A DNA stretch of 64,000 nucleotides, taken from Granulicella aggregans (GTDB lineage Bacteria; Acidobacteriota; Terriglobia; Terriglobales; Acidobacteriaceae). Each line of letters begins with the position of its first letter. Position 1 is the stretch's first letter. Location: contig NZ_JAGSYE010000002.1 in assembly GCF_025685565.1 (NCBI RefSeq), positions 1,178,001 through 1,242,000 on the forward strand, in the 5' to 3' direction. Shown here in pieces: positions 1 to 64,000 of the stretch. Position numbers and translations under genes: made by a program. The notes beneath the pieces were generated by a model that was given only the letters and a program-made list of their open reading frames with translations, ran no database searches and was not told where the DNA came from.

Positions 1-2
1 GG

Positions 3-596
3 CCGAAGCGCTATGCCATCTGGGGGCGTCTCGTCGCCGAGCAACCCGACCAGGTCGGCTACTGCTTCATCGACTCGAAGGCAATGGGGAAATTCATGCC
101 TACTCTCTTCCCACCCTTCAAAGCAGAGACCATCGGCGAACTGGCTCAGGCCCTCAAGCTCCCGGCCGAACAGGTGGTGGAAACCATCAAAGCCTACAAC
201 GACGCAGTTCAGCCCGGCACTTTCGACCACGAAACCCTTGACGACTGTAAGACGACGGGTCTGAAACCAGCAAAGACTCACTGGGCTCTCAAGATCGATC
301 AACCTCCCTTCTACGCATACCCATTACGTCCTGGCATCACGTTCACCTATCTAGGGCTGATGGTCAACGACCGCGCCACGGTCTTGATGAAGGGTGGCAC
401 GCGCTCAAAGAACATCTTCGCCGCCGGTGAAATCATGGCGGGAAACGTTCTCGGCATGGGCTATGCGGCGGGCATCGGCGTCACCATCGGAACCGTATTT
501 GGACGGATCGCCGGCCGCGAGGCAGCCATGCAAGCTCTGAATCCCCAAGCCGCTTCACTCGCAACTCCCGAGGTAGCCATCCATGCTGTCCGCTGA
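3..596 (+). CDS. tcuA: Tricarballylate dehydrogenase TcuA, C-terminal part
   Basis: The reading frame is open from base 3, so the start lies before the window. Only about 197 C-terminal residues of a flavoprotein of the fumarate reductase/succinate dehydrogenase type are present. The family oxidises tricarballylate to cis-aconitate with FAD. The C-terminal FAD-site motif is seen (KNIFAAGEIMAGNVLGMGYA, then GIGVTIGTVFGRIAGREAA), typical of the end of this fold. The gene overlaps tcuB by 14 bases, so the two are co-translated. The TcuA assignment rests on the TcuB neighbour. On sequence alone, 'FAD-dependent fumarate reductase-like protein' would be the safe call. Confidence 0.85.
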   Translation, partial: PKRYAIWGRLVAEQPDQVGYCFIDSKAMGKFMPTLFPPFKAETIGELAQALKLPAEQVVETIKAYNDAVQPGTFDHETLDDCKTTGLKPAKTHWALKIDQPPFYAYPLRPGITFTYLGLMVNDRATVLMKGGTRSKNIFAAGEIMAGNVLGMGYAAGIGVTIGTVFGRIAGREAAMQALNPQAASLATPEVAIHAVR

Positions 597-1695
597 GCTT
601 CTCGAAGAGGGCCAACACCTGATGGCGGTATGCAACTCCTGCCGCTATTGCGAAGGCTTCTGTGCCGTCTGGCAGTCCATGGAGACGCGCACCGTCTTCG
701 AGGAAAAGGATCTCAACTATCTCTCCAACCTCTGCCATAACTGCAGTGAGTGCTACTACTCATGCCAGTATTCGCCACCGCACGAGTTCGCCATCAACCC
801 TCCCAAGACCTTCGCGAAGCTGCGTGTCTACACCTACGAGCTTTATGCCTGGCCTGGACCGATGGCAAAGGCATTCCATAGGAATGGCCTCAAGGTAACG
901 CTCCTCACCGTGCTGATCCTCGTTGCCGTGATGACCTCCGCCAGCTTCCTCCTTGGCGGCCAGCTATTCATGACCGTCCACGACGGCAACTTCTACAAGA
1001 TCGTTCCTCACTCGGTCATGTCGATCGCCTTTGCCGTCGTGGGCTCTTTCTCCGCGCTAGCTCTGCTCATCGGCTTCCTCAGGTTCTGGCGCAACGTCGG
1101 CGAGTCCTACTCAACCCTCGCCAGTCCCGGTGCGCTCGCCACAACGGCGAAGGACATCTTCACTCTCGTTAACCTTGACAACGGCGGCGATGGCTGTAGC
1201 TACCCGCAGGAGAACAGCTCAGAGTCCTTGAAATGGTTTCATCACGCAACCTTCTATGGCTTCCTGTCCTGCTTGATCGCAACCACCCTCGGGGCCTTCG
1301 ACTACTTCGCCCTCGGTCAGCATGGGCCACCAGCTTTCACCAGCCTGCCGGTGATCTTCGGCACAGTTGGGGGAGTCGGACTCATCGTTGGCCCAATTGG
1401 GCTTTGGATCATGATGCAACGCCGTAACGAAGAGATCGTCGACAAGAGTCAGAACGGCATGGACCTCTCCTTCATCGTTCTTCTCGTAGCCATCAGCATC
1501 ACCGGCCTACTCTTGCTGGTCCTGCGTCAAAGTGCCGCTATGGGCAGCCTGGTGCTGATCCACCTATCTTTCGTCATGACACTCTTCCTCACCATGCCGT
1601 ATGGTCGCTTTGTCCATGGGATCTATCGCTCTGGAGCCCTGCTGAAGTGGTCGCTCGAGCGGTCGCGCCAAGCGAAGTCAAAAGCATCTGCTTAA
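583..1695 (+). CDS. tcuB: Tricarballylate utilization protein TcuB (Fe-S membrane electron carrier)
   Basis: This 370-residue membrane protein re-oxidises the FADH2 of TcuA and passes electrons to the respiratory chain. Near the N-terminus are two cysteine clusters of 4Fe-4S type (CNSCRYCEGFC at residues 17-27 and CHNCSECYYSC near 51-61). About six hydrophobic segments follow (first near residues 105-125), giving the Fe-S plus cytochrome-b-like layout of CitB/TcuB. The ATG at 583 lies inside the end of tcuA. The gene ends before a strong hairpin at 1729-1760 and converges with the PrpD-type gene. No tcuC transporter is visible here. The OprB porin nearby may serve outer-membrane uptake, which is inference. 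Confidence 0.88.
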   Translation: MLSAELLEEGQHLMAVCNSCRYCEGFCAVWQSMETRTVFEEKDLNYLSNLCHNCSECYYSCQYSPPHEFAINPPKTFAKLRVYTYELYAWPGPMAKAFHRNGLKVTLLTVLILVAVMTSASFLLGGQLFMTVHDGNFYKIVPHSVMSIAFAVVGSFSALALLIGFLRFWRNVGESYSTLASPGALATTAKDIFTLVNLDNGGDGCSYPQENSSESLKWFHHATFYGFLSCLIATTLGAFDYFALGQHGPPAFTSLPVIFGTVGGVGLIVGPIGLWIMMQRRNEEIVDKSQNGMDLSFIVLLVAISITGLLLLVLRQSAAMGSLVLIHLSFVMTLFLTMPYGRFVHGIYRSGALLKWSLERSRQAKSKASA

Positions 1696-1728
1696 TAGAT
1701 TCACCCGCACACGTTACACCCATGACAA

Positions 1729-1760
1729 AGAGCGAAATCCAGTCCACTGGATTTCGCTCT
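1729..1760. terminator. Bidirectional terminator hairpin between convergent tcuB and PrpD-type gene
   Basis: A perfect 14-bp inverted repeat (arms 1729-1742 and 1747-1760, loop TCCA) lies in the 104-bp gap between two convergent genes. Short T-rich runs follow on both strands (TCGCTTT rightward, TTGTCAT leftward), fitting termination from either side. Confidence 0.7.
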
Positions 1761-1799
1761 TCGCTTTGCACCTACCATCGTTCCGCGCACAGTTCTTGA

Positions 1800-3212
1800 C
1801 TAGGCGTGTGCCAGGCGCCCCACGAAGGACTCGTTCAGGACTGCTACAAGATGCTTGATGCCGTTCAATTCCAGATGCGCGACAGCGTCCACAATCGCCG
1901 CACACTGCAGTTCGCTTGCATGTTGCGATGCGATGCCGTTGAACTTCGCAACCACCGTCTCCCATGACATGCGCCGGGTGTAGAACCCTTCGTAGTCATG
2001 CTTCTCCATGGCGAGCTTCTTACCACTATTGAGCTCAATCTCCAGTCGGCACGGCATCTCCGCTGGGAACCTTGCGCTCATGCCCCTGTCTGAAACCACC
2101 GTCACCTTCTGCATCAGCTCCTGAACGTCCTGCTTCAGAATTCGCTGCGCGTCGTACTGTGCCGGCGTGACGGCACCATCAAGAAGAGCGACTGCAATCA
2201 TATAGGGCAGGCTGTGATCGGCCTCTTCCTTCGTCTTCACATGCTGCTTGTTCCCATCGTTACCGCCGCCAATAATGTTGAAAGCTACATCGAAGATCGC
2301 AAGTCTAATGCTCTTGATATCCGTTGGCTTCAACTTCTCACGCGTCCGAAGATCCAGCGTTGCCTCCATCGCTGTCTGCGCATGAAACTCCGCGTTGTAC
2401 TTCTTGATGTTAGTCTTCAACACCATCTCCAGATCTTCTTTAGACCAATCGATCTCGAACTTTCCCGTGATTGCATCCATCAACCCGCCCTTGCCCTCAA
2501 ACACCTCCATCGGCCCAGTGATCCCGCGCATTGCGAGAAACGCCGCATCCGTCGCTCCGTACGCCATATTCGGATAGGCAAGCCCCTTCCAGTTCGACAG
2601 GTTTCCGGAACGAGTGACCCGCAATCCTTCATACGAAGCTCCGCTGATCGCCACCGCGTTCGCCACGCCAGCCGCATCAAGCCCAAGCGCCTTCGCCACT
2701 CCCGACGCAACCGCGTAAGCGCCTTGTACCGTATGGTCGAAGCCCTTCGGACGCGCCGGAGCTACCTCGGAGAGACGACACTGTACCTGGTACGCCACAG
2801 CAAGCGCGCTAATAAAATCCTTGCCAGTTTTTTCCGAATACTCGGTTGCCGCAAGGACGGACATTACGTTATCAGCCGGATGGCAGGTTTCATGCTTCGC
2901 AATGAACGAGTCCATAAAGTCCAGGTACCGCTCAAGTGTCGAGTTATAGAACGCAGCTAGTACAGGCGACGTTTTACCCCCGCCAATGAGACTTGTAAGC
3001 GGATTGCCGCCGAAGTCTTCAAGATGCGCATGAAGGGCCTTCAGCGGAGTCGCCTCCATGGCTCCAATCGCACAACCAATCGCATCGAGCGTGTGGATCT
3101 TCAGCTGTTGAACCGCTTCTGCAGAGATGTCTTCGTAGCGTGCTTTGACGACAAAGGCGGCAAGCTGTTGCGCCATCGTCTCTGGTACTTGCTGAGTGTT
3201 TGCTGCTAGCAT
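1800..3212 (-). CDS. MmgE/PrpD family protein
   Basis: This protein of about 470 residues belongs to the MmgE/PrpD superfamily, which includes 2-methylcitrate dehydratase and cis-aconitate decarboxylase. Recognisable segments are the N-terminal DAIGCAIGAMEATPL, the KHETCHPADN region, VAYQVQCRLSEVAP and a lysine-rich catalytic-core segment KYNAEFHAQTAMEA. I chose the ATG at 3212, which follows a GGGGAG ribosome site; the frame stays open to 3290 without another good site. It is 87 bases downstream of the porin on the same strand, suggesting an operon. Beside tcuAB, which yields cis-aconitate, a role on cis-aconitate or a related tricarboxylate is a reasonable inference, but the exact reaction cannot be read. 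Confidence 0.85.
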   Translation of the reverse strand: MLAANTQQVPETMAQQLAAFVVKARYEDISAEAVQQLKIHTLDAIGCAIGAMEATPLKALHAHLEDFGGNPLTSLIGGGKTSPVLAAFYNSTLERYLDFMDSFIAKHETCHPADNVMSVLAATEYSEKTGKDFISALAVAYQVQCRLSEVAPARPKGFDHTVQGAYAVASGVAKALGLDAAGVANAVAISGASYEGLRVTRSGNLSNWKGLAYPNMAYGATDAAFLAMRGITGPMEVFEGKGGLMDAITGKFEIDWSKEDLEMVLKTNIKKYNAEFHAQTAMEATLDLRTREKLKPTDIKSIRLAIFDVAFNIIGGGNDGNKQHVKTKEEADHSLPYMIAVALLDGAVTPAQYDAQRILKQDVQELMQKVTVVSDRGMSARFPAEMPCRLEIELNSGKKLAMEKHDYEGFYTRRMSWETVVAKFNGIASQHASELQCAAIVDAVAHLELNGIKHLVAVLNESFVGRLAHA

Positions 3213-3299
3213 GGAAAACTCCCCGGTAGCTCTGGTTGTGAAGCATCGATAGGCACTGGCTCGAAAAGCCAGCGTGAAGATCTCCTGCACAGCGGCATC

Positions 3300-4595
3300 T
3301 TAGAACTCAACGCGCGCTCTGAAACCCGCGACAAAAGCCCGCTGCGGGCCCCCGCCTACGTTGGCGAAGTATTGAAAGGTAGGCTGCAGCAGAATCATCG
3401 GCCGCAGATTGAACAGCATGTTGCCTTCAATACCCTGCTCCGCCTTGTACGGCGTTGCTCCATACGGCAGAAAAAGCGGGTTCAACTTGTTCCGTACATA
3501 GCCCACGGCAAGAGTGTTGTGAATTGGCAGCGTGAGCGGTTCGTTAAAGCGCAGGCCAGTCGTCAACTCACGGTTGTCGCTGTTCACATTGGTCGGACTC
3601 CAATCGTAGGCAGCCGTGACATCCAGTCCCTTCCCTTCCGTCGGATCACGTCGCCAAACCGCCTGGTTAGCCATCCAGTACATCAGGTAGTTGCCGGACC
3701 GAAGCGTTCCGGTCGACGTCGTGAACCTTCCCGGATTGAAGGAGGCTCCAAACTTGTACATCCCGGAGTACCCCCTCCGAGTCGACACATCATCCGCGGG
3801 CCGCATGGCCAGCGTCTTCTTTCCGGGCGTGTATCCAATCTCTGACACACTGATCGGTGCACCCCGAAACTGAGGGACGAAACCCGTCGTGTTGTGGAAG
3901 AACGCAAGCCGGTCACCGTCGAGCACCATCGACGCTACATAGACGTTATGCATCGGCGCAGCTGTAAGTTCCAATGCCGATGTCGAACCTGGACTGCCCG
4001 TCTCGAAGGTCGTGCTCAAATTGCTCAACGCATATCCCATCGGTTCGAAGATGAACGATGTTCCATAATGTTGATCGCCATAAAAGTCCTGCCCGGCAAA
4101 CTGGCCAATGCGCATCGCGACGCGATCATGCCGCCACTGCTTCTCCATCCACCACGAGTCCAGCCGGAAGAGGTTGAAGCTCGACATACCGCTTGGGCTC
4201 GTTTCTGTTCCAAGGTAAGTTCCAAGGTTGCCGCCGCCCTGCCACAGAGCCGTAGCATGGAAGGAGAATCCAGGCTGATGAATCAGCGCTCCAAGGTCGA
4301 TGTCAACCGTCCCGCGCCCCCTATTCCAGCTTGCGAGACGATCGCTCTTGTCGCTCTTCACGTTCCAGAGCGAGTCGCTGATGTATTCAAAATCGAAGTC
4401 GACTCCTCGCTCCTTCAGGGTCCTCCGTGCTCCACCCCAATCACCCGTCAGACGACCGCTGAGGCCCAGCGGCGAATCGTGTGCGTCCGGGCCGCTAAGC
4501 GTTCTGCCGTCCGGTGCCTGCGCTGAGAGGAAAGGTGAAAACACGATACAGCCACATCCCAGCAGGACGAAGCATCGGAACATTCGACTGTACAT
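3300..4595 (-). CDS. OprB-family carbohydrate-selective porin
   Basis: This outer-membrane protein of about 431 residues starts at the ATG at 4595, preceded by a GAGGGG ribosome site. It opens with a signal peptide (hydrophobic run then SAQA). OprB-family hallmarks are LSGRLTGDWGGARRTLKERG near residues 45-65, aromatic-rich strand patterns (SFHATALWQGGGNLGTYLG, AMRIGQFAGQDFYGDQHYG) and a C-terminus ending in phenylalanine (RARVEF), typical of outer-membrane barrels. It is upstream of the PrpD-type gene on the same strand. Family members import sugars or organic solutes; here a tricarboxylate substrate is possible from context only. Confidence 0.85.
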   Translation of the reverse strand: MYSRMFRCFVLLGCGCIVFSPFLSAQAPDGRTLSGPDAHDSPLGLSGRLTGDWGGARRTLKERGVDFDFEYISDSLWNVKSDKSDRLASWNRGRGTVDIDLGALIHQPGFSFHATALWQGGGNLGTYLGTETSPSGMSSFNLFRLDSWWMEKQWRHDRVAMRIGQFAGQDFYGDQHYGTSFIFEPMGYALSNLSTTFETGSPGSTSALELTAAPMHNVYVASMVLDGDRLAFFHNTTGFVPQFRGAPISVSEIGYTPGKKTLAMRPADDVSTRRGYSGMYKFGASFNPGRFTTSTGTLRSGNYLMYWMANQAVWRRDPTEGKGLDVTAAYDWSPTNVNSDNRELTTGLRFNEPLTLPIHNTLAVGYVRNKLNPLFLPYGATPYKAEQGIEGNMLFNLRPMILLQPTFQYFANVGGGPQRAFVAGFRARVEF

Positions 4596-4934
4596 AGACA
4601 ACCCCTCATCGGCCTGGCAAGGCTGACGCCATGAACAGAATTGCACCGACAGGTAGCAAGGTCTGCGCCCTTGTGCTCACGGAAATACTGTCTATCTTCG
4701 AAGACGAGCAATCTGTAAGGCCGCAATGCTTCCATCCTCGCGAACCGAGATCCCCTTTCGCGGTCGCTTGCCTTTAGAGCTCCTTGTTCTCCCTGCCCCT
4801 CGGTATGTATCGAAGAGCACAGCAGAAATGACTCGCTTGAGAATAAGGTGGTTTTCTAAGGAAGCCCAGTTAGGAGCGTTCGAGGCTGTTAGCGCAGGAA
4901 GATCAATCATAAATAGCGCCACAAAGGAGACTGC
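4596..4934. other. Divergent intergenic region, porin / PRC-barrel
   Basis: 339 bases separate the divergent porin and PRC-barrel genes and must hold both promoters. The plus-strand side ends with an AAGGAG ribosome site before 4935. I see no gene, tRNA or clear repeat in it. Confidence 0.5.
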
Positions 4935-5693
4935 ATGTTGATTAAAGCGAAACATCTGAAGGGTTATCGACTCAATAGCACCGACGGGACTATAGGGTCT
5001 GCGCGCGAATTTTACTTTGACGACCAGTATTGGTCGATTCGCTACCTTGTAGCGAGAACCGCTGGCTGGCTCAGCGGTAGGCAGGTTCTGCTTTCGCCAT
5101 ATTCTGTGATTGGAATCGACCCTATCGATGAAACAGTCTCGCTCAGTCTCACGAAACAGCAGATAGAGAATAGTCCTTCCATTGATGACGATGAACCGGT
5201 TTCGCGTCAGTTTGAAGAGTCCTACTACAACTATTATGGTTATCCGCCTTATTGGGGTGGGCCTTATATATGGGGATCCTACCCGTATCTTGAGCGCGAT
5301 AGTGCCAAGTGGAGCGGCTGGGATATGAGTCAGGCCCCGTGGAACCGGCATCTTCGCAGCACGCAAGAAGTCACGGGCTATCATATCCTCGCATCGGACG
5401 GCGAAATCGGTCATGTCGAAGATTTCGTCATCGATGAAGAGACATGGGCAATCCGTTATCTGGTTGTCGCGACGACAGACTTCTGGCCTGGTAAGAAAAT
5501 CCTGGTTTCGCCGCAATGGGTTGAGAGCATAAATTGGGAGACGCGTGAAGTGGTCATCGACCTATCACGCGAAAGGATCAAGAACGCACCCGCGTATGTC
5601 GACGACGCTGTCATCACACGCGACTACGAGAGCGGTCTCTACGGTTACTACGATCGCGACGGCTACTGGGTTCCCGATCTCGTACGCGCCTAG
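4935..5693 (+). CDS. PRC-barrel domain protein, two repeats
   Basis: This 252-residue protein contains two PRC-barrel units: residues about 5-75 (LKGYRLNSTDGTIGSAREFY ... WSIRYLVARTAGWLSG) and about 125-200 (VTGYHILASDGEIGHVEDF ... WAIRYLVVATTDFWPG). The repeats align closely, so they arose by duplication. Between them is a tyrosine/proline/glycine-rich linker (YYNYYGYPPYWGGPYIWGSY). There is no signal peptide or membrane segment, so it is probably cytoplasmic. PRC-barrel proteins in soil bacteria are often general-stress-linked, but no function can be read. A strong AAGGAG ribosome site supports the start. Confidence 0.85.
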   Translation: MLIKAKHLKGYRLNSTDGTIGSAREFYFDDQYWSIRYLVARTAGWLSGRQVLLSPYSVIGIDPIDETVSLSLTKQQIENSPSIDDDEPVSRQFEESYYNYYGYPPYWGGPYIWGSYPYLERDSAKWSGWDMSQAPWNRHLRSTQEVTGYHILASDGEIGHVEDFVIDEETWAIRYLVVATTDFWPGKKILVSPQWVESINWETREVVIDLSRERIKNAPAYVDDAVITRDYESGLYGYYDRDGYWVPDLVRA

Positions 5694-5792
5694 CCCCCGC
5701 AACGGACCGAGCCCGCTGATGCGGCAGAATAAGATCTGATCCGATCGAAGCGGCGGGTTCGGTAAACGAAGTCCAAGGGAGACAAGGGTTCC

Positions 5793-6062
5793 ATGAAAGC
5801 CGCCGTATTGGAAACGCGAACGACAGCCGCGGGGGCTCATCTTCGGGTCATGGAAGTAGCGCGACCCGAACTGAGTCCGGGCCACCTATTGTTACGCGTG
5901 CTCGCATGTGGAGTATGCCGAACGGATCTGCACATGGCCGAGGGAGACCTGCCAGCGCTTCGCCAGGATCTCATCCCGGGTCATCAGATTGTAGGCGAGA
6001 TCGTTGAGGGTGCGAGTGAAACGTTACCGGAGGCCATTCGATTTGCCACCTGGAACAGGTAG
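5793..6062 (+). pseudogene. Truncated zinc-dependent alcohol dehydrogenase (N-terminal remnant)
   Basis: The first ~70 residues match the start of a GroES-like zinc alcohol dehydrogenase, including LACGVCRTDLHMAEGDL with the catalytic zinc cysteine and the following PGHQIVGEIVEG histidine segment. Similarity ends near base 6003 and a foreign tail runs to the stop at 6060-6062. The structural-zinc cysteines and the NAD-binding Rossmann half are absent, so the product cannot be an enzyme. The ribosome site and start are intact. The missing part is not found elsewhere in the window, so the break marks a deletion or the left edge of the accessory region that follows. Confidence 0.8.
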
Positions 6063-6330
6063 TCCCTTGATGCGTTTGGATGCTTCCACGGCGTTACCGG
6101 TTTCTGCAAACCGTCGCCGCTTGTACGAATGTTGTCCACCGTCGCATACGTTTACAGCCGGAAACGCAAAAACTCAAGTAATTGAAAGCAAAAACGTTAT
6201 CAATCGTGAACTTTGGGTGCTTTGCAGTTCCCTATTGGGGATGACGTGTCAGCTCATACCCGCTGCAAAGCAGCGCAGGCCTTTTACCCAACGTGGAGCC
6301 CAGCCACTGTCTATCCACTAAACTAAATTT

Positions 6331-7740
6331 GTGCTCCTTACAATTTCCACGACTCATCAGCCGGCAACAGATCTCGGCTATCTGCTCCACAAGAACCCAG
6401 CACGTCTCCAGACGGAAGAACTTTCGTTTGGAAAAGCCTACGTGTTCTACCCCGACGCTTCTTCTGACATCTGCACGGCGGCGCTGCTTATCGAGATCGA
6501 TCCGGTAGCGCTCGTACGGGGGCGGGGACCAGCCGGTGAAGGTGGCCAGCTGGAACAGTACGTTAATGATCGCCCTTACGCTGCGAACTCATTCCTCAGC
6601 GTCGCACTGGGGCGTATTTTCAGCACAGCAATGAGCGGACGGAGTAAGGATCGACAGGAGCTTGCAGAGACAGCGATTCCATTGATTGCCCACCTTCCCG
6701 TCATCGCTGCTCGTGGCGGTGAGGATTTGGTCAAGCGTCTGTTCGAGCCGCTCGGATACTCCGTCGAAATGCAGGGATCGCAGCTCGACGACGAGTTTCC
6801 TGAATGGGGCGCATCCCCCTACGTCACCCTCACTCTTGCAGGTACCGTTCGGCTGCAAGATCTGCTCACACACCTCTATGTTCTGATCCCGGTCCTGGAC
6901 AACGAAAAGCACTACTGGGTAGCCAATGACGAGATCGAAAAGTTACTGAAGCGCGGCGAAGGATGGCTTGGTACCCATCCAGAGAAGGACCTCATTGTCT
7001 CTCGATACCTTAAGCGTCAGCGGAGTCTTACGCGAGAAGCGCTGAGCCGTTTGCTGGCGGAGGAAGCGCCGAGTGACGAGGCAGATCAGACGCCTTCCGT
7101 CGAGCCAGCGGTTACGGAACGCGCACCTTCGCTGCATGACCAACGCCTGCAAACCGTGTTGTCGGTCATACGAGATACAGGTGCAAAGCGTGTGGTCGAT
7201 CTCGGTTGTGGTGAGGGCAAGCTACTCAAGTTGTTCCTGTCTGAGAAGCAGTTTGAGACCATCCTCGGAATGGATGTGTCATGGCGTTCATTGGAGATAG
7301 CGAAGGAACGCTTGCGATTGGACGAGCTGCCGGAACGGCAGCGTAACCGAATAGAACTGGTCCAAGGATCGCTGACCTACCGCGACCAGCGGCTGAACGG
7401 GTTTGAAGCAGCCGCCATTGTGGAAGTCATAGAGCATTTGGATGCGTCGCGCCTGGCGACTTTAGAGCGCATCGTCTTCGAATTTGCTCGACCGACGTAC
7501 GTCGTTTTGACCACTCCGAACGCAGAGTACAACACGATCTTTGAGACGCTTCCGGCAGGCGAATTCCGTCATGGCGACCATCGTTTCGAGTGGAAACGAA
7601 CTGAGTTTGAAGGCTGGGCAAGTGGAGTAGCAGAGCGGTTCGGCTATGGAATTCGATTCGAGCCGGTAGGGCCGGTCGATGTAGAAAAAGGTGCCCCAAC
7701 ACAGATGGCAGTCTTTACTCAGAAGGAGGTGGCGGTATGA
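6331..7740 (+). CDS. hen1: 3'-terminal RNA ribose 2'-O-methyltransferase Hen1
   Basis: This 469-residue protein is close to the usual length of bacterial Hen1. It methylates the 2'-OH at the 3' end of cleaved RNA before sealing by Pnkp, so the repaired site resists re-cleavage. The N-terminal domain (MLLTISTTHQPATDLGYLLH) is the Hen1-specific Pnkp-binding part. The C-terminal methyltransferase has a SAM motif VVDLGCGEGKLL at 288-299 and the metal-binding set E365, E368, H369 (EVIEH) and H417 (GDHRFEW), as in characterised Hen1. The start is GTG, since a stop lies 10 bases upstream. It overlaps Pnkp by four bases (ATGA). Confidence 0.95.
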   Translation: MLLTISTTHQPATDLGYLLHKNPARLQTEELSFGKAYVFYPDASSDICTAALLIEIDPVALVRGRGPAGEGGQLEQYVNDRPYAANSFLSVALGRIFSTAMSGRSKDRQELAETAIPLIAHLPVIAARGGEDLVKRLFEPLGYSVEMQGSQLDDEFPEWGASPYVTLTLAGTVRLQDLLTHLYVLIPVLDNEKHYWVANDEIEKLLKRGEGWLGTHPEKDLIVSRYLKRQRSLTREALSRLLAEEAPSDEADQTPSVEPAVTERAPSLHDQRLQTVLSVIRDTGAKRVVDLGCGEGKLLKLFLSEKQFETILGMDVSWRSLEIAKERLRLDELPERQRNRIELVQGSLTYRDQRLNGFEAAAIVEVIEHLDASRLATLERIVFEFARPTYVVLTTPNAEYNTIFETLPAGEFRHGDHRFEWKRTEFEGWASGVAERFGYGIRFEPVGPVDVEKGAPTQMAVFTQKEVAV

Positions 7741-10292
7741 AGATCAGCATTCCAGAATTGTCGCTTGTCCTCCTGGTTGGGCCTTCGGGCTCTGGCAAGT
7801 CTTCGTTCGCGCGTAAGCACTTCCTGCCCACCGAAGTTGTCTCCTCCGACTTCTGCCGCGCGCTCGTTTCCGATAATGAAAACGACCAGTCTGCGACCGG
7901 AGATGCTTTCGACCTGCTGCACGAGATCGTCCGCAAGCGCCTCGCTCGTGGCCGGCTGACCGTAGTCGATGCGACCAACGTCCAGCCAGAGGCACGGAAG
8001 TCTCTGATCGCTCTGGCGAAAGAGTTTCATCTCTTTGCCGAGGCGATTCTCTTCGATCTCTCGGAGCGCGTGTGCCAGGACCGCAACGTGCTTCGCCCGG
8101 ATCGCCAGTTCGGGCCGCACGTCATTCGCAACCAGTCACAGCAACTCCGCCGCTCCCTGCGAGGGCTGGCGCACGAAGGCATCCGGCACGTATTCAAGCT
8201 CTCAAGTCCCGAGGAAGTGGATGCCGTAACCATCGAACGGCACCCACTCTGGAATAACAAAAAGACCGAGCACGGCCCGTTCGACATCATCGGGGACGTT
8301 CATGGGTGCTTCGATGAGCTTGTCGAACTGATGGCGCAGCTCGGCTACACGGTGAATCAATCCGATGGCATGTATTCGATTTCGTCCTCAGGCGAACGCA
8401 AGCTGGTCTTTGTGGGCGACCTTGTTGATCGCGGCCCAGGGACTGTTCAGGTACTTCGTCTCGTTTCAAGCATGGTGCAATCTGGACAAGCATTCTGCGT
8501 TCCAGGCAATCACGACATGAAGCTCGTCAGAGCATTGCGAGGCCGAGATGTGAAGCGTACGCATGGTCTCGCGGAGACGATGGAACAACTCGGAAACGAG
8601 TCGAATGAGTTCCGTGTCGAAGTCGCCAAGTTTCTCGATGGCCTTGTCAGCCACTATGTCTTCGATGATGGAAAGCTGGTCGTTGCCCACGCTGGCCTCA
8701 AGGAGTCCATGCACGGTCGCGGATCAGGAGCGGTGCGAGAGTTCGCCCTCTTTGGCGAGACAACGGGAGAGACGGACGAATTTGGTCTGCCGGTTCGCTA
8801 CAACTGGGCGGCAGACTATCGCGGTAAGGCACTGGTGGTCTACGGACACACTCCCGTACCCGAACCGCTCTTCCTCAACAACACGGTCAACATTGATACC
8901 GGCTGTGTCTTCGGTGGCGAACTCACAGCGCTGCGCTATCCCGAGCGCGAGATCGTATCGGTCAAAGCGCATCAGACATACTACGAGCCTGCCCGTCCCT
9001 TCCTGCCCGAAACGACCGAGAGTCAGCGGCCCTTGCAGCACGCACAGGATGATGTGCTCGATCTTGCCGATGTAGTCGGTAAACGTCTTATCGACACACG
9101 GCTGAAGCCGAAGATCACGATTCGGGAAGAGAATGCGATTGCGGCGCTTGAAGTCATGAGCCGGTTCGCAAGTGACCCCAAGTGGCTCATCTATCTTCCG
9201 CCGACGATGTCACCCACCGAGACAAGTAAGCACGAGAACCTGCTGGAACATCCGGACGAGGCATTCGCCTTCTACCGCAAGGAAGGGATCGCCACCGTTG
9301 TTTGCGAACAGAAACACATGGGATCTCGCGCTGTCGTTGTCCTCTGCAAAGACGAGACCGTATCTCAGAACCGCTTCGGCGTTGTCCAAGCGTCACTCGG
9401 AACGGTGTACACCCGCACCGGTCGCCGCTTCTTCACCGATGAAGCCTTGGAGCATCAGTTTCTCGCCCGCTTGCAATCAGCAGTCGAGAGGTCCGGGCTA
9501 TGGGAAGAACTCGCGACGGATTGGCTCTGTCTGGACTGCGAGCTGATGCCCTGGTCTGCGAAGGCGCAGGAGTTGCTCCAGAAGCAGTATGCGCCTGTCG
9601 GCAATGCCGGCGTCCATGCGTTGCGAGCTGAGAGTGAACTCATCACGAAGGCACTACTGTGTGTTCCGGGCCTGGAATCGCTATCTGAACAAACCTCTAA
9701 ACGACTCAGCGCTGTCGAGCATTACACCACGGCCTATCGGCAATACTGCTGGCCGGTCGGTTCACTGGCCGATCTAAAACTTGCACCATTCCACATCCTG
9801 GCAAGTGAAGGAACAGTTCATACAGACAAGCCGCACACTTGGCACATGGAGACGATTGCCAAGCTCTGCGGAGCAGATACGGAGATCTTGTTCCCTACTC
9901 CATTCAAGATCGTTGATCTTCAAGATGAAGCGAGCACTGCGGATGCAGTCGCTTGGTGGACGCAGATGACGGCTCAAGGCCGAGAAGGCATGGTCGTTAA
10001 ACCGCTCAACTTCATCGCTGAAGGCCGACGCGGGATCACCCAGCCAGCCATAAAATGCCGGGGTGCCGAATACCTTCGCATCATCTACGGCCCAGAGTAT
10101 CTCCTGCCGGAGAACCTTGAACGCCTTCGTTCAAGGAACGTGGGAGCCAAGCGATCCCTCGCCAGCCGGGAGTTTGCACTTGGCATCGAGGCGCTTGAGC
10201 GGTTCGTTCGCAAAGAGCCCCTGCGCCTCACTCATGAGTGCGTCTTCGGAGTTCTAGCACTGGAAAGTGAACCAATTGACCCGAGACTCTAA
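7737..10292 (+). CDS. pnkp: Polynucleotide kinase-phosphatase-ligase Pnkp (RNA repair)
   Basis: This 851-residue three-domain enzyme heals and seals broken RNA. The kinase domain holds the P-loop GPSGSGKS at 15-22. The metallophosphatase domain holds IGDVHG (185-190), VGDLVDRGPG (226-235), GNHD (257-260) and GHTP (370-373). The ligase/adenylyltransferase domain holds EQKHMGSRA with the AMP-accepting lysine K526. All three modules keep their catalytic motifs, so the enzyme looks complete. An AAGGAGGTGG ribosome site precedes the ATG, which overlaps the hen1 stop. With Hen1 it forms the known bacterial Pnkp-Hen1 complex, thought to counter ribotoxin damage. Confidence 0.95.
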   Translation: MKISIPELSLVLLVGPSGSGKSSFARKHFLPTEVVSSDFCRALVSDNENDQSATGDAFDLLHEIVRKRLARGRLTVVDATNVQPEARKSLIALAKEFHLFAEAILFDLSERVCQDRNVLRPDRQFGPHVIRNQSQQLRRSLRGLAHEGIRHVFKLSSPEEVDAVTIERHPLWNNKKTEHGPFDIIGDVHGCFDELVELMAQLGYTVNQSDGMYSISSSGERKLVFVGDLVDRGPGTVQVLRLVSSMVQSGQAFCVPGNHDMKLVRALRGRDVKRTHGLAETMEQLGNESNEFRVEVAKFLDGLVSHYVFDDGKLVVAHAGLKESMHGRGSGAVREFALFGETTGETDEFGLPVRYNWAADYRGKALVVYGHTPVPEPLFLNNTVNIDTGCVFGGELTALRYPEREIVSVKAHQTYYEPARPFLPETTESQRPLQHAQDDVLDLADVVGKRLIDTRLKPKITIREENAIAALEVMSRFASDPKWLIYLPPTMSPTETSKHENLLEHPDEAFAFYRKEGIATVVCEQKHMGSRAVVVLCKDETVSQNRFGVVQASLGTVYTRTGRRFFTDEALEHQFLARLQSAVERSGLWEELATDWLCLDCELMPWSAKAQELLQKQYAPVGNAGVHALRAESELITKALLCVPGLESLSEQTSKRLSAVEHYTTAYRQYCWPVGSLADLKLAPFHILASEGTVHTDKPHTWHMETIAKLCGADTEILFPTPFKIVDLQDEASTADAVAWWTQMTAQGREGMVVKPLNFIAEGRRGITQPAIKCRGAEYLRIIYGPEYLLPENLERLRSRNVGAKRSLASREFALGIEALERFVRKEPLRLTHECVFGVLALESEPIDPRL

Positions 10293-10362
10293 GATTTGCA
10301 CTCTTTGAAAGAGATGCTTTTACCTTCCGCCTTAATGAACGTTGAGGCCAACCGCGCGGCAG

Positions 10363-11412
10363 TTACTTGATCGTGTAGCGTGCCCCGCGCCCCTGCCCGA
10401 CCTGACGCAGGTATTGTTGCTCTGCCAGCTTCTTGACATGCACCTTAATGGTGTTGCGGTTCGCGCCGGTCGAGTCCTCAATTTCCTTGACGGTGACTTC
10501 GCCGCGCGTTTTCGCCAGCTCCAAAATCTGACGGGAAAGGGCGGCCAAAGATGAGCGAAGCGCCTGCTCCTCCTTCACCTTCGCGGCGAGATTATCTTTC
10601 TGCTTAGCCATCGTCTTCAGGAAGAAGACCAACCAAGCCTCCCAGTTCTGTTCTTCCTTGCGGATCGTTTGCTGAGTCCTGCGGAGGGCCAGATAGTAGC
10701 TGTCCTTATTCTGCTCAACCACGCCTTCCATAGAGCTGTAGGGAACGTAGCTGTACCCGGCCCGTAGCAATAGCAAGGTCGTAAGCGCACGCGATAGCCC
10801 GCCATTGCCGTCTTTGAACGGATGGATAGCGAGGAACACCACAATGAAGATCCCAATGAGGATCAGAGGGTGATGGCTCTCCTCTTCCACGGCGCGGTTG
10901 AACCAATCAACAAGGTCCTTCATCCATCCCGGCGTTTCAAATGGGGTCGCCGTTTCGAAGACAACTCCCAGACTCTTACCGTCAGGTCCGAACGCCTCGA
11001 CATGGTTCGTGACGGTCTTATACTGGCCACGATGGTCCTGATCCTTGGAACTGTATTTGAGGAGAACACCGTGGAGCTGTTTGATGTGATTCTCGGTCGA
11101 AGCAATCGCATCGTACCCTTCGAAAATCATATCCGTCGCATCGGCGTAGCCCGCGACTTCCTCCTCGTCGCGGCTGGCAAATGACTTGGTATGGAGCCCG
11201 GAGAGCAACTTCTCCACCTCTGCATCGCTGAGCTTCGACCCCTCAATACGGGTGGACGACCCCACGCTCTCGATTGTGGCAATTCGTCGAAGAGTGGTGA
11301 GTTTTTCAGGGGCGAGGGTCTCAATGACGGTCCAGCGCCCTTTGAACTCGTCGATTTCTGCGATGAGTTTAAGGATTTCCGGGGTGATCGTGATGTTGGT
11401 GATGCGGTGCAT
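10363..11412 (-). CDS. Fic family protein with altered Fic motif
   Basis: This 349-residue Fic-domain protein carries its active-site loop at 197-208: HPFKDGNGGLSR. The catalytic H197 and final R208 are kept, but the first arginine of the usual HPFxDGNGRxxR is glycine (GGG codon). An N-terminal inhibitory motif of class II Fic proteins is visible (SSTRIEG, E57). The C-terminal ~70 residues form a winged helix (TVKEIEDSTGANRNTIKVHV), so it may also bind DNA. Family members AMPylate proteins. It converges with pnkp and is not in its operon. Repeats just before its start suggest autoregulation (inference). Confidence 0.88.
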   Translation of the reverse strand: MHRITNITITPEILKLIAEIDEFKGRWTVIETLAPEKLTTLRRIATIESVGSSTRIEGSKLSDAEVEKLLSGLHTKSFASRDEEEVAGYADATDMIFEGYDAIASTENHIKQLHGVLLKYSSKDQDHRGQYKTVTNHVEAFGPDGKSLGVVFETATPFETPGWMKDLVDWFNRAVEEESHHPLILIGIFIVVFLAIHPFKDGNGGLSRALTTLLLLRAGYSYVPYSSMEGVVEQNKDSYYLALRRTQQTIRKEEQNWEAWLVFFLKTMAKQKDNLAAKVKEEQALRSSLAALSRQILELAKTRGEVTVKEIEDSTGANRNTIKVHVKKLAEQQYLRQVGQGRGARYTIK

Positions 11413-11421
11413 GGCTGATAT

Positions 11422-11491
11422 CCATTTTCACCCATTTATAGCCATTTTGCACCCGATCAGGCAAATATCCGTTTTTGCCCATTTTTACCCA
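11422..11491 (-). promoter_or_regulatory. Iteron-like repeats upstream of the Fic gene
   Basis: Reading towards the Fic gene, a motif close to TGGGTRAAAATGG occurs at 11422-11434, 11442-11454, 11469-11481 (weaker) and 11479-11491, all in the same direction, beginning ten bases before the start codon. Direct repeats abutting a start codon are typical of an operator. The Fic protein's own winged helix is a candidate binder. Confidence 0.5.
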
Positions 11492-11571
11492 TTCAGCGCG
11501 GGGCGTGAGGGTTCGCCCGTCGGCCTTTGCTGACTTCATTAGCTCACTGTAGCTCTCCGCTGTTGCCTGTT

Positions 11572-11700
11572 CCATGTGTCTTTGGACACATGAGAAGAAG
11601 ACATTCTTCTCATGACAGCGCCTCACCCGGAGCGGAAGCGTCGGTCAAGGCCGCGCGATTCTGCGCGCCGCGTAGCGGGCGAAGCACCTTGACGGACGCT
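11572..11700. repeat. Cluster of strong hairpins in the gap upstream of fic
   Basis: The 459-base gap 11413-11871 has no clear gene. It holds three nested palindromes: ATGTGTC/GACACAT, then a 10-bp stem ATGAGAAGAA/TTCTTCTCAT around 11590-11614, then 13-bp arms at 11638-11650 and 11687-11699 (one mismatch) enclosing a further GC-rich hairpin. No T-tract follows, so a simple terminator is unlikely. A structured RNA or recombination scar are alternatives. Confidence 0.4.
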
Positions 11701-11871
11701 GGAGTGGAGGGTACGTCCCCACGGGTGCCGAGGGTTAGGGCTCCAGTCGACTGCTGAGTTAGTGAACCACTGACCACTCTTATATGGCCGCGCTCGCTTG
11801 ACACTAAAGGCTCCGTTGGGAGCCAACAAAGACTTGTCGGTGTCTATCCAGAACCCGGACAGGCGTCAGTA

Positions 11872-12186
11872 TTGTTGCTCTTCGGAGAGGGGACTAAACT
11901 GCAAGCGGAATTCTGGCGCCTCATTGAGCATGTAAGGGCAAGTTTCAGCAGCTTTGATCATCAGCAAAAGTATGGCTTGCCAGTGGTTATTGACGCCATC
12001 CAGGAGCTACGAGAGCGGTTGGCTGACAAGATGGTCGAAGAAGCTGTTCTTGATGAGGAAACAGGAGATCTTCTCTTTCGGTTTACACATGACACCAAGC
12101 TACAGATTCTGAATGTCACTGGGTATGAAATCTGGGACATCAGATTTCCGGACGGAACGGGTGAATACTCCAACTATGCGAAGTGA
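11872..12186 (+). CDS. Hypothetical protein, 104 residues
   Basis: This is a small acidic protein of unknown function starting at TTG. Visible are a helical N-terminal half with charged repeats (VIDAIQELRERLADKMVEEA) and a beta-rich C-terminal half (LQILNVTGYEIWDIRFPDGT). No signal peptide, membrane segment or known motif is seen. The composition looks coding, and the C-terminal half resembles conserved small soil-bacterial proteins, but I do not recognise the family. It lies alone between the hairpin cluster and a membrane protein gene on the other strand. Confidence 0.5.
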   Translation: MLLFGEGTKLQAEFWRLIEHVRASFSSFDHQQKYGLPVVIDAIQELRERLADKMVEEAVLDEETGDLLFRFTHDTKLQILNVTGYEIWDIRFPDGTGEYSNYAK

Positions 12187-12319
12187 GGATGCCGAGACGA
12201 GGGCATGGGAGGATCTTTTCATGCATACCTCACGCTTTACCATCCTCAAAAGCGATCAGCCGTGAGTCGGAAGTTTCCGGCGAGGCAACTTTCAGAAAAT
12301 TTGGACGCCTCTCCTTCAA

Positions 12320-12751
12320 TCACTGCGGACGTAGGACAATGTCTATTCCGAACAACTTCGCATAAGCATCCACGACTTCTGCCGATTTTGGATATGTGAT
12401 GGTTATTCGATTTGGTCCTTCCCACACTGCGCTCGCCGCCCCTGGACCTACGTTCTTTAGTTCGAGGATAGGTTCATACTCATAGCCTTTGTTGGGATTG
12501 CCTGTGCTTAGGTAAGCAAAAAAGAAGTTGTACTGGCCGCAAGTCCTATGGAAACTCTTGAAGTTGTGTGCTCCTCCATCCGGAGCGTTCACAATCCTCT
12601 GCTCGGTATCGGGGCTACAGTTCCCATCAGAGAAATGGCTCATCGGAACGATAAACAAAAAATAGAATGCCAACCACCCCAGGCCAGCGACCAACGCGAC
12701 GCCACCGATGACTTCAAGCACGATATGAACCCAACGGACTGACTTGGACAC
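12320..12751 (-). CDS. Hypothetical single-pass membrane protein
   Basis: This 143-residue protein has one transmembrane segment near residues 9-36 (VLEVIGGVALVAGLGWLAFY) followed by an outside domain with two cysteines (C45, and C70 in HRTCGQYNFFF) that could form a disulphide. The C-terminal part reads as a compact beta domain (ILELKNVGPGAASAVWEG). No family is recognised. It converges with the 104-residue gene and diverges from the next hypothetical. Confidence 0.6.
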   Translation of the reverse strand: MSKSVRWVHIVLEVIGGVALVAGLGWLAFYFLFIVPMSHFSDGNCSPDTEQRIVNAPDGGAHNFKSFHRTCGQYNFFFAYLSTGNPNKGYEYEPILELKNVGPGAASAVWEGPNRITITYPKSAEVVDAYAKLFGIDIVLRPQ

Positions 12752-12863
12752 GTTGCGATCTTAGCAAGGATGCTAAATGCCGACCTCCGCTTACTTTCGG
12801 ACTCAGGACATGCGTGGGCGTGAAGGATTGATCGGCCTAAGCCTCATGTGCCACACTCGGGCT

Positions 12864-13325
12864 ATGAGGGAACTCCGGTACATCGAACTCAAAAGCGGTC
12901 ATTCCGATGACGGTCCCGCTTGGATCGGCTACGTGAGTATGTCGAAAACTGGTCGGACTGTGTATTTCAACGGACGAGGTTTGATGAAGCTGAAAGGCCA
13001 GCGACGCGGAGAATCAGGCGGGAACTACGTCGATATGGAGACTGGCGAATCGTTCTGGGTTTCAGGCGTTAAGAAGAATGGAGAAGATCGCCATTGGGCG
13101 GGGGCAGGCATCGTTCTGGTTGAGGCCGCCGCTGTGTCTGAATACTTGCAGACAATCGAGGCCAAGGCCCTAGACAAGGCGAAATGTGAAGTGACCGACT
13201 CGATCCGCCAGACGGACATCGAGAGGCTCTCGAAGCTGGCAAATGCAGTTGGCAAGGGGTGGGGCGACCACCCAGACTCATACTCATTCATCCGCAACGT
13301 CACTTTGACTGCAGCCAAAGAGTAG
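12864..13325 (+). CDS. Hypothetical protein, 153 residues
   Basis: I chose the ATG at 12864 (MRELRYIELKSGHSDDGPAW); the frame stays open upstream to 12777, but those residues look non-coding. The protein seems soluble, with a small beta-rich N-terminal half (GPAWIGYVSMSKTGRTVYFN, then YVDMETGESFWVSGVKKNG) and a helical C-terminus. The pattern of a displayed cofactor-free sheet with GxxY/FW motifs occurs in uncharacterised small proteins. No function is assigned. It is the last gene before the left end of the tRNA-Asn element. Confidence 0.6.
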   Translation: MRELRYIELKSGHSDDGPAWIGYVSMSKTGRTVYFNGRGLMKLKGQRRGESGGNYVDMETGESFWVSGVKKNGEDRHWAGAGIVLVEAAAVSEYLQTIEAKALDKAKCEVTDSIRQTDIERLSKLANAVGKGWGDHPDSYSFIRNVTLTAAKE

Positions 13326-13488
13326 GGATTACGATCGGGCTGCGCGGACATGCGCAGCCTGGCATGGAGCGGCGGGCGGGAGAACAGCCACAAGATCTCC
13401 TCAACAGCCACCAAAACAGCCACCTGACCAAAAGGAAGAAAGCCACCTCTCGGATGGGTTCTCTAACCTGCTGGTTTATATAGCGTTT

Positions 13489-13535
<47 letters not shown>

Positions 13536-14267
13536 TTGCCGGGGAGCCGATTGCCCTTAACTGCTACGATCGCATTCTGACTGTTCACGAAGAGGCTTTT
13601 AGCAGTCATCAAGGCATGATCGATTACTGCCCTTATCCCTCAATTGCTGCCCAGCGTCCCCGGTATTTCCCCCGGTATCAATTACGGCATCTAGCGGTAA
13701 TTCCAACTTGTATGCAGTTTTTCAGCGGGCCACTCCGAAGGAAGATCCCGGTCTCGGAAGGACTCCGGACAGGAACGTCGCCTCGACAAGGCGAAAGGGT
13801 GGTTGATTCTCCTAGCCCTGCAGCGCCTGATGCCCCAATCGCAACGCGAGCCAACCGAGTTCCAACATAACAACTCACCGCACAGGGCAACTCGTAGACA
13901 GGGCTATCTCGCCCTTACCTGAAGCGTTCATTGTCCGAGGGAGCCGTATACCAAAGAACACGGGTGCATTTTCGAATTTCGGAAGGAACAAAGGCGGCTC
14001 GGTATAACAAGGCGCAAACTGAGCGCAACATGCTAAGACGTTACTGGCGGGTTCCCGACGGACTGATTGGCTGGTGACATGTTCATCGCGTACGACTCAA
14101 ATGGTCGCAAGAGATCCACCAGCGGCTCGATGACTTGGCCGGATAGCCAGTGGTCATGGTCCCGACTATGCAAGATGACTGGCATTCAGGTGTGTATCAA
14201 AGATAAGCTGTCGAAAACTCGGCAGCGATCACCGGCACGGAGAGATGTCGGCTGAGAAACGATTCAG
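13536..14267. other. Gene-poor left end of the element
   Basis: No reading frame here is convincing. Open frames that run through the tRNA fragment are artefacts. The only structure noted is a tandem 9-mer, CCCCGGTAT, at 13658-13679, which also occurs at the right end of the element. Confidence 0.5.
13658..13679. promoter_or_regulatory. Candidate left arm-type recombinase site
   Basis: CCCCGGTAT occurs twice with 12-base spacing. The same 22-base arrangement, with one mismatch, is at 23401-23422 near the other end, in the same orientation. Paired direct repeats flanking the core are the expected form of integrase arm sites. Confidence 0.45.
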
Positions 14268-15119
14268 TTACTGTACCGTAGCTTGGAAGAAGTCTTCGTA
14301 TGACTTATTGGGCACAGCGATCTTCTGGAAATGCGACGTCCTCACTGACTGTCCGTTCTTGTTTACAAGTTGGAATACCAGTGGTGATGCTTCCGTCATG
14401 ATTTCATTGTCAAGACCCACGACTATCACGGCTCCGTGCAGGTCCAGGATACTAATAAGCTGACCGCTGGTGTGTTCGAGTCGACCGCTGGCACTATAAA
14501 TATTTATTTGGTCGATGCCACTATCCCAAAACCAAAACTGCCACCGGCTATTGTCCCTTTCACGGCTCGATGCCCTTATTTCAAACTCAAGATCGCCGCG
14601 TGACGTTGAGTAATCGCCACCAGACAAGAGCGCAGCCAAGGCCGGCGAACTAGGCGATTGATATATCGATACATCAACGCTAGCAGAAGAATCTTGAGGC
14701 AATCCATTTAGGCTCACGCCCTTGATTCCAAAAATGGAACCAGGAAGACGACCTCGTTTTTCACAACCTTCGTAGAAAGCCTTACTGGCACATGAGATCC
14801 TGAGCGACATGGTAAATCGAGGATTATCAATTGGTGCCAAAGATCGCTGAATGTCATTCAAGGTTTCGTCGGCCTTCTGCGCTAGCCTGTAGGTCTTCTC
14901 GGTCTCGGTAGCTGCGTCTCTCTGCTGGGAGATGACCCCTCCCGTCACTGTAAGAATAATTCCAGTAAGCGACACATATCCCCAGATATTGATGCGGCTG
15001 GCCTCTTCCCCCGTAACCGGATGTCTTTTCTTCGTTTTGAAATCAGTTAGAAGAGCCAAAATACCAAACGCACCAGTTATCACGATCGACCATTGCTTCC
15101 AACTGGTAAGGATGTGCAT
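14268..15119 (-). CDS. Hypothetical membrane protein (element cargo)
   Basis: This 283-residue protein has two N-terminal transmembrane segments, about residues 8-26 (WSIVITGAFGILALLT) and 45-63 (IWGYVSLTGIILTVTGGVI). A short coiled segment (RDAATETEKTYRLAQKADET) and a ~180-residue beta-rich domain follow. The topology resembles membrane-anchored sensors or effectors, but I recognise no family. A GGAAG ribosome site precedes the ATG. It is on the same strand as, and 911 bases downstream of, the STAND gene. A functional partnership is possible but unsupported. Confidence 0.65.
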   Translation of the reverse strand: MHILTSWKQWSIVITGAFGILALLTDFKTKKRHPVTGEEASRINIWGYVSLTGIILTVTGGVISQQRDAATETEKTYRLAQKADETLNDIQRSLAPIDNPRFTMSLRISCASKAFYEGCEKRGRLPGSIFGIKGVSLNGLPQDSSASVDVSIYQSPSSPALAALLSGGDYSTSRGDLEFEIRASSRERDNSRWQFWFWDSGIDQINIYSASGRLEHTSGQLISILDLHGAVIVVGLDNEIMTEASPLVFQLVNKNGQSVRTSHFQKIAVPNKSYEDFFQATVQ

Positions 15120-16030
15120 AGGATCTTCCCTTCCCTCATAAATATCGGATGGTCGGAACTATACCACGGCTGAAGCAGCACGTTGGACTGGTGCCGCCTC
15201 CTCAGTCCAGCCAGCGTCTTCTGAAACTTGCCTGGGCGAATTCGAGAAGGAGTCCAAGCCCCTGCTCGCATGCCGGAGGCTCTCATAACATGATCCAGAC
15301 TCGCATCGTTTCTTGCTCTTGTTCGGTCATACTCACCTAGAAATCCGAGACTATCAAATTCAAACTGCTACAAACAGGAGCGCGCACCTCGTGTATGTTT
15401 CCGCCGCGCTTACATGCAAATGCGCATCTCGGGCCCGGTGTTCCGGACATTCCCACCAGCGCAAGGTGCAAGTTCGATGCCACATCAGGAGATCCTCATG
15501 CCCAGCTTTCCGAACGACTGAGGGCGCGGTGCCGCCCCCGAATATATGCTTGCTGAGCGAACTCCCATGCCTTTCGAGCTTGCCAGCCTTAACAATCTAG
15601 TAGAAGACATATGGGCCAACCCTTCCGACCTTCGACTTCGGGTGGGCCATGATCTCACGGCGCGTCTTACGGCCCGTTGGCAGCGAGCACTCGCTCCGAG
15701 CGGCGTCTTTGAAGCAAAGCCCCGAGGCCCGGTACACGGCGCTGCCGACGGTCACCCTTGGAAGGTGCCGGCTGATGAGGATGGCGTAACGCGTCCTTCT
15801 GCAAGCGGATCAATCCATCGAGGACTGGGCGTGTCTGCTTCTGGCGCTGCCCCTCAATCTTGCCGCCAACAAATGATCGGAGGGGGTCGATGACGAAATC
15901 GATTTAAGTTTGGCTGATCGTTTATCCGAGGAGTTCGATGTCAGCTATGCTTTTGGTGCCCACCGTTCCATGGACACCTAGCCTCCCTTACACAAATAAA
16001 GAAACGGCTATCCGCCTTTGGGGTGCCGAC
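15120..16030. pseudogene. Gene-poor stretch with decayed coding remnants
   Basis: No intact gene is convincing. On the plus strand, 15546-15893 gives an open frame whose first ~45 residues look protein-like (LNNLVEDIWANPSDLRLRVG) but whose remainder does not. A second frame from about 15724 to 15981 continues in coding style (DDEIDLSLADRLSEEFDVSY) but is broken by stops at 15787 and 15874. Together they suggest a frameshifted, dying gene of unknown identity. Confidence 0.35.
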
Positions 16031-19000
16031 TTAGGCCGATCCTGCCTTCAAGAGTTTCTTTGAAGTACCTCTAATTAGTGCCGTGTTCACCGCGAAACTC
16101 AGGAGGTTCCCCGCCCACTGTTGGATCGTATAGTCCTCCGGAAAGAGATAGAAGTGATCCAAGACAAGGTCTCTCAAGGTTTGATAAGTAAACGTGTTCG
16201 CTCCAAGTTCCGTTGCTAGATATTCAACGTCTTGCTTAGGGAACTTCACGAAATGATCAAGGCGAATCGCCAGTTGAATGAGGCGCGAAGACAAGCTATT
16301 GTCGCGAAGCTCCGCAACCTCTTCATACGTGGCCTCCAGCTCTCTCAAACCAATTGCGTGCGACATGCGTTTCAAAAGAGCAAACGTAACCTCCCGTAAC
16401 ATCTCAGCGATGATCAGCTCTGCACGGGATCTGAGCTCTCGGTCGGTGCCCGTAAACGCCATCCTGGTTCTCAAAACTTTGGATATGTCCTCAGTAAGTT
16501 TTTCGGCATCAGCGTGTGTCAGCGAAAAGACAGCGCCTAAAATCCGCAGTCCGAGCGAATAGCTTTCGAACGCGAGCTCCAGCTTTATCTCAGCCTTAAG
16601 GCTCCCAGGAAAGTTGCGTAAGACCTGCCCCATTAGGCTTAGATACCGAATTCCTATGATCAGTTTTTGCTCAATCGGCAACTTCTCGCCGTAGACGATG
16701 TCGCTTACTGACGGGTCGCTGCTGGGTTCTATAGATTCGCCAGACTCGTCTCGCCGCTGAGCCAGCCTTTCCCTATTTTCCTGAACTGAGCAATCAGGCA
16801 AGTGCATCACAGGATCAGGCGTGATGATCTGATTGACAAAATCAAGATGAGAATCAAAATCAAACTCCGGCACGTCCTTAAAGATTCTTTGCGCATTCGC
16901 GATGATGTGATTGATGAGCGACCGATCTTTCGTCAAAAAAACGTAGAAGATTATAATGTTCGAGTTATCCTGCTTATAAACTCTCTCCGATAAGCTCTTC
17001 AATTGCCTGAACAGATCCGCGCGGCCACTTCCTTCATCAAGATCCGCGAGATTCTCTTGAAAATACTTGGCGACAAAATAGCAGTATCCATAACCATAGC
17101 TAAAGCGAAACCCGTCAACATCCTCGGCGATAATACCCGCGTCAAGTAGTGAGAGTAACAACTGATCGCTATCTAGCGGAATCTTATATTCTTTATAGTA
17201 TTGCTCTCCCTGTTGTCGCCATTCACTCTGGCTAAGGTGGCGCTTTTGAGAGGTGAAGAGCCTCCAAGCCACCCTGGAGAGAAATGTAATTTTGGTCCCA
17301 ATGTCGATCGACTTCATGCTTACGCGTCCGAGCCTAGCGGTTATCAAGGCTTCATACACCTGACCGTAGCTGCCCAACCCCCCGTTTTGTGAACCGGCAT
17401 CGGCATCGTATGTTTGCAGCAATGTAAGTATATTCACCGGATAGGATGGGAGAAGATTCCGCCCCAGAACGGTATCGACGACCCGCGTGCTATCCGCGAT
17501 CCTCCTCGCCAGCACGCGCTCCTCCTCTAAAAACGTAGTGCCTAAACTATGCCATTTAGCAATTAATTGGCCTCTCAATCTGAAGCCAAATTCGCGGATA
17601 TCCGCAATCTGAAAGCCGGACAGGGGCGAGCTCTCGCTTCCTCGCGAGAGCTCCTGAATCAAGAATATATCGTCAACAAATAGGATTGTGCATCCGAAGT
17701 GAGCGGTCGCGTGTTTAAGAATCGCGGAGCGTCCAGGTCGACTAAATTTCGCCTCATCCCAATCATCAATTATCAAGACGCGATCATTCCTATTTAGTCC
17801 TGCATAACACCCTCTATTGCCAGGCCCATATTGCTCGTCGATCGCGCTGTCAACGGCGCTATTGAATGCTCCGCCGGGATCGGCACCAACGATTTCTTGC
17901 CCTTTGATCATCAAGGAAAACCGTGAGTGCTTGGTATTTGCTTCTATGAACAAAGACTTGCCGAGAGCACTCTTTCCGCAGTCTGGAGGACCCGCGATGA
18001 CCAGGGCACTGGTGTTCAGGACGCGGGTCGGCACCTCTGCGCTTGAAATATTTCTCGGAAGATCTCCTGACGCCTGCAGCTTTCGGGAAATCGATCTAGT
18101 TTTCAAGTCTGGATAAACAAAAATGTCACTTAGCCTCAGATCCTGCTGTCTCGGGTGTAGAAAGCCAGTGCCGGGGTCCGTCATTTTCAATATAAAGTTG
18201 TTTACAACTTGGAGGCTATTAACTCTGGCGTGCTTTTCTCCGAGTGGGACGACTTTATCAGAACCGGGCTTGACATATGACCCGGTTGACCATCGGAACT
18301 CCTCGTGGCGCGACGTGCGAGAATCCAGGTCTAAATGAATGATGCCAAAAGCGCTTTCGCCACTGTCATGGGGCTGGTAAGCGCCGCTTTCAAAATGCAC
18401 TAAATGGGAGCCTGAAAAGGGTGCAACTACCTGTCCCCCCTGAAGATGTTCATGCCCCGTGATGAGAATGTCAGAGCTCTCTTGCACTGCTCTCCGAAAG
18501 CTTTGATGACTTATCGGGTTCAACCAATTCGAGGGATGATGTACAAGCGAAATAACTACGTCTGCATCAGTCTTCTCGGAAGCCCTAGTGAACACGGAGG
18601 TGGGAAAGCCTAAGGAGCCGGGCTCTTCATTTCTGCGTGACAACCATGAGGAGTTGAAGCAACGGAATTCAAGCATGAAATTGCCGAACGCTAATTTGCG
18701 CACTTGTAGAAGACGATCTTCCAAGGGAATCTGCTCGCCCGTGAGTGTCATTACAAATTGATAGAAAGGAGATTGAACCTGCAGTAGCGTCTCGACTGTT
18801 TCGCCGCAGGCGTCTATGGATTCAAGTTGCGAGGGGATCTCATCTAGCAATCGCGGGCGAAGATCGCCTATACCTCGGAAATTGCAGTCGTGATTGCCGG
18901 GAATGAAGGTCATAGCAGCGGGATTTGCTTTGATATCTATGCCGAGGTCGGCAAGCAGGGATGTGAAGAATTGGATTGCGATTTGATATTCCGCTGGGTC

Positions 19001-19159
19001 CCCGGTGTTTGCGATATCTCCGGTGATAACGAAGATAAGCTCTTCTTCAGGCGAACGCGAGAATGCAATGGTGTTTGAAAGTTTTGCTCTTCGTCTCAAT
19101 CCGACATCAGAGGCAGACTTAAAGTGAATGTCGCTAAGGTGGACGATTGCAAGCTTCAT
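16031..19159 (-). CDS. Metallophosphoesterase-STAND NTPase (candidate defence protein)
   Basis: This is a 1042-residue soluble fusion. Residues 1-290 are a calcineurin-like metallophosphoesterase with all motifs: D10/H12 (SDIH), GD at 47-48, GNHD at 88-91, HH at 207-208 and GHEH at 235-238. Residues ~380-600 are a STAND-type P-loop NTPase with Walker A GPPDCGKS (390-397) and Walker B VLIIDDWD (461-468). The ~440 C-terminal residues are helical and of unknown type, where STAND proteins sense their trigger. Effector-NTPase-sensor order matches Avs/NLR-like anti-phage proteins. The gene is the main cargo of a tRNA-borne element. The substrate (nucleotide, nucleic acid or other) cannot be read from sequence. 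Confidence 0.85.
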   Translation of the reverse strand: MKLAIVHLSDIHFKSASDVGLRRRAKLSNTIAFSRSPEEELIFVITGDIANTGDPAEYQIAIQFFTSLLADLGIDIKANPAAMTFIPGNHDCNFRGIGDLRPRLLDEIPSQLESIDACGETVETLLQVQSPFYQFVMTLTGEQIPLEDRLLQVRKLAFGNFMLEFRCFNSSWLSRRNEEPGSLGFPTSVFTRASEKTDADVVISLVHHPSNWLNPISHQSFRRAVQESSDILITGHEHLQGGQVVAPFSGSHLVHFESGAYQPHDSGESAFGIIHLDLDSRTSRHEEFRWSTGSYVKPGSDKVVPLGEKHARVNSLQVVNNFILKMTDPGTGFLHPRQQDLRLSDIFVYPDLKTRSISRKLQASGDLPRNISSAEVPTRVLNTSALVIAGPPDCGKSALGKSLFIEANTKHSRFSLMIKGQEIVGADPGGAFNSAVDSAIDEQYGPGNRGCYAGLNRNDRVLIIDDWDEAKFSRPGRSAILKHATAHFGCTILFVDDIFLIQELSRGSESSPLSGFQIADIREFGFRLRGQLIAKWHSLGTTFLEEERVLARRIADSTRVVDTVLGRNLLPSYPVNILTLLQTYDADAGSQNGGLGSYGQVYEALITARLGRVSMKSIDIGTKITFLSRVAWRLFTSQKRHLSQSEWRQQGEQYYKEYKIPLDSDQLLLSLLDAGIIAEDVDGFRFSYGYGYCYFVAKYFQENLADLDEGSGRADLFRQLKSLSERVYKQDNSNIIIFYVFLTKDRSLINHIIANAQRIFKDVPEFDFDSHLDFVNQIITPDPVMHLPDCSVQENRERLAQRRDESGESIEPSSDPSVSDIVYGEKLPIEQKLIIGIRYLSLMGQVLRNFPGSLKAEIKLELAFESYSLGLRILGAVFSLTHADAEKLTEDISKVLRTRMAFTGTDRELRSRAELIIAEMLREVTFALLKRMSHAIGLRELEATYEEVAELRDNSLSSRLIQLAIRLDHFVKFPKQDVEYLATELGANTFTYQTLRDLVLDHFYLFPEDYTIQQWAGNLLSFAVNTALIRGTSKKLLKAGSA

Positions 19160-19823
19160 ATGACGTGTGGCGCTCCTTGTGCTCTAGGTTAATTCGAGAA
19201 TGCTGTGCCACGATTAGATTCGTTCACTGCCATGGACAATACCAGGGTTGGACGGGTTCGGTCGAGGGCCTGCCGCGTCGTATTCGGCGCCCACGGGTTC
19301 TGTGCCACAGAAGCACGCGATAGACGAGATGGAGGTCGATATTTCGGCATCAAGACTTCGCTTTGACGCGCGGTGTGTTCGGGAATCGCCATTTCGAAGC
19401 CGTCAGATCTATGTGTCGTGCCAATCGTAGCCGACGAAGGCCGATGAACTGGACTGTTGCCCCAAGAGAGCCCTTCCTTATCTCCGGATGGAAAAGAGCC
19501 TGTGCCGATATTCGGAGCTGCCGAAGGATTGGGGAGCAAGGCGCAAGAATCGGTGAGGTTGGTGACACTAATGCAAAATGTCGACGTTGTATCTCTTACG
19601 CAGTGCAGCGGCGTGTCGGTCGAGATGTCGCACTCCCACGACGTCTACTCGGGGTGCGGGTCGGTCTGGTTTCTCCCAAAGCGGGTGTACAACTAAGCCG
19701 GTTTAACCAGGCCACTAATCGGCCTCCGGGGGGGGACATCACAAGTAGAACGGCGTTTGGGGTTTGACGCTTCTGCTATAGCGTACCGTGAGATTGACCG
19801 GAATGATTGAATGATCTCGCGCT
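19160..19823. other. Gene-poor region between the STAND and primase-like genes
   Basis: About 660 bases have no convincing gene. The open frames on both strands have poor composition and no recognisable motifs. The promoter of the STAND gene should lie at the 19160 side, with an AAGGAG about 15 bases before its start. Confidence 0.5.
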
Positions 19824-20636
19824 TCATCCTGTCTGTGGTGGAGTTCGCGGGCGCACTTCAGTCAGTGAAGAGAGAATTACCTGTACAGGTGCGCTGCTCT
19901 TGTATCGTGCTCTTCGAGCTTCTAGCTGCAGTTCGCGCTGTAGGGCGATCTCGTCTCGCTGCCGCCGGAGCGCTTCCCCGACCATTGACTGAAAATCGGG
20001 ATCGTCGAAGGTGAAGTGGTACCGCCCTACGCGACGGACTGGCCCAAGCCCTCGCGTCCGAATCACTTTGAGGAACTTCATCTGCTCAAAGTGCCGCAGG
20101 GCTCCTGAGATAGTCGCTGGGCTGCCTACCCCAGAGAAGCGCATCAGCCCACGGTACGAAATTTCAGCAAGCCCAGAATCGCGGTCAGAAAAAGTGAACA
20201 GGGCAGGCAAGATCGATCGCTCTGCGTTCGAGAGGCTTGCCCATATTCCGCACCGCACCAACGCATCGACGACACTGTCGGTGTCACTGGCCCGGAAGTG
20301 CGGGTGCCACGCTTGGCGCTTGATGACGTGATCGCCCTTTTGAAGGGTGGGGACAGTGAATCGAGCTTTGATCCATTCAGCAGCGGCCCGCAGGTCACAA
20401 CTGAGGTAGAGCATCACGAGATCAAGATTCGACCACGTGTGATCGTCACAGACAAAGCAGCGGCCAGTGTTTTGCTTCTTGCGAAATGCAATTGAGGGAC
20501 TCGCGTCGCCATTGCGATGGCTCTCCTTGCGCCAGCAGTGCGCGCGGTAGCCGTTGACGACAAGTCCGAGTTGGCTCGCCACTTCAACGATAGAAATCTT
20601 CTTGCGGATGTATTCAAAGTCCAGTAGTCGCGACAT
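19824..20636 (-). CDS. CHC2 zinc-finger, primase/replication-like protein
   Basis: This 270-residue protein opens with a DnaG-type CHC2 zinc finger: C34-x5-H40, the DASPSI segment, then C60-x2-C63. A winged-helix-like part at ~125-215 follows (GLMRFSGVGSPATISGALRH), then a charged helical tail. The catalytic TOPRIM domain of a primase is absent. Such short CHC2 proteins occur in phage-like and plasmid replication modules, so replication or copy control of the excised element is likely. It is the last gene of a tight operon: its ATG lies three bases after the stop of the small zinc protein. Confidence 0.75.
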   Translation of the reverse strand: MSRLLDFEYIRKKISIVEVASQLGLVVNGYRAHCWRKESHRNGDASPSIAFRKKQNTGRCFVCDDHTWSNLDLVMLYLSCDLRAAAEWIKARFTVPTLQKGDHVIKRQAWHPHFRASDTDSVVDALVRCGIWASLSNAERSILPALFTFSDRDSGLAEISYRGLMRFSGVGSPATISGALRHFEQMKFLKVIRTRGLGPVRRVGRYHFTFDDPDFQSMVGEALRRQRDEIALQRELQLEARRARYKSSAPVQVILSSLTEVRPRTPPQTG

Positions 20637-20639
20637 CGG

Positions 20640-20807
20640 TTACTTCGCCTCCCTCAGAAGGCAAACGGCTTCAATGAAGGCAAGATATCGCCGATCGTGG
20701 ATGCAGACGCGGCACCGCCTATTCCCGAGGCAGAGGGCGCAAGGGTAAAGCCGAAAGTAAGGGGTGAACGCCAGCAAAGTGAGCGATTGACTTGCCTCCC
20801 CGACCAT
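20640..20807 (-). CDS. Small zinc-binding protein, 55 residues
   Basis: This short gene begins at an ATG overlapping the stop of the upstream HTH gene (TGATG) and ends with TAA three bases before the ATG of the CHC2 gene. This chain of coupling on both sides is the main evidence that it is real. The product has C23-x2-C26 and C32-x2-C35 (CALCLGNRRCRVC) followed by IHDRRYLAFIEAV, a compact zinc-knuckle. Function is unknown. Helping the CHC2 protein on DNA is an inference from the operon. Confidence 0.65.
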   Translation of the reverse strand: MVGEASQSLTLLAFTPYFRLYPCALCLGNRRCRVCIHDRRYLAFIEAVCLLREAK

Positions 20808-20980
20808 CACCGAACTCTTTCTTGCAGACGTGCCTTAACAGCGGCGGTCGAAACGCGCCAGCGACCTGCGACCTTCCGTGCCTCCAGCCTGTTCATCTGG
20901 ATCAGAGCCCGCACGGTGTTATCCCTCATCCCCAGCGCGCGCCCTGCTTCGAGGACGCTCATCTCTTCAGTCCGCTTCAT
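20807..20980 (-). CDS. Excisionase-family helix-turn-helix protein
   Basis: This 57-residue protein consists of a MerR/Xis-type helix-turn-helix (MSVLEAGRALGMRDNTVRAL, then a wing with RKVAGRWRVS). The start at 20980 follows AAGGGAG at five bases' spacing. The frame is open to 20998, but that start lacks a site. Such proteins direct excision or regulate the module. It lies between the Xis-like gene upstream and the small zinc protein downstream, which its stop overlaps. Confidence 0.75.
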   Translation of the reverse strand: MKRTEEMSVLEAGRALGMRDNTVRALIQMNRLEARKVAGRWRVSTAAVKARLQERVR

Positions 20981-21039
20981 GCCGACTCCCTTGGTCATTT
21001 TGTGGTCTACCCTGTCTACAAGCCGGATGTGTGCCGCAG

Positions 21040-21243
21040 TCAGTCGCGGCTCTCAAGTGCGGGAATGGTGCCCCGGTCGATGATGCGCTGAATGGTTTCT
21101 TCGGACACGCGGACTGAGCGACCAACTTTCACGTATGCGATTTTGCGGCGATAGACCCAGGCGCGAAGCGTGTTCACGGTGATGCCCAATTCCTCGGCGG
21201 CCTGCGGCAGAGACTTCAAATGAGTGAGTCTGAGTGGGGACAT
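21040..21243 (-). CDS. Excisionase-like helix-turn-helix protein (Xis)
   Basis: This 67-residue protein has a helix-turn-helix of the excisionase family (LPQAAEELGITVNTLRAWVY) with a basic wing (AYVKVGRSVRVSEETIQRII). A GGAGGAG ribosome site precedes the ATG at 21243. It heads the minus-strand operon (xis-like, HTH, zinc protein, CHC2), and its upstream region is shared divergently with the plus-strand genes leading to the integrase. Two Xis-type proteins in a row suggests one for excision and one for control. Confidence 0.8.
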   Translation of the reverse strand: MSPLRLTHLKSLPQAAEELGITVNTLRAWVYRRKIAYVKVGRSVRVSEETIQRIIDRGTIPALESRD

Positions 21244-21360
21244 GGATGTTTTTCTCCTCCTGATACTGTTTGTGCTTGCTCTTCAAACAGACTAGGTGCA
21301 AGATGTTTTCATGTCTGCAACGCAGCTTGCGGCATAATTTCTGTCTTGCAAGGAGTGATC

Positions 21361-22260
21361 GTGAGAGACAAGCGGATTAGGGCACTCACTCCAATGTGGG
21401 CAAGGAAGATCACGGTGGAAGTGAGGGGGGAGTTGCTTCGCGTAAGTGGAGAGGGTCGAATCGAAGAAAATGCGATTGACGCACTAAAACTCGCGCCCAA
21501 GGAGAGAGCGGCGTTGGATATTTTCCGACACTTTCGCGGATATGCTGTAGCGCACCTGGGTAAGGATGACCCGTATTTTGACGGTGGGGTGTATGAATTT
21601 GCAGCAGCAGACAACGACCAGAAGCTCGTTGCATTTTGCGAGAAATTTGGCCCCGTCTGTGGAGATCTGCTTTCGTTGGAATATCAAGGGAGGGGAGCGT
21701 TCAAGTTAGTCGTCGACCAGTCTCTGGTGCAGCTTCGCCGCGAACGGGACCGATTCTTCGCAGCCGTGCGCTTGCTCAATCAGATTAGGAAGGGCGCCGA
21801 TGCCGATCTGAATCTCACGAAGGAAGCGATCGGCAATATCCGCATTGACGACGATGGGACGTTCGGCATGGTGAGGTTCTGGGACAAACTTTCTGCCCAA
21901 GTTCGTCCCGAAAACGATAAGTTTGCCTCGCTGATGCTACTCGCGGAACACGCTCTTTGCGATCTGTTGAATGAGTGTCCCCTCAAGTCGGTTCCTCTAG
22001 GCGGCAGACTCTTTGATCTGCCATACACGGAGGACAGCGGCATCCGAAGCGCGCTGTACCACACCTTACGATGCGACTACTACGCGCGCCGACAGATTGG
22101 CACCTGCCTGAACTGTGGCACGCATTTCGCCGTCACGCGCCGGGGGACGCGTGGCTGCAGCCAAGGCTGTCGGACGGCAATTCGAAATCGGGAGTATTGG
22201 GAGAGACACAAAGCCGAGATCAACGCTGGTAGAAGCAGGCAAACGAGAGAGAGGAAGTAA
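21361..22260 (+). CDS. CGNR-like zinc-finger protein upstream of integrase
   Basis: I chose the GTG at 21361, preceded by AAGGAG at five bases' spacing; the frame is open upstream to 21220, but that part reads as junk. The 299-residue product has a C-terminal zinc finger with C249-x2-C252 and C266-x3-C270 (CLNCGTHF ... GCSQGCRTAIRNREYW), like the CGNR/ABATE-type fingers of putative transcription regulators. It ends two bases before the integrase start, so it is translated with it and may regulate integration (inference). Confidence 0.75.
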   Translation: MRDKRIRALTPMWARKITVEVRGELLRVSGEGRIEENAIDALKLAPKERAALDIFRHFRGYAVAHLGKDDPYFDGGVYEFAAADNDQKLVAFCEKFGPVCGDLLSLEYQGRGAFKLVVDQSLVQLRRERDRFFAAVRLLNQIRKGADADLNLTKEAIGNIRIDDDGTFGMVRFWDKLSAQVRPENDKFASLMLLAEHALCDLLNECPLKSVPLGGRLFDLPYTEDSGIRSALYHTLRCDYYARRQIGTCLNCGTHFAVTRRGTRGCSQGCRTAIRNREYWERHKAEINAGRSRQTRERK

Positions 22261-22262
22261 GC

Positions 22263-23456
22263 ATGTCGTTATTCAAGTACAAGGGCAGCAAGGTCTGGAC
22301 GATGGATTTCGTGTTCCATGCACAGCGCATCCGGGAGAGCACAGGCACGACCTCGAAGACGCTCGCACAGAAGATCGAAGCCAAGCGACGACGGGACCTG
22401 GAAGAGGGCACAGCGGGAATCAGGAAGCATCAGCAGCCCCGTTTGTTCTCCGTCGCGTCCGAAGCATGGTTGGACTTGAAGAAAGCCACGCTAGCGCCGA
22501 GATCCGTCATGATCGAGAAAGCGAACCTCGCACACCTCCTCCCGGAGTTTGGCCGGAAGCTGGTATGCGACATAGAGCCGCGTGACGTGGCGAAGTATCA
22601 GCGGAAGCGGGTAGATGCCGGAGCATCACCGAAGACGGTCAATCTGGAGATAGGCACGCTCCGAGCGATCCTGAAGCGCTCTGGCCAATGGGCGCGGCTG
22701 CAACCGGATGTGAAGATGCTCCCAACGCGGGAAGACGTAGGACGGGCGATTACCCCAGAAGAGGAAGCGGCCCTGCTACAGGCTTGCGGGAAGTCCCGCT
22801 CGCGCTCCCTCGTGCCGTTTGTGACGGTAGCAATCGAAACGGGCGCAAGGTTCGGCGTGATTCGGACGCTGCAATGGGGAAGCGTCGATTTCGAGAACCG
22901 CTGCCTGCGCTGGGGCAAAGACAAGACGCCATCCGGCACGGGCCGGATCATTCCGCTAAACCAACGCGCAATGGCCGCCTTGAGCTTCTGGGCGACGCAC
23001 TTCCCAACGAGGGAGCCTGAGCACTACGTCTTCCCCACGGAGCGCTACGGGGCCGCTGGTGACGTATTCTCCGCTAAGGCATACGACTGTGACCCTACCA
23101 AGCCCATCGGGAGCATTAAGGAAGCATGGGAAGCGGCGAAGCTGAGGGCCGCGCGGATACTGAAAGGGGAGCCCGACTCCGCCGCGAAGATTGCGCCTCT
23201 GCCCTGCCGGTTCCATGACCTGCGGCACACGGCTGTATCGCGGATGCTGAATGCGGGAGTCCCTATCGCCAAGGTTGCGAAGATCGCCGGGTGGAGCACT
23301 GCGACGATGGTCCGCATGGCAGCGCGTTATGGACACTTCACATTGAATGAACTGAGGGGAGCAGTGGAAAGCATCAGCAGCGCCCCGTTTGAAACGGAGC
23401 CCCCGGTATTTTCCCCGGTATCCGACAATACTTCAGAGAGCGTTCGCCCTAACTGA
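22263..23456 (+). CDS. int: Tyrosine recombinase / integrase
   Basis: This 397-residue phage-type integrase has an N-terminal SAM-like core-binding part (~60-145) and a catalytic domain (~165-370). Catalytic residues seen are R196 (TGARFGVIRTLQW), K220 region (RWGKDKT), H318 and R321 (HDLRHT), W344 (AGWST) and Y356 (AARYGHF). All are present, so it looks active. It ends nine bases before the right attachment core in tRNA-Asn, the normal place for an integrase of this type. The C-terminal tail encodes the candidate right arm sites. Confidence 0.95.
   Translation: MSLFKYKGSKVWTMDFVFHAQRIRESTGTTSKTLAQKIEAKRRRDLEEGTAGIRKHQQPRLFSVASEAWLDLKKATLAPRSVMIEKANLAHLLPEFGRKLVCDIEPRDVAKYQRKRVDAGASPKTVNLEIGTLRAILKRSGQWARLQPDVKMLPTREDVGRAITPEEEAALLQACGKSRSRSLVPFVTVAIETGARFGVIRTLQWGSVDFENRCLRWGKDKTPSGTGRIIPLNQRAMAALSFWATHFPTREPEHYVFPTERYGAAGDVFSAKAYDCDPTKPIGSIKEAWEAAKLRAARILKGEPDSAAKIAPLPCRFHDLRHTAVSRMLNAGVPIAKVAKIAGWSTATMVRMAARYGHFTLNELRGAVESISSAPFETEPPVFSPVSDNTSESVRPN
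23401..23422. promoter_or_regulatory. Candidate right arm-type recombinase site (inside int)
   Basis: CCCCGGTAT is present twice at 12-base spacing, matching 21 of 22 positions of the left-end copy at 13658-13679. It overlaps the last codons of the integrase, 43 bases from the core. Confidence 0.45.
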
Positions 23457-23466
23457 TTGATTTGAT

Positions 23467-23541
<75 letters not shown>

Positions 23542-23633
23542 ATATATGAATGGCACGCGTCTTCCAACTTCGCCGCCTCCTTAGTTATAACAAAGCTGGG
23601 GGACAGGGTCAAAGTTGACTGCCCGTCAGCGCC

Positions 23634-24446
23634 TCATTCTCCAGAGCGGCCGCCCCGATACAGCAGGACCGCGACCCGATACATGGAGAACTCCGGCTTA
23701 CCCTCCATTGCACACGCCGCCACAACTGCCCGGCTATACCGGCCGGAGTGCAGCCGAGTTGTGAGTTCCGCCGGAAGAGTCTCCAGGTCATCCGTTGTGT
23801 ACCGCATCACAAACTCTGGAAGGGGTGACATCTCCGTGGTGGAGCTGCCCGCGCATGCTTGCCGAGCGTCTTCGCCTGAATTGTCTACAGACATCCCGGA
23901 AGCACGTACAGCTCCGGCCACCGCGCTTTCCTGCTGCTGCAACGAAAGCGCCGCAACGGTGCGCGCGAAGTCCTCCACGGCGAACATCTGCCCATTGCGC
24001 GAGATCACCGAGATTCCCACCGAATCGACCTTTGGATCGAGCAGATTGTGCTTGTGCCCCTCAGAGTGCATCCAGGCAGTGTGCACCAGGATGGCGCTCG
24101 GGGCTTGTGCAACATTCTCCGTAATCAGACTAAAGCGGGCTCCGGCCTCCGAGGCCCGATTCGCCAGATCAGGCTCTCCTCCGTACTGATGCGAGATGCT
24201 GTTGTGCTGAACCATCAGCGTCGCGTGCCTGCGAGCCGCGGCCGAAAGCGCCGCGTCGAATCGCAATGGCGGCAGACCAAGAACAGCCCGCTCCTGGTCC
24301 GCAGCAGACTTCAAATACTCTTCAGAGACATTCGCCGAAGGGCCAAGGCGCTGCGCATAGGGGAGGCCCCATGATGAAACCAGCAGGCACGCAAACAAAC
24401 CCAACCCATACCCTGCACAGACTCCCTGTAGATTGATCGTCTTCAT
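23634..24446 (-). CDS. CAP/SCP domain exported protein
   Basis: About 270 residues starting at the ATG 24446, with a purine-rich ribosome site. There is an N-terminal signal anchor (LGLFACLLVSSWGL), then a CAP domain at ~45-165 with ISHQYGG, HTAWMHSEGHKHNLLDPKVD and a final VAVEDFA-type strand. The histidines and acidic residues of the CAP cavity are partly kept (H in SISHQ, H in EGHKHN). Bacterial CAP proteins are secreted and mostly uncharacterised. It is the first core gene beyond the tRNA and converges with nothing; the next gene upstream is a glycosyltransferase on the same strand. Confidence 0.85.
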   Translation of the reverse strand: MKTINLQGVCAGYGLGLFACLLVSSWGLPYAQRLGPSANVSEEYLKSAADQERAVLGLPPLRFDAALSAAARRHATLMVQHNSISHQYGGEPDLANRASEAGARFSLITENVAQAPSAILVHTAWMHSEGHKHNLLDPKVDSVGISVISRNGQMFAVEDFARTVAALSLQQQESAVAGAVRASGMSVDNSGEDARQACAGSSTTEMSPLPEFVMRYTTDDLETLPAELTTRLHSGRYSRAVVAACAMEGKPEFSMYRVAVLLYRGGRSGE

Positions 24447-24502
24447 CAATCCTCTCCCTCGCATTGGGCATCGCCTCACAACGTATCACCGCAGCTTCAA
24501 GC

Positions 24503-25786
24503 CTAGCCGCGATAGCTCTGCGCCAGCTGGATGTCCTCGGTCTTCTCGGGCGGAAACACCAGCGTGATCATGTCCTTCTCAAAACGCCGCAGGACGTGTT
24601 CCTTACTCAGATTCTTGACCGCATACTCCCGCGCCGCCATTCCCAACCGCATGCGCAACTCCGGACTCTCGATCAGTTGGCGGGCAGCCGCATAAAGGGC
24701 GGCAGCGTCTGAGGCTGGAACCAGCAATCCGCGACCCTCGACCACCCTGGCGAGTTGCGTTCCCTCATCCGCGGTAGCGATCACCGGCCTTCCGCTCGAA
24801 AGGATTCCGTTCAGCTTCGACGGCATGACGAGATCGGCAGCTCCCTTGCTCTGTGGCAGCAGGTGGATGTCGGCGGCGTTCAGCAGATCATTCAGGCGGT
24901 CCGTACTCTGGAGCGGCAGCATGGTCACATTCTTGCGCCGCGCCACCAGTTTTTCCAGATGCGGCCGAAACGCCCCATCGCCGCAGAAGACAAAGTGTAC
25001 TCGCGAGTCATGCGCGAACGACTCCGCAAGCGGTGCCAAGACTTCAAGGCCCTGCTTCGCTCCCATGTTGCCGGAGTACAGCAGAACGATCTTCCCTTCC
25101 AGCGATAGAACTTTCCTGAAGTGGTTTGCCGCCCCAGGCTGCGCTGGCCGCACAGTCTCGACATCGCCCCAGTTGGGAAACAGAATGGCCTTGCCGGGAC
25201 CGACTCCGCGACTGGCCATGCGGTCGACCATCTTGTCCGAGATCGTCGAAACCCGCGAGAAGCCGCTGGTAAAGAAACTCTCCAGCCCCTTGGCAATCTT
25301 GTGAAGCGCCCCTCCGCGAGGCAGCATGCCCAGGCTGAACGCTGCGTCTACTTCGAAGTCCTGCACATGCAGCCAGGACTCCGCTCCAGTCACCGCCGCG
25401 GACATCAAAGCTACCGGCGCCGCGAAGAACGTCGGCTCCACGGCGAAGACAACCTCCGGTTTCCACAACGTCTGCAAGGCCATCACCGGAATACTGCTTA
25501 AGGCGAACGAGCATAGGTGGATCAGCCGCGTCACTCCGCTAGGCCGCGCCGGCACCCACAGCGGGCAGCGGTAGACCCGAGGCTCCCCGGGGCGTTCGGC
25601 GCGCTCTACCCGATAGAAGAGCCGCCGGTACTCGGCTGAGACCCGCCAGGCAGGGTAGTACGGCGGTGCCGTAACGACGCGCACTTCATGCCCCTGAGAC
25701 GCCAGCCACGACGCCATCTCACCGGTGTATTTCCCCACGCCAGTCAGCTCAGGTGCGTAGTTCAAACCATAGATCAGGATTCTCAA
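24503..25786 (-). CDS. WcaI-family glycosyltransferase (GT4)
   Basis: This glycosyltransferase of about 427 residues is likely to start at TTG 25786 (RILIYGLNYAPELTGVGKYT), with GGAG seven bases upstream. The GT-B fold is evident: an N-terminal YGLNYAPELTGVGKYTGEMA donor-side loop, VVTAPPYYPAW, and a C-terminal NMGAKQGLEVLAPLAESF plus GTQLARVVEGRGLLVPASDA with the usual acidic/glycine donor motif. WcaI/WbuB-type enzymes build extracellular polysaccharide or lipid-linked sugars. No other polysaccharide genes surround it, so the product is unclear. Confidence 0.85.
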   Translation of the reverse strand: MRILIYGLNYAPELTGVGKYTGEMASWLASQGHEVRVVTAPPYYPAWRVSAEYRRLFYRVERAERPGEPRVYRCPLWVPARPSGVTRLIHLCSFALSSIPVMALQTLWKPEVVFAVEPTFFAAPVALMSAAVTGAESWLHVQDFEVDAAFSLGMLPRGGALHKIAKGLESFFTSGFSRVSTISDKMVDRMASRGVGPGKAILFPNWGDVETVRPAQPGAANHFRKVLSLEGKIVLLYSGNMGAKQGLEVLAPLAESFAHDSRVHFVFCGDGAFRPHLEKLVARRKNVTMLPLQSTDRLNDLLNAADIHLLPQSKGAADLVMPSKLNGILSSGRPVIATADEGTQLARVVEGRGLLVPASDAAALYAAARQLIESPELRMRLGMAAREYAVKNLSKEHVLRRFEKDMITLVFPPEKTEDIQLAQSYRG

Positions 25787-25966
25787 AAACAGCTCCAGTA
25801 CACACTGGTAAGAACGAAAAGGAGTTGCTGGACTAGTGTCTAGAACCCTGCAGCGAAACACTTGTTGCGGCTGCCCATTCTCTGGGACAGGCACATTTCT
25901 ATTGTTACTATGATGCTATTTTACTCGCATCTCACCCGCTAACCCACGGGTATACATTCTTTTGAT

Positions 25967-26869
25967 ATGGCATTGAGCAGTCCCTCCATAGGAAACGCAA
26001 GGCCGGACGGTATCCCTTTCCAGCCACCGTCCGCATCGCGATCGCGCCTGCCTCGCGCGTTGCGGACGCCCCAGATTGTCTTCGCCGTCTTCCTCGTCGG
26101 CCTATTTTCAGCTTGCGCCTTACTCTCGCCCATCATCGCCCGGATCGATCCCGCTCACATCGACCTCACCCATCGCCTGCTGTCTCCCGGATTACCCCAT
26201 TGGTTTGGCACCGACGAGCTCGGTCGAGACATCTTCGCCCGCACCGTCTATGGGGCCCGCATCTCCATGGTCGTCGCGCTGGCCGTCGTCTCTCTTTCCG
26301 CCGCCGTCGGTCTGATTCTCGGCGCCGTCTCCGGCTTCTACGGCGGCTGGATTGACACCGTCCTCAACATCTACCTCACCAACGCCTTCCTCGCGCTCCC
26401 CGGCATCCTGCTCGCAATCGCCTTCGTCGCCTTCCTCGGACCCGGCCTTCTCAACCTCGTCCTTGCCCTCGCTCTCTCCGGATGGGTCGCCTACGCCCGC
26501 CTCGTCCGCGCCCAGGTCATGGCCGCCAGCCGTCTTGAGTTCGTCGAAGCCGCCCGCGCCCTGGGAGCCTCCGACCTCCGCTTGCTCTGCCGCCACATCC
26601 TCCCCAACATCCTTCAGCCGCTCATCGTCCAGGCCGCCGTAGGAATGGCCTCCGCCGTCCTCGCCGAAGCAACTCTCAGCTTCCTCGGCCTCGGACTTCC
26701 GCCACCGGCAGCAAGCTGGGGGGCGATGCTGAACGATGCCCGCTCCCACCTCTTCGACGCTCCTTACATCCTCTTCTTCCCGGCCATGGCCGTTATGCTC
26801 TGCGTGCTCTCCTTCAACTTCATCGGCGACGCCCTAGGTACCATGGCCGACCCGAGATCAACCAACTAA
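25967..26869 (+). CDS. Peptide/nickel-type ABC transporter permease (DppC/NikC family)
   Basis: This 300-residue inner-membrane permease has the EAA-loop signature EAARALGASDLRLLCRHILP near residue 185, the N-terminal HWFGTDELGRDIFARTVYGA motif of the DppC class, and about six membrane helices. It would pair with a DppB-type partner, which lies at 28089-29033 on the opposite strand with two unrelated genes between, so the pair is not in a normal operon. Neither binding protein nor ATPases are in this window. The substrate is unknown. Confidence 0.9.
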   Translation: MALSSPSIGNARPDGIPFQPPSASRSRLPRALRTPQIVFAVFLVGLFSACALLSPIIARIDPAHIDLTHRLLSPGLPHWFGTDELGRDIFARTVYGARISMVVALAVVSLSAAVGLILGAVSGFYGGWIDTVLNIYLTNAFLALPGILLAIAFVAFLGPGLLNLVLALALSGWVAYARLVRAQVMAASRLEFVEAARALGASDLRLLCRHILPNILQPLIVQAAVGMASAVLAEATLSFLGLGLPPPAASWGAMLNDARSHLFDAPYILFFPAMAVMLCVLSFNFIGDALGTMADPRSTN

Positions 26870-26996
26870 TTCCATCTGCGACCAACGGGAGCGCGACGCG
26901 AAGCGGGATACAAGTCACGAAGTGACCGCCCCGCGCGTAGCGGGCCCGTCTGGCAGGACCGACTTTCGGGTATGCTTACCGCGAGGTATTGCACGC

Positions 26997-27497
26997 ATGA
27001 GAAAGTCCTTGATTGACAGCGAAGCCCTAGCCAAGTGCCCACCCGTACCGCAGGATAGCTGGCTCGACCTCGACGCGCTCGCCACCGTACACATTACCTC
27101 GGAAGACTCGCTTTTTCCCATCGAAGCCGCTCTCGTGGATAAGCCCAATGCCCCGACCTGGAGCGGATGGCGCGCCGCCCGCAACGGCCCTCAAGTAGTC
27201 CTCATCAAGTTCGACCATCCCGTCTCTATCCGCCGCATCCATCTCCGTATCGTCGAAGCCGCCTCCCCCCGCTCGCAGGAGTTCGCCATCTACGCCTCTT
27301 CAAGCGCAGGCGATCACCGCGAAGTCGTCCGCCAACAGTTCAACTTCGACCCCAATGGGGCCTCGGAAGAGATCGAGGACTTCACCGTCGACCTCCACGA
27401 CGTCACCGTGCTCGAACTCCGCATCGACCCCGACCGCGCCCACGATCCCGCGCAGAGCCAGCACTGCGCCAGCCTGAAGAGCCTGCGCCTTGCCTGA
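26997..27497 (+). CDS. Discoidin-like domain protein, hypothetical
   Basis: I chose the ATG at 26997 (MRKSLIDSEALAKC), since the upstream frame is a GC-rich repeat. The 166-residue product reads as a single beta-sandwich of the galactose-binding/F5-F8 type (LIKFDHPVSIRRIHLRIVEA, then SQEFAIYASSSAG ... ELRIDPDRAH). There is no signal peptide, so it is presumably cytoplasmic. Its last bases overlap the phosphoesterase start by eight, so the two are co-translated, but their roles are not linked by anything visible. Confidence 0.75.
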   Translation: MRKSLIDSEALAKCPPVPQDSWLDLDALATVHITSEDSLFPIEAALVDKPNAPTWSGWRAARNGPQVVLIKFDHPVSIRRIHLRIVEAASPRSQEFAIYASSSAGDHREVVRQQFNFDPNGASEEIEDFTVDLHDVTVLELRIDPDRAHDPAQSQHCASLKSLRLA

Positions 27498-27981
27498 GTC
27501 TCCTCGCTCCGCTGCCGAACAGCCCTTCCTGCTCGGCGTCATCAGCGACACCCACGGCCTCCTCCGTCCGGAGGCCCTGACCGCGCTCGCCCCCGCACAA
27601 CACATCCTCCACGCCGGTGACGTCGGCAACATCGAGATCCTCGAGGCTCTTAGCGCTATCGCCCCGGTGACCGCCATCCGCGGCAACGTCGACATCCACG
27701 GCCCCTGCGCCGAACTCCCCGAGACCGAGATCGTAGAAGTAGACGGCCGGCTCTTCTACCTTGTCCACTCTATTCGCGATCTCGACGTCAGCCCTACCGC
27801 CATGGGCATCGCCGCCGTCATCTCCGGCCACTCCCACAATCCGTCCATCGAAACCCGCAACAATGTCCTCTATCTCAACCCCGGCAGCGCCGGCCCCCGC
27901 CGCTTCCAACTCCCCGTGACCGTAGCCCTCATCACGATTACCCCCACCACGCTCGACCCAAGAATCATCCCCATCCTTTGA
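27490..27981 (+). CDS. YfcE-type metallophosphoesterase
   Basis: This 163-residue single-domain phosphoesterase has all motifs: GVISDTHGLLRPEA, LHAGDVGN, RGNVDIHG, a histidine in the HSIRDL strand and SGHSHNPS, with NPGSAGPRR at the end. YfcE/MJ0936 enzymes are cytoplasmic phosphodiesterases acting on cyclic or model nucleotides. The start is TTG inside the previous gene's stop (TTGCCTGA), the same arrangement as modB-modC here. Substrate is unknown. Confidence 0.88.
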   Translation: MPESPRSAAEQPFLLGVISDTHGLLRPEALTALAPAQHILHAGDVGNIEILEALSAIAPVTAIRGNVDIHGPCAELPETEIVEVDGRLFYLVHSIRDLDVSPTAMGIAAVISGHSHNPSIETRNNVLYLNPGSAGPRRFQLPVTVALITITPTTLDPRIIPIL

Positions 27982-27992
27982 CTTCGAGAACC

Positions 27993-28033
27993 GTCATCTC
28001 GACCGAACCGAAGCGAAGTGGAGAGCCCCCGCA
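27993..28033 (+). repeat. GTCATCTCGACC repeat (after yfcE-type gene)
   Basis: An intergenic member of the family found inside ydiJ. It lies between the convergent phosphoesterase and DppB-type genes. Confidence 0.7.
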
Positions 28034-28088
28034 TTGGCCGATGCGTTCCGTCGACTACACCCTATTCCCTTCTCCCTATACCCTGCCT

Positions 28089-29033
28089 TTACCGCATCCT
28101 CGGATTCACCACCGCATAAGCCACATCCGTCAGCAGATTCACTCCCACATAAGTCAGCCCCACCGCCAGGATGCATCCCTGCACCAGCGCATAGTCCCTG
28201 TTCGAGATCGCCGACAGCGTCAGCCTCCCAATCCCCGGCCAACTGAAGATCGTCTCGGTCACAATCGCCCCCGCCAGCAGGCTCCCGAACTGCAGCCCGA
28301 TCACCGTCAACACTGGGATCAACGCATTCCGCAGCGCATGCCCATAGACCACCTGCCGCTCGGTCAGGCCCTTCGCCCGCGCCGTCCGGATGTAGTCCTG
28401 CCCCAGCTCTTCGAGCATCGCCGCCCGCACCATCCGCGTCAGAATCGCCGCCAGCCCCAGCGCCAGCGTCAGCGCTGGCAGCAGCAGGTGCAGCAGAAAC
28501 TCTCCCACCTCGCCGGTCCCGGCACCCGAGACCGGCAGCCACCCCAGCCAGATCGAAAAGACCAGAACCAGAATCGGCCCCAGCGCAAAGTTCGGAAACG
28601 AGAGCCCCCCAAGGCTCACCACGCCAAGCACCTTGTCCTGCCACAGCCCGCGATGCACCGCCGACCACACTCCCGCGGGCACCGCAACCAGCACCCCCAT
28701 AAGTAGCGCCGCCAGCGTCAGCGCCAGCGTGTACGGATACCGCTGCAGCACCAGATGCAGCACAGAATCATGCAACCGCAGAGACTGCCCCAGATCGCCA
28801 TGCAGCAGACCGCCCCAGTAGTTCAGATACTGCACATGCAGAGGATCATCGAAGTGATACGCATGCCGCAGCGCCGACACATCGGTCGCCGTAGCTCCCT
28901 CGCCCAGCATCTGGACGATAGGGTCCCCGGGAACGATGTGGATAAGAAGGAACACCACCGACACCACCACCCAGATAACAGGAAGAGTCACCACCACCCG
29001 CCGCAGCGGCACCCAAAGTTGCCGAGCCCTCAC
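28089..29033 (-). CDS. Peptide/nickel-type ABC transporter permease (DppB/NikB family)
   Basis: This 314-residue membrane permease has the DppB signature near the N-terminus (VVSVVFLLIHIVPGDPIVQM), six membrane helices and the EAA-like loop DYIRTARAKGLTERQVVYGH around 213-232. It overlaps the CNNM-type gene upstream by four bases. The DppC-type partner is at 25967-26869 on the other strand, an unusual split. Whether the two permeases pair with each other is inferred from family and closeness only. Confidence 0.92.
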   Translation of the reverse strand: MRARQLWVPLRRVVVTLPVIWVVVSVVFLLIHIVPGDPIVQMLGEGATATDVSALRHAYHFDDPLHVQYLNYWGGLLHGDLGQSLRLHDSVLHLVLQRYPYTLALTLAALLMGVLVAVPAGVWSAVHRGLWQDKVLGVVSLGGLSFPNFALGPILVLVFSIWLGWLPVSGAGTGEVGEFLLHLLLPALTLALGLAAILTRMVRAAMLEELGQDYIRTARAKGLTERQVVYGHALRNALIPVLTVIGLQFGSLLAGAIVTETIFSWPGIGRLTLSAISNRDYALVQGCILAVGLTYVGVNLLTDVAYAVVNPRMR

Positions 29034-30418
29034 CGCGCCGCCAACTCCGCGGCTGGTGTCGCCCCGTTCAGCGTCAAGTCCTCAACCCGAACCCGGCTGA
29101 TCCGGTGCCCAGCCATCTCCGCCACGATGTACCGGCGGCATTCGAACTCCAGGCTCTCGCCGTTCTTCGGAATGTGCCCCAAATGCGCCAGCATGAACCC
29201 TGCCAGCGTCTCCACTCCCGCCTCACGTGGAAACTCCCAACGAAGCTGAGTTCTCAGGTCTCTGAGGCTCGTCGACCCATCGAGCGACATCACCCCAGTG
29301 CTGCTGAACAGCGCCGTCCGGCTGGCGATGTCGAACTCATCTTCAAGCTCGCCGACAATCTGTTCCAGCGCGTCCTCAGCCGTCACCAAGCCCACCGTCG
29401 ATCCAAACTCATCCACCACGATGGCGATCTGCCGCCGCCGCTCTTGAAACTCTTGTAGTAGCTCCACCGCCAGCTTGGTCTCCGGCACCACCACCACCTC
29501 GCGCATCACCTGCCGCACCGTCAGCCCGGAGTTCCCCGTCCCTCCCAGCCCCAGCGAGACGCTCCGGAAGTGCATCAGCCGCGAGATGTCCTTCGAATAC
29601 AGCACCCCGATGATCTGCTCCGGTCCTCCCGCCGGGTCATACACCGGCACCCGCGAGTGCTGCTCATCGACGATCCGCGCGCTCGCCTGCTCCACCGGCA
29701 TGTCTGCCGGCAGCGAGAAGATCTTCCCCCTCGGAGTCATAATCTCGCGCACCGTCACATGATTCAGTTCGATCGCACGATGAATGATCTCTTCCTGAAA
29801 CTCCGGCAGCAGGCCCATCCGCCGCGTCGCCGTCGCAATCAGCTTCAGCTCCTCCGGCGAGTGCACCGCTCCCTCGCCATGCAGCGGAGCCCGGAACAGC
29901 TTGAGCACCAATGCCGCCGACCCGTTCATCACCTTCACCGCCGGCCGCGTCATGCGGATAAAGACATCCATCGGCCCCGCGACCGCCAGCGCAATCCGCT
30001 CCGCCCGCTGCAGCGCCAGCGACTTCGGCACCAGCTCACCCAGCAGCACCTCGAAGTACGTGATAATCGCAAACGCAATCGCCGTCGCAGCAATATGGAC
30101 GTAGATCATGGTGTGCCCGTCCGTCATCCACCTCATCCCCGTCCACACGCGCAGGATCACCTCGGCGATCGCCGGCTCTCCCATCCACCCCAGCGCCAGA
30201 CTCGCCAGCGTCACCCCAAACTGCACCGCCGGCAGAAACTCGTCGATCGACTTCTTCAGATGCAGCGCCGTCCGCGCTCCCGGCCTTCCCTGCGCCAGCA
30301 ATGCCTGAATGCGCGTCTCCCGCACGCTTACCAGCGCAAACTCTGCAGCCACAAAGAAGCTGTTAGCCAGAATGAAGAAGGCCACCAGCATCGCGCGAAA
30401 AAGAGTCCACTCAAGCAT
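29030..30418 (-). CDS. CNNM/HlyC-CorC family membrane protein
   Basis: This 462-residue protein has domains in family order: an N-terminal DUF21/CNNM membrane domain with about four helices (residues 10-190, FFILANSFFVAAEFALVSV), two CBS domains (~210-345, MTPRGKIFSLPADMPVEQAS), and a C-terminal CorC/HlyC domain (~360-450). It is likely an inner-membrane magnesium/cobalt-related exporter. Its stop overlaps the DppB-type permease start, so the two are in one transcript. The association looks incidental. Confidence 0.92.
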   Translation of the reverse strand: MLEWTLFRAMLVAFFILANSFFVAAEFALVSVRETRIQALLAQGRPGARTALHLKKSIDEFLPAVQFGVTLASLALGWMGEPAIAEVILRVWTGMRWMTDGHTMIYVHIAATAIAFAIITYFEVLLGELVPKSLALQRAERIALAVAGPMDVFIRMTRPAVKVMNGSAALVLKLFRAPLHGEGAVHSPEELKLIATATRRMGLLPEFQEEIIHRAIELNHVTVREIMTPRGKIFSLPADMPVEQASARIVDEQHSRVPVYDPAGGPEQIIGVLYSKDISRLMHFRSVSLGLGGTGNSGLTVRQVMREVVVVPETKLAVELLQEFQERRRQIAIVVDEFGSTVGLVTAEDALEQIVGELEDEFDIASRTALFSSTGVMSLDGSTSLRDLRTQLRWEFPREAGVETLAGFMLAHLGHIPKNGESLEFECRRYIVAEMAGHRISRVRVEDLTLNGATPAAELAAR

Positions 30419-30749
30419 TATCAGAAGTGTACCGGCAGAGAGGCAGTTGTCCGGTGTGAGTTATTCGTTGTCAATGATTCGTAAGTCCCGCTCATCCTGA
30501 GCGTGCGAAGCATCGTAGTCGAAGGACATCGAGAGAGTTGGTATTACCCATACGGTTCGAACCTATCCGCCACGAGCAGGTGACCCCATCTCGCTGTCGA
30601 GGTCGCGATCAAAACCTGGTCGAACTCGAATTTGAAGGTGGATGGAGATTCTTCGCTCTCTCCACTCCCAGTTTACTAAATGCGCCTGGGCTTGCCGCAA
30701 CACCCGCCTCCAGCCCCATCATGATCTTCATTCAGAGGGAGGTGGCCTT
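30419..30749. other. Intergenic region upstream of arr
   Basis: 331 bases between the divergent CNNM-type gene and arr have no gene of their own; an open frame into arr from 30642 is not supported by a ribosome site. It contains a degenerate copy of the GTCATTCTGAGC repeat family near 30486. Promoters for both genes should be here. Confidence 0.5.
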
Positions 30750-31163
30750 ATGTCGGCAACGGATAGCAGGTTTCGTCAACAGTTCTTTCACGGTACCCAC
30801 GCAGATCTCCATCACGGCGATCTGATCGCAGTCGGCTACACGTCCAACTTCGCCGAAGACACGGTTCTCTCCTGGGTGTATTGCACAAGCACGCTCGACG
30901 CAGCCATCTGGGGCGCTGAACTCTCCGCAGGCGACGGCCCGGGAAGAATCTATGTGGTCGAGCCGACCGGTCCAGTCGTCGACGACCCCAACCTCACCGA
31001 CAAGAAGTATCCTGGCAACCCGACTCTCTCCTACCGCTCCCGCGATCCGTTGCGCGTCGTTGGAGAGGTCACAAAGTGGCAGGGACACCCACCCGAGCAG
31101 GTTCAAAAGATGAGGTCCGGCCTTCACTCATTGAAAACCCAGCGCGCCGCGATCATCGATTAG
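30750..31163 (+). CDS. arr: NAD(+)-rifampin ADP-ribosyltransferase Arr
   Basis: This 137-residue enzyme inactivates rifamycins by ADP-ribosylation. The ATG at 30750 follows GAGGGAGGTG. Arr hallmarks are FFHGTHADLHHGDLI at the N-terminus (NAD-site histidine), LSWVYCTSTLDAAIWGAELS, RIYVVEPTGPVVDDPNLTDK with the catalytic aspartate, and SYRSRDPLRVVGEV. The length fits the family (~140). It stands as a single gene bounded by a shared terminator with trxA. It may be part of the natural resistome of soil bacteria, not an acquired cassette, since no mobile signature surrounds it. Confidence 0.95.
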   Translation: MSATDSRFRQQFFHGTHADLHHGDLIAVGYTSNFAEDTVLSWVYCTSTLDAAIWGAELSAGDGPGRIYVVEPTGPVVDDPNLTDKKYPGNPTLSYRSRDPLRVVGEVTKWQGHPPEQVQKMRSGLHSLKTQRAAIID

Positions 31164-31189
31164 TTAAGGCACCCAAGAGACAAAACGAA

Positions 31190-31218
31190 AAGGCCCGGCG
31201 ATCCCCTCGCCGGGCCTT
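31190..31218. terminator. Bidirectional terminator, arr / trxA
   Basis: Perfect 11-bp arms (31190-31200 and 31208-31218) close a 7-base loop between convergent arr and trxA. On the trxA strand the stem is followed by a TTTTCGTTTTG tract, a good intrinsic terminator; the arr side is weaker. Confidence 0.8.
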
Positions 31219-31246
31219 CCCTATCCGCAAACAACCTCGCAATAAC

Positions 31247-31579
31247 TTACGCGAGAACCTTGGTGATCGACTTGTCGATCGTATCCTTGGGCACGAATCC
31301 AACGATCTGATCCGCAACCTTGCCGTCCTTGAAGATCAGCAACGCGGGAATACCGCGAATCCCATAACGCATCGGAGTTGACGTGTTGCTGTCGACATCC
31401 ATCTTCATGACCTTGATCTGGCCGTTGTACTGAGTTGCAACCTCATCCACAACCGGCGCAAGCGCGCGACAAGGACCGCACCACGCTGCCCAGAAATCAA
31501 CCATGACAGGCTGAGAAGACTGAAGAACCTCTTTTTCAAACGATGAATCGTTTACTTCGGTTACAAACTGACCTGCCAT
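31247..31579 (-). CDS. trxA: Thioredoxin
   Basis: This is a 110-residue thioredoxin with the WCGPCR active site, the preceding VMVDFWAA strand and the cis-proline segment RGIPALLIF. The start at 31579 (MAGQFVTEVND) gives the normal length; an upstream extension of 11 residues is less likely. It reduces disulphides in the cytoplasm using thioredoxin reductase, which is not in this window. Confidence 0.95.
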   Translation of the reverse strand: MAGQFVTEVNDSSFEKEVLQSSQPVMVDFWAAWCGPCRALAPVVDEVATQYNGQIKVMKMDVDSNTSTPMRYGIRGIPALLIFKDGKVADQIVGFVPKDTIDKSITKVLA

Positions 31580-31902
31580 TCCAACTCCTCCCGCTGCGCT
31601 GGCCTGTTGCATCTGATCGGCGCAGCGTAAGCATCTTCAATACTAGATGTACAAACTGACAAAACGGTTCGAACGCCGCAAAAATCCCGGTCCCACAAAG
31701 GAGTGATCGTCTGGACGCCTTGGGTACCGCAACCTGCCAGCTCTGCTACCTGACAACCTTGCGATACTTGTGCCGTCGTTAAATGGAGAACGCCCGGACC
31801 TCTGAGGTGAATCGTCAGAGGTCAACGGGCGGCGCAGGAGCCCTCCCCAGAACTTCCTACGTGAATGACATTACGATAAGCGACCCTCGATGTACACATC
31901 AC
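31580..31902. other. Intergenic region trxA / thrB with strong hairpin
   Basis: About 320 bases with no gene. A compound hairpin lies at 31790-31832: outer arms CGCCCG/CGGGCG and inner 9-bp arms GACCTCTGA/TCAGAGGTC. It may end the thrC-thrB transcript or be part of a small structured RNA. I looked for 6S, SRP and tRNA features and found none that hold. Confidence 0.45.
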
Positions 31903-32844
31903 TTACGTAACCGAAAAAGTAGTACCTTGCGAGGTATTTGCCTCAATCAACTCGACTTGCCCCGCCGCTTCGGCGATCGCCGACCGAACCTCAGCCCTCG
32001 CCGCCCGCTCGTGGATCACCAGAACCGACGGCCCTGCCCCACTAAGCGAAACCCCGAGTACTCCCGGCGTTCCAGCCAGCGGAAGCAGCAGTGGGAGCAA
32101 CGGGCAGGCCTCCATCCGGTAGGGTTGATGCATCCGGTCCGTCATCGCCGTCCGCAGCAGATCGCCTCTTCCGAGCGCGAACGCCGCCACAATCAGCGCC
32201 GCATGTTGCACATTCAAAACCGCATCCGCCTTCGCGTACGCTTCAGGGAGAAGAGCCCGTGCCTTGGTTGTTGCCAGTCCCGCGCTCGGAATCGCCAGCA
32301 TCAGCCCCCACTCCCGAGGCGCGGCAAAGCTCGCCGCGACGAATTCTCGCCCGTTTCCGGGAAGCTTCGGGGCAGAAGTTGTCATACCTCCCAACCAACA
32401 CGCGGCTACGTTGTCTGGATGACCTTCGCGACGGCACGCCTCCTCCATCGCCTCGTAACCTGTCATACCAAGATCGCCAAAATGGTTAGCCAGAAGCACG
32501 CCAGCAAGCAAGGCAGCCGCGCTGGACCCGCAACCCATGCCCAGGGGAATCTCGTTGTGCAACCGTAAATGAAGCGCAATCGGAACTCGCCCGGCAGCTC
32601 TGACCACACTCGCGTACGTATCGAGGATCAGATTGCCTTCGACCGCGCCGCAAAGCGCCGCATCCCGCCCCGTCGCCTCGATCGCAGACCGCCCCTCGGG
32701 GGCAAGAGCAGCGTCGATCGTCAAATAAAACGACATCGCCAGCCCCAGCGCGTCAAATCCCGGCCCAAGGTTCGCCGAAGTCGCTGGCAGCTTCAAAAAG
32801 ATCGATCCCGGTCGTCCCGAAGCCGTCAAAACCGCCTCGGTCAT
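31903..32844 (-). CDS. thrB: Homoserine kinase
   Basis: This 313-residue GHMP-family kinase phosphorylates homoserine with ATP in threonine synthesis. Seen are the N-terminal PATSANLGPGFDALGLA motif, the ATP-binding loop EIPLGMGCGSSAAALLAG, and the C-terminal GVLGVSLSGAGPSVLVI motif. Its start overlaps the thrC stop by four bases, giving a thrC-thrB operon that covers the last two steps from homoserine to threonine. Confidence 0.96.
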   Translation of the reverse strand: MTEAVLTASGRPGSIFLKLPATSANLGPGFDALGLAMSFYLTIDAALAPEGRSAIEATGRDAALCGAVEGNLILDTYASVVRAAGRVPIALHLRLHNEIPLGMGCGSSAAALLAGVLLANHFGDLGMTGYEAMEEACRREGHPDNVAACWLGGMTTSAPKLPGNGREFVAASFAAPREWGLMLAIPSAGLATTKARALLPEAYAKADAVLNVQHAALIVAAFALGRGDLLRTAMTDRMHQPYRMEACPLLPLLLPLAGTPGVLGVSLSGAGPSVLVIHERAARAEVRSAIAEAAGQVELIEANTSQGTTFSVT

Positions 32845-34247
32845 ACCGTCTCTGCCACGCGCGAACCCGCCATCTGTGCCTCAAGCTCCCGCAGCACCAC
32901 ATCCAGATCCGCATCGAGCACCACCGGCGGCTTCCGCAGCCCGGCATGTTCCTCACGCTCCGCCGCTGTTGCTCCGGACGTCTCTTCCGCCGTCAGCAAC
33001 TCGCCGCGATGATATTTGATCGTGTACTCGGAGTCCTTTAGCGTGTGCCCCGTCAGCACAATCACCACCCGCTCCTCACGCGTGATCTTGCCCTGCGCCA
33101 CCAGCTTCTTCAGCCCAGCCAGCGTCACCGCCGAGGCCGGCTCGCAGCCAATCCCCTCGGCGCCAATCTGCGCCTTGGACAGCGCAATCTCCTGCTCGGT
33201 CGCCTGCTCCACCCATCCCCCGGTAGTCCGCAGCACCTCAACCGTCTTCTTCCAAGAAGCCGGATTGCCGATCCTGATCGCCGAAGCCCGCGTCTCCGCC
33301 ACCACCGGCTCAAGGCTATCGCCACCATTCGCCTGCATCGCGCGATAGAGAGGATTAGCCCCCGCCGCCTGGATAACGCTGATCTTCGGCACCCGCGAGA
33401 TCAAACCAAGCTGCTTCATCTCCGCGAACCCCTTGCCCAGGGCAGCGCCATTCGCAAGGTTGCCGCCCGGCACAATCACGTGCTCCGGAACCTGCCACTC
33501 CAACTGCTCCACCATCTCGAACGCAGGAGTCTTTTGCCCCTCCAGCCGGTACGGGTTCACCGAGTTCAACAGATAAATCGGAAACTTCTTCACTAACTCC
33601 GTCAGAACCTTGACGCAGCCGTCAAAGTCCGTCTTCAGCTGGATCGTCAGCGCGCCATAGTCCATCGACTGCGACAGCTTGCCCCACGCAATCTTGCCCT
33701 CAGGGATAAAAACGATGCTCCGCAGCCCCGCCCGCGCCGCATAAGCCGCCATCGCAGCAGAGGTATTGCCAGTCGAAGCGCATGCGACCCACTCGAACCC
33801 ACGCTCCGCCGCCACCGAGATCGCCGCCGTCATCCCGGTGTCCTTGAACGACCCCGTCGGATTCATCCCCTGGTGCTTCGCCAGCAGCCAGTCGATTCCG
33901 GCAATCGCGCCACAACGCGGCATCTCGTACAGCGGCGTGTTGCCCTCGCGCAGCGTCACCACGCGCTCAAAGTCCTTCACGATCGGGAACAGGTCGCGGA
34001 ACCGCCACACACCGCTCTGGTCGATCGAGAGCGTAGACGTCCGCCGCTCCTGCCACAGCCACCGCAGAGCATTAGGGTTAGGAGGCAGCGCGGATCCGCC
34101 CGAGCTCGCCGAAGGCGTTGCGCTCCAGGGATACACCACCTCGTACAAACTTCTGCAATTCGTGCACCGGAAATCGCTCGCAACCTCGCGGCCAGGTATC
34201 TCCGACCCGCAACCAGTGCATCGTAAGCTATGTGTATCGAATGTCAT
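32841..34247 (-). CDS. thrC: Threonine synthase
   Basis: This PLP enzyme of 468 residues converts O-phosphohomoserine to threonine. The start at 34247 follows a GAGGGG site. The N-terminus has a small zinc-ribbon (CTGCGSEIPG ... RCTNCRSLYE), then the PLP lysine segment GMNPTGSFKDTGMTAA, the phosphate-binding PGGNLANGAALGKG loop and ETRASAIRIGNPASW. It forms an operon with thrB and diverges from modA, 68 bases away. Confidence 0.95.
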   Translation of the reverse strand: MTFDTHSLRCTGCGSEIPGREVASDFRCTNCRSLYEVVYPWSATPSASSGGSALPPNPNALRWLWQERRTSTLSIDQSGVWRFRDLFPIVKDFERVVTLREGNTPLYEMPRCGAIAGIDWLLAKHQGMNPTGSFKDTGMTAAISVAAERGFEWVACASTGNTSAAMAAYAARAGLRSIVFIPEGKIAWGKLSQSMDYGALTIQLKTDFDGCVKVLTELVKKFPIYLLNSVNPYRLEGQKTPAFEMVEQLEWQVPEHVIVPGGNLANGAALGKGFAEMKQLGLISRVPKISVIQAAGANPLYRAMQANGGDSLEPVVAETRASAIRIGNPASWKKTVEVLRTTGGWVEQATEQEIALSKAQIGAEGIGCEPASAVTLAGLKKLVAQGKITREERVVIVLTGHTLKDSEYTIKYHRGELLTAEETSGATAAEREEHAGLRKPPVVLDADLDVVLRELEAQMAGSRVAETV

Positions 34248-34315
34248 TGTCCCCTCTAGTCTATTGCAATCGCCGGAAGCGACCAACCCATCCACTGCAA
34301 CAATTGGGCCAATTC

Positions 34316-35092
34316 ATGCGCAATCGTTCCGCGTATCTCGTCGCCGTCTGCGCTGCAGCCGTGCTCTGCTTCGCAGCCAACTCCGCCAACGCCCAGGCTA
34401 AAGAGATCCGCGTCGCCGCCGCCGCCGACCTTCAATCCGCGCTACCGGCCATCGCCCAGCGCTACGAGGCCAGGACCGGCGTGAAGCTCGTCGTCAGCTA
34501 CGGATCATCTGGAACTCTGGCGACTCAGATCCTCAACGGCGCCCCCTTCGACCTCTTCCTCGGTGCCGACTACGTCTTCCCCGAAAAGATCGTCGCCGCC
34601 AACCTCGCCGACTCGAAGGACGCCATTCCCTACGCCAAGGGATCGCTGGTCCTCTGGGCGCGCAAGGACAGCCCCCTCCAGCCTTTGCACCTCGAAGCCC
34701 TCTCCGACCCACGCGTCCAGAAGATCGCGATCGCCGACGAGCTCCGCGCTCCCTATGGCCGCGCGGCCGTTTCCGCCCTTACCAAGCTCAAGCTCTACGA
34801 CCAGCTCAAGCCCAAACTCGTCGTCGCGGAGAACGTCGCCCAGGCCAGCCAGTTCGTCCAGTCCGGCAACGCCCAGCTCGGCTTGATCTCGCTCACCACG
34901 GCGATGTCGACCACCTTCAAGGACCAAGGCACCTACGTCCTCGTCCCCAACATCTATCCCGAGATCCGCCAGTGCGCCGTCGTCATCTCCAAATCCGACC
35001 GCCGCACCGAAGCCCACGCCTTCCTCGACTGGCTCCGATCCTCCGAGATCCAGGCCGAACTCCCCAAGCTAGGCCTCGACCCCGTCCAGTAG
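34316..35092 (+). CDS. modA: Molybdate ABC transporter substrate-binding protein
   Basis: This is a 258-residue periplasmic protein with a cleavable signal peptide (MRNRSAYLVAVCAAAVLCFA ... SANAQA). ModA features are IRVAAAADLQSALPAIA, YGSSGTLATQILNGAPFDLF and ANLADSKDAIPYAKGSLVLW, with the serine and glycine residues that hold the oxyanion. It heads modABC; a palindromic repeat lies between modA and modB. The start fits after a divergent gene only 68 bases away. Confidence 0.95.
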   Translation: MRNRSAYLVAVCAAAVLCFAANSANAQAKEIRVAAAADLQSALPAIAQRYEARTGVKLVVSYGSSGTLATQILNGAPFDLFLGADYVFPEKIVAANLADSKDAIPYAKGSLVLWARKDSPLQPLHLEALSDPRVQKIAIADELRAPYGRAAVSALTKLKLYDQLKPKLVVAENVAQASQFVQSGNAQLGLISLTTAMSTTFKDQGTYVLVPNIYPEIRQCAVVISKSDRRTEAHAFLDWLRSSEIQAELPKLGLDPVQ

Positions 35093-35147
35093 GAATCTCC
35101 GTCAGGACGCCTGTAGCCTTAGAGCTCTGACATCCCCAACAACAGCC

Positions 35148-35190
35148 CGGGTGCCCCATCCATCGCAGTCTCTTCGCGATGGGTGGGACG
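35148..35190 (+). repeat. Covarying hairpin repeat, copy 1 (modA-modB)
   Basis: One of eight copies of CGGGTGCCCCAT ... TGGGTGGGA. The inner stem is CATCGC/GCGATG. It lies between modA and modB, 116 bases before modB. Confidence 0.75.
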
Positions 35191-35306
35191 TAAGAAGTCG
35201 ACTCCCCCATTCATGCGGCTTCATCTTGAGTGAGAACTCGCGCGAAGCACGAACCGCCGTCCCTGCTCCCTGTTCCCTTATCCCTCAATTTAGACTTACC
35301 CACAGC

Positions 35307-35990
35307 ATGGACATCCCTGCTCTCTTCCTAACGCTGCGGCTAGCACTCTCCACCACCGCGATACTCCTGGTAATTGCGATCCCGATCGCCTGGTGGATCG
35401 CCTCCGGCTCCAGCCTCACCCGCGCGCTCACGCAAGCCATCGTCGCCCTCCCATTAGTCCTTCCCCCGACTGTCCTCGGCTTCTATCTCCTCGTAGCTCT
35501 TGGGCCGCTCACCGCTCCAGGACGCCTCATCACCCACCTGCTCGGCCACCCTCTGGCCTTCAGCTTCTCCGGACTTCTCATCGGCTCGCTCCTCTACAGC
35601 TTTCCCTTCGCCGTCCAGCCGCTGGTAGCCGGATTCACCGCCGTGGACCGCGCCTACCTCGAAGCCGCAGCTGGCCTCGGCATCCCTCCGCTTCGTCGAT
35701 TCACCAGCATCGCTGTTCCACTTACACGTGGCTCGCTCCTCACCGCCGCCGTCCTCACGTTCACTCATACGGTTGGTGAGTTCGGCGTCGTCCTCATGCT
35801 TGGCGGCAACATCCCCGGCGCCACCCGCACGCTTTCCATCGCCCTCTACGACCAGGTCCAGGACTTCAATTACGCCGCCGCCAACCGCACCGCCGCGCTT
35901 CTGCTCGGCTTCGCCCTTACCGCACTCCTCGTGATCTATCTGTTGCCGGCAAGTCGCCGCAGCAACGCCCTGCGAGACGGCCTTGCCTGA
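35307..35990 (+). CDS. modB: Molybdate ABC transporter permease
   Basis: This is a 227-residue inner-membrane permease of the ModB family with five or six helices (LRLALSTTAILLVIAIPIAW first) and the ABC-interacting loop EAAAGLGIPPLRRFTSIAVPL. The ATG at 35307 (MDIPALFLTL) is the natural start; the frame is open to 35151 but that part overlaps the intergenic repeat. It is 214 bases after modA, and it overlaps modC by eight. Confidence 0.94.
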   Translation: MDIPALFLTLRLALSTTAILLVIAIPIAWWIASGSSLTRALTQAIVALPLVLPPTVLGFYLLVALGPLTAPGRLITHLLGHPLAFSFSGLLIGSLLYSFPFAVQPLVAGFTAVDRAYLEAAAGLGIPPLRRFTSIAVPLTRGSLLTAAVLTFTHTVGEFGVVLMLGGNIPGATRTLSIALYDQVQDFNYAAANRTAALLLGFALTALLVIYLLPASRRSNALRDGLA

Positions 35991-36711
35991 TCCCCGCCCC
36001 CACCTCTCCTGCGAGATCCGGCACCGTCTCGGCACCCTCAATCTGGATGTCGCCTTCGAACTCAGCCAGCCTTGGACCGTCCTCTTCGGTCCCTCGGGTA
36101 GCGGGAAGAGCACCATCCTCCGCGCCATCGCCGGCCTCGCCAGGCCACACCACGCCAAGATCGCCCTGCATCACAACGGCAACGCTCAAACCATTTCCGA
36201 CACCAGCGCTGGCGTCTTCCTGCCACCCCACAAACGCCGAGTGCGTTGGGCTGCCCAGCACGCCGCGCTCTTCCCCCACATGACCGTCCGTGAAAACCTA
36301 CGGTATGCCACCGAGACAAGAGACGCTGACTCGGATCGAGCGGCAGACCTTGCGCTCGAACGCTTTCATTTAAAGAAGTTCGCGGACAGCAGACCAGCAA
36401 CCCTTTCTGGTGGCGAACAACAAAGAGTCTCCGTAGCCCGCGCCGCTATCGCCGCCAACGGTCGCCTGTTGCTCCTGGACGAACCCTTCACCGGCCTCGA
36501 CACCCCGCTCCGCGATGCTCTCCTCACCGACCTGCAAGAGTGGCTGGCCCTCTCGAAGACGCTCGTCCTCTCGGTAACCCACGACATCGCTGAAGCCTTC
36601 CAGCTCAACGCTGAAGTCCTCAAGCTCCACGAAGGCCGCATCCTCCAGCAGGGTCCCGCTGCTGAGGTTCTGGCCGAAGAGCGCTTACGCCTTCTTGCGC
36701 AGCTCAGCTAA
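35983..36711 (+). CDS. modC: Molybdate ABC transporter ATP-binding protein
   Basis: This is a 242-residue ABC ATPase: Walker A FGPSGSGKSTIL, signature LSGGEQQRVSVARA, Walker B LLLDEPFTGLD, and the H-loop SVTHDIAEAF. The TOBE domain often found in ModC is absent, as the protein ends after the nucleotide-binding domain. It starts with TTG inside the modB stop. With ModA and ModB it imports molybdate for molybdopterin enzymes. Confidence 0.93.
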   Translation: MPDPRPHLSCEIRHRLGTLNLDVAFELSQPWTVLFGPSGSGKSTILRAIAGLARPHHAKIALHHNGNAQTISDTSAGVFLPPHKRRVRWAAQHAALFPHMTVRENLRYATETRDADSDRAADLALERFHLKKFADSRPATLSGGEQQRVSVARAAIAANGRLLLLDEPFTGLDTPLRDALLTDLQEWLALSKTLVLSVTHDIAEAFQLNAEVLKLHEGRILQQGPAAEVLAEERLRLLAQLS

Positions 36712-36807
36712 TGCTCGTCTTAGGGTAGGGCACCCACTAACTTCGGGGCGCAAGGCAAAGTTCCCAGAATGAATGAGTTACGGAACATCCCTCTTGCAAG
36801 ATCTTGA

Positions 36808-37875
36808 TTACAGTGAACTTGCCGGGGAGCTGAGACGGCGCGAATCTCCCAGAATGACCGGTTCCTGCTCGAGCTGCACGCTGAAGCGTTCCTCTACTCG
36901 CCGCACAATCTCGTCCCGAAGTGCCACAATCTCTCCAGCCGTAGCTCCTCCGCGATTTACCACCGCCAGCGTATGACTCGAGGAGATGCCCGCCCGCCCC
37001 ATCGCAAATCCCTTGTGAAATCCCGCCTGCTCCACCAGCCACGCCGCCGCCAGCTTCACCTTTCCTTCACCAGCGTCCCAATAAGGAACTGCACCCTCCG
37101 CGGCATCGGAAATTCTTTGGAATACAGCCGAAGACACGACGGGATTCTTGAAGAACGATCCCGCGCTTCGGCAGTCCGCCTCGCCGGGAACCAGCAGCAT
37201 GCCCTTCCCATGCCGAATCTCCCGCACAGCTTGATAGACCTCCATCGGCGTCGGCGACTGCCCCTCAAACCGCCGCTGCAACTCTGCATACCTCAACTCA
37301 ACCCTGAGCCGCCGATCAAACCGGAACGTCACCGACGTCACCACATACCGCCCGCGAGCCGTCGAGTTGAAGATGCTTCGCCGATAAGCGAATCCACACT
37401 CTGCGGCGCTCAACGAGACGAACTGCATCGTCGTAAGATCAAGGGCCCGCACCGACACGATCGTCTCCGCGACCTCCTGCCCGTACGCTCCGACGTTCTG
37501 CACCGGCGTTCCGCCCACCATCCCCGGAATCCCCGCCAGGCACTCCACGCCGCTCAAGCCGCGCTCGCATGTCGCGAGCACAAACCCGTCCCAGTCCATC
37601 CCCGCAGCCGCCTCTACCTCGACCGCATCGTTTTTTTCGTCAAACGCCAGCGAACCGGCGATTTCCATCCGCAGCACCAGGCCGTGGAATCCGTTATCCC
37701 CAACCAGCAGGTTGCTGCCGCCACCCAGCACAAAGACCGGCAGCGCCTTCGCCCGCGCAAACTCCACCGCCTCCACCAGACCGCCTTCGCTGCGAACGCG
37801 AACCAGGTACTTCGCCGCCCCACCCACACCGAGCGTCGTAAGCGGCCCCAGCAAAACATTCTCTTCAATCGTCAC
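36808..37875 (-). CDS. murB: UDP-N-acetylenolpyruvoylglucosamine reductase
   Basis: This 355-residue flavoenzyme makes UDP-N-acetylmuramate for peptidoglycan. The FAD-binding part holds LTTLGVGGAAKYL and VLGGGSNLLVGDNGFHGLVL; the catalytic part has YRRSIFN, the proton-donor serine segment CRSAGSFFKNP and a C-terminal EQEPVILGD glutamate. It is a type I MurB by the Y-loop (GYEQ-like residues near AAECGFAYRRS). It stands alone, not in a mur cluster. Confidence 0.95.
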   Translation of the reverse strand: MTIEENVLLGPLTTLGVGGAAKYLVRVRSEGGLVEAVEFARAKALPVFVLGGGSNLLVGDNGFHGLVLRMEIAGSLAFDEKNDAVEVEAAAGMDWDGFVLATCERGLSGVECLAGIPGMVGGTPVQNVGAYGQEVAETIVSVRALDLTTMQFVSLSAAECGFAYRRSIFNSTARGRYVVTSVTFRFDRRLRVELRYAELQRRFEGQSPTPMEVYQAVREIRHGKGMLLVPGEADCRSAGSFFKNPVVSSAVFQRISDAAEGAVPYWDAGEGKVKLAAAWLVEQAGFHKGFAMGRAGISSSHTLAVVNRGGATAGEIVALRDEIVRRVEERFSVQLEQEPVILGDSRRLSSPASSL

Positions 37876-38031
37876 CGATTGAGACTACAACAGCCCGGCG
37901 CGCATCAGAACCCTGCTGGCGCACCGTCTCCCAGTTGGCGCGGCGTTTCCCAGTTGGCGCGGCGCTGCTCCAGCCCTTACAATCAAACGTGACGCCAGCG
38001 TTAACGGCTTGAAGAAAGCCAAGGAGAAAAC

Positions 38032-38457
38032 ATGTACCCAGAGATGATGCTGATCCCGATGCGCGAGGAACTCACCCGCGCCGGTCTCAAGGAAGCCCGC
38101 ACCGCCGCCGAAGTCGACTCCGCGCTCGCCGAACCCGGCACCACCATGCTCGTCGTCAACTCTATCTGTGGTTGCGCCGCTGGCAAGATGCGACCCGGCG
38201 TCCGCCTCGCGCTGCAGAACGCGACCCAGCCCGACCACAAGGTCACGGTCTTCGCCGGCCAGGATCGCGAAGCCACCGAGAAGGCCCGCAGCTACTTCGG
38301 TGGACACCCGCCGACCTCGCCCGCCATCGCCATCCTGCGCGACGGCCAGCTCGTTTACCTGATGCAGCGCTCGGCCATTGAAAGCTCGACTGCTCCGGCC
38401 ATCGCCCAGGAACTCGCCCGCGCCTTCGACACCTACTGCGCGAAGACCACCGCCTAA
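38032..38457 (+). CDS. Bacilliredoxin (BrxA/BrxB family, YphP-like)
   Basis: This 141-residue thioredoxin-fold protein carries the CGC motif of bacilliredoxins (VVNSICGCAAGKMRPGVRLA). BrxA/B proteins remove bacillithiol from modified cytoplasmic proteins in Firmicutes; homologues with the same motif occur in Acidobacteria. An AAGGAG precedes the ATG. The lone gene is followed by a hairpin terminator. Confidence 0.9.
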   Translation: MYPEMMLIPMREELTRAGLKEARTAAEVDSALAEPGTTMLVVNSICGCAAGKMRPGVRLALQNATQPDHKVTVFAGQDREATEKARSYFGGHPPTSPAIAILRDGQLVYLMQRSAIESSTAPAIAQELARAFDTYCAKTTA

Positions 38458-38483
38458 CCGTAACGATTCAGCACGTTCCATAG

Positions 38484-38511
38484 CGGCCGGTGCCCATTGC
38501 GGTGCCGGCCG
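38484..38511 (+). terminator. Terminator after bacilliredoxin gene
   Basis: A GC-rich stem (arms 38484-38494 and 38501-38511, two wobble pairs) with a 6-base loop is followed by TTACCTTTTG, 27 bases after the stop codon. Confidence 0.65.
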
Positions 38512-38573
38512 TTACCTTTTGTCGCCAACCCGCTCATCCCTGCGGACTTGTCTGCCGATACCGTCTTGAGCAG

Positions 38574-39734
38574 ATGAGCGAATACGACCACTCCGTCAGC
38601 ACCTCGCGAGCATACGCTCCAGCGCTCCGCCAGCACCTCGAAGATCCCGGCCTCTGTGCGCTCGAAGACTATGTCTGCCTCACCGGCGACAGCTTCGCGA
38701 TGCGCTCCCTCCGGGCCCAGCTTCGACGCGTCTCGCCCCACTTCCGTGTCGCCCTCATCACCGGCGAGACCGGAACCTGCAAGGAGACCGTCGCCCTCGC
38801 CCTCCATCGCGTCTCCGCCGACTCCGACGGCACCTTCTCTACCCACACCGCAGCCTCGCTCCTCGAACTCCTTCCCAGCGTCTCCGCCCAGGTTCGCGCC
38901 ACCCTCCGCAGCCTCGGTTCGCCGTCTCGCTCGTTCCGGCTGATCCAGTCCAATGGCGTTGCGGCCATCCTGCAAGCCGTCCCAATGCGCCCCGAGCCCG
39001 TCCCCGATCCGCGGCCTGAATTCCGGCCCGAACTCCTCCCCAACTTCACCGGCCCCGGCCGCACCCTTTTCATCCGCGGTGTGGACGAACTCTCCACCAC
39101 CCAGCAGGTCCAGCTCCGCCAGACCCTGCAGCGTCTCTCCAGCGCCCGCATCGGCCCGGAACGCCCTCGCATGATCTTCTCCGCCGGCCGCGATCTCCGT
39201 TCCCTGGCCGGTGCGGGACAATTCGACCGCAAACTCTACCGTCTGATCTCCGCCGTGGAGATCCTCATCCCCGCCCTGCGCTCCCGGCTCGAAGACATTC
39301 CCCTGATCACCTGCGCCATCCTGGGCCGCTGCACTCCCGAGGGCTGCCATCCTACGGCTGCCTTCGATGGCCGCGCCATCGCCCAGCTTCAGGCCCACGA
39401 CTGGCCCGGTAACGTTCGCGAACTCGAGCGCGTCGTCGAGCTTGCCCGTCCCCACAGCGAAGACGGCGATCCAGACTGCCCCGACGGCGTGATCGAGGCC
39501 GCGCATCTGCCTCCGCTCGGCGAGTTCGCCCAGGAAGAACGTCCCAGCCAGATCGAAGCCCGGGTCGAGCGCCTCGACGACGTCATCCACAACCACGTCC
39601 TCGACGTCCTTCTCCGCTGCAACGGCAACAAGGTCCGCGCCGCCGACCGCCTCGGTATCAGCCGGTCCACCCTCTACCGCATGCTCGAAGCTGGCTCCCC
39701 ACCCGACCGAAAAAAGCCTAACTCGGTGCCCTGA
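38574..39734 (+). CDS. NtrC-like sigma-54 activator with degenerate ATPase
   Basis: About 386 residues arranged as an AAA+ activator domain (~35-300) and a Fis-type helix-turn-helix at the C-terminus (GNKVRAADRLGISRSTLYRM). The AAA+ core is damaged: Walker A reads GETGTCKE (64-71), with cysteine for the key glycine, Walker B reads LFIRGVDEL in place of LFLDE, and the GAFTGA loop that contacts sigma-54 is missing. DWPGNVRELERVVE is kept. It can probably bind DNA but not activate sigma-54 in the usual way. There is no receiver domain. Confidence 0.8.
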   Translation: MSEYDHSVSTSRAYAPALRQHLEDPGLCALEDYVCLTGDSFAMRSLRAQLRRVSPHFRVALITGETGTCKETVALALHRVSADSDGTFSTHTAASLLELLPSVSAQVRATLRSLGSPSRSFRLIQSNGVAAILQAVPMRPEPVPDPRPEFRPELLPNFTGPGRTLFIRGVDELSTTQQVQLRQTLQRLSSARIGPERPRMIFSAGRDLRSLAGAGQFDRKLYRLISAVEILIPALRSRLEDIPLITCAILGRCTPEGCHPTAAFDGRAIAQLQAHDWPGNVRELERVVELARPHSEDGDPDCPDGVIEAAHLPPLGEFAQEERPSQIEARVERLDDVIHNHVLDVLLRCNGNKVRAADRLGISRSTLYRMLEAGSPPDRKKPNSVP

Positions 39735-39781
39735 TCGAAGCGCCGTCTCGTCGCACCACATTTAACCTCCGAGTACAACTC

Positions 39782-39830
39782 TGTGCCCCATTCATCGCGC
39801 CTCTGTCTTTCGCGATCAGTGGGTCTCGCC
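39782..39830 (+). repeat. Covarying hairpin repeat, copy 2 (before DUF885 gene)
   Basis: Variant with right end TGGGTCTCGCC. The inner stem is ATCGCG/CGCGAT. It ends 62 bases before the DUF885 start. Confidence 0.7.
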
Positions 39831-39892
39831 ACGAACGCCAGTGGCAACACTCCGCCACGATAGACTGAACTCTCATAACCTCCGAGGTCTGC

Positions 39893-41665
39893 GTGAAGAG
39901 TCTCCTCCGTTCCACTGTCGTCGCCGCCATCCTTGCCACCACCGCGCTCTTCGCATCAGCCCAGGCAGCCCCGTCCGCCGCTCAGCGCAGCAAGGACCTC
40001 GCTGCCCTCTTTCACGACATCTGGGAAGACAATCTCAAGCACTCTCCCGAGTACGCTTCCACCCTCGGCGACAAGCGCTACAACGACCAGCTCTCCGACT
40101 ACTCTGCGAGAGAAGTCAACGCCCGGCTTGAGCGTGGCCTTGGCTACATTGCACGCCTCTCGATGATAGACACCACTGGCCTCTCCGACCAGGAACAGCT
40201 CTCCGCCGACCTCATGCTTCGCTCTCTCACCGAAGAGCAGGAGGCCGCCCGCTTCAAAGAGTGGGAGATGCCGGTCGACCAGTACACCGGCTTCCATCTA
40301 TCGTTCTCGCACCTCCTCGAAAGCTTGAGCTTCGACTCCGTCAAGGACTACGACGACTACATCGCCCGCCTCAAGAAGTTGCCCTTAGCCTTCTCGCAGC
40401 AGATGACCAATATGCAGCTTGGCATCGACGAAGGCCGCATGCCGCCTCGTTACATCCTCGAAAAGGTCCTCACCCAGACCCAGTCCATCGCTGGCACAAC
40501 GGCCAAAGACAGCCTCTTCGCCGAACCGCTGAAGAAGTTTCCAAAGTCCATCACCGCAGCCGAACAGACCCGAATCTCCGCCGACCTCCTCGCCGCCGTC
40601 TCCAATGACGTCCTGCCCACCTACCAGCGCTTCGCGAAGTTCCTCTCGACGACCTACATCCCCGCCGGGCGCAAAGATCCCGGCGCATGGTCTCTCCCCG
40701 ACGGCGACGCCTACTACGCCTTCTGCGTCCGCCGCAGCACCACCCTCGACAAATCCCCAGCCGAGATCCACCAGATCGGCCTTGACGAAGTAAAGCGCGA
40801 CGAAGCCGAGATGCTCGCCATCATCCACAGACTCGGCTTCTCCGACCTGAAGACCTTCAGCGCCGCCCTCAAAGCCAACCCCAAAGAGCACCCGCAGTCG
40901 AAGCAGCAGCTCCTCGACCTCTACACCGGCTACATCGCGGCGATGAAGCCCAAGCTGCCCGAACTCTTCGGCCGCCTGCCCAAGGCACCGCTCGAAGTGA
41001 TCGCCATGCCCGACTCCATCGCTCCCGGCAGCCCGCCGGCCTACTACGACCAGGGCACCGCGGACGGCAAGCGTCCGGGCCATGTAGACGTGAACCTGCT
41101 CAACTTCTCCGACCGCCTGCTGACCAACGTCGAGGTCATCAGCTACCACGAAGGCGTCCCCGGCCATCACCTGCAGATATCCATCGGGCAGGAGCTGACC
41201 GGCCTTCCCGACTTTCGCAAGCAGTCTTCCTACACCGCTTTTGTTGAAGGCTGGGCGCTGTACAGCGAACGCCTCGGTAAGGAGATCGGCTTCTACCAGG
41301 ACCCCTATAGCGACTACGGCCGCGTCGAAGCCGACATGTGGCGGGCAATCCGATTGGTCGTGGACACCGGCGTCCACTCCCAGCACTGGACTCGTCAGCA
41401 GGTCATCGACTACTTCCATGAGAACTCCGCCATCGACGAGCCCACCGTTCAGTCCGAGACCGACCGCTACATCGCGTGGCCCGGGCAGGCACTCGGCTAC
41501 AAGATGGGGCAGTTGAAGATCCTAGAACTACGCAAGCGCGCGCAGGATGCCCTCGGCCCGAAGTTCAACCTGAAAGCCTTCCACGACGAAGTCCTCGACT
41601 CAGGCGCTCTACCGTTGGATGTTCTCGACAAACGCATCACGGCTTGGATCGCCACGCAGAAGTAA
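39893..41665 (+). CDS. DUF885 family exported protein (probable metallo-hydrolase)
   Basis: This 590-residue protein starts at GTG and has a signal peptide (LLRSTVVAAILATTALFASA). DUF885 proteins are helical gluzincin-like enzymes; the zinc motif HEGVPGHHLQIS is at 419-430 and a likely third ligand glutamate lies in FVEGWALYSERLGKE. The family is common and often multi-copy in Acidobacteria. It is probably a periplasmic peptidase, but the substrate is unknown. A palindromic repeat precedes the gene. Confidence 0.9.
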   Translation: MKSLLRSTVVAAILATTALFASAQAAPSAAQRSKDLAALFHDIWEDNLKHSPEYASTLGDKRYNDQLSDYSAREVNARLERGLGYIARLSMIDTTGLSDQEQLSADLMLRSLTEEQEAARFKEWEMPVDQYTGFHLSFSHLLESLSFDSVKDYDDYIARLKKLPLAFSQQMTNMQLGIDEGRMPPRYILEKVLTQTQSIAGTTAKDSLFAEPLKKFPKSITAAEQTRISADLLAAVSNDVLPTYQRFAKFLSTTYIPAGRKDPGAWSLPDGDAYYAFCVRRSTTLDKSPAEIHQIGLDEVKRDEAEMLAIIHRLGFSDLKTFSAALKANPKEHPQSKQQLLDLYTGYIAAMKPKLPELFGRLPKAPLEVIAMPDSIAPGSPPAYYDQGTADGKRPGHVDVNLLNFSDRLLTNVEVISYHEGVPGHHLQISIGQELTGLPDFRKQSSYTAFVEGWALYSERLGKEIGFYQDPYSDYGRVEADMWRAIRLVVDTGVHSQHWTRQQVIDYFHENSAIDEPTVQSETDRYIAWPGQALGYKMGQLKILELRKRAQDALGPKFNLKAFHDEVLDSGALPLDVLDKRITAWIATQK

Positions 41666-41667
41666 GG

Positions 41668-42279
41668 TCACTTCCACTTCTTCATCACCGCCTGCATCTT
41701 CGCATTCGTGAACAATTCCAGTGCCCGCTCTCGCTCAACGGGCCCCGTCACCGAGCACTTCAAATCCGTCCTTCGCGCCACCTCCACCGACGGAATCATG
41801 ATCTGGTGACCGAACCGCGCTGCATCCGCGATAGTCGCGCCGTACACCACGCGGTCGAGCTCAGCCCACAGGCAACACGCCATGCACATCGGACAAGGCT
41901 CGCACGTCGTATACAGCGTGTAACCCTTCAGGGACCACGCCTGCAGCTTTGCGCACGCCTTCCGGATGGTTACGATCTCGCCGTGCCCGCTCGGGTCATG
42001 GTCTTCGCTCACTCGATTCACCGCGCGCATCAGCGATGCGCCGGTCGCGCTGTCAAAGATCTCCGCCCCATAAGGCACCGGATGCGGTGTATCCATCGTC
42101 GTCATTGTGAACGCGATCAGTGACCGCATTCTCTCTGCATCGAGCGACGTTGCCGCGGTCGTCGTCACGACGCCGCCCTCGGCAGCAGGCGCGAACATGG
42201 AAGCTCCCGCCACCGCAATCCCGCCTCGCAGAAACCTCCGCCGCGATCCTTGCTTATTCAAACTCCGCACAGATCTCAC
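41668..42279 (-). CDS. Tat-exported cytidine/guanine deaminase-like protein
   Basis: This 203-residue protein of the cytidine deaminase superfamily has zinc motifs SGHGEIVTIRKA and TCEPCPMCMACCLW, most like guanine deaminase and TadA-type nucleoside deaminases. Unlike those enzymes it begins with a Tat signal (QGSRRRFLRGGIAVAGASMF), so it should be folded with zinc inside and then exported. A periplasmic nucleobase deaminase is unusual. It converges with the DUF885 gene, with stops only 2 bases apart. Confidence 0.85.
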   Translation of the reverse strand: MRSVRSLNKQGSRRRFLRGGIAVAGASMFAPAAEGGVVTTTAATSLDAERMRSLIAFTMTTMDTPHPVPYGAEIFDSATGASLMRAVNRVSEDHDPSGHGEIVTIRKACAKLQAWSLKGYTLYTTCEPCPMCMACCLWAELDRVVYGATIADAARFGHQIMIPSVEVARRTDLKCSVTGPVERERALELFTNAKMQAVMKKWK

Positions 42280-42477
42280 CTCTAAGTGATTGCCCTGCTA
42301 CTCGGCTCGGCATCGTGGCAATATATCAGACACGACTTTTCTGGCCATGCGGGTGCGCAACCAATAGTTCATAGATACAGAACTAATGAATCTCGAGAAT
42401 CGCCGCCACCATCCATTCAACTGAACGCACGCCGGGCAACAAAGTTCAAACGCAGCAGACAAATCAGGAGAATCGCA

Positions 42478-43209
42478 ATGGGAAAACTTGACGGAAAAGT
42501 AGCGGTCATCACCGCAGCCACCTCGGGCATGGCCCTCGCCACCGCAAAGCTCTTCGTCGAAGAAGGCGCCTACGTCTTCATTACCGGACGCCGCCAGGAC
42601 AAGCTCGATGAGGCTGTAAAAGCCATCGGCCGCAACGTCACTGGCGTCCAGGGCGACGCAGCCAACCTCGCCGACCTCGACCGCCTGTACGAAGTCGTGA
42701 AGAAGGAGAAGGGCAAGATCGACATACTCTTTGCCAGCGCCGGGCAGGGCGAGTTCGGCAAGATCGGCGAGATCACCGAGAAGCACTTCGACGATATCTT
42801 TAACCTCAACGTCCGCGGAACCCTCTTCACCGTGCAGAAGGCTCTTCCCCTCTTCACGGACGGCGGCTCCATCATCATGAACGGCTCTATCGCTGGCATT
42901 AAGGGCTTCCAATCCTTCGGCGTCTACGCCGCCAGCAAGGCCGCCGTACGCTCCTTCGCGCGCACCTGGCTCAACGACCTGAAGGACCGCAAGATCCGCG
43001 TCAACGTCATCAGCCCCGGCCCCATCGACACGCCCATCCTCGACCCGCTCGGGCCCGATGCGAAGGCGCAGTTCACATCCATGATCCCGCGCGGAGAGAT
43101 CGGCCGCCCGGAGGAGATCGCCACCGTCGCCCTCTTCCTCGCCTCCAGCGATTCCAGCTTCGTCAACGGCGTAGAACTCTACGTCGACGGCGGCATGTCT
43201 CAGATCTAA
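42478..43209 (+). CDS. SDR family oxidoreductase
   Basis: This 243-residue short-chain dehydrogenase has the cofactor loop TAATSGMALATAKL, LFASAGQ (NNAG position), the catalytic serine in IMNGSIAG and the YAASKAAV tyrosine-lysine pair. The second glycine of TGxxxGIG is replaced by alanine/leucine, a small departure. The end SSFVNGVELYVDGGMSQI is typical. The ATG at 42478 is used; longer in-frame starts to 42286 are not supported. Substrate is unknown. Confidence 0.9.
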   Translation: MGKLDGKVAVITAATSGMALATAKLFVEEGAYVFITGRRQDKLDEAVKAIGRNVTGVQGDAANLADLDRLYEVVKKEKGKIDILFASAGQGEFGKIGEITEKHFDDIFNLNVRGTLFTVQKALPLFTDGGSIIMNGSIAGIKGFQSFGVYAASKAAVRSFARTWLNDLKDRKIRVNVISPGPIDTPILDPLGPDAKAQFTSMIPRGEIGRPEEIATVALFLASSDSSFVNGVELYVDGGMSQI

Positions 43210-43221
43210 CCTCAACAACTC

Positions 43222-43265
43222 TGGGTATCCCATATCTGGCAGCTTCATCGCCAGATGTGGGAGCC
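43222..43265 (+). repeat. Covarying hairpin repeat, copy 3 (before proC)
   Basis: A diverged copy with a long stem, CCCATATCTGGC/GCCAGATGTGGG (one wobble). It ends 29 bases before proC. Confidence 0.7.
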
Positions 43266-43294
43266 CAGGCGTCTCAGTCTGATAGCCTTTCCAG

Positions 43295-44158
43295 ATGAGC
43301 ACGCAAGAAGAATCCTTCATCACCCCCGCCGCCATCCCGCCTACACTCCCCGGCCTCCGCGTAGCCGTTCTTGGAGCGGGCAAGATGGGCGGCATCCTGC
43401 TCCAGGCCTTTCTCAAGAACAACCTCCTCGCACCCGAGCAGATCGTCGCCACGGTGCAGCACTCGGAGCGCGCCCTCGCACTCTCCGCGCAGTTCGGCGT
43501 CGAAGTCATCACCGACAACCTCGAAGCCGCCCAGCGCGCCGACGTCATCCTCATCGGGGTCAAGCCCATCCAGGTCCCGGCACTTATCGAGACCATCAAG
43601 CCCGCGTTGACGAAGGAGAAGCTGCTGCTCTCCTTCGCCGCCTCGGTCACCACCAAGTCCATCGAAGAGGCGTCCGGAATCGACATCGCGGCGATCCGCG
43701 CGATGCCCAACACGCCAGCTATGCTCGCCGCCGGCATCACGGCGCTCTGCGCCGGCCGTTTCGTCTCCGAACAGCAGATGGCCATCGCCCAGCGCATCTT
43801 CCAGACCGTAGGCCGCACCGTCGTCGTCGATGAAAAACACATGGACGCCGTCACCGGTCTCTCGGGTTCCGGCCCCGCCTTCCTCTACATCATCATCGAG
43901 GCCCTCGCCGAAGCCGGCGTCAACGTCGGCCTGCCTCGCGACGTCGCCACGCTGCTCGCCGCGCAGACCACCTACGGGTCGGCCCGCATGGTGCTCGAGA
44001 CCGGCTACCACCCAGCGCTGCTGAAGGACGCCGTAACCACCCCCGCCGGCTGCACTGTAGACGGCATCCTCGAATTGGAAGAAGGCGGCCTTCGCGTCAC
44101 CCTCATCAAAGCCGTCAAACGAGCCACCCAGCGCGCCAAGGAACTCGCCGCGGGCTAA
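43295..44158 (+). CDS. proC: Pyrroline-5-carboxylate reductase
   Basis: This 287-residue enzyme of proline synthesis reduces pyrroline-5-carboxylate with NAD(P)H. Seen are the N-terminal VAVLGAGKMGGILLQAF nucleotide site, IRAMPNTPAMLAAGITAL and the C-terminal dimer domain with TGLSGSGPAFLYIIIEALAE and TTPAGCTVDGILELEE. A palindromic repeat lies 29 bases upstream. It is a single gene. Confidence 0.95.
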   Translation: MSTQEESFITPAAIPPTLPGLRVAVLGAGKMGGILLQAFLKNNLLAPEQIVATVQHSERALALSAQFGVEVITDNLEAAQRADVILIGVKPIQVPALIETIKPALTKEKLLLSFAASVTTKSIEEASGIDIAAIRAMPNTPAMLAAGITALCAGRFVSEQQMAIAQRIFQTVGRTVVVDEKHMDAVTGLSGSGPAFLYIIIEALAEAGVNVGLPRDVATLLAAQTTYGSARMVLETGYHPALLKDAVTTPAGCTVDGILELEEGGLRVTLIKAVKRATQRAKELAAG

Positions 44159-44172
44159 CCCTCTCTTGGTTC

Positions 44173-44205
44173 GTCATTCTGAGCGAAGCGAAGAATCCCC
44201 GCATT
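44173..44205 (+). repeat. GTCATTCTGAGCGAAGCGAAGAATC repeat (before ctaA)
   Basis: A copy of a second repeat type, also found at 51152-51180 and 53183-53210 and in weaker form near 30486. The TTCTGAGC start and GAAGAATC core are conserved. It is followed at once by copy 4 of the other family. Confidence 0.65.
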
Positions 44206-44228
44206 CGCTTTGGCCCTGCAACAAGAAT

Positions 44229-44270
44229 CGGGTGCCCCATCCATGCGGTTTCCCCGCATGGGTGGGACGG
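44229..44270 (+). repeat. Covarying hairpin repeat, copy 4 (before ctaA)
   Basis: The inner stem is CCATGCGG/CCGCATGG with loop TTTC. It ends 36 bases before ctaA. Confidence 0.75.
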
Positions 44271-44306
44271 ACACCGTCACCCCGCCCACAGTCGTAGAAT
44301 GTCGGT

Positions 44307-45251
44307 ATGGCAACGGCAACCGTAGTCGCCCCCGCAAAGAATACCCGAGCCGTGGCCCGCTTCGCCTGGGTCACGCTCTGCTTCTTCATCCTCGTCGTCC
44401 TTTGGGGAGCGGTCGTGCGCGCCACCGGCTCCGGCGGAGGCTGCGGCAGCAACTGGCCGCTCTGCAACGGAGACTTCGTACCGCACCACCCGCGCCTCGC
44501 CACCGTCATCGAGTTCACCCACCGGTCCACATCCGGCATCTGCACAGCCCTGCTCGTCGTCCTCGGCATCTTCACCTTCCGCGTTACTCCGCGCGGCCAC
44601 CGCGCTCGCAACGCTGTCCTCTGGGCCGCCTTCCTGCTCGTCACCGAAGCTCTCCTCGGCGCGATGCTCGTCCTCCGCCACTGGGTCGAAGCCAACATCT
44701 CCACCGGCCGCGACATCGCCCAGTGCATCCACCTCACCAACACCATGCTTTTCATGGCCGCACTCGCGCTCACAGCTTTCTACCTGACACCAGACACGCA
44801 CCCTGTTGCGTCATTACGCTCGTCGCGCCCAGCCGCGGTAATTGCCATCGTAGCCACGCTCTTCATCGCCGCCACTGGCTCGCTGGCCGCTCTCGCCGAC
44901 ACGCTCTTCCCCTCACCCAGCCTCGCCGCCGCCTTCGCATCGGATATGTCCTCAGCCTCACCCATCCTCGTCCGCATGCGCTGGATGCACCCTGCGATGG
45001 CGATCATCGGCACCGTTTGCGTCCTCCTCATGCTCCGAGTCACCGGACTTCGCAGCCCGCTTGCCCGCATCGTTGTCTCTCTGTTAGGCGCGCAGTTCGT
45101 TCTCGGCATAGCAGATGTCCTGCTCCTCGCCCCTATCTGGATGCAGGTTCTCCACCTGCTAGGCGCAGACCTCTACTGGATCGCCCTCACATTGCTAGCC
45201 GCAAAGCTCATCTGGCCCGCCACTAACGACCATGCGAGCCAAGTCGCATGA
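44307..45251 (+). CDS. ctaA: Heme A synthase
   Basis: This 314-residue inner-membrane protein of the CtaA/COX15 family oxidises heme O to heme A for cytochrome oxidase. There are eight membrane helices, with GAVVRATGSGGGCGSNWPLC and IEFTHRSTSGI in the first half and RMRWMHPAMAIIG and LHLLGADLYW in the second, giving the axial histidines. The CGSNWPLC cysteine pair is typical. Its end overlaps the following hypothetical by four bases. Two repeats precede it. Confidence 0.93.
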   Translation: MATATVVAPAKNTRAVARFAWVTLCFFILVVLWGAVVRATGSGGGCGSNWPLCNGDFVPHHPRLATVIEFTHRSTSGICTALLVVLGIFTFRVTPRGHRARNAVLWAAFLLVTEALLGAMLVLRHWVEANISTGRDIAQCIHLTNTMLFMAALALTAFYLTPDTHPVASLRSSRPAAVIAIVATLFIAATGSLAALADTLFPSPSLAAAFASDMSSASPILVRMRWMHPAMAIIGTVCVLLMLRVTGLRSPLARIVVSLLGAQFVLGIADVLLLAPIWMQVLHLLGADLYWIALTLLAAKLIWPATNDHASQVA

Positions 45252-45793
45252 GATGGCTTGATCAACGAAGCTGGACAAGCCTCGATACTGCTGACTCCAT
45301 CGTAATCACGGTTGTCCGCGATAGAGGTCTGCTCAGTTCTCTGGTAGGTCCATTGATGATCTTCTTTGTATTTTCCGTGGCCTACCATTACCGGAGTTGG
45401 TTTTGGTTCGCTTGTGGGGTTATCGGCCTCGGGTCAACCATTGCCGATTGGCTGCATGGCAATATGACACAGCTTACCGTGACTACTCGCGAACTCACCG
45501 TCCGAGGAAACGTGGGGAAGACGTTCGACGACAGCGTCTGCGTCAGCGCTCACGGTCTGAGCTCGCTCGCGTACTATAACGGCGGCGAGGACGATCCCTC
45601 AGGCCTCTATGCTTTTAGCGGATACTCTCAGAGCTGTCTTATAAGTGGCTTGAACGAGCGACAAGCTACGGAGGTCGCACTCCTCATCTACAAGCGGTTC
45701 CCTGATCTGGAATCTGGCGATACGAACAGTGGTTCGCTGCTCTTCGGAAATAGAGGTGAATTGATGAGTCTTGGACTCTCAAAGCCCAAGTGA
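45248..45793 (+). CDS. Hypothetical membrane protein downstream of ctaA
   Basis: This 181-residue protein overlaps the ctaA stop (ATGA). It has two closely spaced hydrophobic segments (~29-65, SSLVGPLMIFFVFSVAYHY and FWFACGVIGLGSTIADWL) and a soluble C-terminal part. The pattern, with TVTTRELTVRGNVG, resembles a PH-like membrane domain. No function is known. The GC content seems lower than that of its neighbours. Confidence 0.65.
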   Translation: MRWLDQRSWTSLDTADSIVITVVRDRGLLSSLVGPLMIFFVFSVAYHYRSWFWFACGVIGLGSTIADWLHGNMTQLTVTTRELTVRGNVGKTFDDSVCVSAHGLSSLAYYNGGEDDPSGLYAFSGYSQSCLISGLNERQATEVALLIYKRFPDLESGDTNSGSLLFGNRGELMSLGLSKPK

Positions 45794-45855
45794 CCAGGGC
45801 GATACTCCGCCCCACTTAGCCAGACTCACCTAGCCGCCTGAAGCGGAAAGCTTCT

Positions 45856-48183
45856 TTACTTCCCCACCACCTCCACCGTAGCCCCGGTCCCGCTCAACTT
45901 CCCAGCCGCATCATCCCACTTCAACTTCGTCACCTCGAACTTGCCCTGTTCATACGCATACGTCTTGCCATCATCGTTATAAAGTTCGAAGCTCGCATCC
46001 GATCCCGGATACACCTTTACCTTCGCGATCTTCTGCACCTCGTTCGTGCTCTCTACATAGGAGCCCATGGGCAGAATCGACCCCGCTTTCACAAACAGCG
46101 GCAGCGTATCAATCGGCGCATTGACGGAGATCGTCTGCCCGCCATGCACCTTCTCGTTCGTCCAGAAGTTGTACCAGTCCGTCCCCGCCGGCAGATAAAC
46201 CTCGCGTGTCGTCACGCCCTGCTCGGTCACTGGAGCCACCAGCACCGCCGGGCCAAACATGTACTCATCGCCAATGTTCGCCACCTTCGGATCGTCGCCA
46301 AAGTCCATGAACAGGCCACGCATAAAGGGCGCTCCCGTCATATGCGTCTTGTAGCCAAGCGAGTAGATATACGGCATCAACTCATACCGCAGCTTCAGAT
46401 ACTTCTCCAGGATCGGCTCCGCCTGCTTGCCATACGACCACACCTCGTTGAACTTGCGTCCGCCGTGGGTGCGGAAGTTAGGCTGAAACGCTCCGTACTC
46501 GAACCACCGTGTGTAGAGCTCCGGATAGTCATCGTAGTGATTGACATTCTCGCGAGCGTCCGAAGGATCGAGCAGCGGCGTCCGCTCTGGCTTGTGGAAG
46601 TACGGAATGTCCTGCCATCCGCCAATGTCGGTGCTCCAGTAGGGCGACCCCGAAGCCACAAAGTTGATGCCCGTCGGCACCTGCCGCTTCAGCACGTCCC
46701 AGGTCGGGCTGATGTCCGACGACCAGAAGATCGCCCCGTTATGCTGCGCTCCAAGATACGAGTCACGAGCCAGAATCAGCGCCCGCTCCTTCATGTCGCG
46801 CCTCATCCCGTTGTAGAACGCAGCGGTATGAAACAGCGGATAGACGTTGAAGAACTGCGTCCCCGGCCCAACATGGAAGTAGCTGTTGCCAGGGCTAAGG
46901 TCCGGCTCCGTCTCATCCGCCCAGAACGCGTCGAAGCCCTTCTTCACATAGTTCTCGTTCACTATGTTCCAGTACCACTTCGCCGCGTCGGGATTCGTCG
47001 TATCGATGTCCGATCCAGCGAGGTCATACGGCAGTCCATTGGTCGGCGTGCCATCGGCCAGCTTCTCAAACCAGTCGTTCTTCTTGATCGTGTCGTAGAA
47101 CCGGCTCTCCGGAACAAAACGCGGCCACACGCTGATCATCACGTGGAAGTTCATCGCGTGCAGCTCTTTGTTCATCTCCACCGGGTCCGGCCACATCGCG
47201 GGGTCCATGTCCATCTGGCCCATCTTCGTGTACGTAAACCAGTCGATCACCAGGTCATCGATCGGCAGATGCCGGTCGCGATATCCCTTCGCCACGGCAA
47301 GAATCTCCGCCTGGCTCCGATACCTCTGCTTGCACTGGATATATCCATACGCCGACTTCGGCAGCATGGGCGTATCCCCCGTGAGCAACCGGTAACCCTC
47401 GTAGATCTCGTCATACGTCTTACCCGCAATCACGAAGAACGAGACCCGCTGCCCCACGTCCGACACGAAGTTCGTCGAGTCGTTGAACGCGAAGCTGGCC
47501 GTGGTCTTCGATGGGTTGTCCCACAGAATTCCATAGCCCTTATTTGTAACCACGAAAGGCACACATACGCTTTGCCCGCCAGGAGCGTTGTAGTCATGCT
47601 CGCAATGCACGACGTGTCCACGCCGGTCGAGGTAGCCTTCCTGGTTCTGCCCCAGCCCATAGTAGTGCTCGTCTTTTTGCGCGGAGAAGTTAGCACCCAC
47701 GGTAAAGAAAGGCTTGTCCGTCGGACGGCGGTCGTACTCAACGTCATATGTTCCGTCTTTGTGGTTCGGGATCGCCATCTGCCATCCGCCCATATCCACA
47801 AGCGTCTTTCCCTCCGGCGTCTTGAAGCTGATCCCCACATACGGCGCGGAACCCGAGAAGAACTTAGAAGTCTCGGGCATCGGGCCGCCTGGGTGTGGCG
47901 GCGGAGTCACCGTCACCACCATCCGCGACGACCGCAGCACATCTCGCTCTCCATCCTTCGCAATCGACCATCCCTCCGGCATCGCCTTCGCGACGATCCC
48001 GTACCCCGGCGCAGCCAGTGCCTCCTCCTTCATCAGGCTCAGAGTCACACGCACGACATTCGGCGCGTACGGCTCGACCATCACCGTCGATTTGCCTCGT
48101 TCCAGCGTCAACTTCTGTGCCGGGACTGTCGAAGTTGCAAGGAAAGTTCCAAGAAGGGACGCTGCTAAAACGATTTTTGTCAT
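45856..48183 (-). CDS. Glycoside hydrolase family 31 (alpha-xylosidase/alpha-glucosidase type)
   Basis: This exported enzyme of about 775 residues starts at ATG 48183 with a signal peptide (KIVLAASLLGTFLATSTVPA). GH31 features are the beta-barrel nucleophile segment GFDAFWADETEPDLSPGN, DLVIDWFTYTKMG, the NHYDDYPELYTRWFEYGAFQ region, and a C-terminal beta domain (VLVAPVTEQGVTTREVYLPA). Its EPD nucleophile context is close to alpha-xylosidases. It diverges from the GH35 gene and sits with GH2 and a LacI regulator, so plant or microbial glycan degradation is likely. Confidence 0.92.
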   Translation of the reverse strand: MTKIVLAASLLGTFLATSTVPAQKLTLERGKSTVMVEPYAPNVVRVTLSLMKEEALAAPGYGIVAKAMPEGWSIAKDGERDVLRSSRMVVTVTPPPHPGGPMPETSKFFSGSAPYVGISFKTPEGKTLVDMGGWQMAIPNHKDGTYDVEYDRRPTDKPFFTVGANFSAQKDEHYYGLGQNQEGYLDRRGHVVHCEHDYNAPGGQSVCVPFVVTNKGYGILWDNPSKTTASFAFNDSTNFVSDVGQRVSFFVIAGKTYDEIYEGYRLLTGDTPMLPKSAYGYIQCKQRYRSQAEILAVAKGYRDRHLPIDDLVIDWFTYTKMGQMDMDPAMWPDPVEMNKELHAMNFHVMISVWPRFVPESRFYDTIKKNDWFEKLADGTPTNGLPYDLAGSDIDTTNPDAAKWYWNIVNENYVKKGFDAFWADETEPDLSPGNSYFHVGPGTQFFNVYPLFHTAAFYNGMRRDMKERALILARDSYLGAQHNGAIFWSSDISPTWDVLKRQVPTGINFVASGSPYWSTDIGGWQDIPYFHKPERTPLLDPSDARENVNHYDDYPELYTRWFEYGAFQPNFRTHGGRKFNEVWSYGKQAEPILEKYLKLRYELMPYIYSLGYKTHMTGAPFMRGLFMDFGDDPKVANIGDEYMFGPAVLVAPVTEQGVTTREVYLPAGTDWYNFWTNEKVHGGQTISVNAPIDTLPLFVKAGSILPMGSYVESTNEVQKIAKVKVYPGSDASFELYNDDGKTYAYEQGKFEVTKLKWDDAAGKLSGTGATVEVVGK

Positions 48184-48242
48184 AAGGGGTTTCCCACAAC
48201 AATCTAAACCGCGAAAGACATCTCTGTACAGACACGAACGCC

Positions 48243-48281
48243 CGGGTGCCCCATCCATGCCCTCTCATCGCATGGTCGGGA
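48243..48281 (+). repeat. Covarying hairpin repeat, copy 5 (before GH35)
   Basis: The inner stem is CCATGC/GCATGG. It ends 12 bases before the first possible GH35 start. Confidence 0.7.
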
Positions 48282-48293
48282 AGCAGAAAGTCC

Positions 48294-49934
48294 ATGCGAA
48301 AATCTGCGAAGATACTCCCTATGCTTCGCACAACCATCGCCGCACTCGCCCTCGCCGCGACCCTCCATGCCCAGGCACCTCAGAAGACTCCGCGCAACCC
48401 CATGCCCGCCCTCGTCGAACGCGACGGTCGCTTCGCCCTCATGGTTGACGGAGCCCCGTACCTGATGCTCGCCACGCAGGTGAACAACTCTTCGGCGTTC
48501 GCAGCGACGATGCCCGAGGTCTGGCCCGCCGCCGAGCAGTTGCACATCAACACCCTCGAAGCTCCCGTCTACTGGGAGACCATGGAGACAACCCCAGGCC
48601 ACTTCGACTTCGCCCAGGTCGACATGCTCATCGACCAGTCCCGCCAGCACAACGTCCGCCTGGTGCTGCTCTGGTTCGGCACCTGGAAGAACGGCAGCGG
48701 CCACTACTTGCCGCAGTGGATGAAGCTGGATGAACAGAAGTACCCTCACGTCGTCACCGCCAAGGGCGTCGCCGTGGATTCGCTCTCGCCGCACTCGAAG
48801 TTCACTCTCGAAGCCGACAAGCGAGCCTTCACCGCACTCATGCGGCACCTGAAGGAAAAAGACCCGCAGCACACCGTCATCATGGTGCAGGTAGAGAACG
48901 AGTCGGGCACCTACGGTACCGTCCGCGACCACTCCGCCACCGCCGACGCGCTCTTCGCGCAGCAAGTCCCGGATGTTGCGTTGAAAGCCATGGGCAAGTC
49001 GCAGTCCGGCACCTGGCAGCAGGTCTTCGGCGACGATGCTGACGGCATCTTCCACTCCTGGTACGTCGCCAGTTACATCCAGCAGGTCGCCGCCGCGGGC
49101 AAGGCAGAGTATCCGCTCCCCTTCTACGCCAACGCCGCCCTCCGCGATCCCATCCACCCTGGCAAGCAGGGCAGTTGGGAATCCGGCGGCCCCACCGACG
49201 ACGTGCTCGCCCTGTGGAAGGCCGCCGCCCCCAGCATCGACGTCCTCGCCCCCGACATCTACATGGACGAACACAAGAAGTACACGGCGGTCCTCGACCT
49301 CTACTCCCGTCCCGACAACGCTCTCATGGTGCCCGAGACCGGCAACTCCTCCGACTTCGCCCGCTTCTGCTTCGAGGCCATCGGCCACGGCTCGCTAAGC
49401 TGGTCACCCTTCGGCATGGACTTCACCGGATACGCCAACTATCCCAACGGCGCCGCGAAGATCGATGACAAGCTGCTGAAGCAGTTCAGCTTCAACTTCG
49501 CCGATCTCGCTCCGATCTCCCGCCTCATCGCCCGGCTCAACTTCGAGGGCAGGGTCAAAGGCGTAGCGGAAGACGAAGCGCCTGACGCAAAGCACGTCCA
49601 GCGCCTCGACTTCGGTGACTGGACCGCCGTCATCTCCTACGGCCTGCCCCAGTTTGGCGGATGGACGCCCGCACCCGGCAACAAGCCCCCTACCGGCGAG
49701 GCCCTCGTCGCCCAGCTAGGCCCCAACGAGTTCCTCGTCACCGCCTACAACGCCCGCGTCGACTTCGAACCCAAGGCGCCGGGCAAGCAGCGCCAGTGGC
49801 TCGCCGTCGAAGAAGGCAACTACACCGGCCAAAAGTGGAATCGGGCACGTATATGGAACGGCGACCAGTCTGACTACGGCCTCAACTTCCTCACCGGGCC
49901 GCAACTGCTCAAAGTCACCGTCGCCACCTACTGA
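48294..49934 (+). CDS. Glycoside hydrolase family 35 beta-galactosidase, exported
   Basis: About 546 residues; start at 48294 or 48321 (MLRTTIAALALAATLHAQAP is the signal peptide either way). GH35-type features are the N-terminal MLATQVNNSSAFAATMPEVW, TLEAPVYWETMETTPGHFDF, the acid/base VQVENESGTYG and the nucleophile in LMVPETGNSSDFARF. The C-terminal part matches proteins with a DUF5597 domain. The protein should release terminal beta-galactose outside the cytoplasm. A palindromic repeat ends 12 bases before the first start. Confidence 0.88.
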   Translation: MRKSAKILPMLRTTIAALALAATLHAQAPQKTPRNPMPALVERDGRFALMVDGAPYLMLATQVNNSSAFAATMPEVWPAAEQLHINTLEAPVYWETMETTPGHFDFAQVDMLIDQSRQHNVRLVLLWFGTWKNGSGHYLPQWMKLDEQKYPHVVTAKGVAVDSLSPHSKFTLEADKRAFTALMRHLKEKDPQHTVIMVQVENESGTYGTVRDHSATADALFAQQVPDVALKAMGKSQSGTWQQVFGDDADGIFHSWYVASYIQQVAAAGKAEYPLPFYANAALRDPIHPGKQGSWESGGPTDDVLALWKAAAPSIDVLAPDIYMDEHKKYTAVLDLYSRPDNALMVPETGNSSDFARFCFEAIGHGSLSWSPFGMDFTGYANYPNGAAKIDDKLLKQFSFNFADLAPISRLIARLNFEGRVKGVAEDEAPDAKHVQRLDFGDWTAVISYGLPQFGGWTPAPGNKPPTGEALVAQLGPNEFLVTAYNARVDFEPKAPGKQRQWLAVEEGNYTGQKWNRARIWNGDQSDYGLNFLTGPQLLKVTVATY

Positions 49935-49951
49935 TCGCCGAAGTCTGTCGA

Positions 49952-51118
49952 TCAACGCTTCGCTCGCGCCACCTTCAGCGCTGGCTTTGCCTCATGCACC
50001 TCGGATCGCGCTTTCGCCACAGCCACCTTCGCCGCTCCCGAAGACTCGCGCACCATCAGCTCCGGCTCGAACGTCATCTCCTCCGGATACGCCTCGTGAG
50101 GCTTTGCAATCCGCTTCACCAGCAACTGCGCCGCCGCCTCGCCCATCTTGTGCAGCGGCTGACGAATCGTCGTCAAACTTGGGGTCTGGTACATCGCGCT
50201 CGCAATATCGTCGAACCCCACCACCGACACATCTCCCGGCACCGACAACCCCACATCCGCCAGCGCCCGCACCGCTCCAATCGCCGCAATATCGTTAAAA
50301 CTGAAGATCGCCGTGAAATCTCGCGTCTTCGTCAGCAGGTCGCGAATCACCGGATACCCCAGCTCCGGCGACGATGAGTTCGCCTCCAGATACACGCAAA
50401 GCTCCGGATGTACCGGCACCCCCATCGCCTTGGCCATCTTCAGGATGCTCTCCCACCGCGTCTCGGAGTCGGGAATATGCTTCTGCCCCTTCATGAACAC
50501 AATCCGCTTATGTCCCTGGTCGCGCAGATGCTTCAACGCTAGCGCAGCCGATCGATCGTGATCGAGCACGATATTGCTTACGCCCTTCATCCTCTTGTGC
50601 CCGGAGATCGACACTACCGGCTGATTCACAGTCTCGTTCAGCGTCGTATTGACCAGGATGAATCCATCCACCGCCCGCTTGATCAGCAGCCGCGGATACT
50701 CGTCGATCAGGTCCGCCCGTCCCTGGTGGCACAGCACCATGTAGATGTAGCCCGCCTCCATCAGCGTCCGCTCCACGCCGTTCATCACCATGGTGAAGTA
50801 GCCTTCGCTCAACTCCGGCACGATCACTCCGATCGTCAGCGTCTGCCGCATCCGCAGCGACCGAGCGATGGTATTGGGTCTATAGTCCAACTTCTTCGCC
50901 GCGGCCAGCACCCGCTCCCGCGTCGCCGGGGCGATCGACTTCGCCCCCGGAGCATCGTTCAACACAATCGAAACCGTCGCCGGCGACAGATCCAGATACT
51001 CCGCCATCACCTTCAGGTTGACCGGCCGGTTCTCTGTTGGCTTCTCGGGTTTTTCTTTCGGCTTCTCTGGTTTCAAAGTCATGGCCGATCCTATCTCGCC
51101 AGCTTCCAGATCGTCCAT
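49952..51118 (-). CDS. LacI-family transcriptional regulator
   Basis: Up to 388 residues (a start at 51082, MTLKPEKP, is equally possible). The helix-turn-helix is near residues 38-60 (LKVMAEYLDLSPATVSIVLN) with the hinge ATRERVLAAAKKLDYRPNTIARSL, followed by a periplasmic-binding-type sugar domain ending ESSGAAKVAVAKA. A lysine/proline-rich linker precedes the HTH. It lies between the GH35 and GH2 genes and probably controls them in response to a sugar. The gene diverges from GH2. Confidence 0.92.
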   Translation of the reverse strand: MDDLEAGEIGSAMTLKPEKPKEKPEKPTENRPVNLKVMAEYLDLSPATVSIVLNDAPGAKSIAPATRERVLAAAKKLDYRPNTIARSLRMRQTLTIGVIVPELSEGYFTMVMNGVERTLMEAGYIYMVLCHQGRADLIDEYPRLLIKRAVDGFILVNTTLNETVNQPVVSISGHKRMKGVSNIVLDHDRSAALALKHLRDQGHKRIVFMKGQKHIPDSETRWESILKMAKAMGVPVHPELCVYLEANSSSPELGYPVIRDLLTKTRDFTAIFSFNDIAAIGAVRALADVGLSVPGDVSVVGFDDIASAMYQTPSLTTIRQPLHKMGEAAAQLLVKRIAKPHEAYPEEMTFEPELMVRESSGAAKVAVAKARSEVHEAKPALKVARAKR

Positions 51119-51151
51119 CTCAATTCCACTCGCCTCTGTCCGTTACCCGCC

Positions 51152-51180
51152 GTCATTCTGAGCGAAGCGAAGAATCCCGA
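51152..51180 (+). repeat. GTCATTCTGAGC repeat (LacI / GH2 gap)
   Basis: A copy of the second repeat type in the divergent gap between the LacI-family and GH2 genes, near-identical to the one at 44173. Confidence 0.65.
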
Positions 51181-51247
51181 CGAACCCAATCCCACCCGAA
51201 CCGCTCGAACCTTTCTGCCCACACCCAAAGTTGGCGCCATAAAAACG

Positions 51248-51258
51248 TGGTCAGACCA
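51248..51258. promoter_or_regulatory. Palindromic operator candidate upstream of the GH2 gene
   Basis: TGGTCAGACCA is an 11-base palindrome with a single central base, 33 bases before the GH2 start, in the gap shared with the LacI-family gene. It matches the TGGTNNNACCA pattern known for FadR-type GntR regulators, not a typical CG-centred LacI site, so another regulator may act here. Confidence 0.45.
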
Positions 51259-51291
51259 ATTTGGCGTACTATTTCCACGACGACTTTATCC

Positions 51292-53115
51292 ATGAAAATC
51301 CTAAATCTAGCCCTCGCCGCCCTCATCTCCGCCTCTGCCGCCGCCCAATCCACCCCCACCGTCCTCGTAGACGTCGACCACCGCACCGCCCAGTCCCTCA
51401 ACGGCGCTTGGCACTACATCCTAGACCCTTACTCCGCCGGCCTCTCCGACTTCCAGGGCGGCATCAACAAGCACGGCTTCTTCGAGAACCGCGAGCCCGA
51501 AGCCAACTCCAACAACACCGCCAACAACGGCTTGATCGAGTACAGCTTCGCTCGGTCCCCCGTCGTCAAAGTCCCCGGCGACTGGAACACCCAGAACATC
51601 GCCCTACTCAACTACGAGGGACTCTTCTGGTACCAGCGCGACTTCGAGTTCACCCCGAAGGCAGGCGAACGCACCTTCATCCACATCGGTGCCGCCAACT
51701 ACCGCGCTCGCGTCTTCATCAACGGTCAGCACATCTGCGATCACGAAGGCGGCTTCACGCCGTTCGACTGTGACGCCACCGCCGCGCTCAAGCCGGGCAA
51801 GAACTTCGCCGTCATCGCCGTCGACGACACCCGCCTGGCCGACGGTATCCCAACGCTGAAGACCGACTGGTACAACTACGGTGGCCTGACACGTGACGTC
51901 TCTCTCGTCACCGTCCCGAACACCTTCATCGACGACTACGACCTCCACCTGAGCCGCGCGGATCACAAGACCATCGAAGGCTACGTCCACGTCGTGGATG
52001 CTCCCGCAGACACCAAGGTCCATGTGTCCATCCCTGAAGCCCATGTCGATCTCAACACCACGACTGACGCCACTGGCCGCGCCGTCATCTCCATCGCTCC
52101 CGCCAGCCTAGATCTCTGGGCCCCCGGCAACCCCAAGCTCTATAAAGTCGAACTCGCATCCGGCTCAGACAAGCTCACCGATGAGATCGGCTTCCGCACC
52201 ATCGAAGTCTCCGGCACCCACATCCTCCTCAATGGCAAGCCCATCGCCCTCAACGGCATCAACGTTCACGCCGAAGCCCCCATTCGAGGCGGTCGCGCCA
52301 ACACCGACGCCGACGTTAAAACCCTCTTCGACTGGCTCCAGCAGCTCAACTGCAACTTCGTCCGCCTCGCCCACTACCCCCACGACGAACGCATGACCCG
52401 CGAAGCCGACCGCCGCGGAATCCTGGTCTGGAGCGAGGTCCCCGTCTACTGGGCCGTCCACTTCGACGACCCCGCCCTCCTCGTCAAAGCCAAGCAGCAG
52501 CTAGGCGAAAACATCCGCCGCGACCACAACAAGGCCTCCGTCATCCTCTGGTCCATCGCCAACGAGACGCCGAACATCCCCGCCCGCACCGCGTTCCTTA
52601 CCAAACTCGCGGATTACGCGCATGAACTCGACTCGACCCGTCTCGTCACCGCAGCTCTTCTCGTGCGCGGAGAAGGCGATACCAAGATCGTCGACGACCC
52701 GCTCGGCAAAGCGCTCGACGTCCTCGGCACCAACGAGTACGCCGGCTGGTACGAGATGTCCCCCGAGAAGATCCCGAACGTCAAATGGGACATCCGCTAC
52801 GACAAGCCCGTCATCATGAGCGAGTTCGGCGGCGGCGCCAAGGCCGGCCTCCACGGCCCCGAGACCCAGCGCTGGACGGAAGAATTCCAGGCCGCCATCT
52901 ACCGCAACCAGATCACCATGCTCAGCAAGATTCCCCAGCTCCGCGGAACCACCCCCTGGCTACTGATGGACTTCCGCTCTCCCGTGCGCCTGTTGCCCGG
53001 AGTGCAGGACGGCTTCAATCGCAAGGGTCTGATCGCCCCCAACGGACAGAAGAAGCTGGCATTCTCTGTCCTGCAAAAGGCTTACAAAGAAAACGCCGTC
53101 GCCAAACCTGAATAG
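51292..53115 (+). CDS. Glycoside hydrolase family 2 (beta-galactosidase/glucuronidase type)
   Basis: About 607 residues from ATG 51292 with a signal peptide (KILNLALAALISASAAAQ). GH2 order is visible: an N-terminal jelly-roll (~20-200, SLNGAWHYILDPY), an immunoglobulin-like domain (~200-300), then a TIM barrel (~300-600) with HYPHDERM, the acid/base WSIANETPN and the nucleophile VIMSEFGGG. The short length resembles beta-glucuronidase/LacZ-like short forms. With GH31 and GH35 it suggests breakdown of a mixed glycan. A palindromic operator lies upstream. Confidence 0.92.
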   Translation: MKILNLALAALISASAAAQSTPTVLVDVDHRTAQSLNGAWHYILDPYSAGLSDFQGGINKHGFFENREPEANSNNTANNGLIEYSFARSPVVKVPGDWNTQNIALLNYEGLFWYQRDFEFTPKAGERTFIHIGAANYRARVFINGQHICDHEGGFTPFDCDATAALKPGKNFAVIAVDDTRLADGIPTLKTDWYNYGGLTRDVSLVTVPNTFIDDYDLHLSRADHKTIEGYVHVVDAPADTKVHVSIPEAHVDLNTTTDATGRAVISIAPASLDLWAPGNPKLYKVELASGSDKLTDEIGFRTIEVSGTHILLNGKPIALNGINVHAEAPIRGGRANTDADVKTLFDWLQQLNCNFVRLAHYPHDERMTREADRRGILVWSEVPVYWAVHFDDPALLVKAKQQLGENIRRDHNKASVILWSIANETPNIPARTAFLTKLADYAHELDSTRLVTAALLVRGEGDTKIVDDPLGKALDVLGTNEYAGWYEMSPEKIPNVKWDIRYDKPVIMSEFGGGAKAGLHGPETQRWTEEFQAAIYRNQITMLSKIPQLRGTTPWLLMDFRSPVRLLPGVQDGFNRKGLIAPNGQKKLAFSVLQKAYKENAVAKPE

Positions 53116-53258
53116 CGACAGCGATACCGGCTTTTTTGTTTGTCATTCCCAAAGGGAATCTGCGTTTGTATTTGTTCTTGCCGTCATTCTGAGCGCAGTG
53201 AAGAACCCGCCACACCGATCGCATCACACAATCCATCCGAAGCTTTCCGCCACAAATC

Positions 53259-53358
53259 CGGGTGCCCCACATCTCGATTCTGAGATGTGGGCTCATCCCA
53301 GCCACAAACCCGTGCCCCATTCATCGCGCCGTTGTCTCACGCGATGAGTGGGTCTCGC
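53259..53358 (+). repeat. Covarying hairpin repeats, copies 6 and 7 (GH2 / rpiA)
   Basis: Two copies stand side by side. Copy 6 (53259-53293) has a 10-bp stem CCCACATCTC/GAGATGTGGG. Copy 7 (53310-53358) has a 13-bp stem with one wobble (CCCATTCATCGCG / CGCGATGAGTGGG). A GTCATTCTGAGC copy is just upstream, at 53183-53210. Confidence 0.75.
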
Positions 53359-53365
53359 CACAACC

Positions 53366-54058
53366 CTACCCCTGCATCTCCGTAACCCCGTCATCCCCAG
53401 CCACGAGGGCCATCGCCGCCATCCCCAGAAACAACCCATGCTCCACCACGCCGACGATCCCGCGAACCTCCGCCGCCGTCTCCTCCGGATTCTCGATCAC
53501 CCCCGCCGCGCAATCCAGAATGTAATTCTTCTCATCCGTAAGATAAACCGACCCGTCCGCCTTCTTCCTCTGCTTCGGATTCAGCCCCAGCACCGTCAGC
53601 TTGCCTTCCACCAGCGGCAGCGCCATCTTGATGACCTCAATCGGCAACGGAAACTTCCCCAACTTCTCCACCACCTTCGTCGAATCGACGACCACGATGA
53701 ACTTCTTCGCCGAGCTGGCAACGATCTTCTCCCTCAGCAACGCTCCGCCGCCGCCTTTGATGAGCGCCAGACTGCCGTCGGAATCCCGCGCAACCTCATC
53801 CGCGCCGTCGATATAAACATCGACCTCCGGCAGCTCCGCCAGCGACACCACCTCCAGGCCGAGCGATTGCCCCAGCTCCTGGCTCGCATCGGACGATGCC
53901 ACGCACCGGATCTTGATGCCCGTGGCCTTCACCTTCGCGCCGAGCTCTTCGATAAACATCCGCGACGTAGACCCTGTCCCAAGCCCAACGGCCATGCCGT
54001 CCTCAACAAACTCCACCGCCCGCTTCGCCACCAGCCGCTTCGCTTCGTCCTGTGTCAT
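53366..54058 (-). CDS. rpiA: Ribose-5-phosphate isomerase A
   Basis: This 230-residue isomerase of the pentose phosphate pathway has VGLGTGSTSRMFIEELG, the DGADEVARD acidic pair, the catalytic KGGGGALLREKI and the C-terminal GIVGVVEHGLFLGMA. It is a single gene convergent with GH2; two palindromic repeats lie between. The start at 54058 gives the usual length. Confidence 0.95.
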   Translation of the reverse strand: MTQDEAKRLVAKRAVEFVEDGMAVGLGTGSTSRMFIEELGAKVKATGIKIRCVASSDASQELGQSLGLEVVSLAELPEVDVYIDGADEVARDSDGSLALIKGGGGALLREKIVASSAKKFIVVVDSTKVVEKLGKFPLPIEVIKMALPLVEGKLTVLGLNPKQRKKADGSVYLTDEKNYILDCAAGVIENPEETAAEVRGIVGVVEHGLFLGMAAMALVAGDDGVTEMQG

Positions 54059-54438
54059 CTCGTCCCCTTCTCAGACCACCAGTAAACAGTAAACCAGCCA
54101 ATGCCCGGGTGCACCATCCATGCAGCTTTATCGCATGGGTGGGAAATTCGCGCCACGAGCGAACTATTTTCTTCCCGAACCAGCACAATCCCACCGAAGA
54201 TGCACCATACGCGTACCCAACAATCACATTCCCGCGCTATACTTGCCCGCAAGGGGGCATGGACAATGCGCATCGCAAAGCTTCTCGCAGCCACCATACC
54301 CTCCCACTCCCGCCCGAACCTCTTCGGCGACTAACTCCCCACAAAATTCAGCCTCAAGCGAGCCCTTCCTTCAAAGGAACCGGCACCACGCAGCGATCTC
54401 CCAACCGCGCCCGAACTCCGTTCCGGCAGGAGCATCCC
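54059..54438. other. Intergenic region rpiA / aminotransferase
   Basis: 380 bases separate these divergent genes. It holds one palindromic repeat copy at 54105-54144 and no gene I can support. Upstream frames open into the aminotransferase but lack start signals. Confidence 0.5.
54105..54144 (+). repeat. Covarying hairpin repeat, copy 8 (before aminotransferase)
   Basis: The inner stem is CCATGC/GCATGG. It is in the rpiA/aminotransferase gap. Confidence 0.7.
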
Positions 54439-55845
54439 ATGAGCGCCACCCTTCACATCCCCGAAGCCGTCGTTCCCAACGCGCAGCTTCACACGAGCTT
54501 CGGCCCGAAGATCAAGACCACTCTCCCCGGCCCCAACGCCGCCGCCATCATCGCCCGCGACGAAGCCCTAATGTCACCCAGCTACACCCGCGACTACCCG
54601 CTCGTCGTCCAGTCCGGTCGCGGATGTCGACTCACCGACGTCGACACCAATGAGTTCCTCGACTTCACCGCCGGCATCGCCGTCAACTCCACCGGCCACT
54701 GTCACCCAGAAGTCGTCGCCGCAATTCAAGCTCAAGCGGCGAAGTTCCTTCACATGTCGGGAACCGACTTCTACTACGACCTGATGCCGCGCGTCGCCGA
54801 ACGCCTCTCCGCGCTCGCTCCGATGGCTGGCCCGCACAAGTTCTACTACGGCAACTCCGGCGCCGAGGCCGTCGAGTGCGCCCTGAAGCTCGCCCGCTAC
54901 CATACCGGCCGACAGCACATCATCAGCTTCCTCGGCTCCTTCCACGGACGCACCATGGGCGCGCTCTCGCTTACCGCCTCGAAGCCGCAGCAGAAGCGAC
55001 GTTTTGGACCGTTCGTACCAGGAGTGACGCACGTCCGCTACCCCTACGTCTATCGCGGCTGCAGCGGCGGCCCGCAAGCTGCGGAGGCCTTCGGCCTCGG
55101 CTGCGCCCGCTACATCGAAGACAAGCTCTTCAAGACCCACCTTCCGCCGGAGGAGGTCGCGGCGATCATCGTCGAACCGATCCAAGGCGAAGGCGGCTAC
55201 GTCGTTCCCCCGAACATCTTCCTTGAAGAGATCCGCCGCATCTGCGACCGCCACGGCATCCTCATGATCGTCGACGAGGTCCAGTCCGGCGCGGGCCGCA
55301 CCGGCAAGTGGACCGCCATCGAACACACCGGCGTCCAGCCCGACATCGTCACCATGGCCAAGGGCATCGCCTCTGGCATGCCGCTCAGCGTATGCATGGC
55401 GAAGGCGCACATCATGGACTGGGTGCCGGGTTCCCACGCCAGTACCTTCGGTGGCAACCCCGTCGCGCTCGCCGCCTGCCTCGCGACCATTGAGATTATT
55501 GAGCGCGAAGCTATGGCCAATGCCGCCGTCGTTGGCAACGCCGCAATCGAGCGCCTTCAGACCTGGGTCTCCGGGGAAGGCATCGGCAAGCACCCCATCG
55601 TCGGCGACGTCCGCGGTCGAGGCCTCATGATCGGCGTCGAGATCGTCAAAGACACCCTCACCCGCACCCCTGCCCCGGACCTCCGCAACCGCATCGTGGA
55701 CCTCGCCTTCGAGCGCGGCCTCTTGCTGCTCGGCTGCGGCGAGACCAGCATCCGCCTCTGCCCTCCGCTGGTCGTCAAGCCAGAAGAGATGGAAGTAGCC
55801 CTCGACATTCTGGAAGAGTGCGTCATCATAGCCGCCCATAATTAA
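54439..55845 (+). CDS. Class III PLP aminotransferase
   Basis: This 468-residue aminotransferase has LTDVDTNEFLDFTAGIAVNS, NSGAEAVECALKLARYHTGR, the PLP lysine in VTMAKGIASGMPLS and SHASTFGGNPVALAA. It is of the 4-aminobutyrate/ornithine/lysine group that uses 2-oxoglutarate. The ATG at 54439 follows the usual start. The next genes encode a 2-oxoadipate dioxygenase and a D-2-hydroxyglutarate dehydrogenase, so an amino donor in lysine or 2-aminoadipate catabolism is plausible, with 112 bases between. Confidence 0.88.
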   Translation: MSATLHIPEAVVPNAQLHTSFGPKIKTTLPGPNAAAIIARDEALMSPSYTRDYPLVVQSGRGCRLTDVDTNEFLDFTAGIAVNSTGHCHPEVVAAIQAQAAKFLHMSGTDFYYDLMPRVAERLSALAPMAGPHKFYYGNSGAEAVECALKLARYHTGRQHIISFLGSFHGRTMGALSLTASKPQQKRRFGPFVPGVTHVRYPYVYRGCSGGPQAAEAFGLGCARYIEDKLFKTHLPPEEVAAIIVEPIQGEGGYVVPPNIFLEEIRRICDRHGILMIVDEVQSGAGRTGKWTAIEHTGVQPDIVTMAKGIASGMPLSVCMAKAHIMDWVPGSHASTFGGNPVALAACLATIEIIEREAMANAAVVGNAAIERLQTWVSGEGIGKHPIVGDVRGRGLMIGVEIVKDTLTRTPAPDLRNRIVDLAFERGLLLLGCGETSIRLCPPLVVKPEEMEVALDILEECVIIAAHN

Positions 55846-55875
55846 CCTAGCGCTGCTCTTGGCACGTCTTGCTTA

Positions 55876-55942
55876 AGGGCACGGCTTCAGCCGTGCCGCA
55901 AGAGCGTCAAAAACACGTGGGGCTCTATAGCCCCTGAGGTAC
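55876..55942. repeat. Two adjacent palindromes before hglS
   Basis: A GGCACGGCTTCAGCCGTGCC-type palindrome and then GGGGCTCTATAGCCCC lie end to end 15-80 bases before the hglS start. Both stems are near perfect. They may be a repeat unit or a transcript attenuator; no ribosome-site overlap is seen. Confidence 0.55.
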
Positions 55943-55957
55943 CAGAAGGAGCCACAC

Positions 55958-56977
55958 ATGCCCACCCTGCACTCCATCCTCGAGCCCAACATCGGCCTCA
56001 CCCGCACCGACCGTCTTCTCCGCATCCTCGAGATCCCCCAAGCCTTACTGAACGAAGACAAAGCTAAAGCCTCAAGAGCCGTCATCGCTCAGGCCCTCAA
56101 CATGCTTCTCTTCGAAGACCTTCTCGAGCGCGTCCCCGCAGCCAAGACCTATGCCTCCGACTGCCGTCTCGCCGGCCGCAGGATCATGCACGACCACGGC
56201 GCAGTCCGCACCGTCGCCCTCGCCAATATGGGCACCCTCCCCGCTGGCGAAGAGGCCATCACCCGCATCCTCCGCCCGCTCGGCTACGCACTCAACGGCG
56301 TCTATCCCCTCGAACGCCTCAAGATGACCGGCCGCTCCCACGCCCAGGTCGAGTTCCCCGAGGAGATCGCCCAGTTTTTCATCAGTGAGCTCCACCCGGA
56401 CCGCTTCTCCGAAAAGTTTCAGCAAGCTGTACGCAACGTCACCGGCACCTCCATCGACCCGCTCACGCCCGAAGCAGTCACACTACTCGCCGAGCTCAAC
56501 CGCGAACATTCTCTACCGCGCGAAGCCGCCACCCGCCTGTTACCGCTCCTCACCCGCTGCTTCACCCGTCAGCACGCCACGCCCACCCTTGCCGACTACG
56601 ACACCCTGCTCGCCGAATCCGCCGAGATGGCCTGGATCTCCACGGAAGGCAACGCCTTCAACCACGCCACCGACCGCGTCCCAGACGTCGACGCCCTCGC
56701 CGCCGAACAGAAGGCCCTCGGCCAGCCCATGAAGCCCACCGTCGAGACCTCCCAATCCGGCCGCGTCCGCCAGACCGCCTTCGTCGCTGCCCGCGTCAAG
56801 CGCTGGTTCCGCACCGCCCAGGGCGACCCCATCGAACGCGAAGTCCCCGGCTCGTTCTACGAGTTCATCACCCGCCTCCCGCTACCCGAAGAGACGGATG
56901 GCAAGCAGCACCTGGACCTAAGCTTCGATAGCTCCAACGCGCAAGCCATCTTCAAGATGACCGCTGAGGCCAAGTAG
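55958..56977 (+). CDS. hglS: 2-oxoadipate dioxygenase/decarboxylase (HglS, DUF1338)
   Basis: This 339-residue protein of the DUF1338/HglS family converts 2-oxoadipate to D-2-hydroxyglutarate with oxygen and an Fe(II) centre. The metal ligands expected from the family are present: H80 (HDHGAVRTV), H236 (NAFNHATDRV) and E302 (GSFYEFITR). The arginine-rich RQTAFVAARVKRWF segment carries the substrate carboxylate site. It lies between a class III aminotransferase and a YdiJ-type dehydrogenase, a set matching the lysine route known from Pseudomonas putida. Confidence 0.93.
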   Translation: MPTLHSILEPNIGLTRTDRLLRILEIPQALLNEDKAKASRAVIAQALNMLLFEDLLERVPAAKTYASDCRLAGRRIMHDHGAVRTVALANMGTLPAGEEAITRILRPLGYALNGVYPLERLKMTGRSHAQVEFPEEIAQFFISELHPDRFSEKFQQAVRNVTGTSIDPLTPEAVTLLAELNREHSLPREAATRLLPLLTRCFTRQHATPTLADYDTLLAESAEMAWISTEGNAFNHATDRVPDVDALAAEQKALGQPMKPTVETSQSGRVRQTAFVAARVKRWFRTAQGDPIEREVPGSFYEFITRLPLPEETDGKQHLDLSFDSSNAQAIFKMTAEAK

Positions 56978-57007
56978 CAATCGTCTTCGCGCTTGGACAG
57001 TCGAGGT

Positions 57008-57040
57008 GCGACTCATTGCTCCGTGAGAGCAATGAGTCGC
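57008..57040. repeat. Perfect 13-bp hairpin between hglS and ydiJ
   Basis: Arms 57008-57020 and 57028-57040 are exact complements around a 7-base loop. GC-rich bases follow and no T-tract, so it is not a plain terminator. It sits 27 bases before the next start and may reduce read-through or form an mRNA stability block. Confidence 0.6.
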
Positions 57041-57066
57041 GCGCGCCACTACACTGAAAGCAATTC

Positions 57067-60039
57067 ATGTCCTCTGCCTTCACCATCCTGCCCAGCTCCC
57101 ACGCTCGCGCCCACGACACCTTCCCCGGTGCCGACAGCCTCGCCTCCGAACTCTCCGCCGTCATCCGTGGCGAAGTCCGGTTCGACGCGGCATCCCGCGC
57201 CCTCTACGCCACCGACGCCTCGAACTATCGCCACATCCCCATCGGCCTCGTTATCCCGCGCGACGAAGCCGACGTTATCGCAACCGTCGCCGTCTGCCGC
57301 AAACACGACGCTCCTATTCTCACGCGCGGTGCAGGCACCTCGCTCGCCGGTCAGGCCTGCAACGCTGCCGTCGTCCTCGACTTTTCGAAGTACATGAACG
57401 CCATCGGCGAAGTCGATCTCGCGAACAATACGATGCGAGTGCAACCAGGCGCCATCCTCGACCGCGTCCGCGAAAAAGCCGAACTGCACAACCTTACCTT
57501 CGCTCCCGACCCCGCCACCCACAGCCGCTGCACCCTTGGCGGCATGATCGGCAACAACTCCTGCGGCGTCCATGCGCTGATGGGCGGCAAGACCGTCGAC
57601 AACATCGTCGCCCTCGATCTCCTGCTCTACGACGGCACCCACATCACCGTCGGCCCAACCACCGAAGCCGAAATCGCCGCACACATCGCGGGCGGCGGCC
57701 GCACCGGCAGAATCTATGCCGAACTCAACCGTATCCGCGACACTTACTCTGAGTACGTCCTCACCAAGTTCCCGCGCATCCCGCGCCGCGTCTCCGGATT
57801 CAACCTCGACGAGCTTCTCCCCGGCAGCGACTTCAACGTAGCCCGCGCCCTCGTCGGCAGCGAAGGCACCTGCGCCATCATCCTGTCGGCAACGTTGCAG
57901 CTCGTTCGCAGCCCACAGTTCCGCACTCTCGTCGGCGTCGGCTTTGAAGACATCTTCATCGCGGCCGACTTCGTCCCTCAGCTCCTCACACATCCATTGA
58001 TCGGCCTAGAAGGCGTCGACGGCCTTCTCCTCGAAGCCCTTCGCCGCAAACAGAAATCCCTCTCTTCGCTTGAACTTCTTCCTCCCGGCGAAGGCTTCCT
58101 CCTCTGCGAGTTCGGTGCAGACAGCCAGGCATCCTCCGACGCCCTCGCCGCAGCCTTCGCCCAATTTGTAACTACGCTCGCTACAAATGTATCTCCGCGC
58201 ATCTACACCGGCGCAGAAGCCAAACGCGTCTGGCACATTCGCGAGTCGGCTCTCGGCGCAACCGCCTTCGTCCCCGGCAAAGGCACCGGCTGGGAGGGCT
58301 GGGAGGACGCCGCAGTCGATCCCGCTCAGCTTGGCTCCTACCTCCGCGCAATCAAAGCCCTCATGGACGAGTTCGGCTATCAAAGCCCCATGTACGGCCA
58401 CTTCGGCCAGGGCTGCGTCCACATGCGCCACAACTTCGATCTCGAAACCGCTCCCGGCATCCTCAAGTTCCGCGAGTTCATGGACCGCGCCTGCGACATA
58501 GCCCTGGCCCACGGCGGATCGATATCCGGTGAACACGGAGATGGGCAAGCGCGAGGCGCTCTGCTTCCCAAGATGTTCGGCCCTGAACTGATGCAGGCCT
58601 TCCGCGACTTCAAGCGCGCCTGGGACCCCGACAACAAGCTCAATCCCAACAAGCTCATCGATGCCCACGAGCCCCACGAAGACCTTCGCCTCGGCGCGGA
58701 CTACAACCCATGGAAGCCAGCTACCCACTTCGCGTTCGCCGAAGACAACGGCAGCCTCGCCTCCGCCGCCTTGCGCTGCGTAGGCGTAGGAGCCTGCCGC
58801 AAGACCGACGCCGGGACCATGTGTCCCAGCTTCATGGCCACCGGCGAAGAGCTCCACTCCACTCGCGGCCGCGCCCATCTCTTGTGGGAGCTGATGCAGG
58901 GCGAAGTCCTCCCCAACCAATGGCGCAATGAGCAAGTCAAAGAGTCCCTCGACCTCTGCCTCGCCTGCAAGGCCTGCAAATCCGAGTGCCCCGTCTCCGT
59001 AGACATGGCCACCTACAAGGCCGAGTTCCTATCCCACCACTATGAAGGCCGACTGCGCCCGCTCGCCCACTACGCCTTTGGCCGCATCGATGTGTGGGCC
59101 CGCATCGCCAGCCACTTCCCCACGCTGGTCAACGCGATCAACGCCGCTCCCGGGATCTCTCAGCTCGCCAAGTCTCTACTCCACATCCACCCCAACCGCA
59201 CTCTGCCAAAGTTCGCCCGAGCCTTCTCTCGCACACACGAGAAGGCTTCTCATTCTGGTATAGACTCGTCATCTCGACCGGAGCGAAGCGCAGTGGAGAG
59301 ACCCCCGCATTTGCCTTCCTCCGGGTCCGCCCAAAACGTCTTCCTCTGGGCCGACACCTTCAACAACTACTTCCACCCCAACACCATGCAAGCGGCGCAC
59401 GAAGTCCTTACCAGTGCAGGCTTCGCAGTTCAACTTCCTACCAAGCACCTCTGCTGCGGTCGCCCCCTCTACGACTTCGGCCTACTCGACACCGCCAAAC
59501 AATATCTCCTCAAAGTCCTCGACGCCCTCGCCCCACAGCTTGCCGCCGGAACTCCTATCGTCGTCCTCGAACCAAGCTGCGCCAGCGTCTTCCGCGACGA
59601 AATCTGCAATCTCCTCCCGAACGATCCCCGAGCCGCGAAACTCTGCGATCAGACTCTTCTGCTCAGCGAGTTCCTCGTCAAATACGCGCCTAACTACACG
59701 CCGCCTCAACTCAGCGGCGACATTATCGTCCACGGCCACTGCCACCACCGAGCGACCATGTCAATGGACGACGAAATGACCTTACTTCGCGCAACGGGCG
59801 CGAATGTGACCCTTCTCGACTCCGGCTGCTGCGGCATGGCCGGTCCGTTCGGCTTTGAGCAGGACAAGTACGAAGTCTCGCAGACCCTCGGCGAGCGCGT
59901 GCTTCTGCCCGCCGTTCGCGCTGCCTCATCAGGCACGATCATCGTCAGCGACGGCTTCAGCTGCTCCGAGCAGATCACACAGAACACCGCAGCGCGTCCG
60001 CTTCATCTCGCGGAAGTCTTAGCAATCAAGAAGCCATAA
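57067..60039 (+). CDS. ydiJ: FAD/Fe-S D-2-hydroxyglutarate dehydrogenase (YdiJ type)
   Basis: This 990-residue oxidoreductase has an FAD-binding PCMH domain (~40-290, ILTRGAGTSLAGQACNAAVV), a FAD-linked oxidase C-terminal domain (~300-540), then Fe-S parts with LCLACKACKSECPVSVDM and CCG motifs TKHLCCGRPLYDFG and LLDSGCCGMAGPFGFE. YdiJ-type enzymes oxidise D-2-hydroxyglutarate to 2-oxoglutarate, the product of HglS just upstream. Around residues 734-749 a palindromic intergenic-type repeat is inserted in frame, adding a serine/proline/arginine-rich linker that homologues lack (inference). Confidence 0.92.
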   Translation: MSSAFTILPSSHARAHDTFPGADSLASELSAVIRGEVRFDAASRALYATDASNYRHIPIGLVIPRDEADVIATVAVCRKHDAPILTRGAGTSLAGQACNAAVVLDFSKYMNAIGEVDLANNTMRVQPGAILDRVREKAELHNLTFAPDPATHSRCTLGGMIGNNSCGVHALMGGKTVDNIVALDLLLYDGTHITVGPTTEAEIAAHIAGGGRTGRIYAELNRIRDTYSEYVLTKFPRIPRRVSGFNLDELLPGSDFNVARALVGSEGTCAIILSATLQLVRSPQFRTLVGVGFEDIFIAADFVPQLLTHPLIGLEGVDGLLLEALRRKQKSLSSLELLPPGEGFLLCEFGADSQASSDALAAAFAQFVTTLATNVSPRIYTGAEAKRVWHIRESALGATAFVPGKGTGWEGWEDAAVDPAQLGSYLRAIKALMDEFGYQSPMYGHFGQGCVHMRHNFDLETAPGILKFREFMDRACDIALAHGGSISGEHGDGQARGALLPKMFGPELMQAFRDFKRAWDPDNKLNPNKLIDAHEPHEDLRLGADYNPWKPATHFAFAEDNGSLASAALRCVGVGACRKTDAGTMCPSFMATGEELHSTRGRAHLLWELMQGEVLPNQWRNEQVKESLDLCLACKACKSECPVSVDMATYKAEFLSHHYEGRLRPLAHYAFGRIDVWARIASHFPTLVNAINAAPGISQLAKSLLHIHPNRTLPKFARAFSRTHEKASHSGIDSSSRPERSAVERPPHLPSSGSAQNVFLWADTFNNYFHPNTMQAAHEVLTSAGFAVQLPTKHLCCGRPLYDFGLLDTAKQYLLKVLDALAPQLAAGTPIVVLEPSCASVFRDEICNLLPNDPRAAKLCDQTLLLSEFLVKYAPNYTPPQLSGDIIVHGHCHHRATMSMDDEMTLLRATGANVTLLDSGCCGMAGPFGFEQDKYEVSQTLGERVLLPAVRAASSGTIIVSDGFSCSEQITQNTAARPLHLAEVLAIKKP
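59268..59311. repeat. Intergenic repeat copy inside ydiJ
   Basis: This 44-base sequence (GTCATCTCGACC ... AGTGGAGAG ... CCCCGCATTT) matches the intergenic copy at 27993-28033 and the variant at 61168-61230. The frame is kept, so the gene stays open. It translates to IDSSSRPERSAVERPP-like residues that fall in a linker. Confidence 0.75.
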
Positions 60040-60146
60040 CCCGCAGAGGTGCGTAGCTTACACGCTCGGCAATTGTTAAAAGACGGCACATTTTGAACCT
60101 TTAGCCCCTCCGCAAACGTCTGCTCACATAGGAAATCCATCAAACT

Positions 60147-61145
60147 ATGCACTGTAGGCATCTGCTTTCTTTTTTGCTTCTCCCTTTGTTTGTCATTCGC
60201 AGTCCGGCGCAACTCTTTTCAGCCCCGGAGCCACAGACCGCCAGCATCAACGGTTCTGTTACCGACATCGACGGCGGCCTCATTCCCGGCGCGACGATCA
60301 TCGCCAACGGGCCTAATTCCGGCCAGCATACTTCCACCACCTCGGACGACACCGGCACCTTCCAGCTCCGCAATCTGCGCCCGGCCGTTCCCTATCGCAT
60401 CGTCGTCTCAGCAAGGGGATTCGCCCCCGCTACCTCGGCCCAGATCATCCTCACCCCCGGCCAGCAGTTGCAGCTTCCCGCCTTCAAGCTCGTCGTCGCT
60501 GCCGTCGAGACCAGCATCACCGCTGAGTCGCAAGAGCAGATCGCCACCGAGCAGGTCCATGAAGCAGAAAAGCAACGCATCCTCGGCGTCATCCCAAACT
60601 TCTACGTTGTCTACGATAAGCAATTCGTCCCGCTTACCCCAAAGCTCAAATTTGAACTGGCCCTGCGCTCCTCGACCGACGTCGTGACCATCGCAGGCAC
60701 AGCCTTTCTTGCCGGCGTGAATCAAGCCGCCAACACGCCCGACTACCAGCAGGGATGGAAGGGCTACGGCCAGCGATTCGGAGCCATCTACGCGGGCGGC
60801 GTCTCTGATGTCCTCATTGGCGGTGCCATACTTCCTTCCGTTCTGCATCAGGACCCTCGCTACTTCTATCAGGGCACCGGCACCAAGAAGTCCCGCTTCT
60901 TCCACGCGCTCGAAGCCCCCTTCGTCGCCAAGGGAGACAACGGTGAGTGGCAGCCCAACTACTCCAGCATCGGAGGAGACCTAGCCTCGGGCGCGCTCTC
61001 CGTCACCTACCTTCCCCAGTCGAATCGAGACGCCAGTGACGTGCTCACGGGCATCGTCACGACAACCGCCGGCCGCATCGTCAATGCCATGGCGGAGGAG
61101 TTTCTCCTCAACCGCTTCACCTCCAAGACCAACAAAGCCCCCTGA
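60147..61145 (+). CDS. Exported carboxypeptidase-regulatory-domain protein
   Basis: This 332-residue protein has a signal peptide (LLSFLLLPLFVIRSPAQ) and a CarboxypepD_reg-like beta domain at ~30-115 (NGSVTDIDGGLIPGATIIA ... GTFQLRNLRPAVPYRIVVS). The remaining ~200 residues are shorter than the TonB-dependent barrels usually fused here and hold GQRFGAIYAGGVSDVLIGGA plus a possible membrane-associated region. Function is unknown. Proteins with this head are abundant in Acidobacteria. It is a lone gene. Confidence 0.75.
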   Translation: MHCRHLLSFLLLPLFVIRSPAQLFSAPEPQTASINGSVTDIDGGLIPGATIIANGPNSGQHTSTTSDDTGTFQLRNLRPAVPYRIVVSARGFAPATSAQIILTPGQQLQLPAFKLVVAAVETSITAESQEQIATEQVHEAEKQRILGVIPNFYVVYDKQFVPLTPKLKFELALRSSTDVVTIAGTAFLAGVNQAANTPDYQQGWKGYGQRFGAIYAGGVSDVLIGGAILPSVLHQDPRYFYQGTGTKKSRFFHALEAPFVAKGDNGEWQPNYSSIGGDLASGALSVTYLPQSNRDASDVLTGIVTTTAGRIVNAMAEEFLLNRFTSKTNKAP

Positions 61146-61167
61146 TAAATTTTGCTTAGTGCAGGCC

Positions 61168-61230
61168 GTCATCTCCACTGCGCAGAGGCCGGCTTTACTG
61201 TCTGCTGCGCAGTGGAGAGCCCCCGCATTT
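61168..61230. repeat. Long-stem variant of the GTCATCTC repeat family
   Basis: The shared ends GTCATCTC and GTGGAGAGCCCCCGCATT are kept, but the arms are now a perfect 14-bp pair (TCTCCACTGCGCAG / CTGCGCAGTGGAGA) around a 20-base loop. Confidence 0.7.
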
Positions 61231-61430
61231 CGGATTCATCTAGACGCCACACTCTCTTGCGCAATAGAGATTCACACCCACTCAACGGTTCTCCTCCCCT
61301 TCCATAACACCTCCGCATAATTCTGCCCTCAATAGTGGGATGTACCACTCTCGTACATCTGTCTAGCTTTGGGATTGGACAGGCAGCCGAGCACGCAAAC
61401 GAGCCGCCAGCCCAGCGCCGGAGGTTTGTC

Positions 61431-61874
61431 ATGCTGCCACAAAAGAAGATCCTCGTCGTCGATGACGACCCCGAGATGCGTCTCGCGCTCTCCGTCAGGC
61501 TCCGCGCCAACAACTACGAGGTCTGCGTCGCTGTAGACGGCGTCTCCGCCATCGCCGAAGCGCGCAAACACATGCCCAGCCTGATGCTGCTCGACCTTGG
61601 CCTCCCCGCCGGCGACGGCTTCACCGTTCTGGAGCGCCTACACTCGATGGAGGCCATCGCGCATATTCCCGTCATCGTTGTCTCCGGGCGCAATCGTCTC
61701 GCAAATCAGGAGCGAGTCCTGCTCGCCAAGGCGCAGGCCTTTCTGCAGAAGCCGGTAAAGAACTCGCAGCTCCTCGCGGCCATCGAGAAGGTCCTCGGCC
61801 CGAACACCGCGCCTGCCTACGAACGCGCCGCCACCATCTACGATCTCGGCCAGCGCATGACCACGACAGTCTAG
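61431..61874 (+). CDS. Response regulator receiver protein
   Basis: This 147-residue single receiver domain reads KKILVVDDDPEMRLALSVRL (acidic pair), phosphoacceptor D in LMLLDLGLPAGDGF, the T/S switch in IIVVSGRNR and K in QAFLQKPVKNSQLL. A GGAGG ribosome site precedes the ATG 61431. There is no output domain, so it acts through protein partners or as a phosphorelay piece. It is three bases ahead of the histidine kinase. Confidence 0.92.
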   Translation: MLPQKKILVVDDDPEMRLALSVRLRANNYEVCVAVDGVSAIAEARKHMPSLMLLDLGLPAGDGFTVLERLHSMEAIAHIPVIVVSGRNRLANQERVLLAKAQAFLQKPVKNSQLLAAIEKVLGPNTAPAYERAATIYDLGQRMTTTV

Positions 61875-61877
61875 AGT

Positions 61878-64000
61878 ATGCCATCCAGTTCGTCTGCTTC
61901 CTTCAAGCCCTGGCACGCACTCGCTTCCGCTGCAACCGGCGCTGCCGCAACCTGCCTTCTCTTCGGATACATCGGTGCGCCCCACACCAATGTCCTCACT
62001 CTTCTCTGTGCAACGATCTCCGTACCCGCCGCGGCTGCGCTCCTCTACAGGCTCACGCGCGCGCAGCGCGCCTCAAACCACGCCTGGGTTGAACTTACGC
62101 AGCCGCATCCCCCCTGCAAGACCGAAGCTCTGCTCGATAAGACCGGTCGCATTGCGGGCATAGGCGGTTGGGAGGTCGATCTTCTTACCGGCGAGGTCGT
62201 CTGGTCTCTCCACACCTACGAGTTACATGGTGCTCCCCTCGACTTCGTGCCTACACTGGAAACCGGCCTCAGCTTCTACGATGAGCCTTCGCGCCCCATC
62301 ATCGCCGCTGCCGTCGAGACCGCCTGCCGCACCGGCAAAGGGTGGGACCTGGAACTCTCCATCGACCGATTCGATGGCCAGAAGGTCTGGGTCCGCACCG
62401 TCGGCGGCGCGGAGATGCAGGAGGGCAAAGCCGTTCGCCTGGTAGGAACCTTCCAGGACATCACCGCCCGCGTCGCCGAACGGCTCGCCCTCAGCGAAGC
62501 CAACGAACGCCTCACCCTCGCGACCGATAGCGGACGCATCGGTATCTTTGAGTGGGACCTCGTCCGCAACGTCCTCCGCTGCGATCCTTGGATGAACCGC
62601 CTGCACGGCATCGAACACACCGTTCTCGATCAGGACCCCAACTTCTGGACAGAGCATGTCCACCCCGAAGATCGCCACCGCTTCCTCAACGCCATGCAGG
62701 ACGCCATCGATGGCCACAGCCTCTACGACACCGAGTTCCGCATCCTGTGGCCCGATGGCAGCATTCGCAATCTCCGCGCCGCCGGACAGGTCACCAGCGA
62801 CGCACACGGCAAGCCCCTTCGCATGATCGGTTGCCACTGGGACGTGACCGAGGCCCGTCGCCTCACCGCCGAGCTCGCCCAGCAGAACGAGCTTCTCCGC
62901 GTCACGCTCCGCTCCATCGGCGACGGAGTCATCACGACCGACGCCCAGGCCAACGTCGTCTGGCTCAACTCCGTCGCGGAACGCATGACTGGCTGGAGCA
63001 GCGAAGAGGCCCTTGGCAAACCCATCGCCTCCATCTTCAACATCGTCAACTACGTCACCCGCCGCCCCGTCGAAAATCCCATCCTCACCTGCATCGCTAC
63101 GGGCGCAGCCGGCAAGCTTGCCCCCGACACCCTCCTGCTTTCGCGCGACGGCGCCCGCTTCGGCATCGACGACTCCGCCGCCCCTATCCGCGGCGAACAG
63201 GGTGAACTACTCGGCGCAGTCCTGGTCTTTCACGATGTCACCGAGCAGCGCCGTCTCTTCTACGAGACCACCCGCATGGCCAAGGTCGAGCTCAAGCTCA
63301 AGGACGACTTCCTCTCCCGCGTCTCGCACGAGCTCCGCTCCCCGCTGACCTCGATCTACTCCTTCACCTCGATCATCGCCGACGACCTCGCCGGCAACAC
63401 CACCTCGCAGCAGCAGGAGTATCTCCAGATCGTCCTCAAGAACGTCGATCAGCTCCAGTCCATGATCGAGGACCTGCTCACCGTCACCCAGGCCAACGAG
63501 GGCAAGCTCAGCATCGACCTCAAGCCGATCCAGGTTGCCGAGTCCGTCACCGACGCCCTGCACACCATCCACGGCCCCGCCACCAGCAAGCAGATCGCGC
63601 TCCGATCGAACTGCGAAAAGTCACTGCCACTGGCTCTCGCTGATCCCACCCGTCTCCTTCAGATCCTCATCATCCTGCTCGATAACGCCGTCAAGTTCAC
63701 CCCTGAGGGCGGCCTCATCGGCGTCAAAGCATCGCAGACGGACGGCGGACTTCTCCTCATCCAGGTCTCCGACACCGGCCGCGGCATTCCCCCCGAAAAA
63801 CGCGCCCGCGTCTTCGAACATCTCTACCAAGTTCCCGGTCCTGAAACGCAAAATGCTCAGCCCGACACCAGCCGCGCCGGCCGCAACGGCCTCGGCCTCG
63901 GCCTCCACATCGCCCACGACCTCGTCGTACGCCAGGGTGGCAAGATCTGGATTACAGGCGAACTGGGCAAAGGCAGCACCTTCTCCTTCACACTGCCTAT
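61878..64000 (+). CDS. PAS-domain sensor histidine kinase, partial at window end
   Basis: The gene runs off the right edge with at least 707 residues. Two N-terminal membrane helices are likely (LASAATGAAATCLLFGYIG and VLTLLCATISVPAAAALLY), then about three PAS domains (~85-195, ~210-335, ~340-465), then the kinase core: H-box SRVSHELRSPLTSI, N-box ILLDNAVKF, D-box DTGRGIPP and GLGLGLHIAHDLV. It is co-transcribed with the receiver protein just upstream, three bases apart, a likely two-component pair. The stimulus is not evident. Confidence 0.93.
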   Translation, partial: MPSSSSASFKPWHALASAATGAAATCLLFGYIGAPHTNVLTLLCATISVPAAAALLYRLTRAQRASNHAWVELTQPHPPCKTEALLDKTGRIAGIGGWEVDLLTGEVVWSLHTYELHGAPLDFVPTLETGLSFYDEPSRPIIAAAVETACRTGKGWDLELSIDRFDGQKVWVRTVGGAEMQEGKAVRLVGTFQDITARVAERLALSEANERLTLATDSGRIGIFEWDLVRNVLRCDPWMNRLHGIEHTVLDQDPNFWTEHVHPEDRHRFLNAMQDAIDGHSLYDTEFRILWPDGSIRNLRAAGQVTSDAHGKPLRMIGCHWDVTEARRLTAELAQQNELLRVTLRSIGDGVITTDAQANVVWLNSVAERMTGWSSEEALGKPIASIFNIVNYVTRRPVENPILTCIATGAAGKLAPDTLLLSRDGARFGIDDSAAPIRGEQGELLGAVLVFHDVTEQRRLFYETTRMAKVELKLKDDFLSRVSHELRSPLTSIYSFTSIIADDLAGNTTSQQQEYLQIVLKNVDQLQSMIEDLLTVTQANEGKLSIDLKPIQVAESVTDALHTIHGPATSKQIALRSNCEKSLPLALADPTRLLQILIILLDNAVKFTPEGGLIGVKASQTDGGLLLIQVSDTGRGIPPEKRARVFEHLYQVPGPETQNAQPDTSRAGRNGLGLGLHIAHDLVVRQGGKIWITGELGKGSTFSFTLP

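Follow-up and report, generated by a model that had tools for sequence, protein, structure and literature searches.

Lone copies of a short hairpin repeat are locked to one replication strand in the genome from which the window (the whole stretch of 64,000 nucleotides that was analysed) was taken; there is hardly any doubt of this fact, and the orientation that the copies share goes with the strand of replication and not with the genes. As judged from sequence, the hairpins are almost certainly RAYT-linked REP-type repeats of an Edaphobacter-like acidobacterium, one of a group of soil bacteria, with approximately 300 copies estimated in the host genome (G000). Repeats of this kind are already known, and the strand-locked singlets are a new variant of RAYT/REP elements.

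Eight hairpins in the same orientation had been predicted in the window, and all eight were found on the + strand:

35151..35187, + strand, REP hairpin of type A (ATCCATCGC/GCGATGGGT) with GTGC foot, found with the covariance model, in a tandem gap between genes at 34316-35092(+) and 35307(+)
39783..39823, + strand, REP hairpin of type B (ATTCATCGCG), found with the covariance model; type B also at the orthologous place in G036
43225..43261, + strand, REP hairpin of type C (ATATCTGGC/GCCAGATGT) with foot GTAT, found with the covariance model; type B at this place in G036 and G015
44232..44266, + strand, REP hairpin of type A (ATCCATGCGG), found with the covariance model; type B at this place in G036, a decayed stretch in G015
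48246..48280, + strand, REP hairpin of type A with decayed 3' arm, found with the covariance model, with divergent genes 45856-48081(-) and 48321(+) on either side
53262..53291, + strand, REP hairpin with perfect stem CCCACATCTC/GAGATGTGGG, found from the sequence; a gap at the orthologous place in G036
53312..53352, + strand, REP hairpin of type B, found with the covariance model; present in G036, decayed in G015
54109..54143, + strand, REP hairpin of type A with GTGC followed by ACCA, found with the covariance model; a different hairpin-like sequence at this place in G036

The covariance model returned seven of the eight. The copy at 53262-53291, which was in the training set and has a perfect 10-bp stem plain by eye, was probably dropped because its span overlaps that of its neighbour. 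The left word GTGCCCCA, originally predicted to be common to all copies, is exact in six of them, but reads GTATCCCA at 43225 and GTGCACCA at 54109. Exact words occur eight times in the window (shuffled mean 2.1, shuffled largest 5), including two extra ones, at 7691 and 29174, that both lack a right arm. Orthologous places in other species were compared for the six window copies other than those at 35151 and 48246, and at some of these fixed places the hairpin types differ between species (G036 and G015). The copy at 53262, absent at the matching place of G036, adjoins an older copy in the same orientation, which amounts to one presence/absence difference.

The repeat unit consists of a nearly invariant unpaired 5' GTGC foot (96-98 % per base in 93 copies, and also seen in most of the RAYT-flanking hairpins listed), a stem of 10-13 bp and a partly conserved 3' linker. 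A T.G mismatch is usual near the stem base, with T in 81 and the opposite G in 82 of the 93 copies and the T.G pair in 55 of 69 aligned copies. A 14-mer with at most one mismatch gave 235 matches and its reversed control none. Matches to the family were present in all 37 same-genus genomes searched, their number per genome, drafts included, ranging from 1 to at least about 90. Only 5 of 151 copies lay inside called genes. Copies were counted in three sets: a systematic sample (the best 94 of 143 rows, the rest being mostly opposite-strand shadows, with one overlap removed to leave 93 copies), 20 added stretches picked on purpose to cover the origin, RAYT loci, switches and other contigs (the best 66 of 69, giving 159 copies together with the systematic sample), and a second species, G011 (the best 148 of 150 aligned, of 157 matches, giving 147 copies).

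The predicted covariation of the arms was confirmed, far above chance, in 69 aligned copies from 20 other stretches, an alignment that was fitted to the model and in which one copy was also in the training set and one was an opposite-strand shadow. In these copies 94.6 % of the pair-cells were paired as against 81.6 % after shuffling, changes on both sides occurred in 9 of the 13 pairs, and 103 cells were changed on both sides as against 28 in shuffled arms and at most 10 with the arms slid. The accompanying suggestion of selection on the structure is a plausible one; yet, since many of the differences between arms distinguish sub-types that have multiplied as copies, recognition by RAYT would be the most direct constraint, not gene control. 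A loose regular expression for the outer motif (229 hits, shuffled 205) and a stricter one (101, shuffled 25) were replaced by the covariance model. In an Rfam search of the window only a tRNA scored above the gathering score, and the hairpins had no match.

A search for a RAYT, which the original prediction had called for, revealed two in the host genome. Both RAYT1 and RAYT2 are above the cut-off of the REP transposase model NCBIfam NF047646, and RAYT1 matches TnpArep (PDB 4er8) with E=2.6e-6. They have in common H61-V62-H63 and Y118 (RAYT1 numbering), which we take to be their catalytic residues. Each gene lies between inverted repeat copies with the GTGC feet outward; the copies flanking RAYT2 are of one type, and the two flanking RAYT1 differ in the inner arm. 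The same arrangement, with inverted copies no more than 300 bp away on both sides and their feet outward, was found for 42 of 60 acidobacterial RAYT relatives (one side in 15, none in 3), as against 1 of 20 non-acidobacterial relatives, where it was weak (one side in 1, none in 18), counted for the best 80 of 116 RAYT relatives on the basis of every one of the 214 model matches with E of at most 0.1; with the best 150 of the 214 matches the counts were 34/60 and 0/20. A RAYT gene (HUH, single Tyr) placed between outward-footed inverted copies, as in the acidobacterial relatives, argues for an element of the RAYT/REP kind, and the short, imperfect, intergenic, high-copy hairpins fall within the RAYT-associated repeats in the broad sense.

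In the systematic sample, GTGC was on the locally C-rich strand, opposite to the sign of the local GC skew, in 89 of 93 copies; this strand is read as lagging-sense on the assumption of a G-rich leading strand. With the chosen stretches included, 146 of 151 copies outside inverted pairs were locked, and 131 of 133 at |skew|>0.1. Gene strand was rejected as the cause of the orientation: the local gene strand agreed with it in only 54 of the 93 copies, and genes in skewed regions were split between the strands (391 of 782 on the G-rich strand in G000; 74 of 163 in G011). The host oriC, assigned from sequence, has rsmG, parA, parB and eight parS words, and the skew crosses zero near C1:909.7k; there the copies change strand, the last + copy being at 904.5k and the first - copy at 910.7k. 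A point against the explanation favoured below is that dnaA is found 52 kb away from this skew switch and is encoded on the - strand where the skew is +.

The lock extends beyond the host. In G011, 80 of 88 copies outside inverted pairs were locked, with the switch at that species' own rsmG-parA-parB-parS locus, and inverted pairs had no lock (30/59). All 15 loci of G022 were locked, as was the central best copy in each of 27 other genomes (27/27); within these 3-kb loci the score covers the central copy alone, extra copies of either strand are present in some, and two have |skew| <=0.01. The three commonest identical cores in G011 were locked in 27 of 27 copies, including 19 of 19 at |skew|>0.1. 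Since the core is nearly balanced (GC skew -0.085), the lock is not accounted for by composition. In approximately 202 kb near oriC of E. coli K-12, the REP matches, only 14 in number, showed no lock (6+/3- to the right, 3+/2- to the left). Among titles in open-access literature listings none concerned REP orientation versus replication; the nearest report is that of REP tandem arrays in SBW25, forward at ~2 Mb and reverse at ~4 Mb (PMC3116915).

That lone copies nearly all point one way relative to replication suggests insertion at the replication fork. Overall, the best explanation, and on balance a probable one, is that RAYT-linked REPs multiply as single-stranded DNA entering the nascent lagging strand; the insertion mechanism itself, set at slightly below even chances, is put forward tentatively. 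The HUH tyrosine enzyme would act on single-stranded DNA, where it would recognise the GTGC foot together with the mismatched hairpin and release or join one strand. The nascent lagging strand could then take up this strand, for instance at an Okazaki-fragment gap to which it is joined or at which it anneals, either beside an existing copy or in place of it. The GTGC strand of new lone copies would thus be identical to the nascent lagging strand (leading-strand template). The single-stranded intermediate, the lagging-strand entry and RAYT as the agent are the parts that we infer. It is also conceivable, with a little less confidence, that short repeats in the genus (REPs and at least one other) enter only the nascent lagging strand, as single strands, giving every new lone copy one fork polarity, and that one hairpin type can replace another at the site of an existing copy.

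The spread of REPs is poorly understood and their movement has rarely been caught. Lone copies that obey the strand, together with the oriC switch in two species, would be genomic evidence of a fork-tied spreading step; the lock names the strand and makes the question of spreading testable. It suggests that the mobile unit can be the singlet, which in Pseudomonas has been described as a remnant. If short repeats do enter only the nascent lagging strand, the direction of the fork could be read from the repeats of the genome. Repeat polarity could help to mark inversions and origins in acidobacterial drafts. In vitro, an E. coli RAYT cleaves single-stranded REP DNA (PMC3733652).

GTAG REPs with their RAYTs (REPtrons), for example those of Escherichia and Pseudomonas, are likewise short intergenic hairpins in high copy number; their 5' foot is unpaired, and copies flank the RAYT (PMC3733652, PMC6006769). 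The host family has these features in common with them, but its foot is GTGC, not GT[AG]G, which places it outside the GTAG super-family, and single copies prevail in it, show the lower diversity in G011 and keep to one replication strand. RAYT-like genes of T. saanensis, K. versatilis, A. capsulatum and G. mallensis form one group with inverted-repeat flanks (TIRYT/TIR); one of the three K. versatilis elements forms a repeat family, and some TIRs have the motif GGGGWSAS (Di Nocera et al. 2013, PMC3733652). RAYT1 and RAYT2, compared by description only, probably belong to this acidobacterial TIRYT group. The complement strand of the host repeat reads GGGGCACC, which is no exact match to the TIR motif as described, although a variant with a one-base gap is possible. 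The passages of that paper on TIRYTs describe no replication lock (PMC3733652).

In REPINs the pair is the replicating unit and singlets are remnants (Bertels and Rainey 2011, PMC3116915). Similarly, G011 has 29 adjacent inverted pairs, all with feet outward and 83-172 bp from start to start. However, its cores outside pairs are the less diverse (50 distinct in 88, versus 53 in 59 within pairs), only 8 of the 159 copies in G000 are in inverted pairs, with feet inward in three of four adjacent pairs, and the inverted doublet is not the predominant replicating unit. An interpretation of the singlets as half-REPINs was rejected (trace in 0/130 in G000, weak in G011 at 4/48). IS200/IS605 enzymes use the lagging-strand template. 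The polarity here is the opposite, with the GTGC strand lagging-sense in 146 of 151 copies, if the leading strand is G-rich and the GTGC strand is the active one. Members such as IS608 and ISDra2 have an HUH single-tyrosine enzyme acting on single-stranded hairpins, with insertion linked to replication (PMC6006769). Class 3 TnpA-Y1 repeats, found in Acidobacteria as high-copy atypical hairpins beside a Y1 gene, have the foot CnGA (Quentin et al. 2018, PMC6006769); by this description they differ from the present repeats, which have GTGC and whose RAYTs pass the REP transposase model.

A second repeat family is present in the window at three places:

44172..44199, + strand, second repeat family (CGTCATTCTGAGCGAAGCGAAGAATCCC), directly upstream of a REP
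51151..51178, + strand, second repeat family, in a REP-free neighbourhood
53182..53209, + strand, second repeat family, upstream of the REP pair

This unrelated repeat (TCATTCTGAGCGAAGCGAAGAATC) is locked as strictly as the REPs, also away from them (15/15 in G000). In two genomes taken together, all 36 copies of the TCATTCTGAG repeat at |skew|>0.1 were locked (40/43 regardless of skew), and 15 of the 36 lay apart from REPs. Composition-balanced intergenic 8-mers were also biased (18 words forming 9 complementary pairs, with a mean share of 0.81 for the commoner strand), and RAYT may therefore not be the source of the lock. Such observations speak for a host property, by which any short single-stranded fragment is preferentially built in during lagging-strand synthesis and RAYT merely supplies REP strands; generic entry of this type would lock several repeat families. 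The TCATTCTGAG repeat is nevertheless often beside REPs (at |skew|>0.1, 6/21 in G000 and 15/15 in G011) and may be mobilised along with them, and this explanation is considered a serious but rather unlikely one.

Lagging-strand entry of REPs also has to be weighed against a purge, in which insertion occurs either way, copies with GTGC in the lagging-strand template are cut by RAYT or lost by hairpin slippage, and one orientation survives. The inverted pairs of G011 are in DNA of weaker skew (median |skew| 0.096 for 59 copies versus 0.156 for 88), and a few G011 singlets keep a remnant of a second copy (4/48 downstream, 1/48 upstream), as a purge would have it. Yet a lost-partner remnant was seen in 0 of 130 isolated G000 singlets and identical-core copies are already locked (27/27). 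Copies with C at the T.G position, the stems of which are about equally stable on both strands, are locked as well (14/14 in G000, 11/11 in G011), leaving stem stability unsupported as a cause of orientation-dependent loss. A purge is accordingly regarded as improbable.

Even less probable are selected polar signals, hairpins marking replication direction for a host system such as a translocase, the primosome or chromosome packing. Strict polarity, the density of copies near oriC, uneven as it is, and sites that stay the same between species although their hairpin type changes would fit such a role, but the copies flank their own transposases, their number varies widely within the genus, as given above, and weakly skewed DNA has few of them (11 per Mb versus 159 per Mb).

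Gene-control hairpins (5' UTR elements or terminators) are very improbable: the stem covaries and five of the eight window copies precede a + gene, but the orientation tracks replication, not genes, Rfam has no match, and the preference for positions just before start codons, as originally predicted, holds within the window and is absent beyond it. The five copies end 33-119 bases before gene starts at 35307, 39893, 43295, 44307 and 48321 (own gene calls). Among 138 copies in gaps (42 convergent, 17 divergent, 79 tandem), convergent gaps were enriched (42/138 copies versus 169/993 gaps, 22 % of gap bases; Fisher p=4e-4 on gaps) and divergent gaps depleted (17/138 versus 226/993, 25 % of gap bases; p=0.004), and in tandem gaps 43 copies were opposite to the genes and 36 in the same sense; a promoter or 5' UTR role is unsupported by these counts. 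In the window itself, ORF 53348-54085(+) has no Pfam match and the opposite-strand ORF 53366-54058(-) is rpiA, which puts the copies at 53262 and 53312 in a convergent gap.

All eight hairpins of the original prediction were present in the window, between 35151 and 54143, and all had the same orientation, on the + strand throughout. The left motif that they were said to share, GTGCCCCA, was exact in six of the eight, the other two having one- or two-base variants; it occurs eight times in the window (2.1 expected), six of these within the hairpins. The window belongs to a 5.74 Mb genome of 14 contigs (G000, C2:1178001-1242000), in which GGTGCCCCATYCAT with at most one mismatch was found at 235 places and its reversed control at none. 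A covariance model (R1), built from 24 sequences, identified 93 distinct copies in a systematic sample of 1.66 Mb (80 stretches of 20 kb from contigs C1-C3 and the window), corresponding by extrapolation to roughly 300 copies in the genome. Matches were found in all 37 searched genomes of the genus (its own included) and in 2 of 24 outside it.

The unpaired 5′ foot, GTGC, was nearly invariant (96-98 % per base, 93 copies). The stem base is CCCA/TGGG, adjoined by T in 81 and, opposite, by G in 82 of the 93 copies, and this T.G pair was found again at transposase loci of other species. Stem pairing was 94.6 % in 69 aligned copies from 20 chosen stretches. The arms covaried as predicted, both sides changing in 9 of 13 pairs, with 103 cells changed on both sides compared with 28 after shuffling and at most 10 with the arms slid; since the alignment was fitted to the covariance model and the copies are mutually related, part of this covariation represents differences between sub-types which spread as copies. 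The sub-types differ in the inner arm:

Sub-type A: ATCCAT
Sub-type B: ATTCAT
Sub-type C: ATATCTGG

Over-long copies occur at L040:12070-12167, L052:16041-16138 and L132:8760-8857, and at L201:10901 in G011, another genome of the genus. Those whose sequence was inspected have an extra long hairpin within the loop, e.g. GTCCCCGGCGAACGCTCTTTGTTCGCTGGGG, and look as if another element occupies the loop.

A REP-associated tyrosine transposase (RAYT) had been raised as a possible partner, and PF01797 matched three genes in G000, all above the NCBIfam cut-off for this family. RAYT1, which also matches TnpArep (PDB 4er8), and RAYT2 are 51 % identical, and each is flanked by inverted copies with the feet pointing outward:

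RAYT1: one CCATGAC-type and one CCGTCGCG-type copy
RAYT2: two ATATCTGGC-type copies

The 3.3-kb locus of the third gene (L032:1453-1914) contained no match to the REP model. The best 80 of the 116 relatives found in named genomes were scored for inverted, outward-footed copies within 300 bp on each side using all 214 model matches to E = 0.1. The 60 acidobacterial loci had copies on both sides in 42 cases, on one side in 15 and on neither in 3, and the other 20 loci, two of which lack a named phylum, in 1, 1 and 18 cases, respectively. The two hairpins of one locus resembled each other beyond chance (likeness 0.86 vs a maximum of 0.79 in 2000 permutations; 34 loci, stricter count). The assignment as a RAYT-linked repeat rests on this flanking, the protein family and the conserved geometry. 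The one among the other 20 loci with copies on both sides belongs to Zixiibacteriota (L269, QZKQ01000077.1); its two flanking matches are weak (E 0.0026 and 0.01) and share the geometry, a hint that this hairpin plan extends outside Acidobacteria. A contig labelled Verrucomicrobia (L218, CAJCIP010000041.1) carries a RAYT of 57 % identity and several REP copies, and represents either transfer or a mis-binned contig.

GC skew was measured within 5 kb of each copy, with REP copies masked. The GTGC strand was the C-rich strand in 89 of the 93 copies of the systematic sample, hereafter called the lock, but orientation agreed with the local gene strand in only 54. Copy density in the systematic sample was 11 per Mb where |skew| was below 0.05 and climbed to 159 per Mb where it exceeded 0.2. 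Once the 20 chosen stretches were included, the lock held for 146 of the 151 copies outside inverted pairs (131 of 133 at |skew| > 0.1). Fourfold-site skew in negative regions, read in the sense of the gene, was -0.51 for + genes and +0.41 for - genes, so the skew is a property of the physical strand; gene strands in strongly skewed regions were evenly split, with 391 of 782 genes on the G-rich strand.

At C1:900-920k the skew moves from about -0.3 to +0.26, and copies are + as far as 904.5k and - from 910.7k. Judged by its gene content, this is the putative origin, with rsmG, parA, parB and eight parS words; dnaA lies on the - strand, 52 kb from the skew switch, and parS words, single or paired, occur in four further stretches. 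The ribosomal L2 gene and the 16S rRNA gene lie on the G-rich strand of their own stretches (20 kb for L2; weakly G-rich for 16S), which agrees with the leading strand being G-rich. At greater distances from the origin, orientation and skew reverse jointly several times, a pattern suggestive of inversions or of draft order. Along contigs C1-C3, domains of strong skew (fourfold skew about 0.4-0.55) are interspersed with unskewed ones and the sign changes several times, which points to inversions and to acquired DNA. A lone parS word at L059:10080 (C1:1530080), near another + to - switch of copies at about C1:1.527-1.534 Mb, perhaps marks a moved origin-proximal piece. Positions 1-24000 of the window (lower GC, 0.54-0.56, skew near 0, adjoining tRNA gene at 23470-23541 on the - strand) look like an acquired island and contained no covariance model match; strong skew begins right past them, with REPs further along.

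The lock was also found in other genomes of the genus. In G011 it held for 80 of 88 copies outside inverted pairs (70 of 73 at |skew| > 0.1), and the orientation switch coincided with that genome's own rsmG-parA-parB-parS locus. All 15 loci of G022 and the central best copy in 27 of 27 further genomes were locked (loci of 3 kb, skew being almost nil in two), counts which are not independent insertions since the genomes share ancestry.

The moving unit was considered from singlets and inverted pairs. G000 has nearly only singlets and direct pairs, inverted pairs holding 8 of 159 copies; G011 has 29 adjacent inverted pairs, every one with feet outward, and their copies lack the lock (30/59). Distinct cores numbered 50 among 88 copies outside the pairs, which were thus less diverse, vs 53 among 59 inside. 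Partner remnants were found beside 0 of 130 isolated singlets in G000 and 4 of 48 in G011. Singlets of P. fluorescens are described as remnants (PMC3116915), whereas here G011 cores outside pairs are less diverse and G000 singlets have no partner trace. All 27 G011 copies that carry one of the three most frequent identical cores were locked, which argues for polarity set at insertion rather than a later purge. The strand bearing GTGC has the sense of the nascent lagging strand, so the simplest physical picture would be that a single REP strand enters lagging-strand synthesis. This is the reverse of the IS200/IS605 polarity, provided that it is the footed strand that is active.

A second repeat family, CGTCATTCTGAGCGAAGCGAAGAATCCC, occurs at 44172, 51151 and 53182 of the window and in L195-L202, and often adjoins REPs. 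It was locked in 36 of 36 cases at |skew| > 0.1 (two genomes), and intergenic 8-mers of balanced composition were also strand-biased; both stand against a RAYT-specific cause of the lock.

Earlier work has described acidobacterial RAYT-like genes accompanied by inverted repeats (PMC3733652), and also class 3 Y1 genes whose hairpins are atypical (PMC6006769). GTAG REPs are defined by a GT[AG]G foot, and the GTGC repeat falls outside that definition. Among the open-access papers listed on the subject, none reported a replication-strand lock of REPs, the nearest being the SBW25 tandem arrays of PMC3116915. The repeat is filed under the RAYT/REP kind.

The copies had also been placed mostly before start codons, which did not hold. 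With a simple purpose-made codon-usage gene caller, the 138 gap copies were distributed as 42 in convergent gaps (which make up 169 of the 993 gaps and 22 % of gap bases), 17 in divergent gaps (226 gaps, 25 % of bases) and 79 in tandem gaps, an excess in convergent and a deficit in divergent gaps by Fisher tests on gaps (p = 4e-4 and 0.004, respectively); the run ahead of + genes in the window is thus local. Five further copies lay within called genes and eight at stretch edges. Of 86 such copies in the systematic sample taken alone, 28 were in convergent and 14 in divergent gaps.

For six of the eight hairpins, the place in the window was compared with the related genome G036 (identity 97 % for P5CR, 94 % for rpiA and 80 % for a DUF885 gene):

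39783 (+): same hairpin type in G036
53312 (+): same hairpin type in G036
43225 (+): different hairpin in G036
44232 (+): different hairpin in G036
54109 (+): different hairpin in G036
53262 (+): without counterpart in G036; adjoins an older copy of like orientation

From these differences we infer insertion beside existing copies and their replacement.
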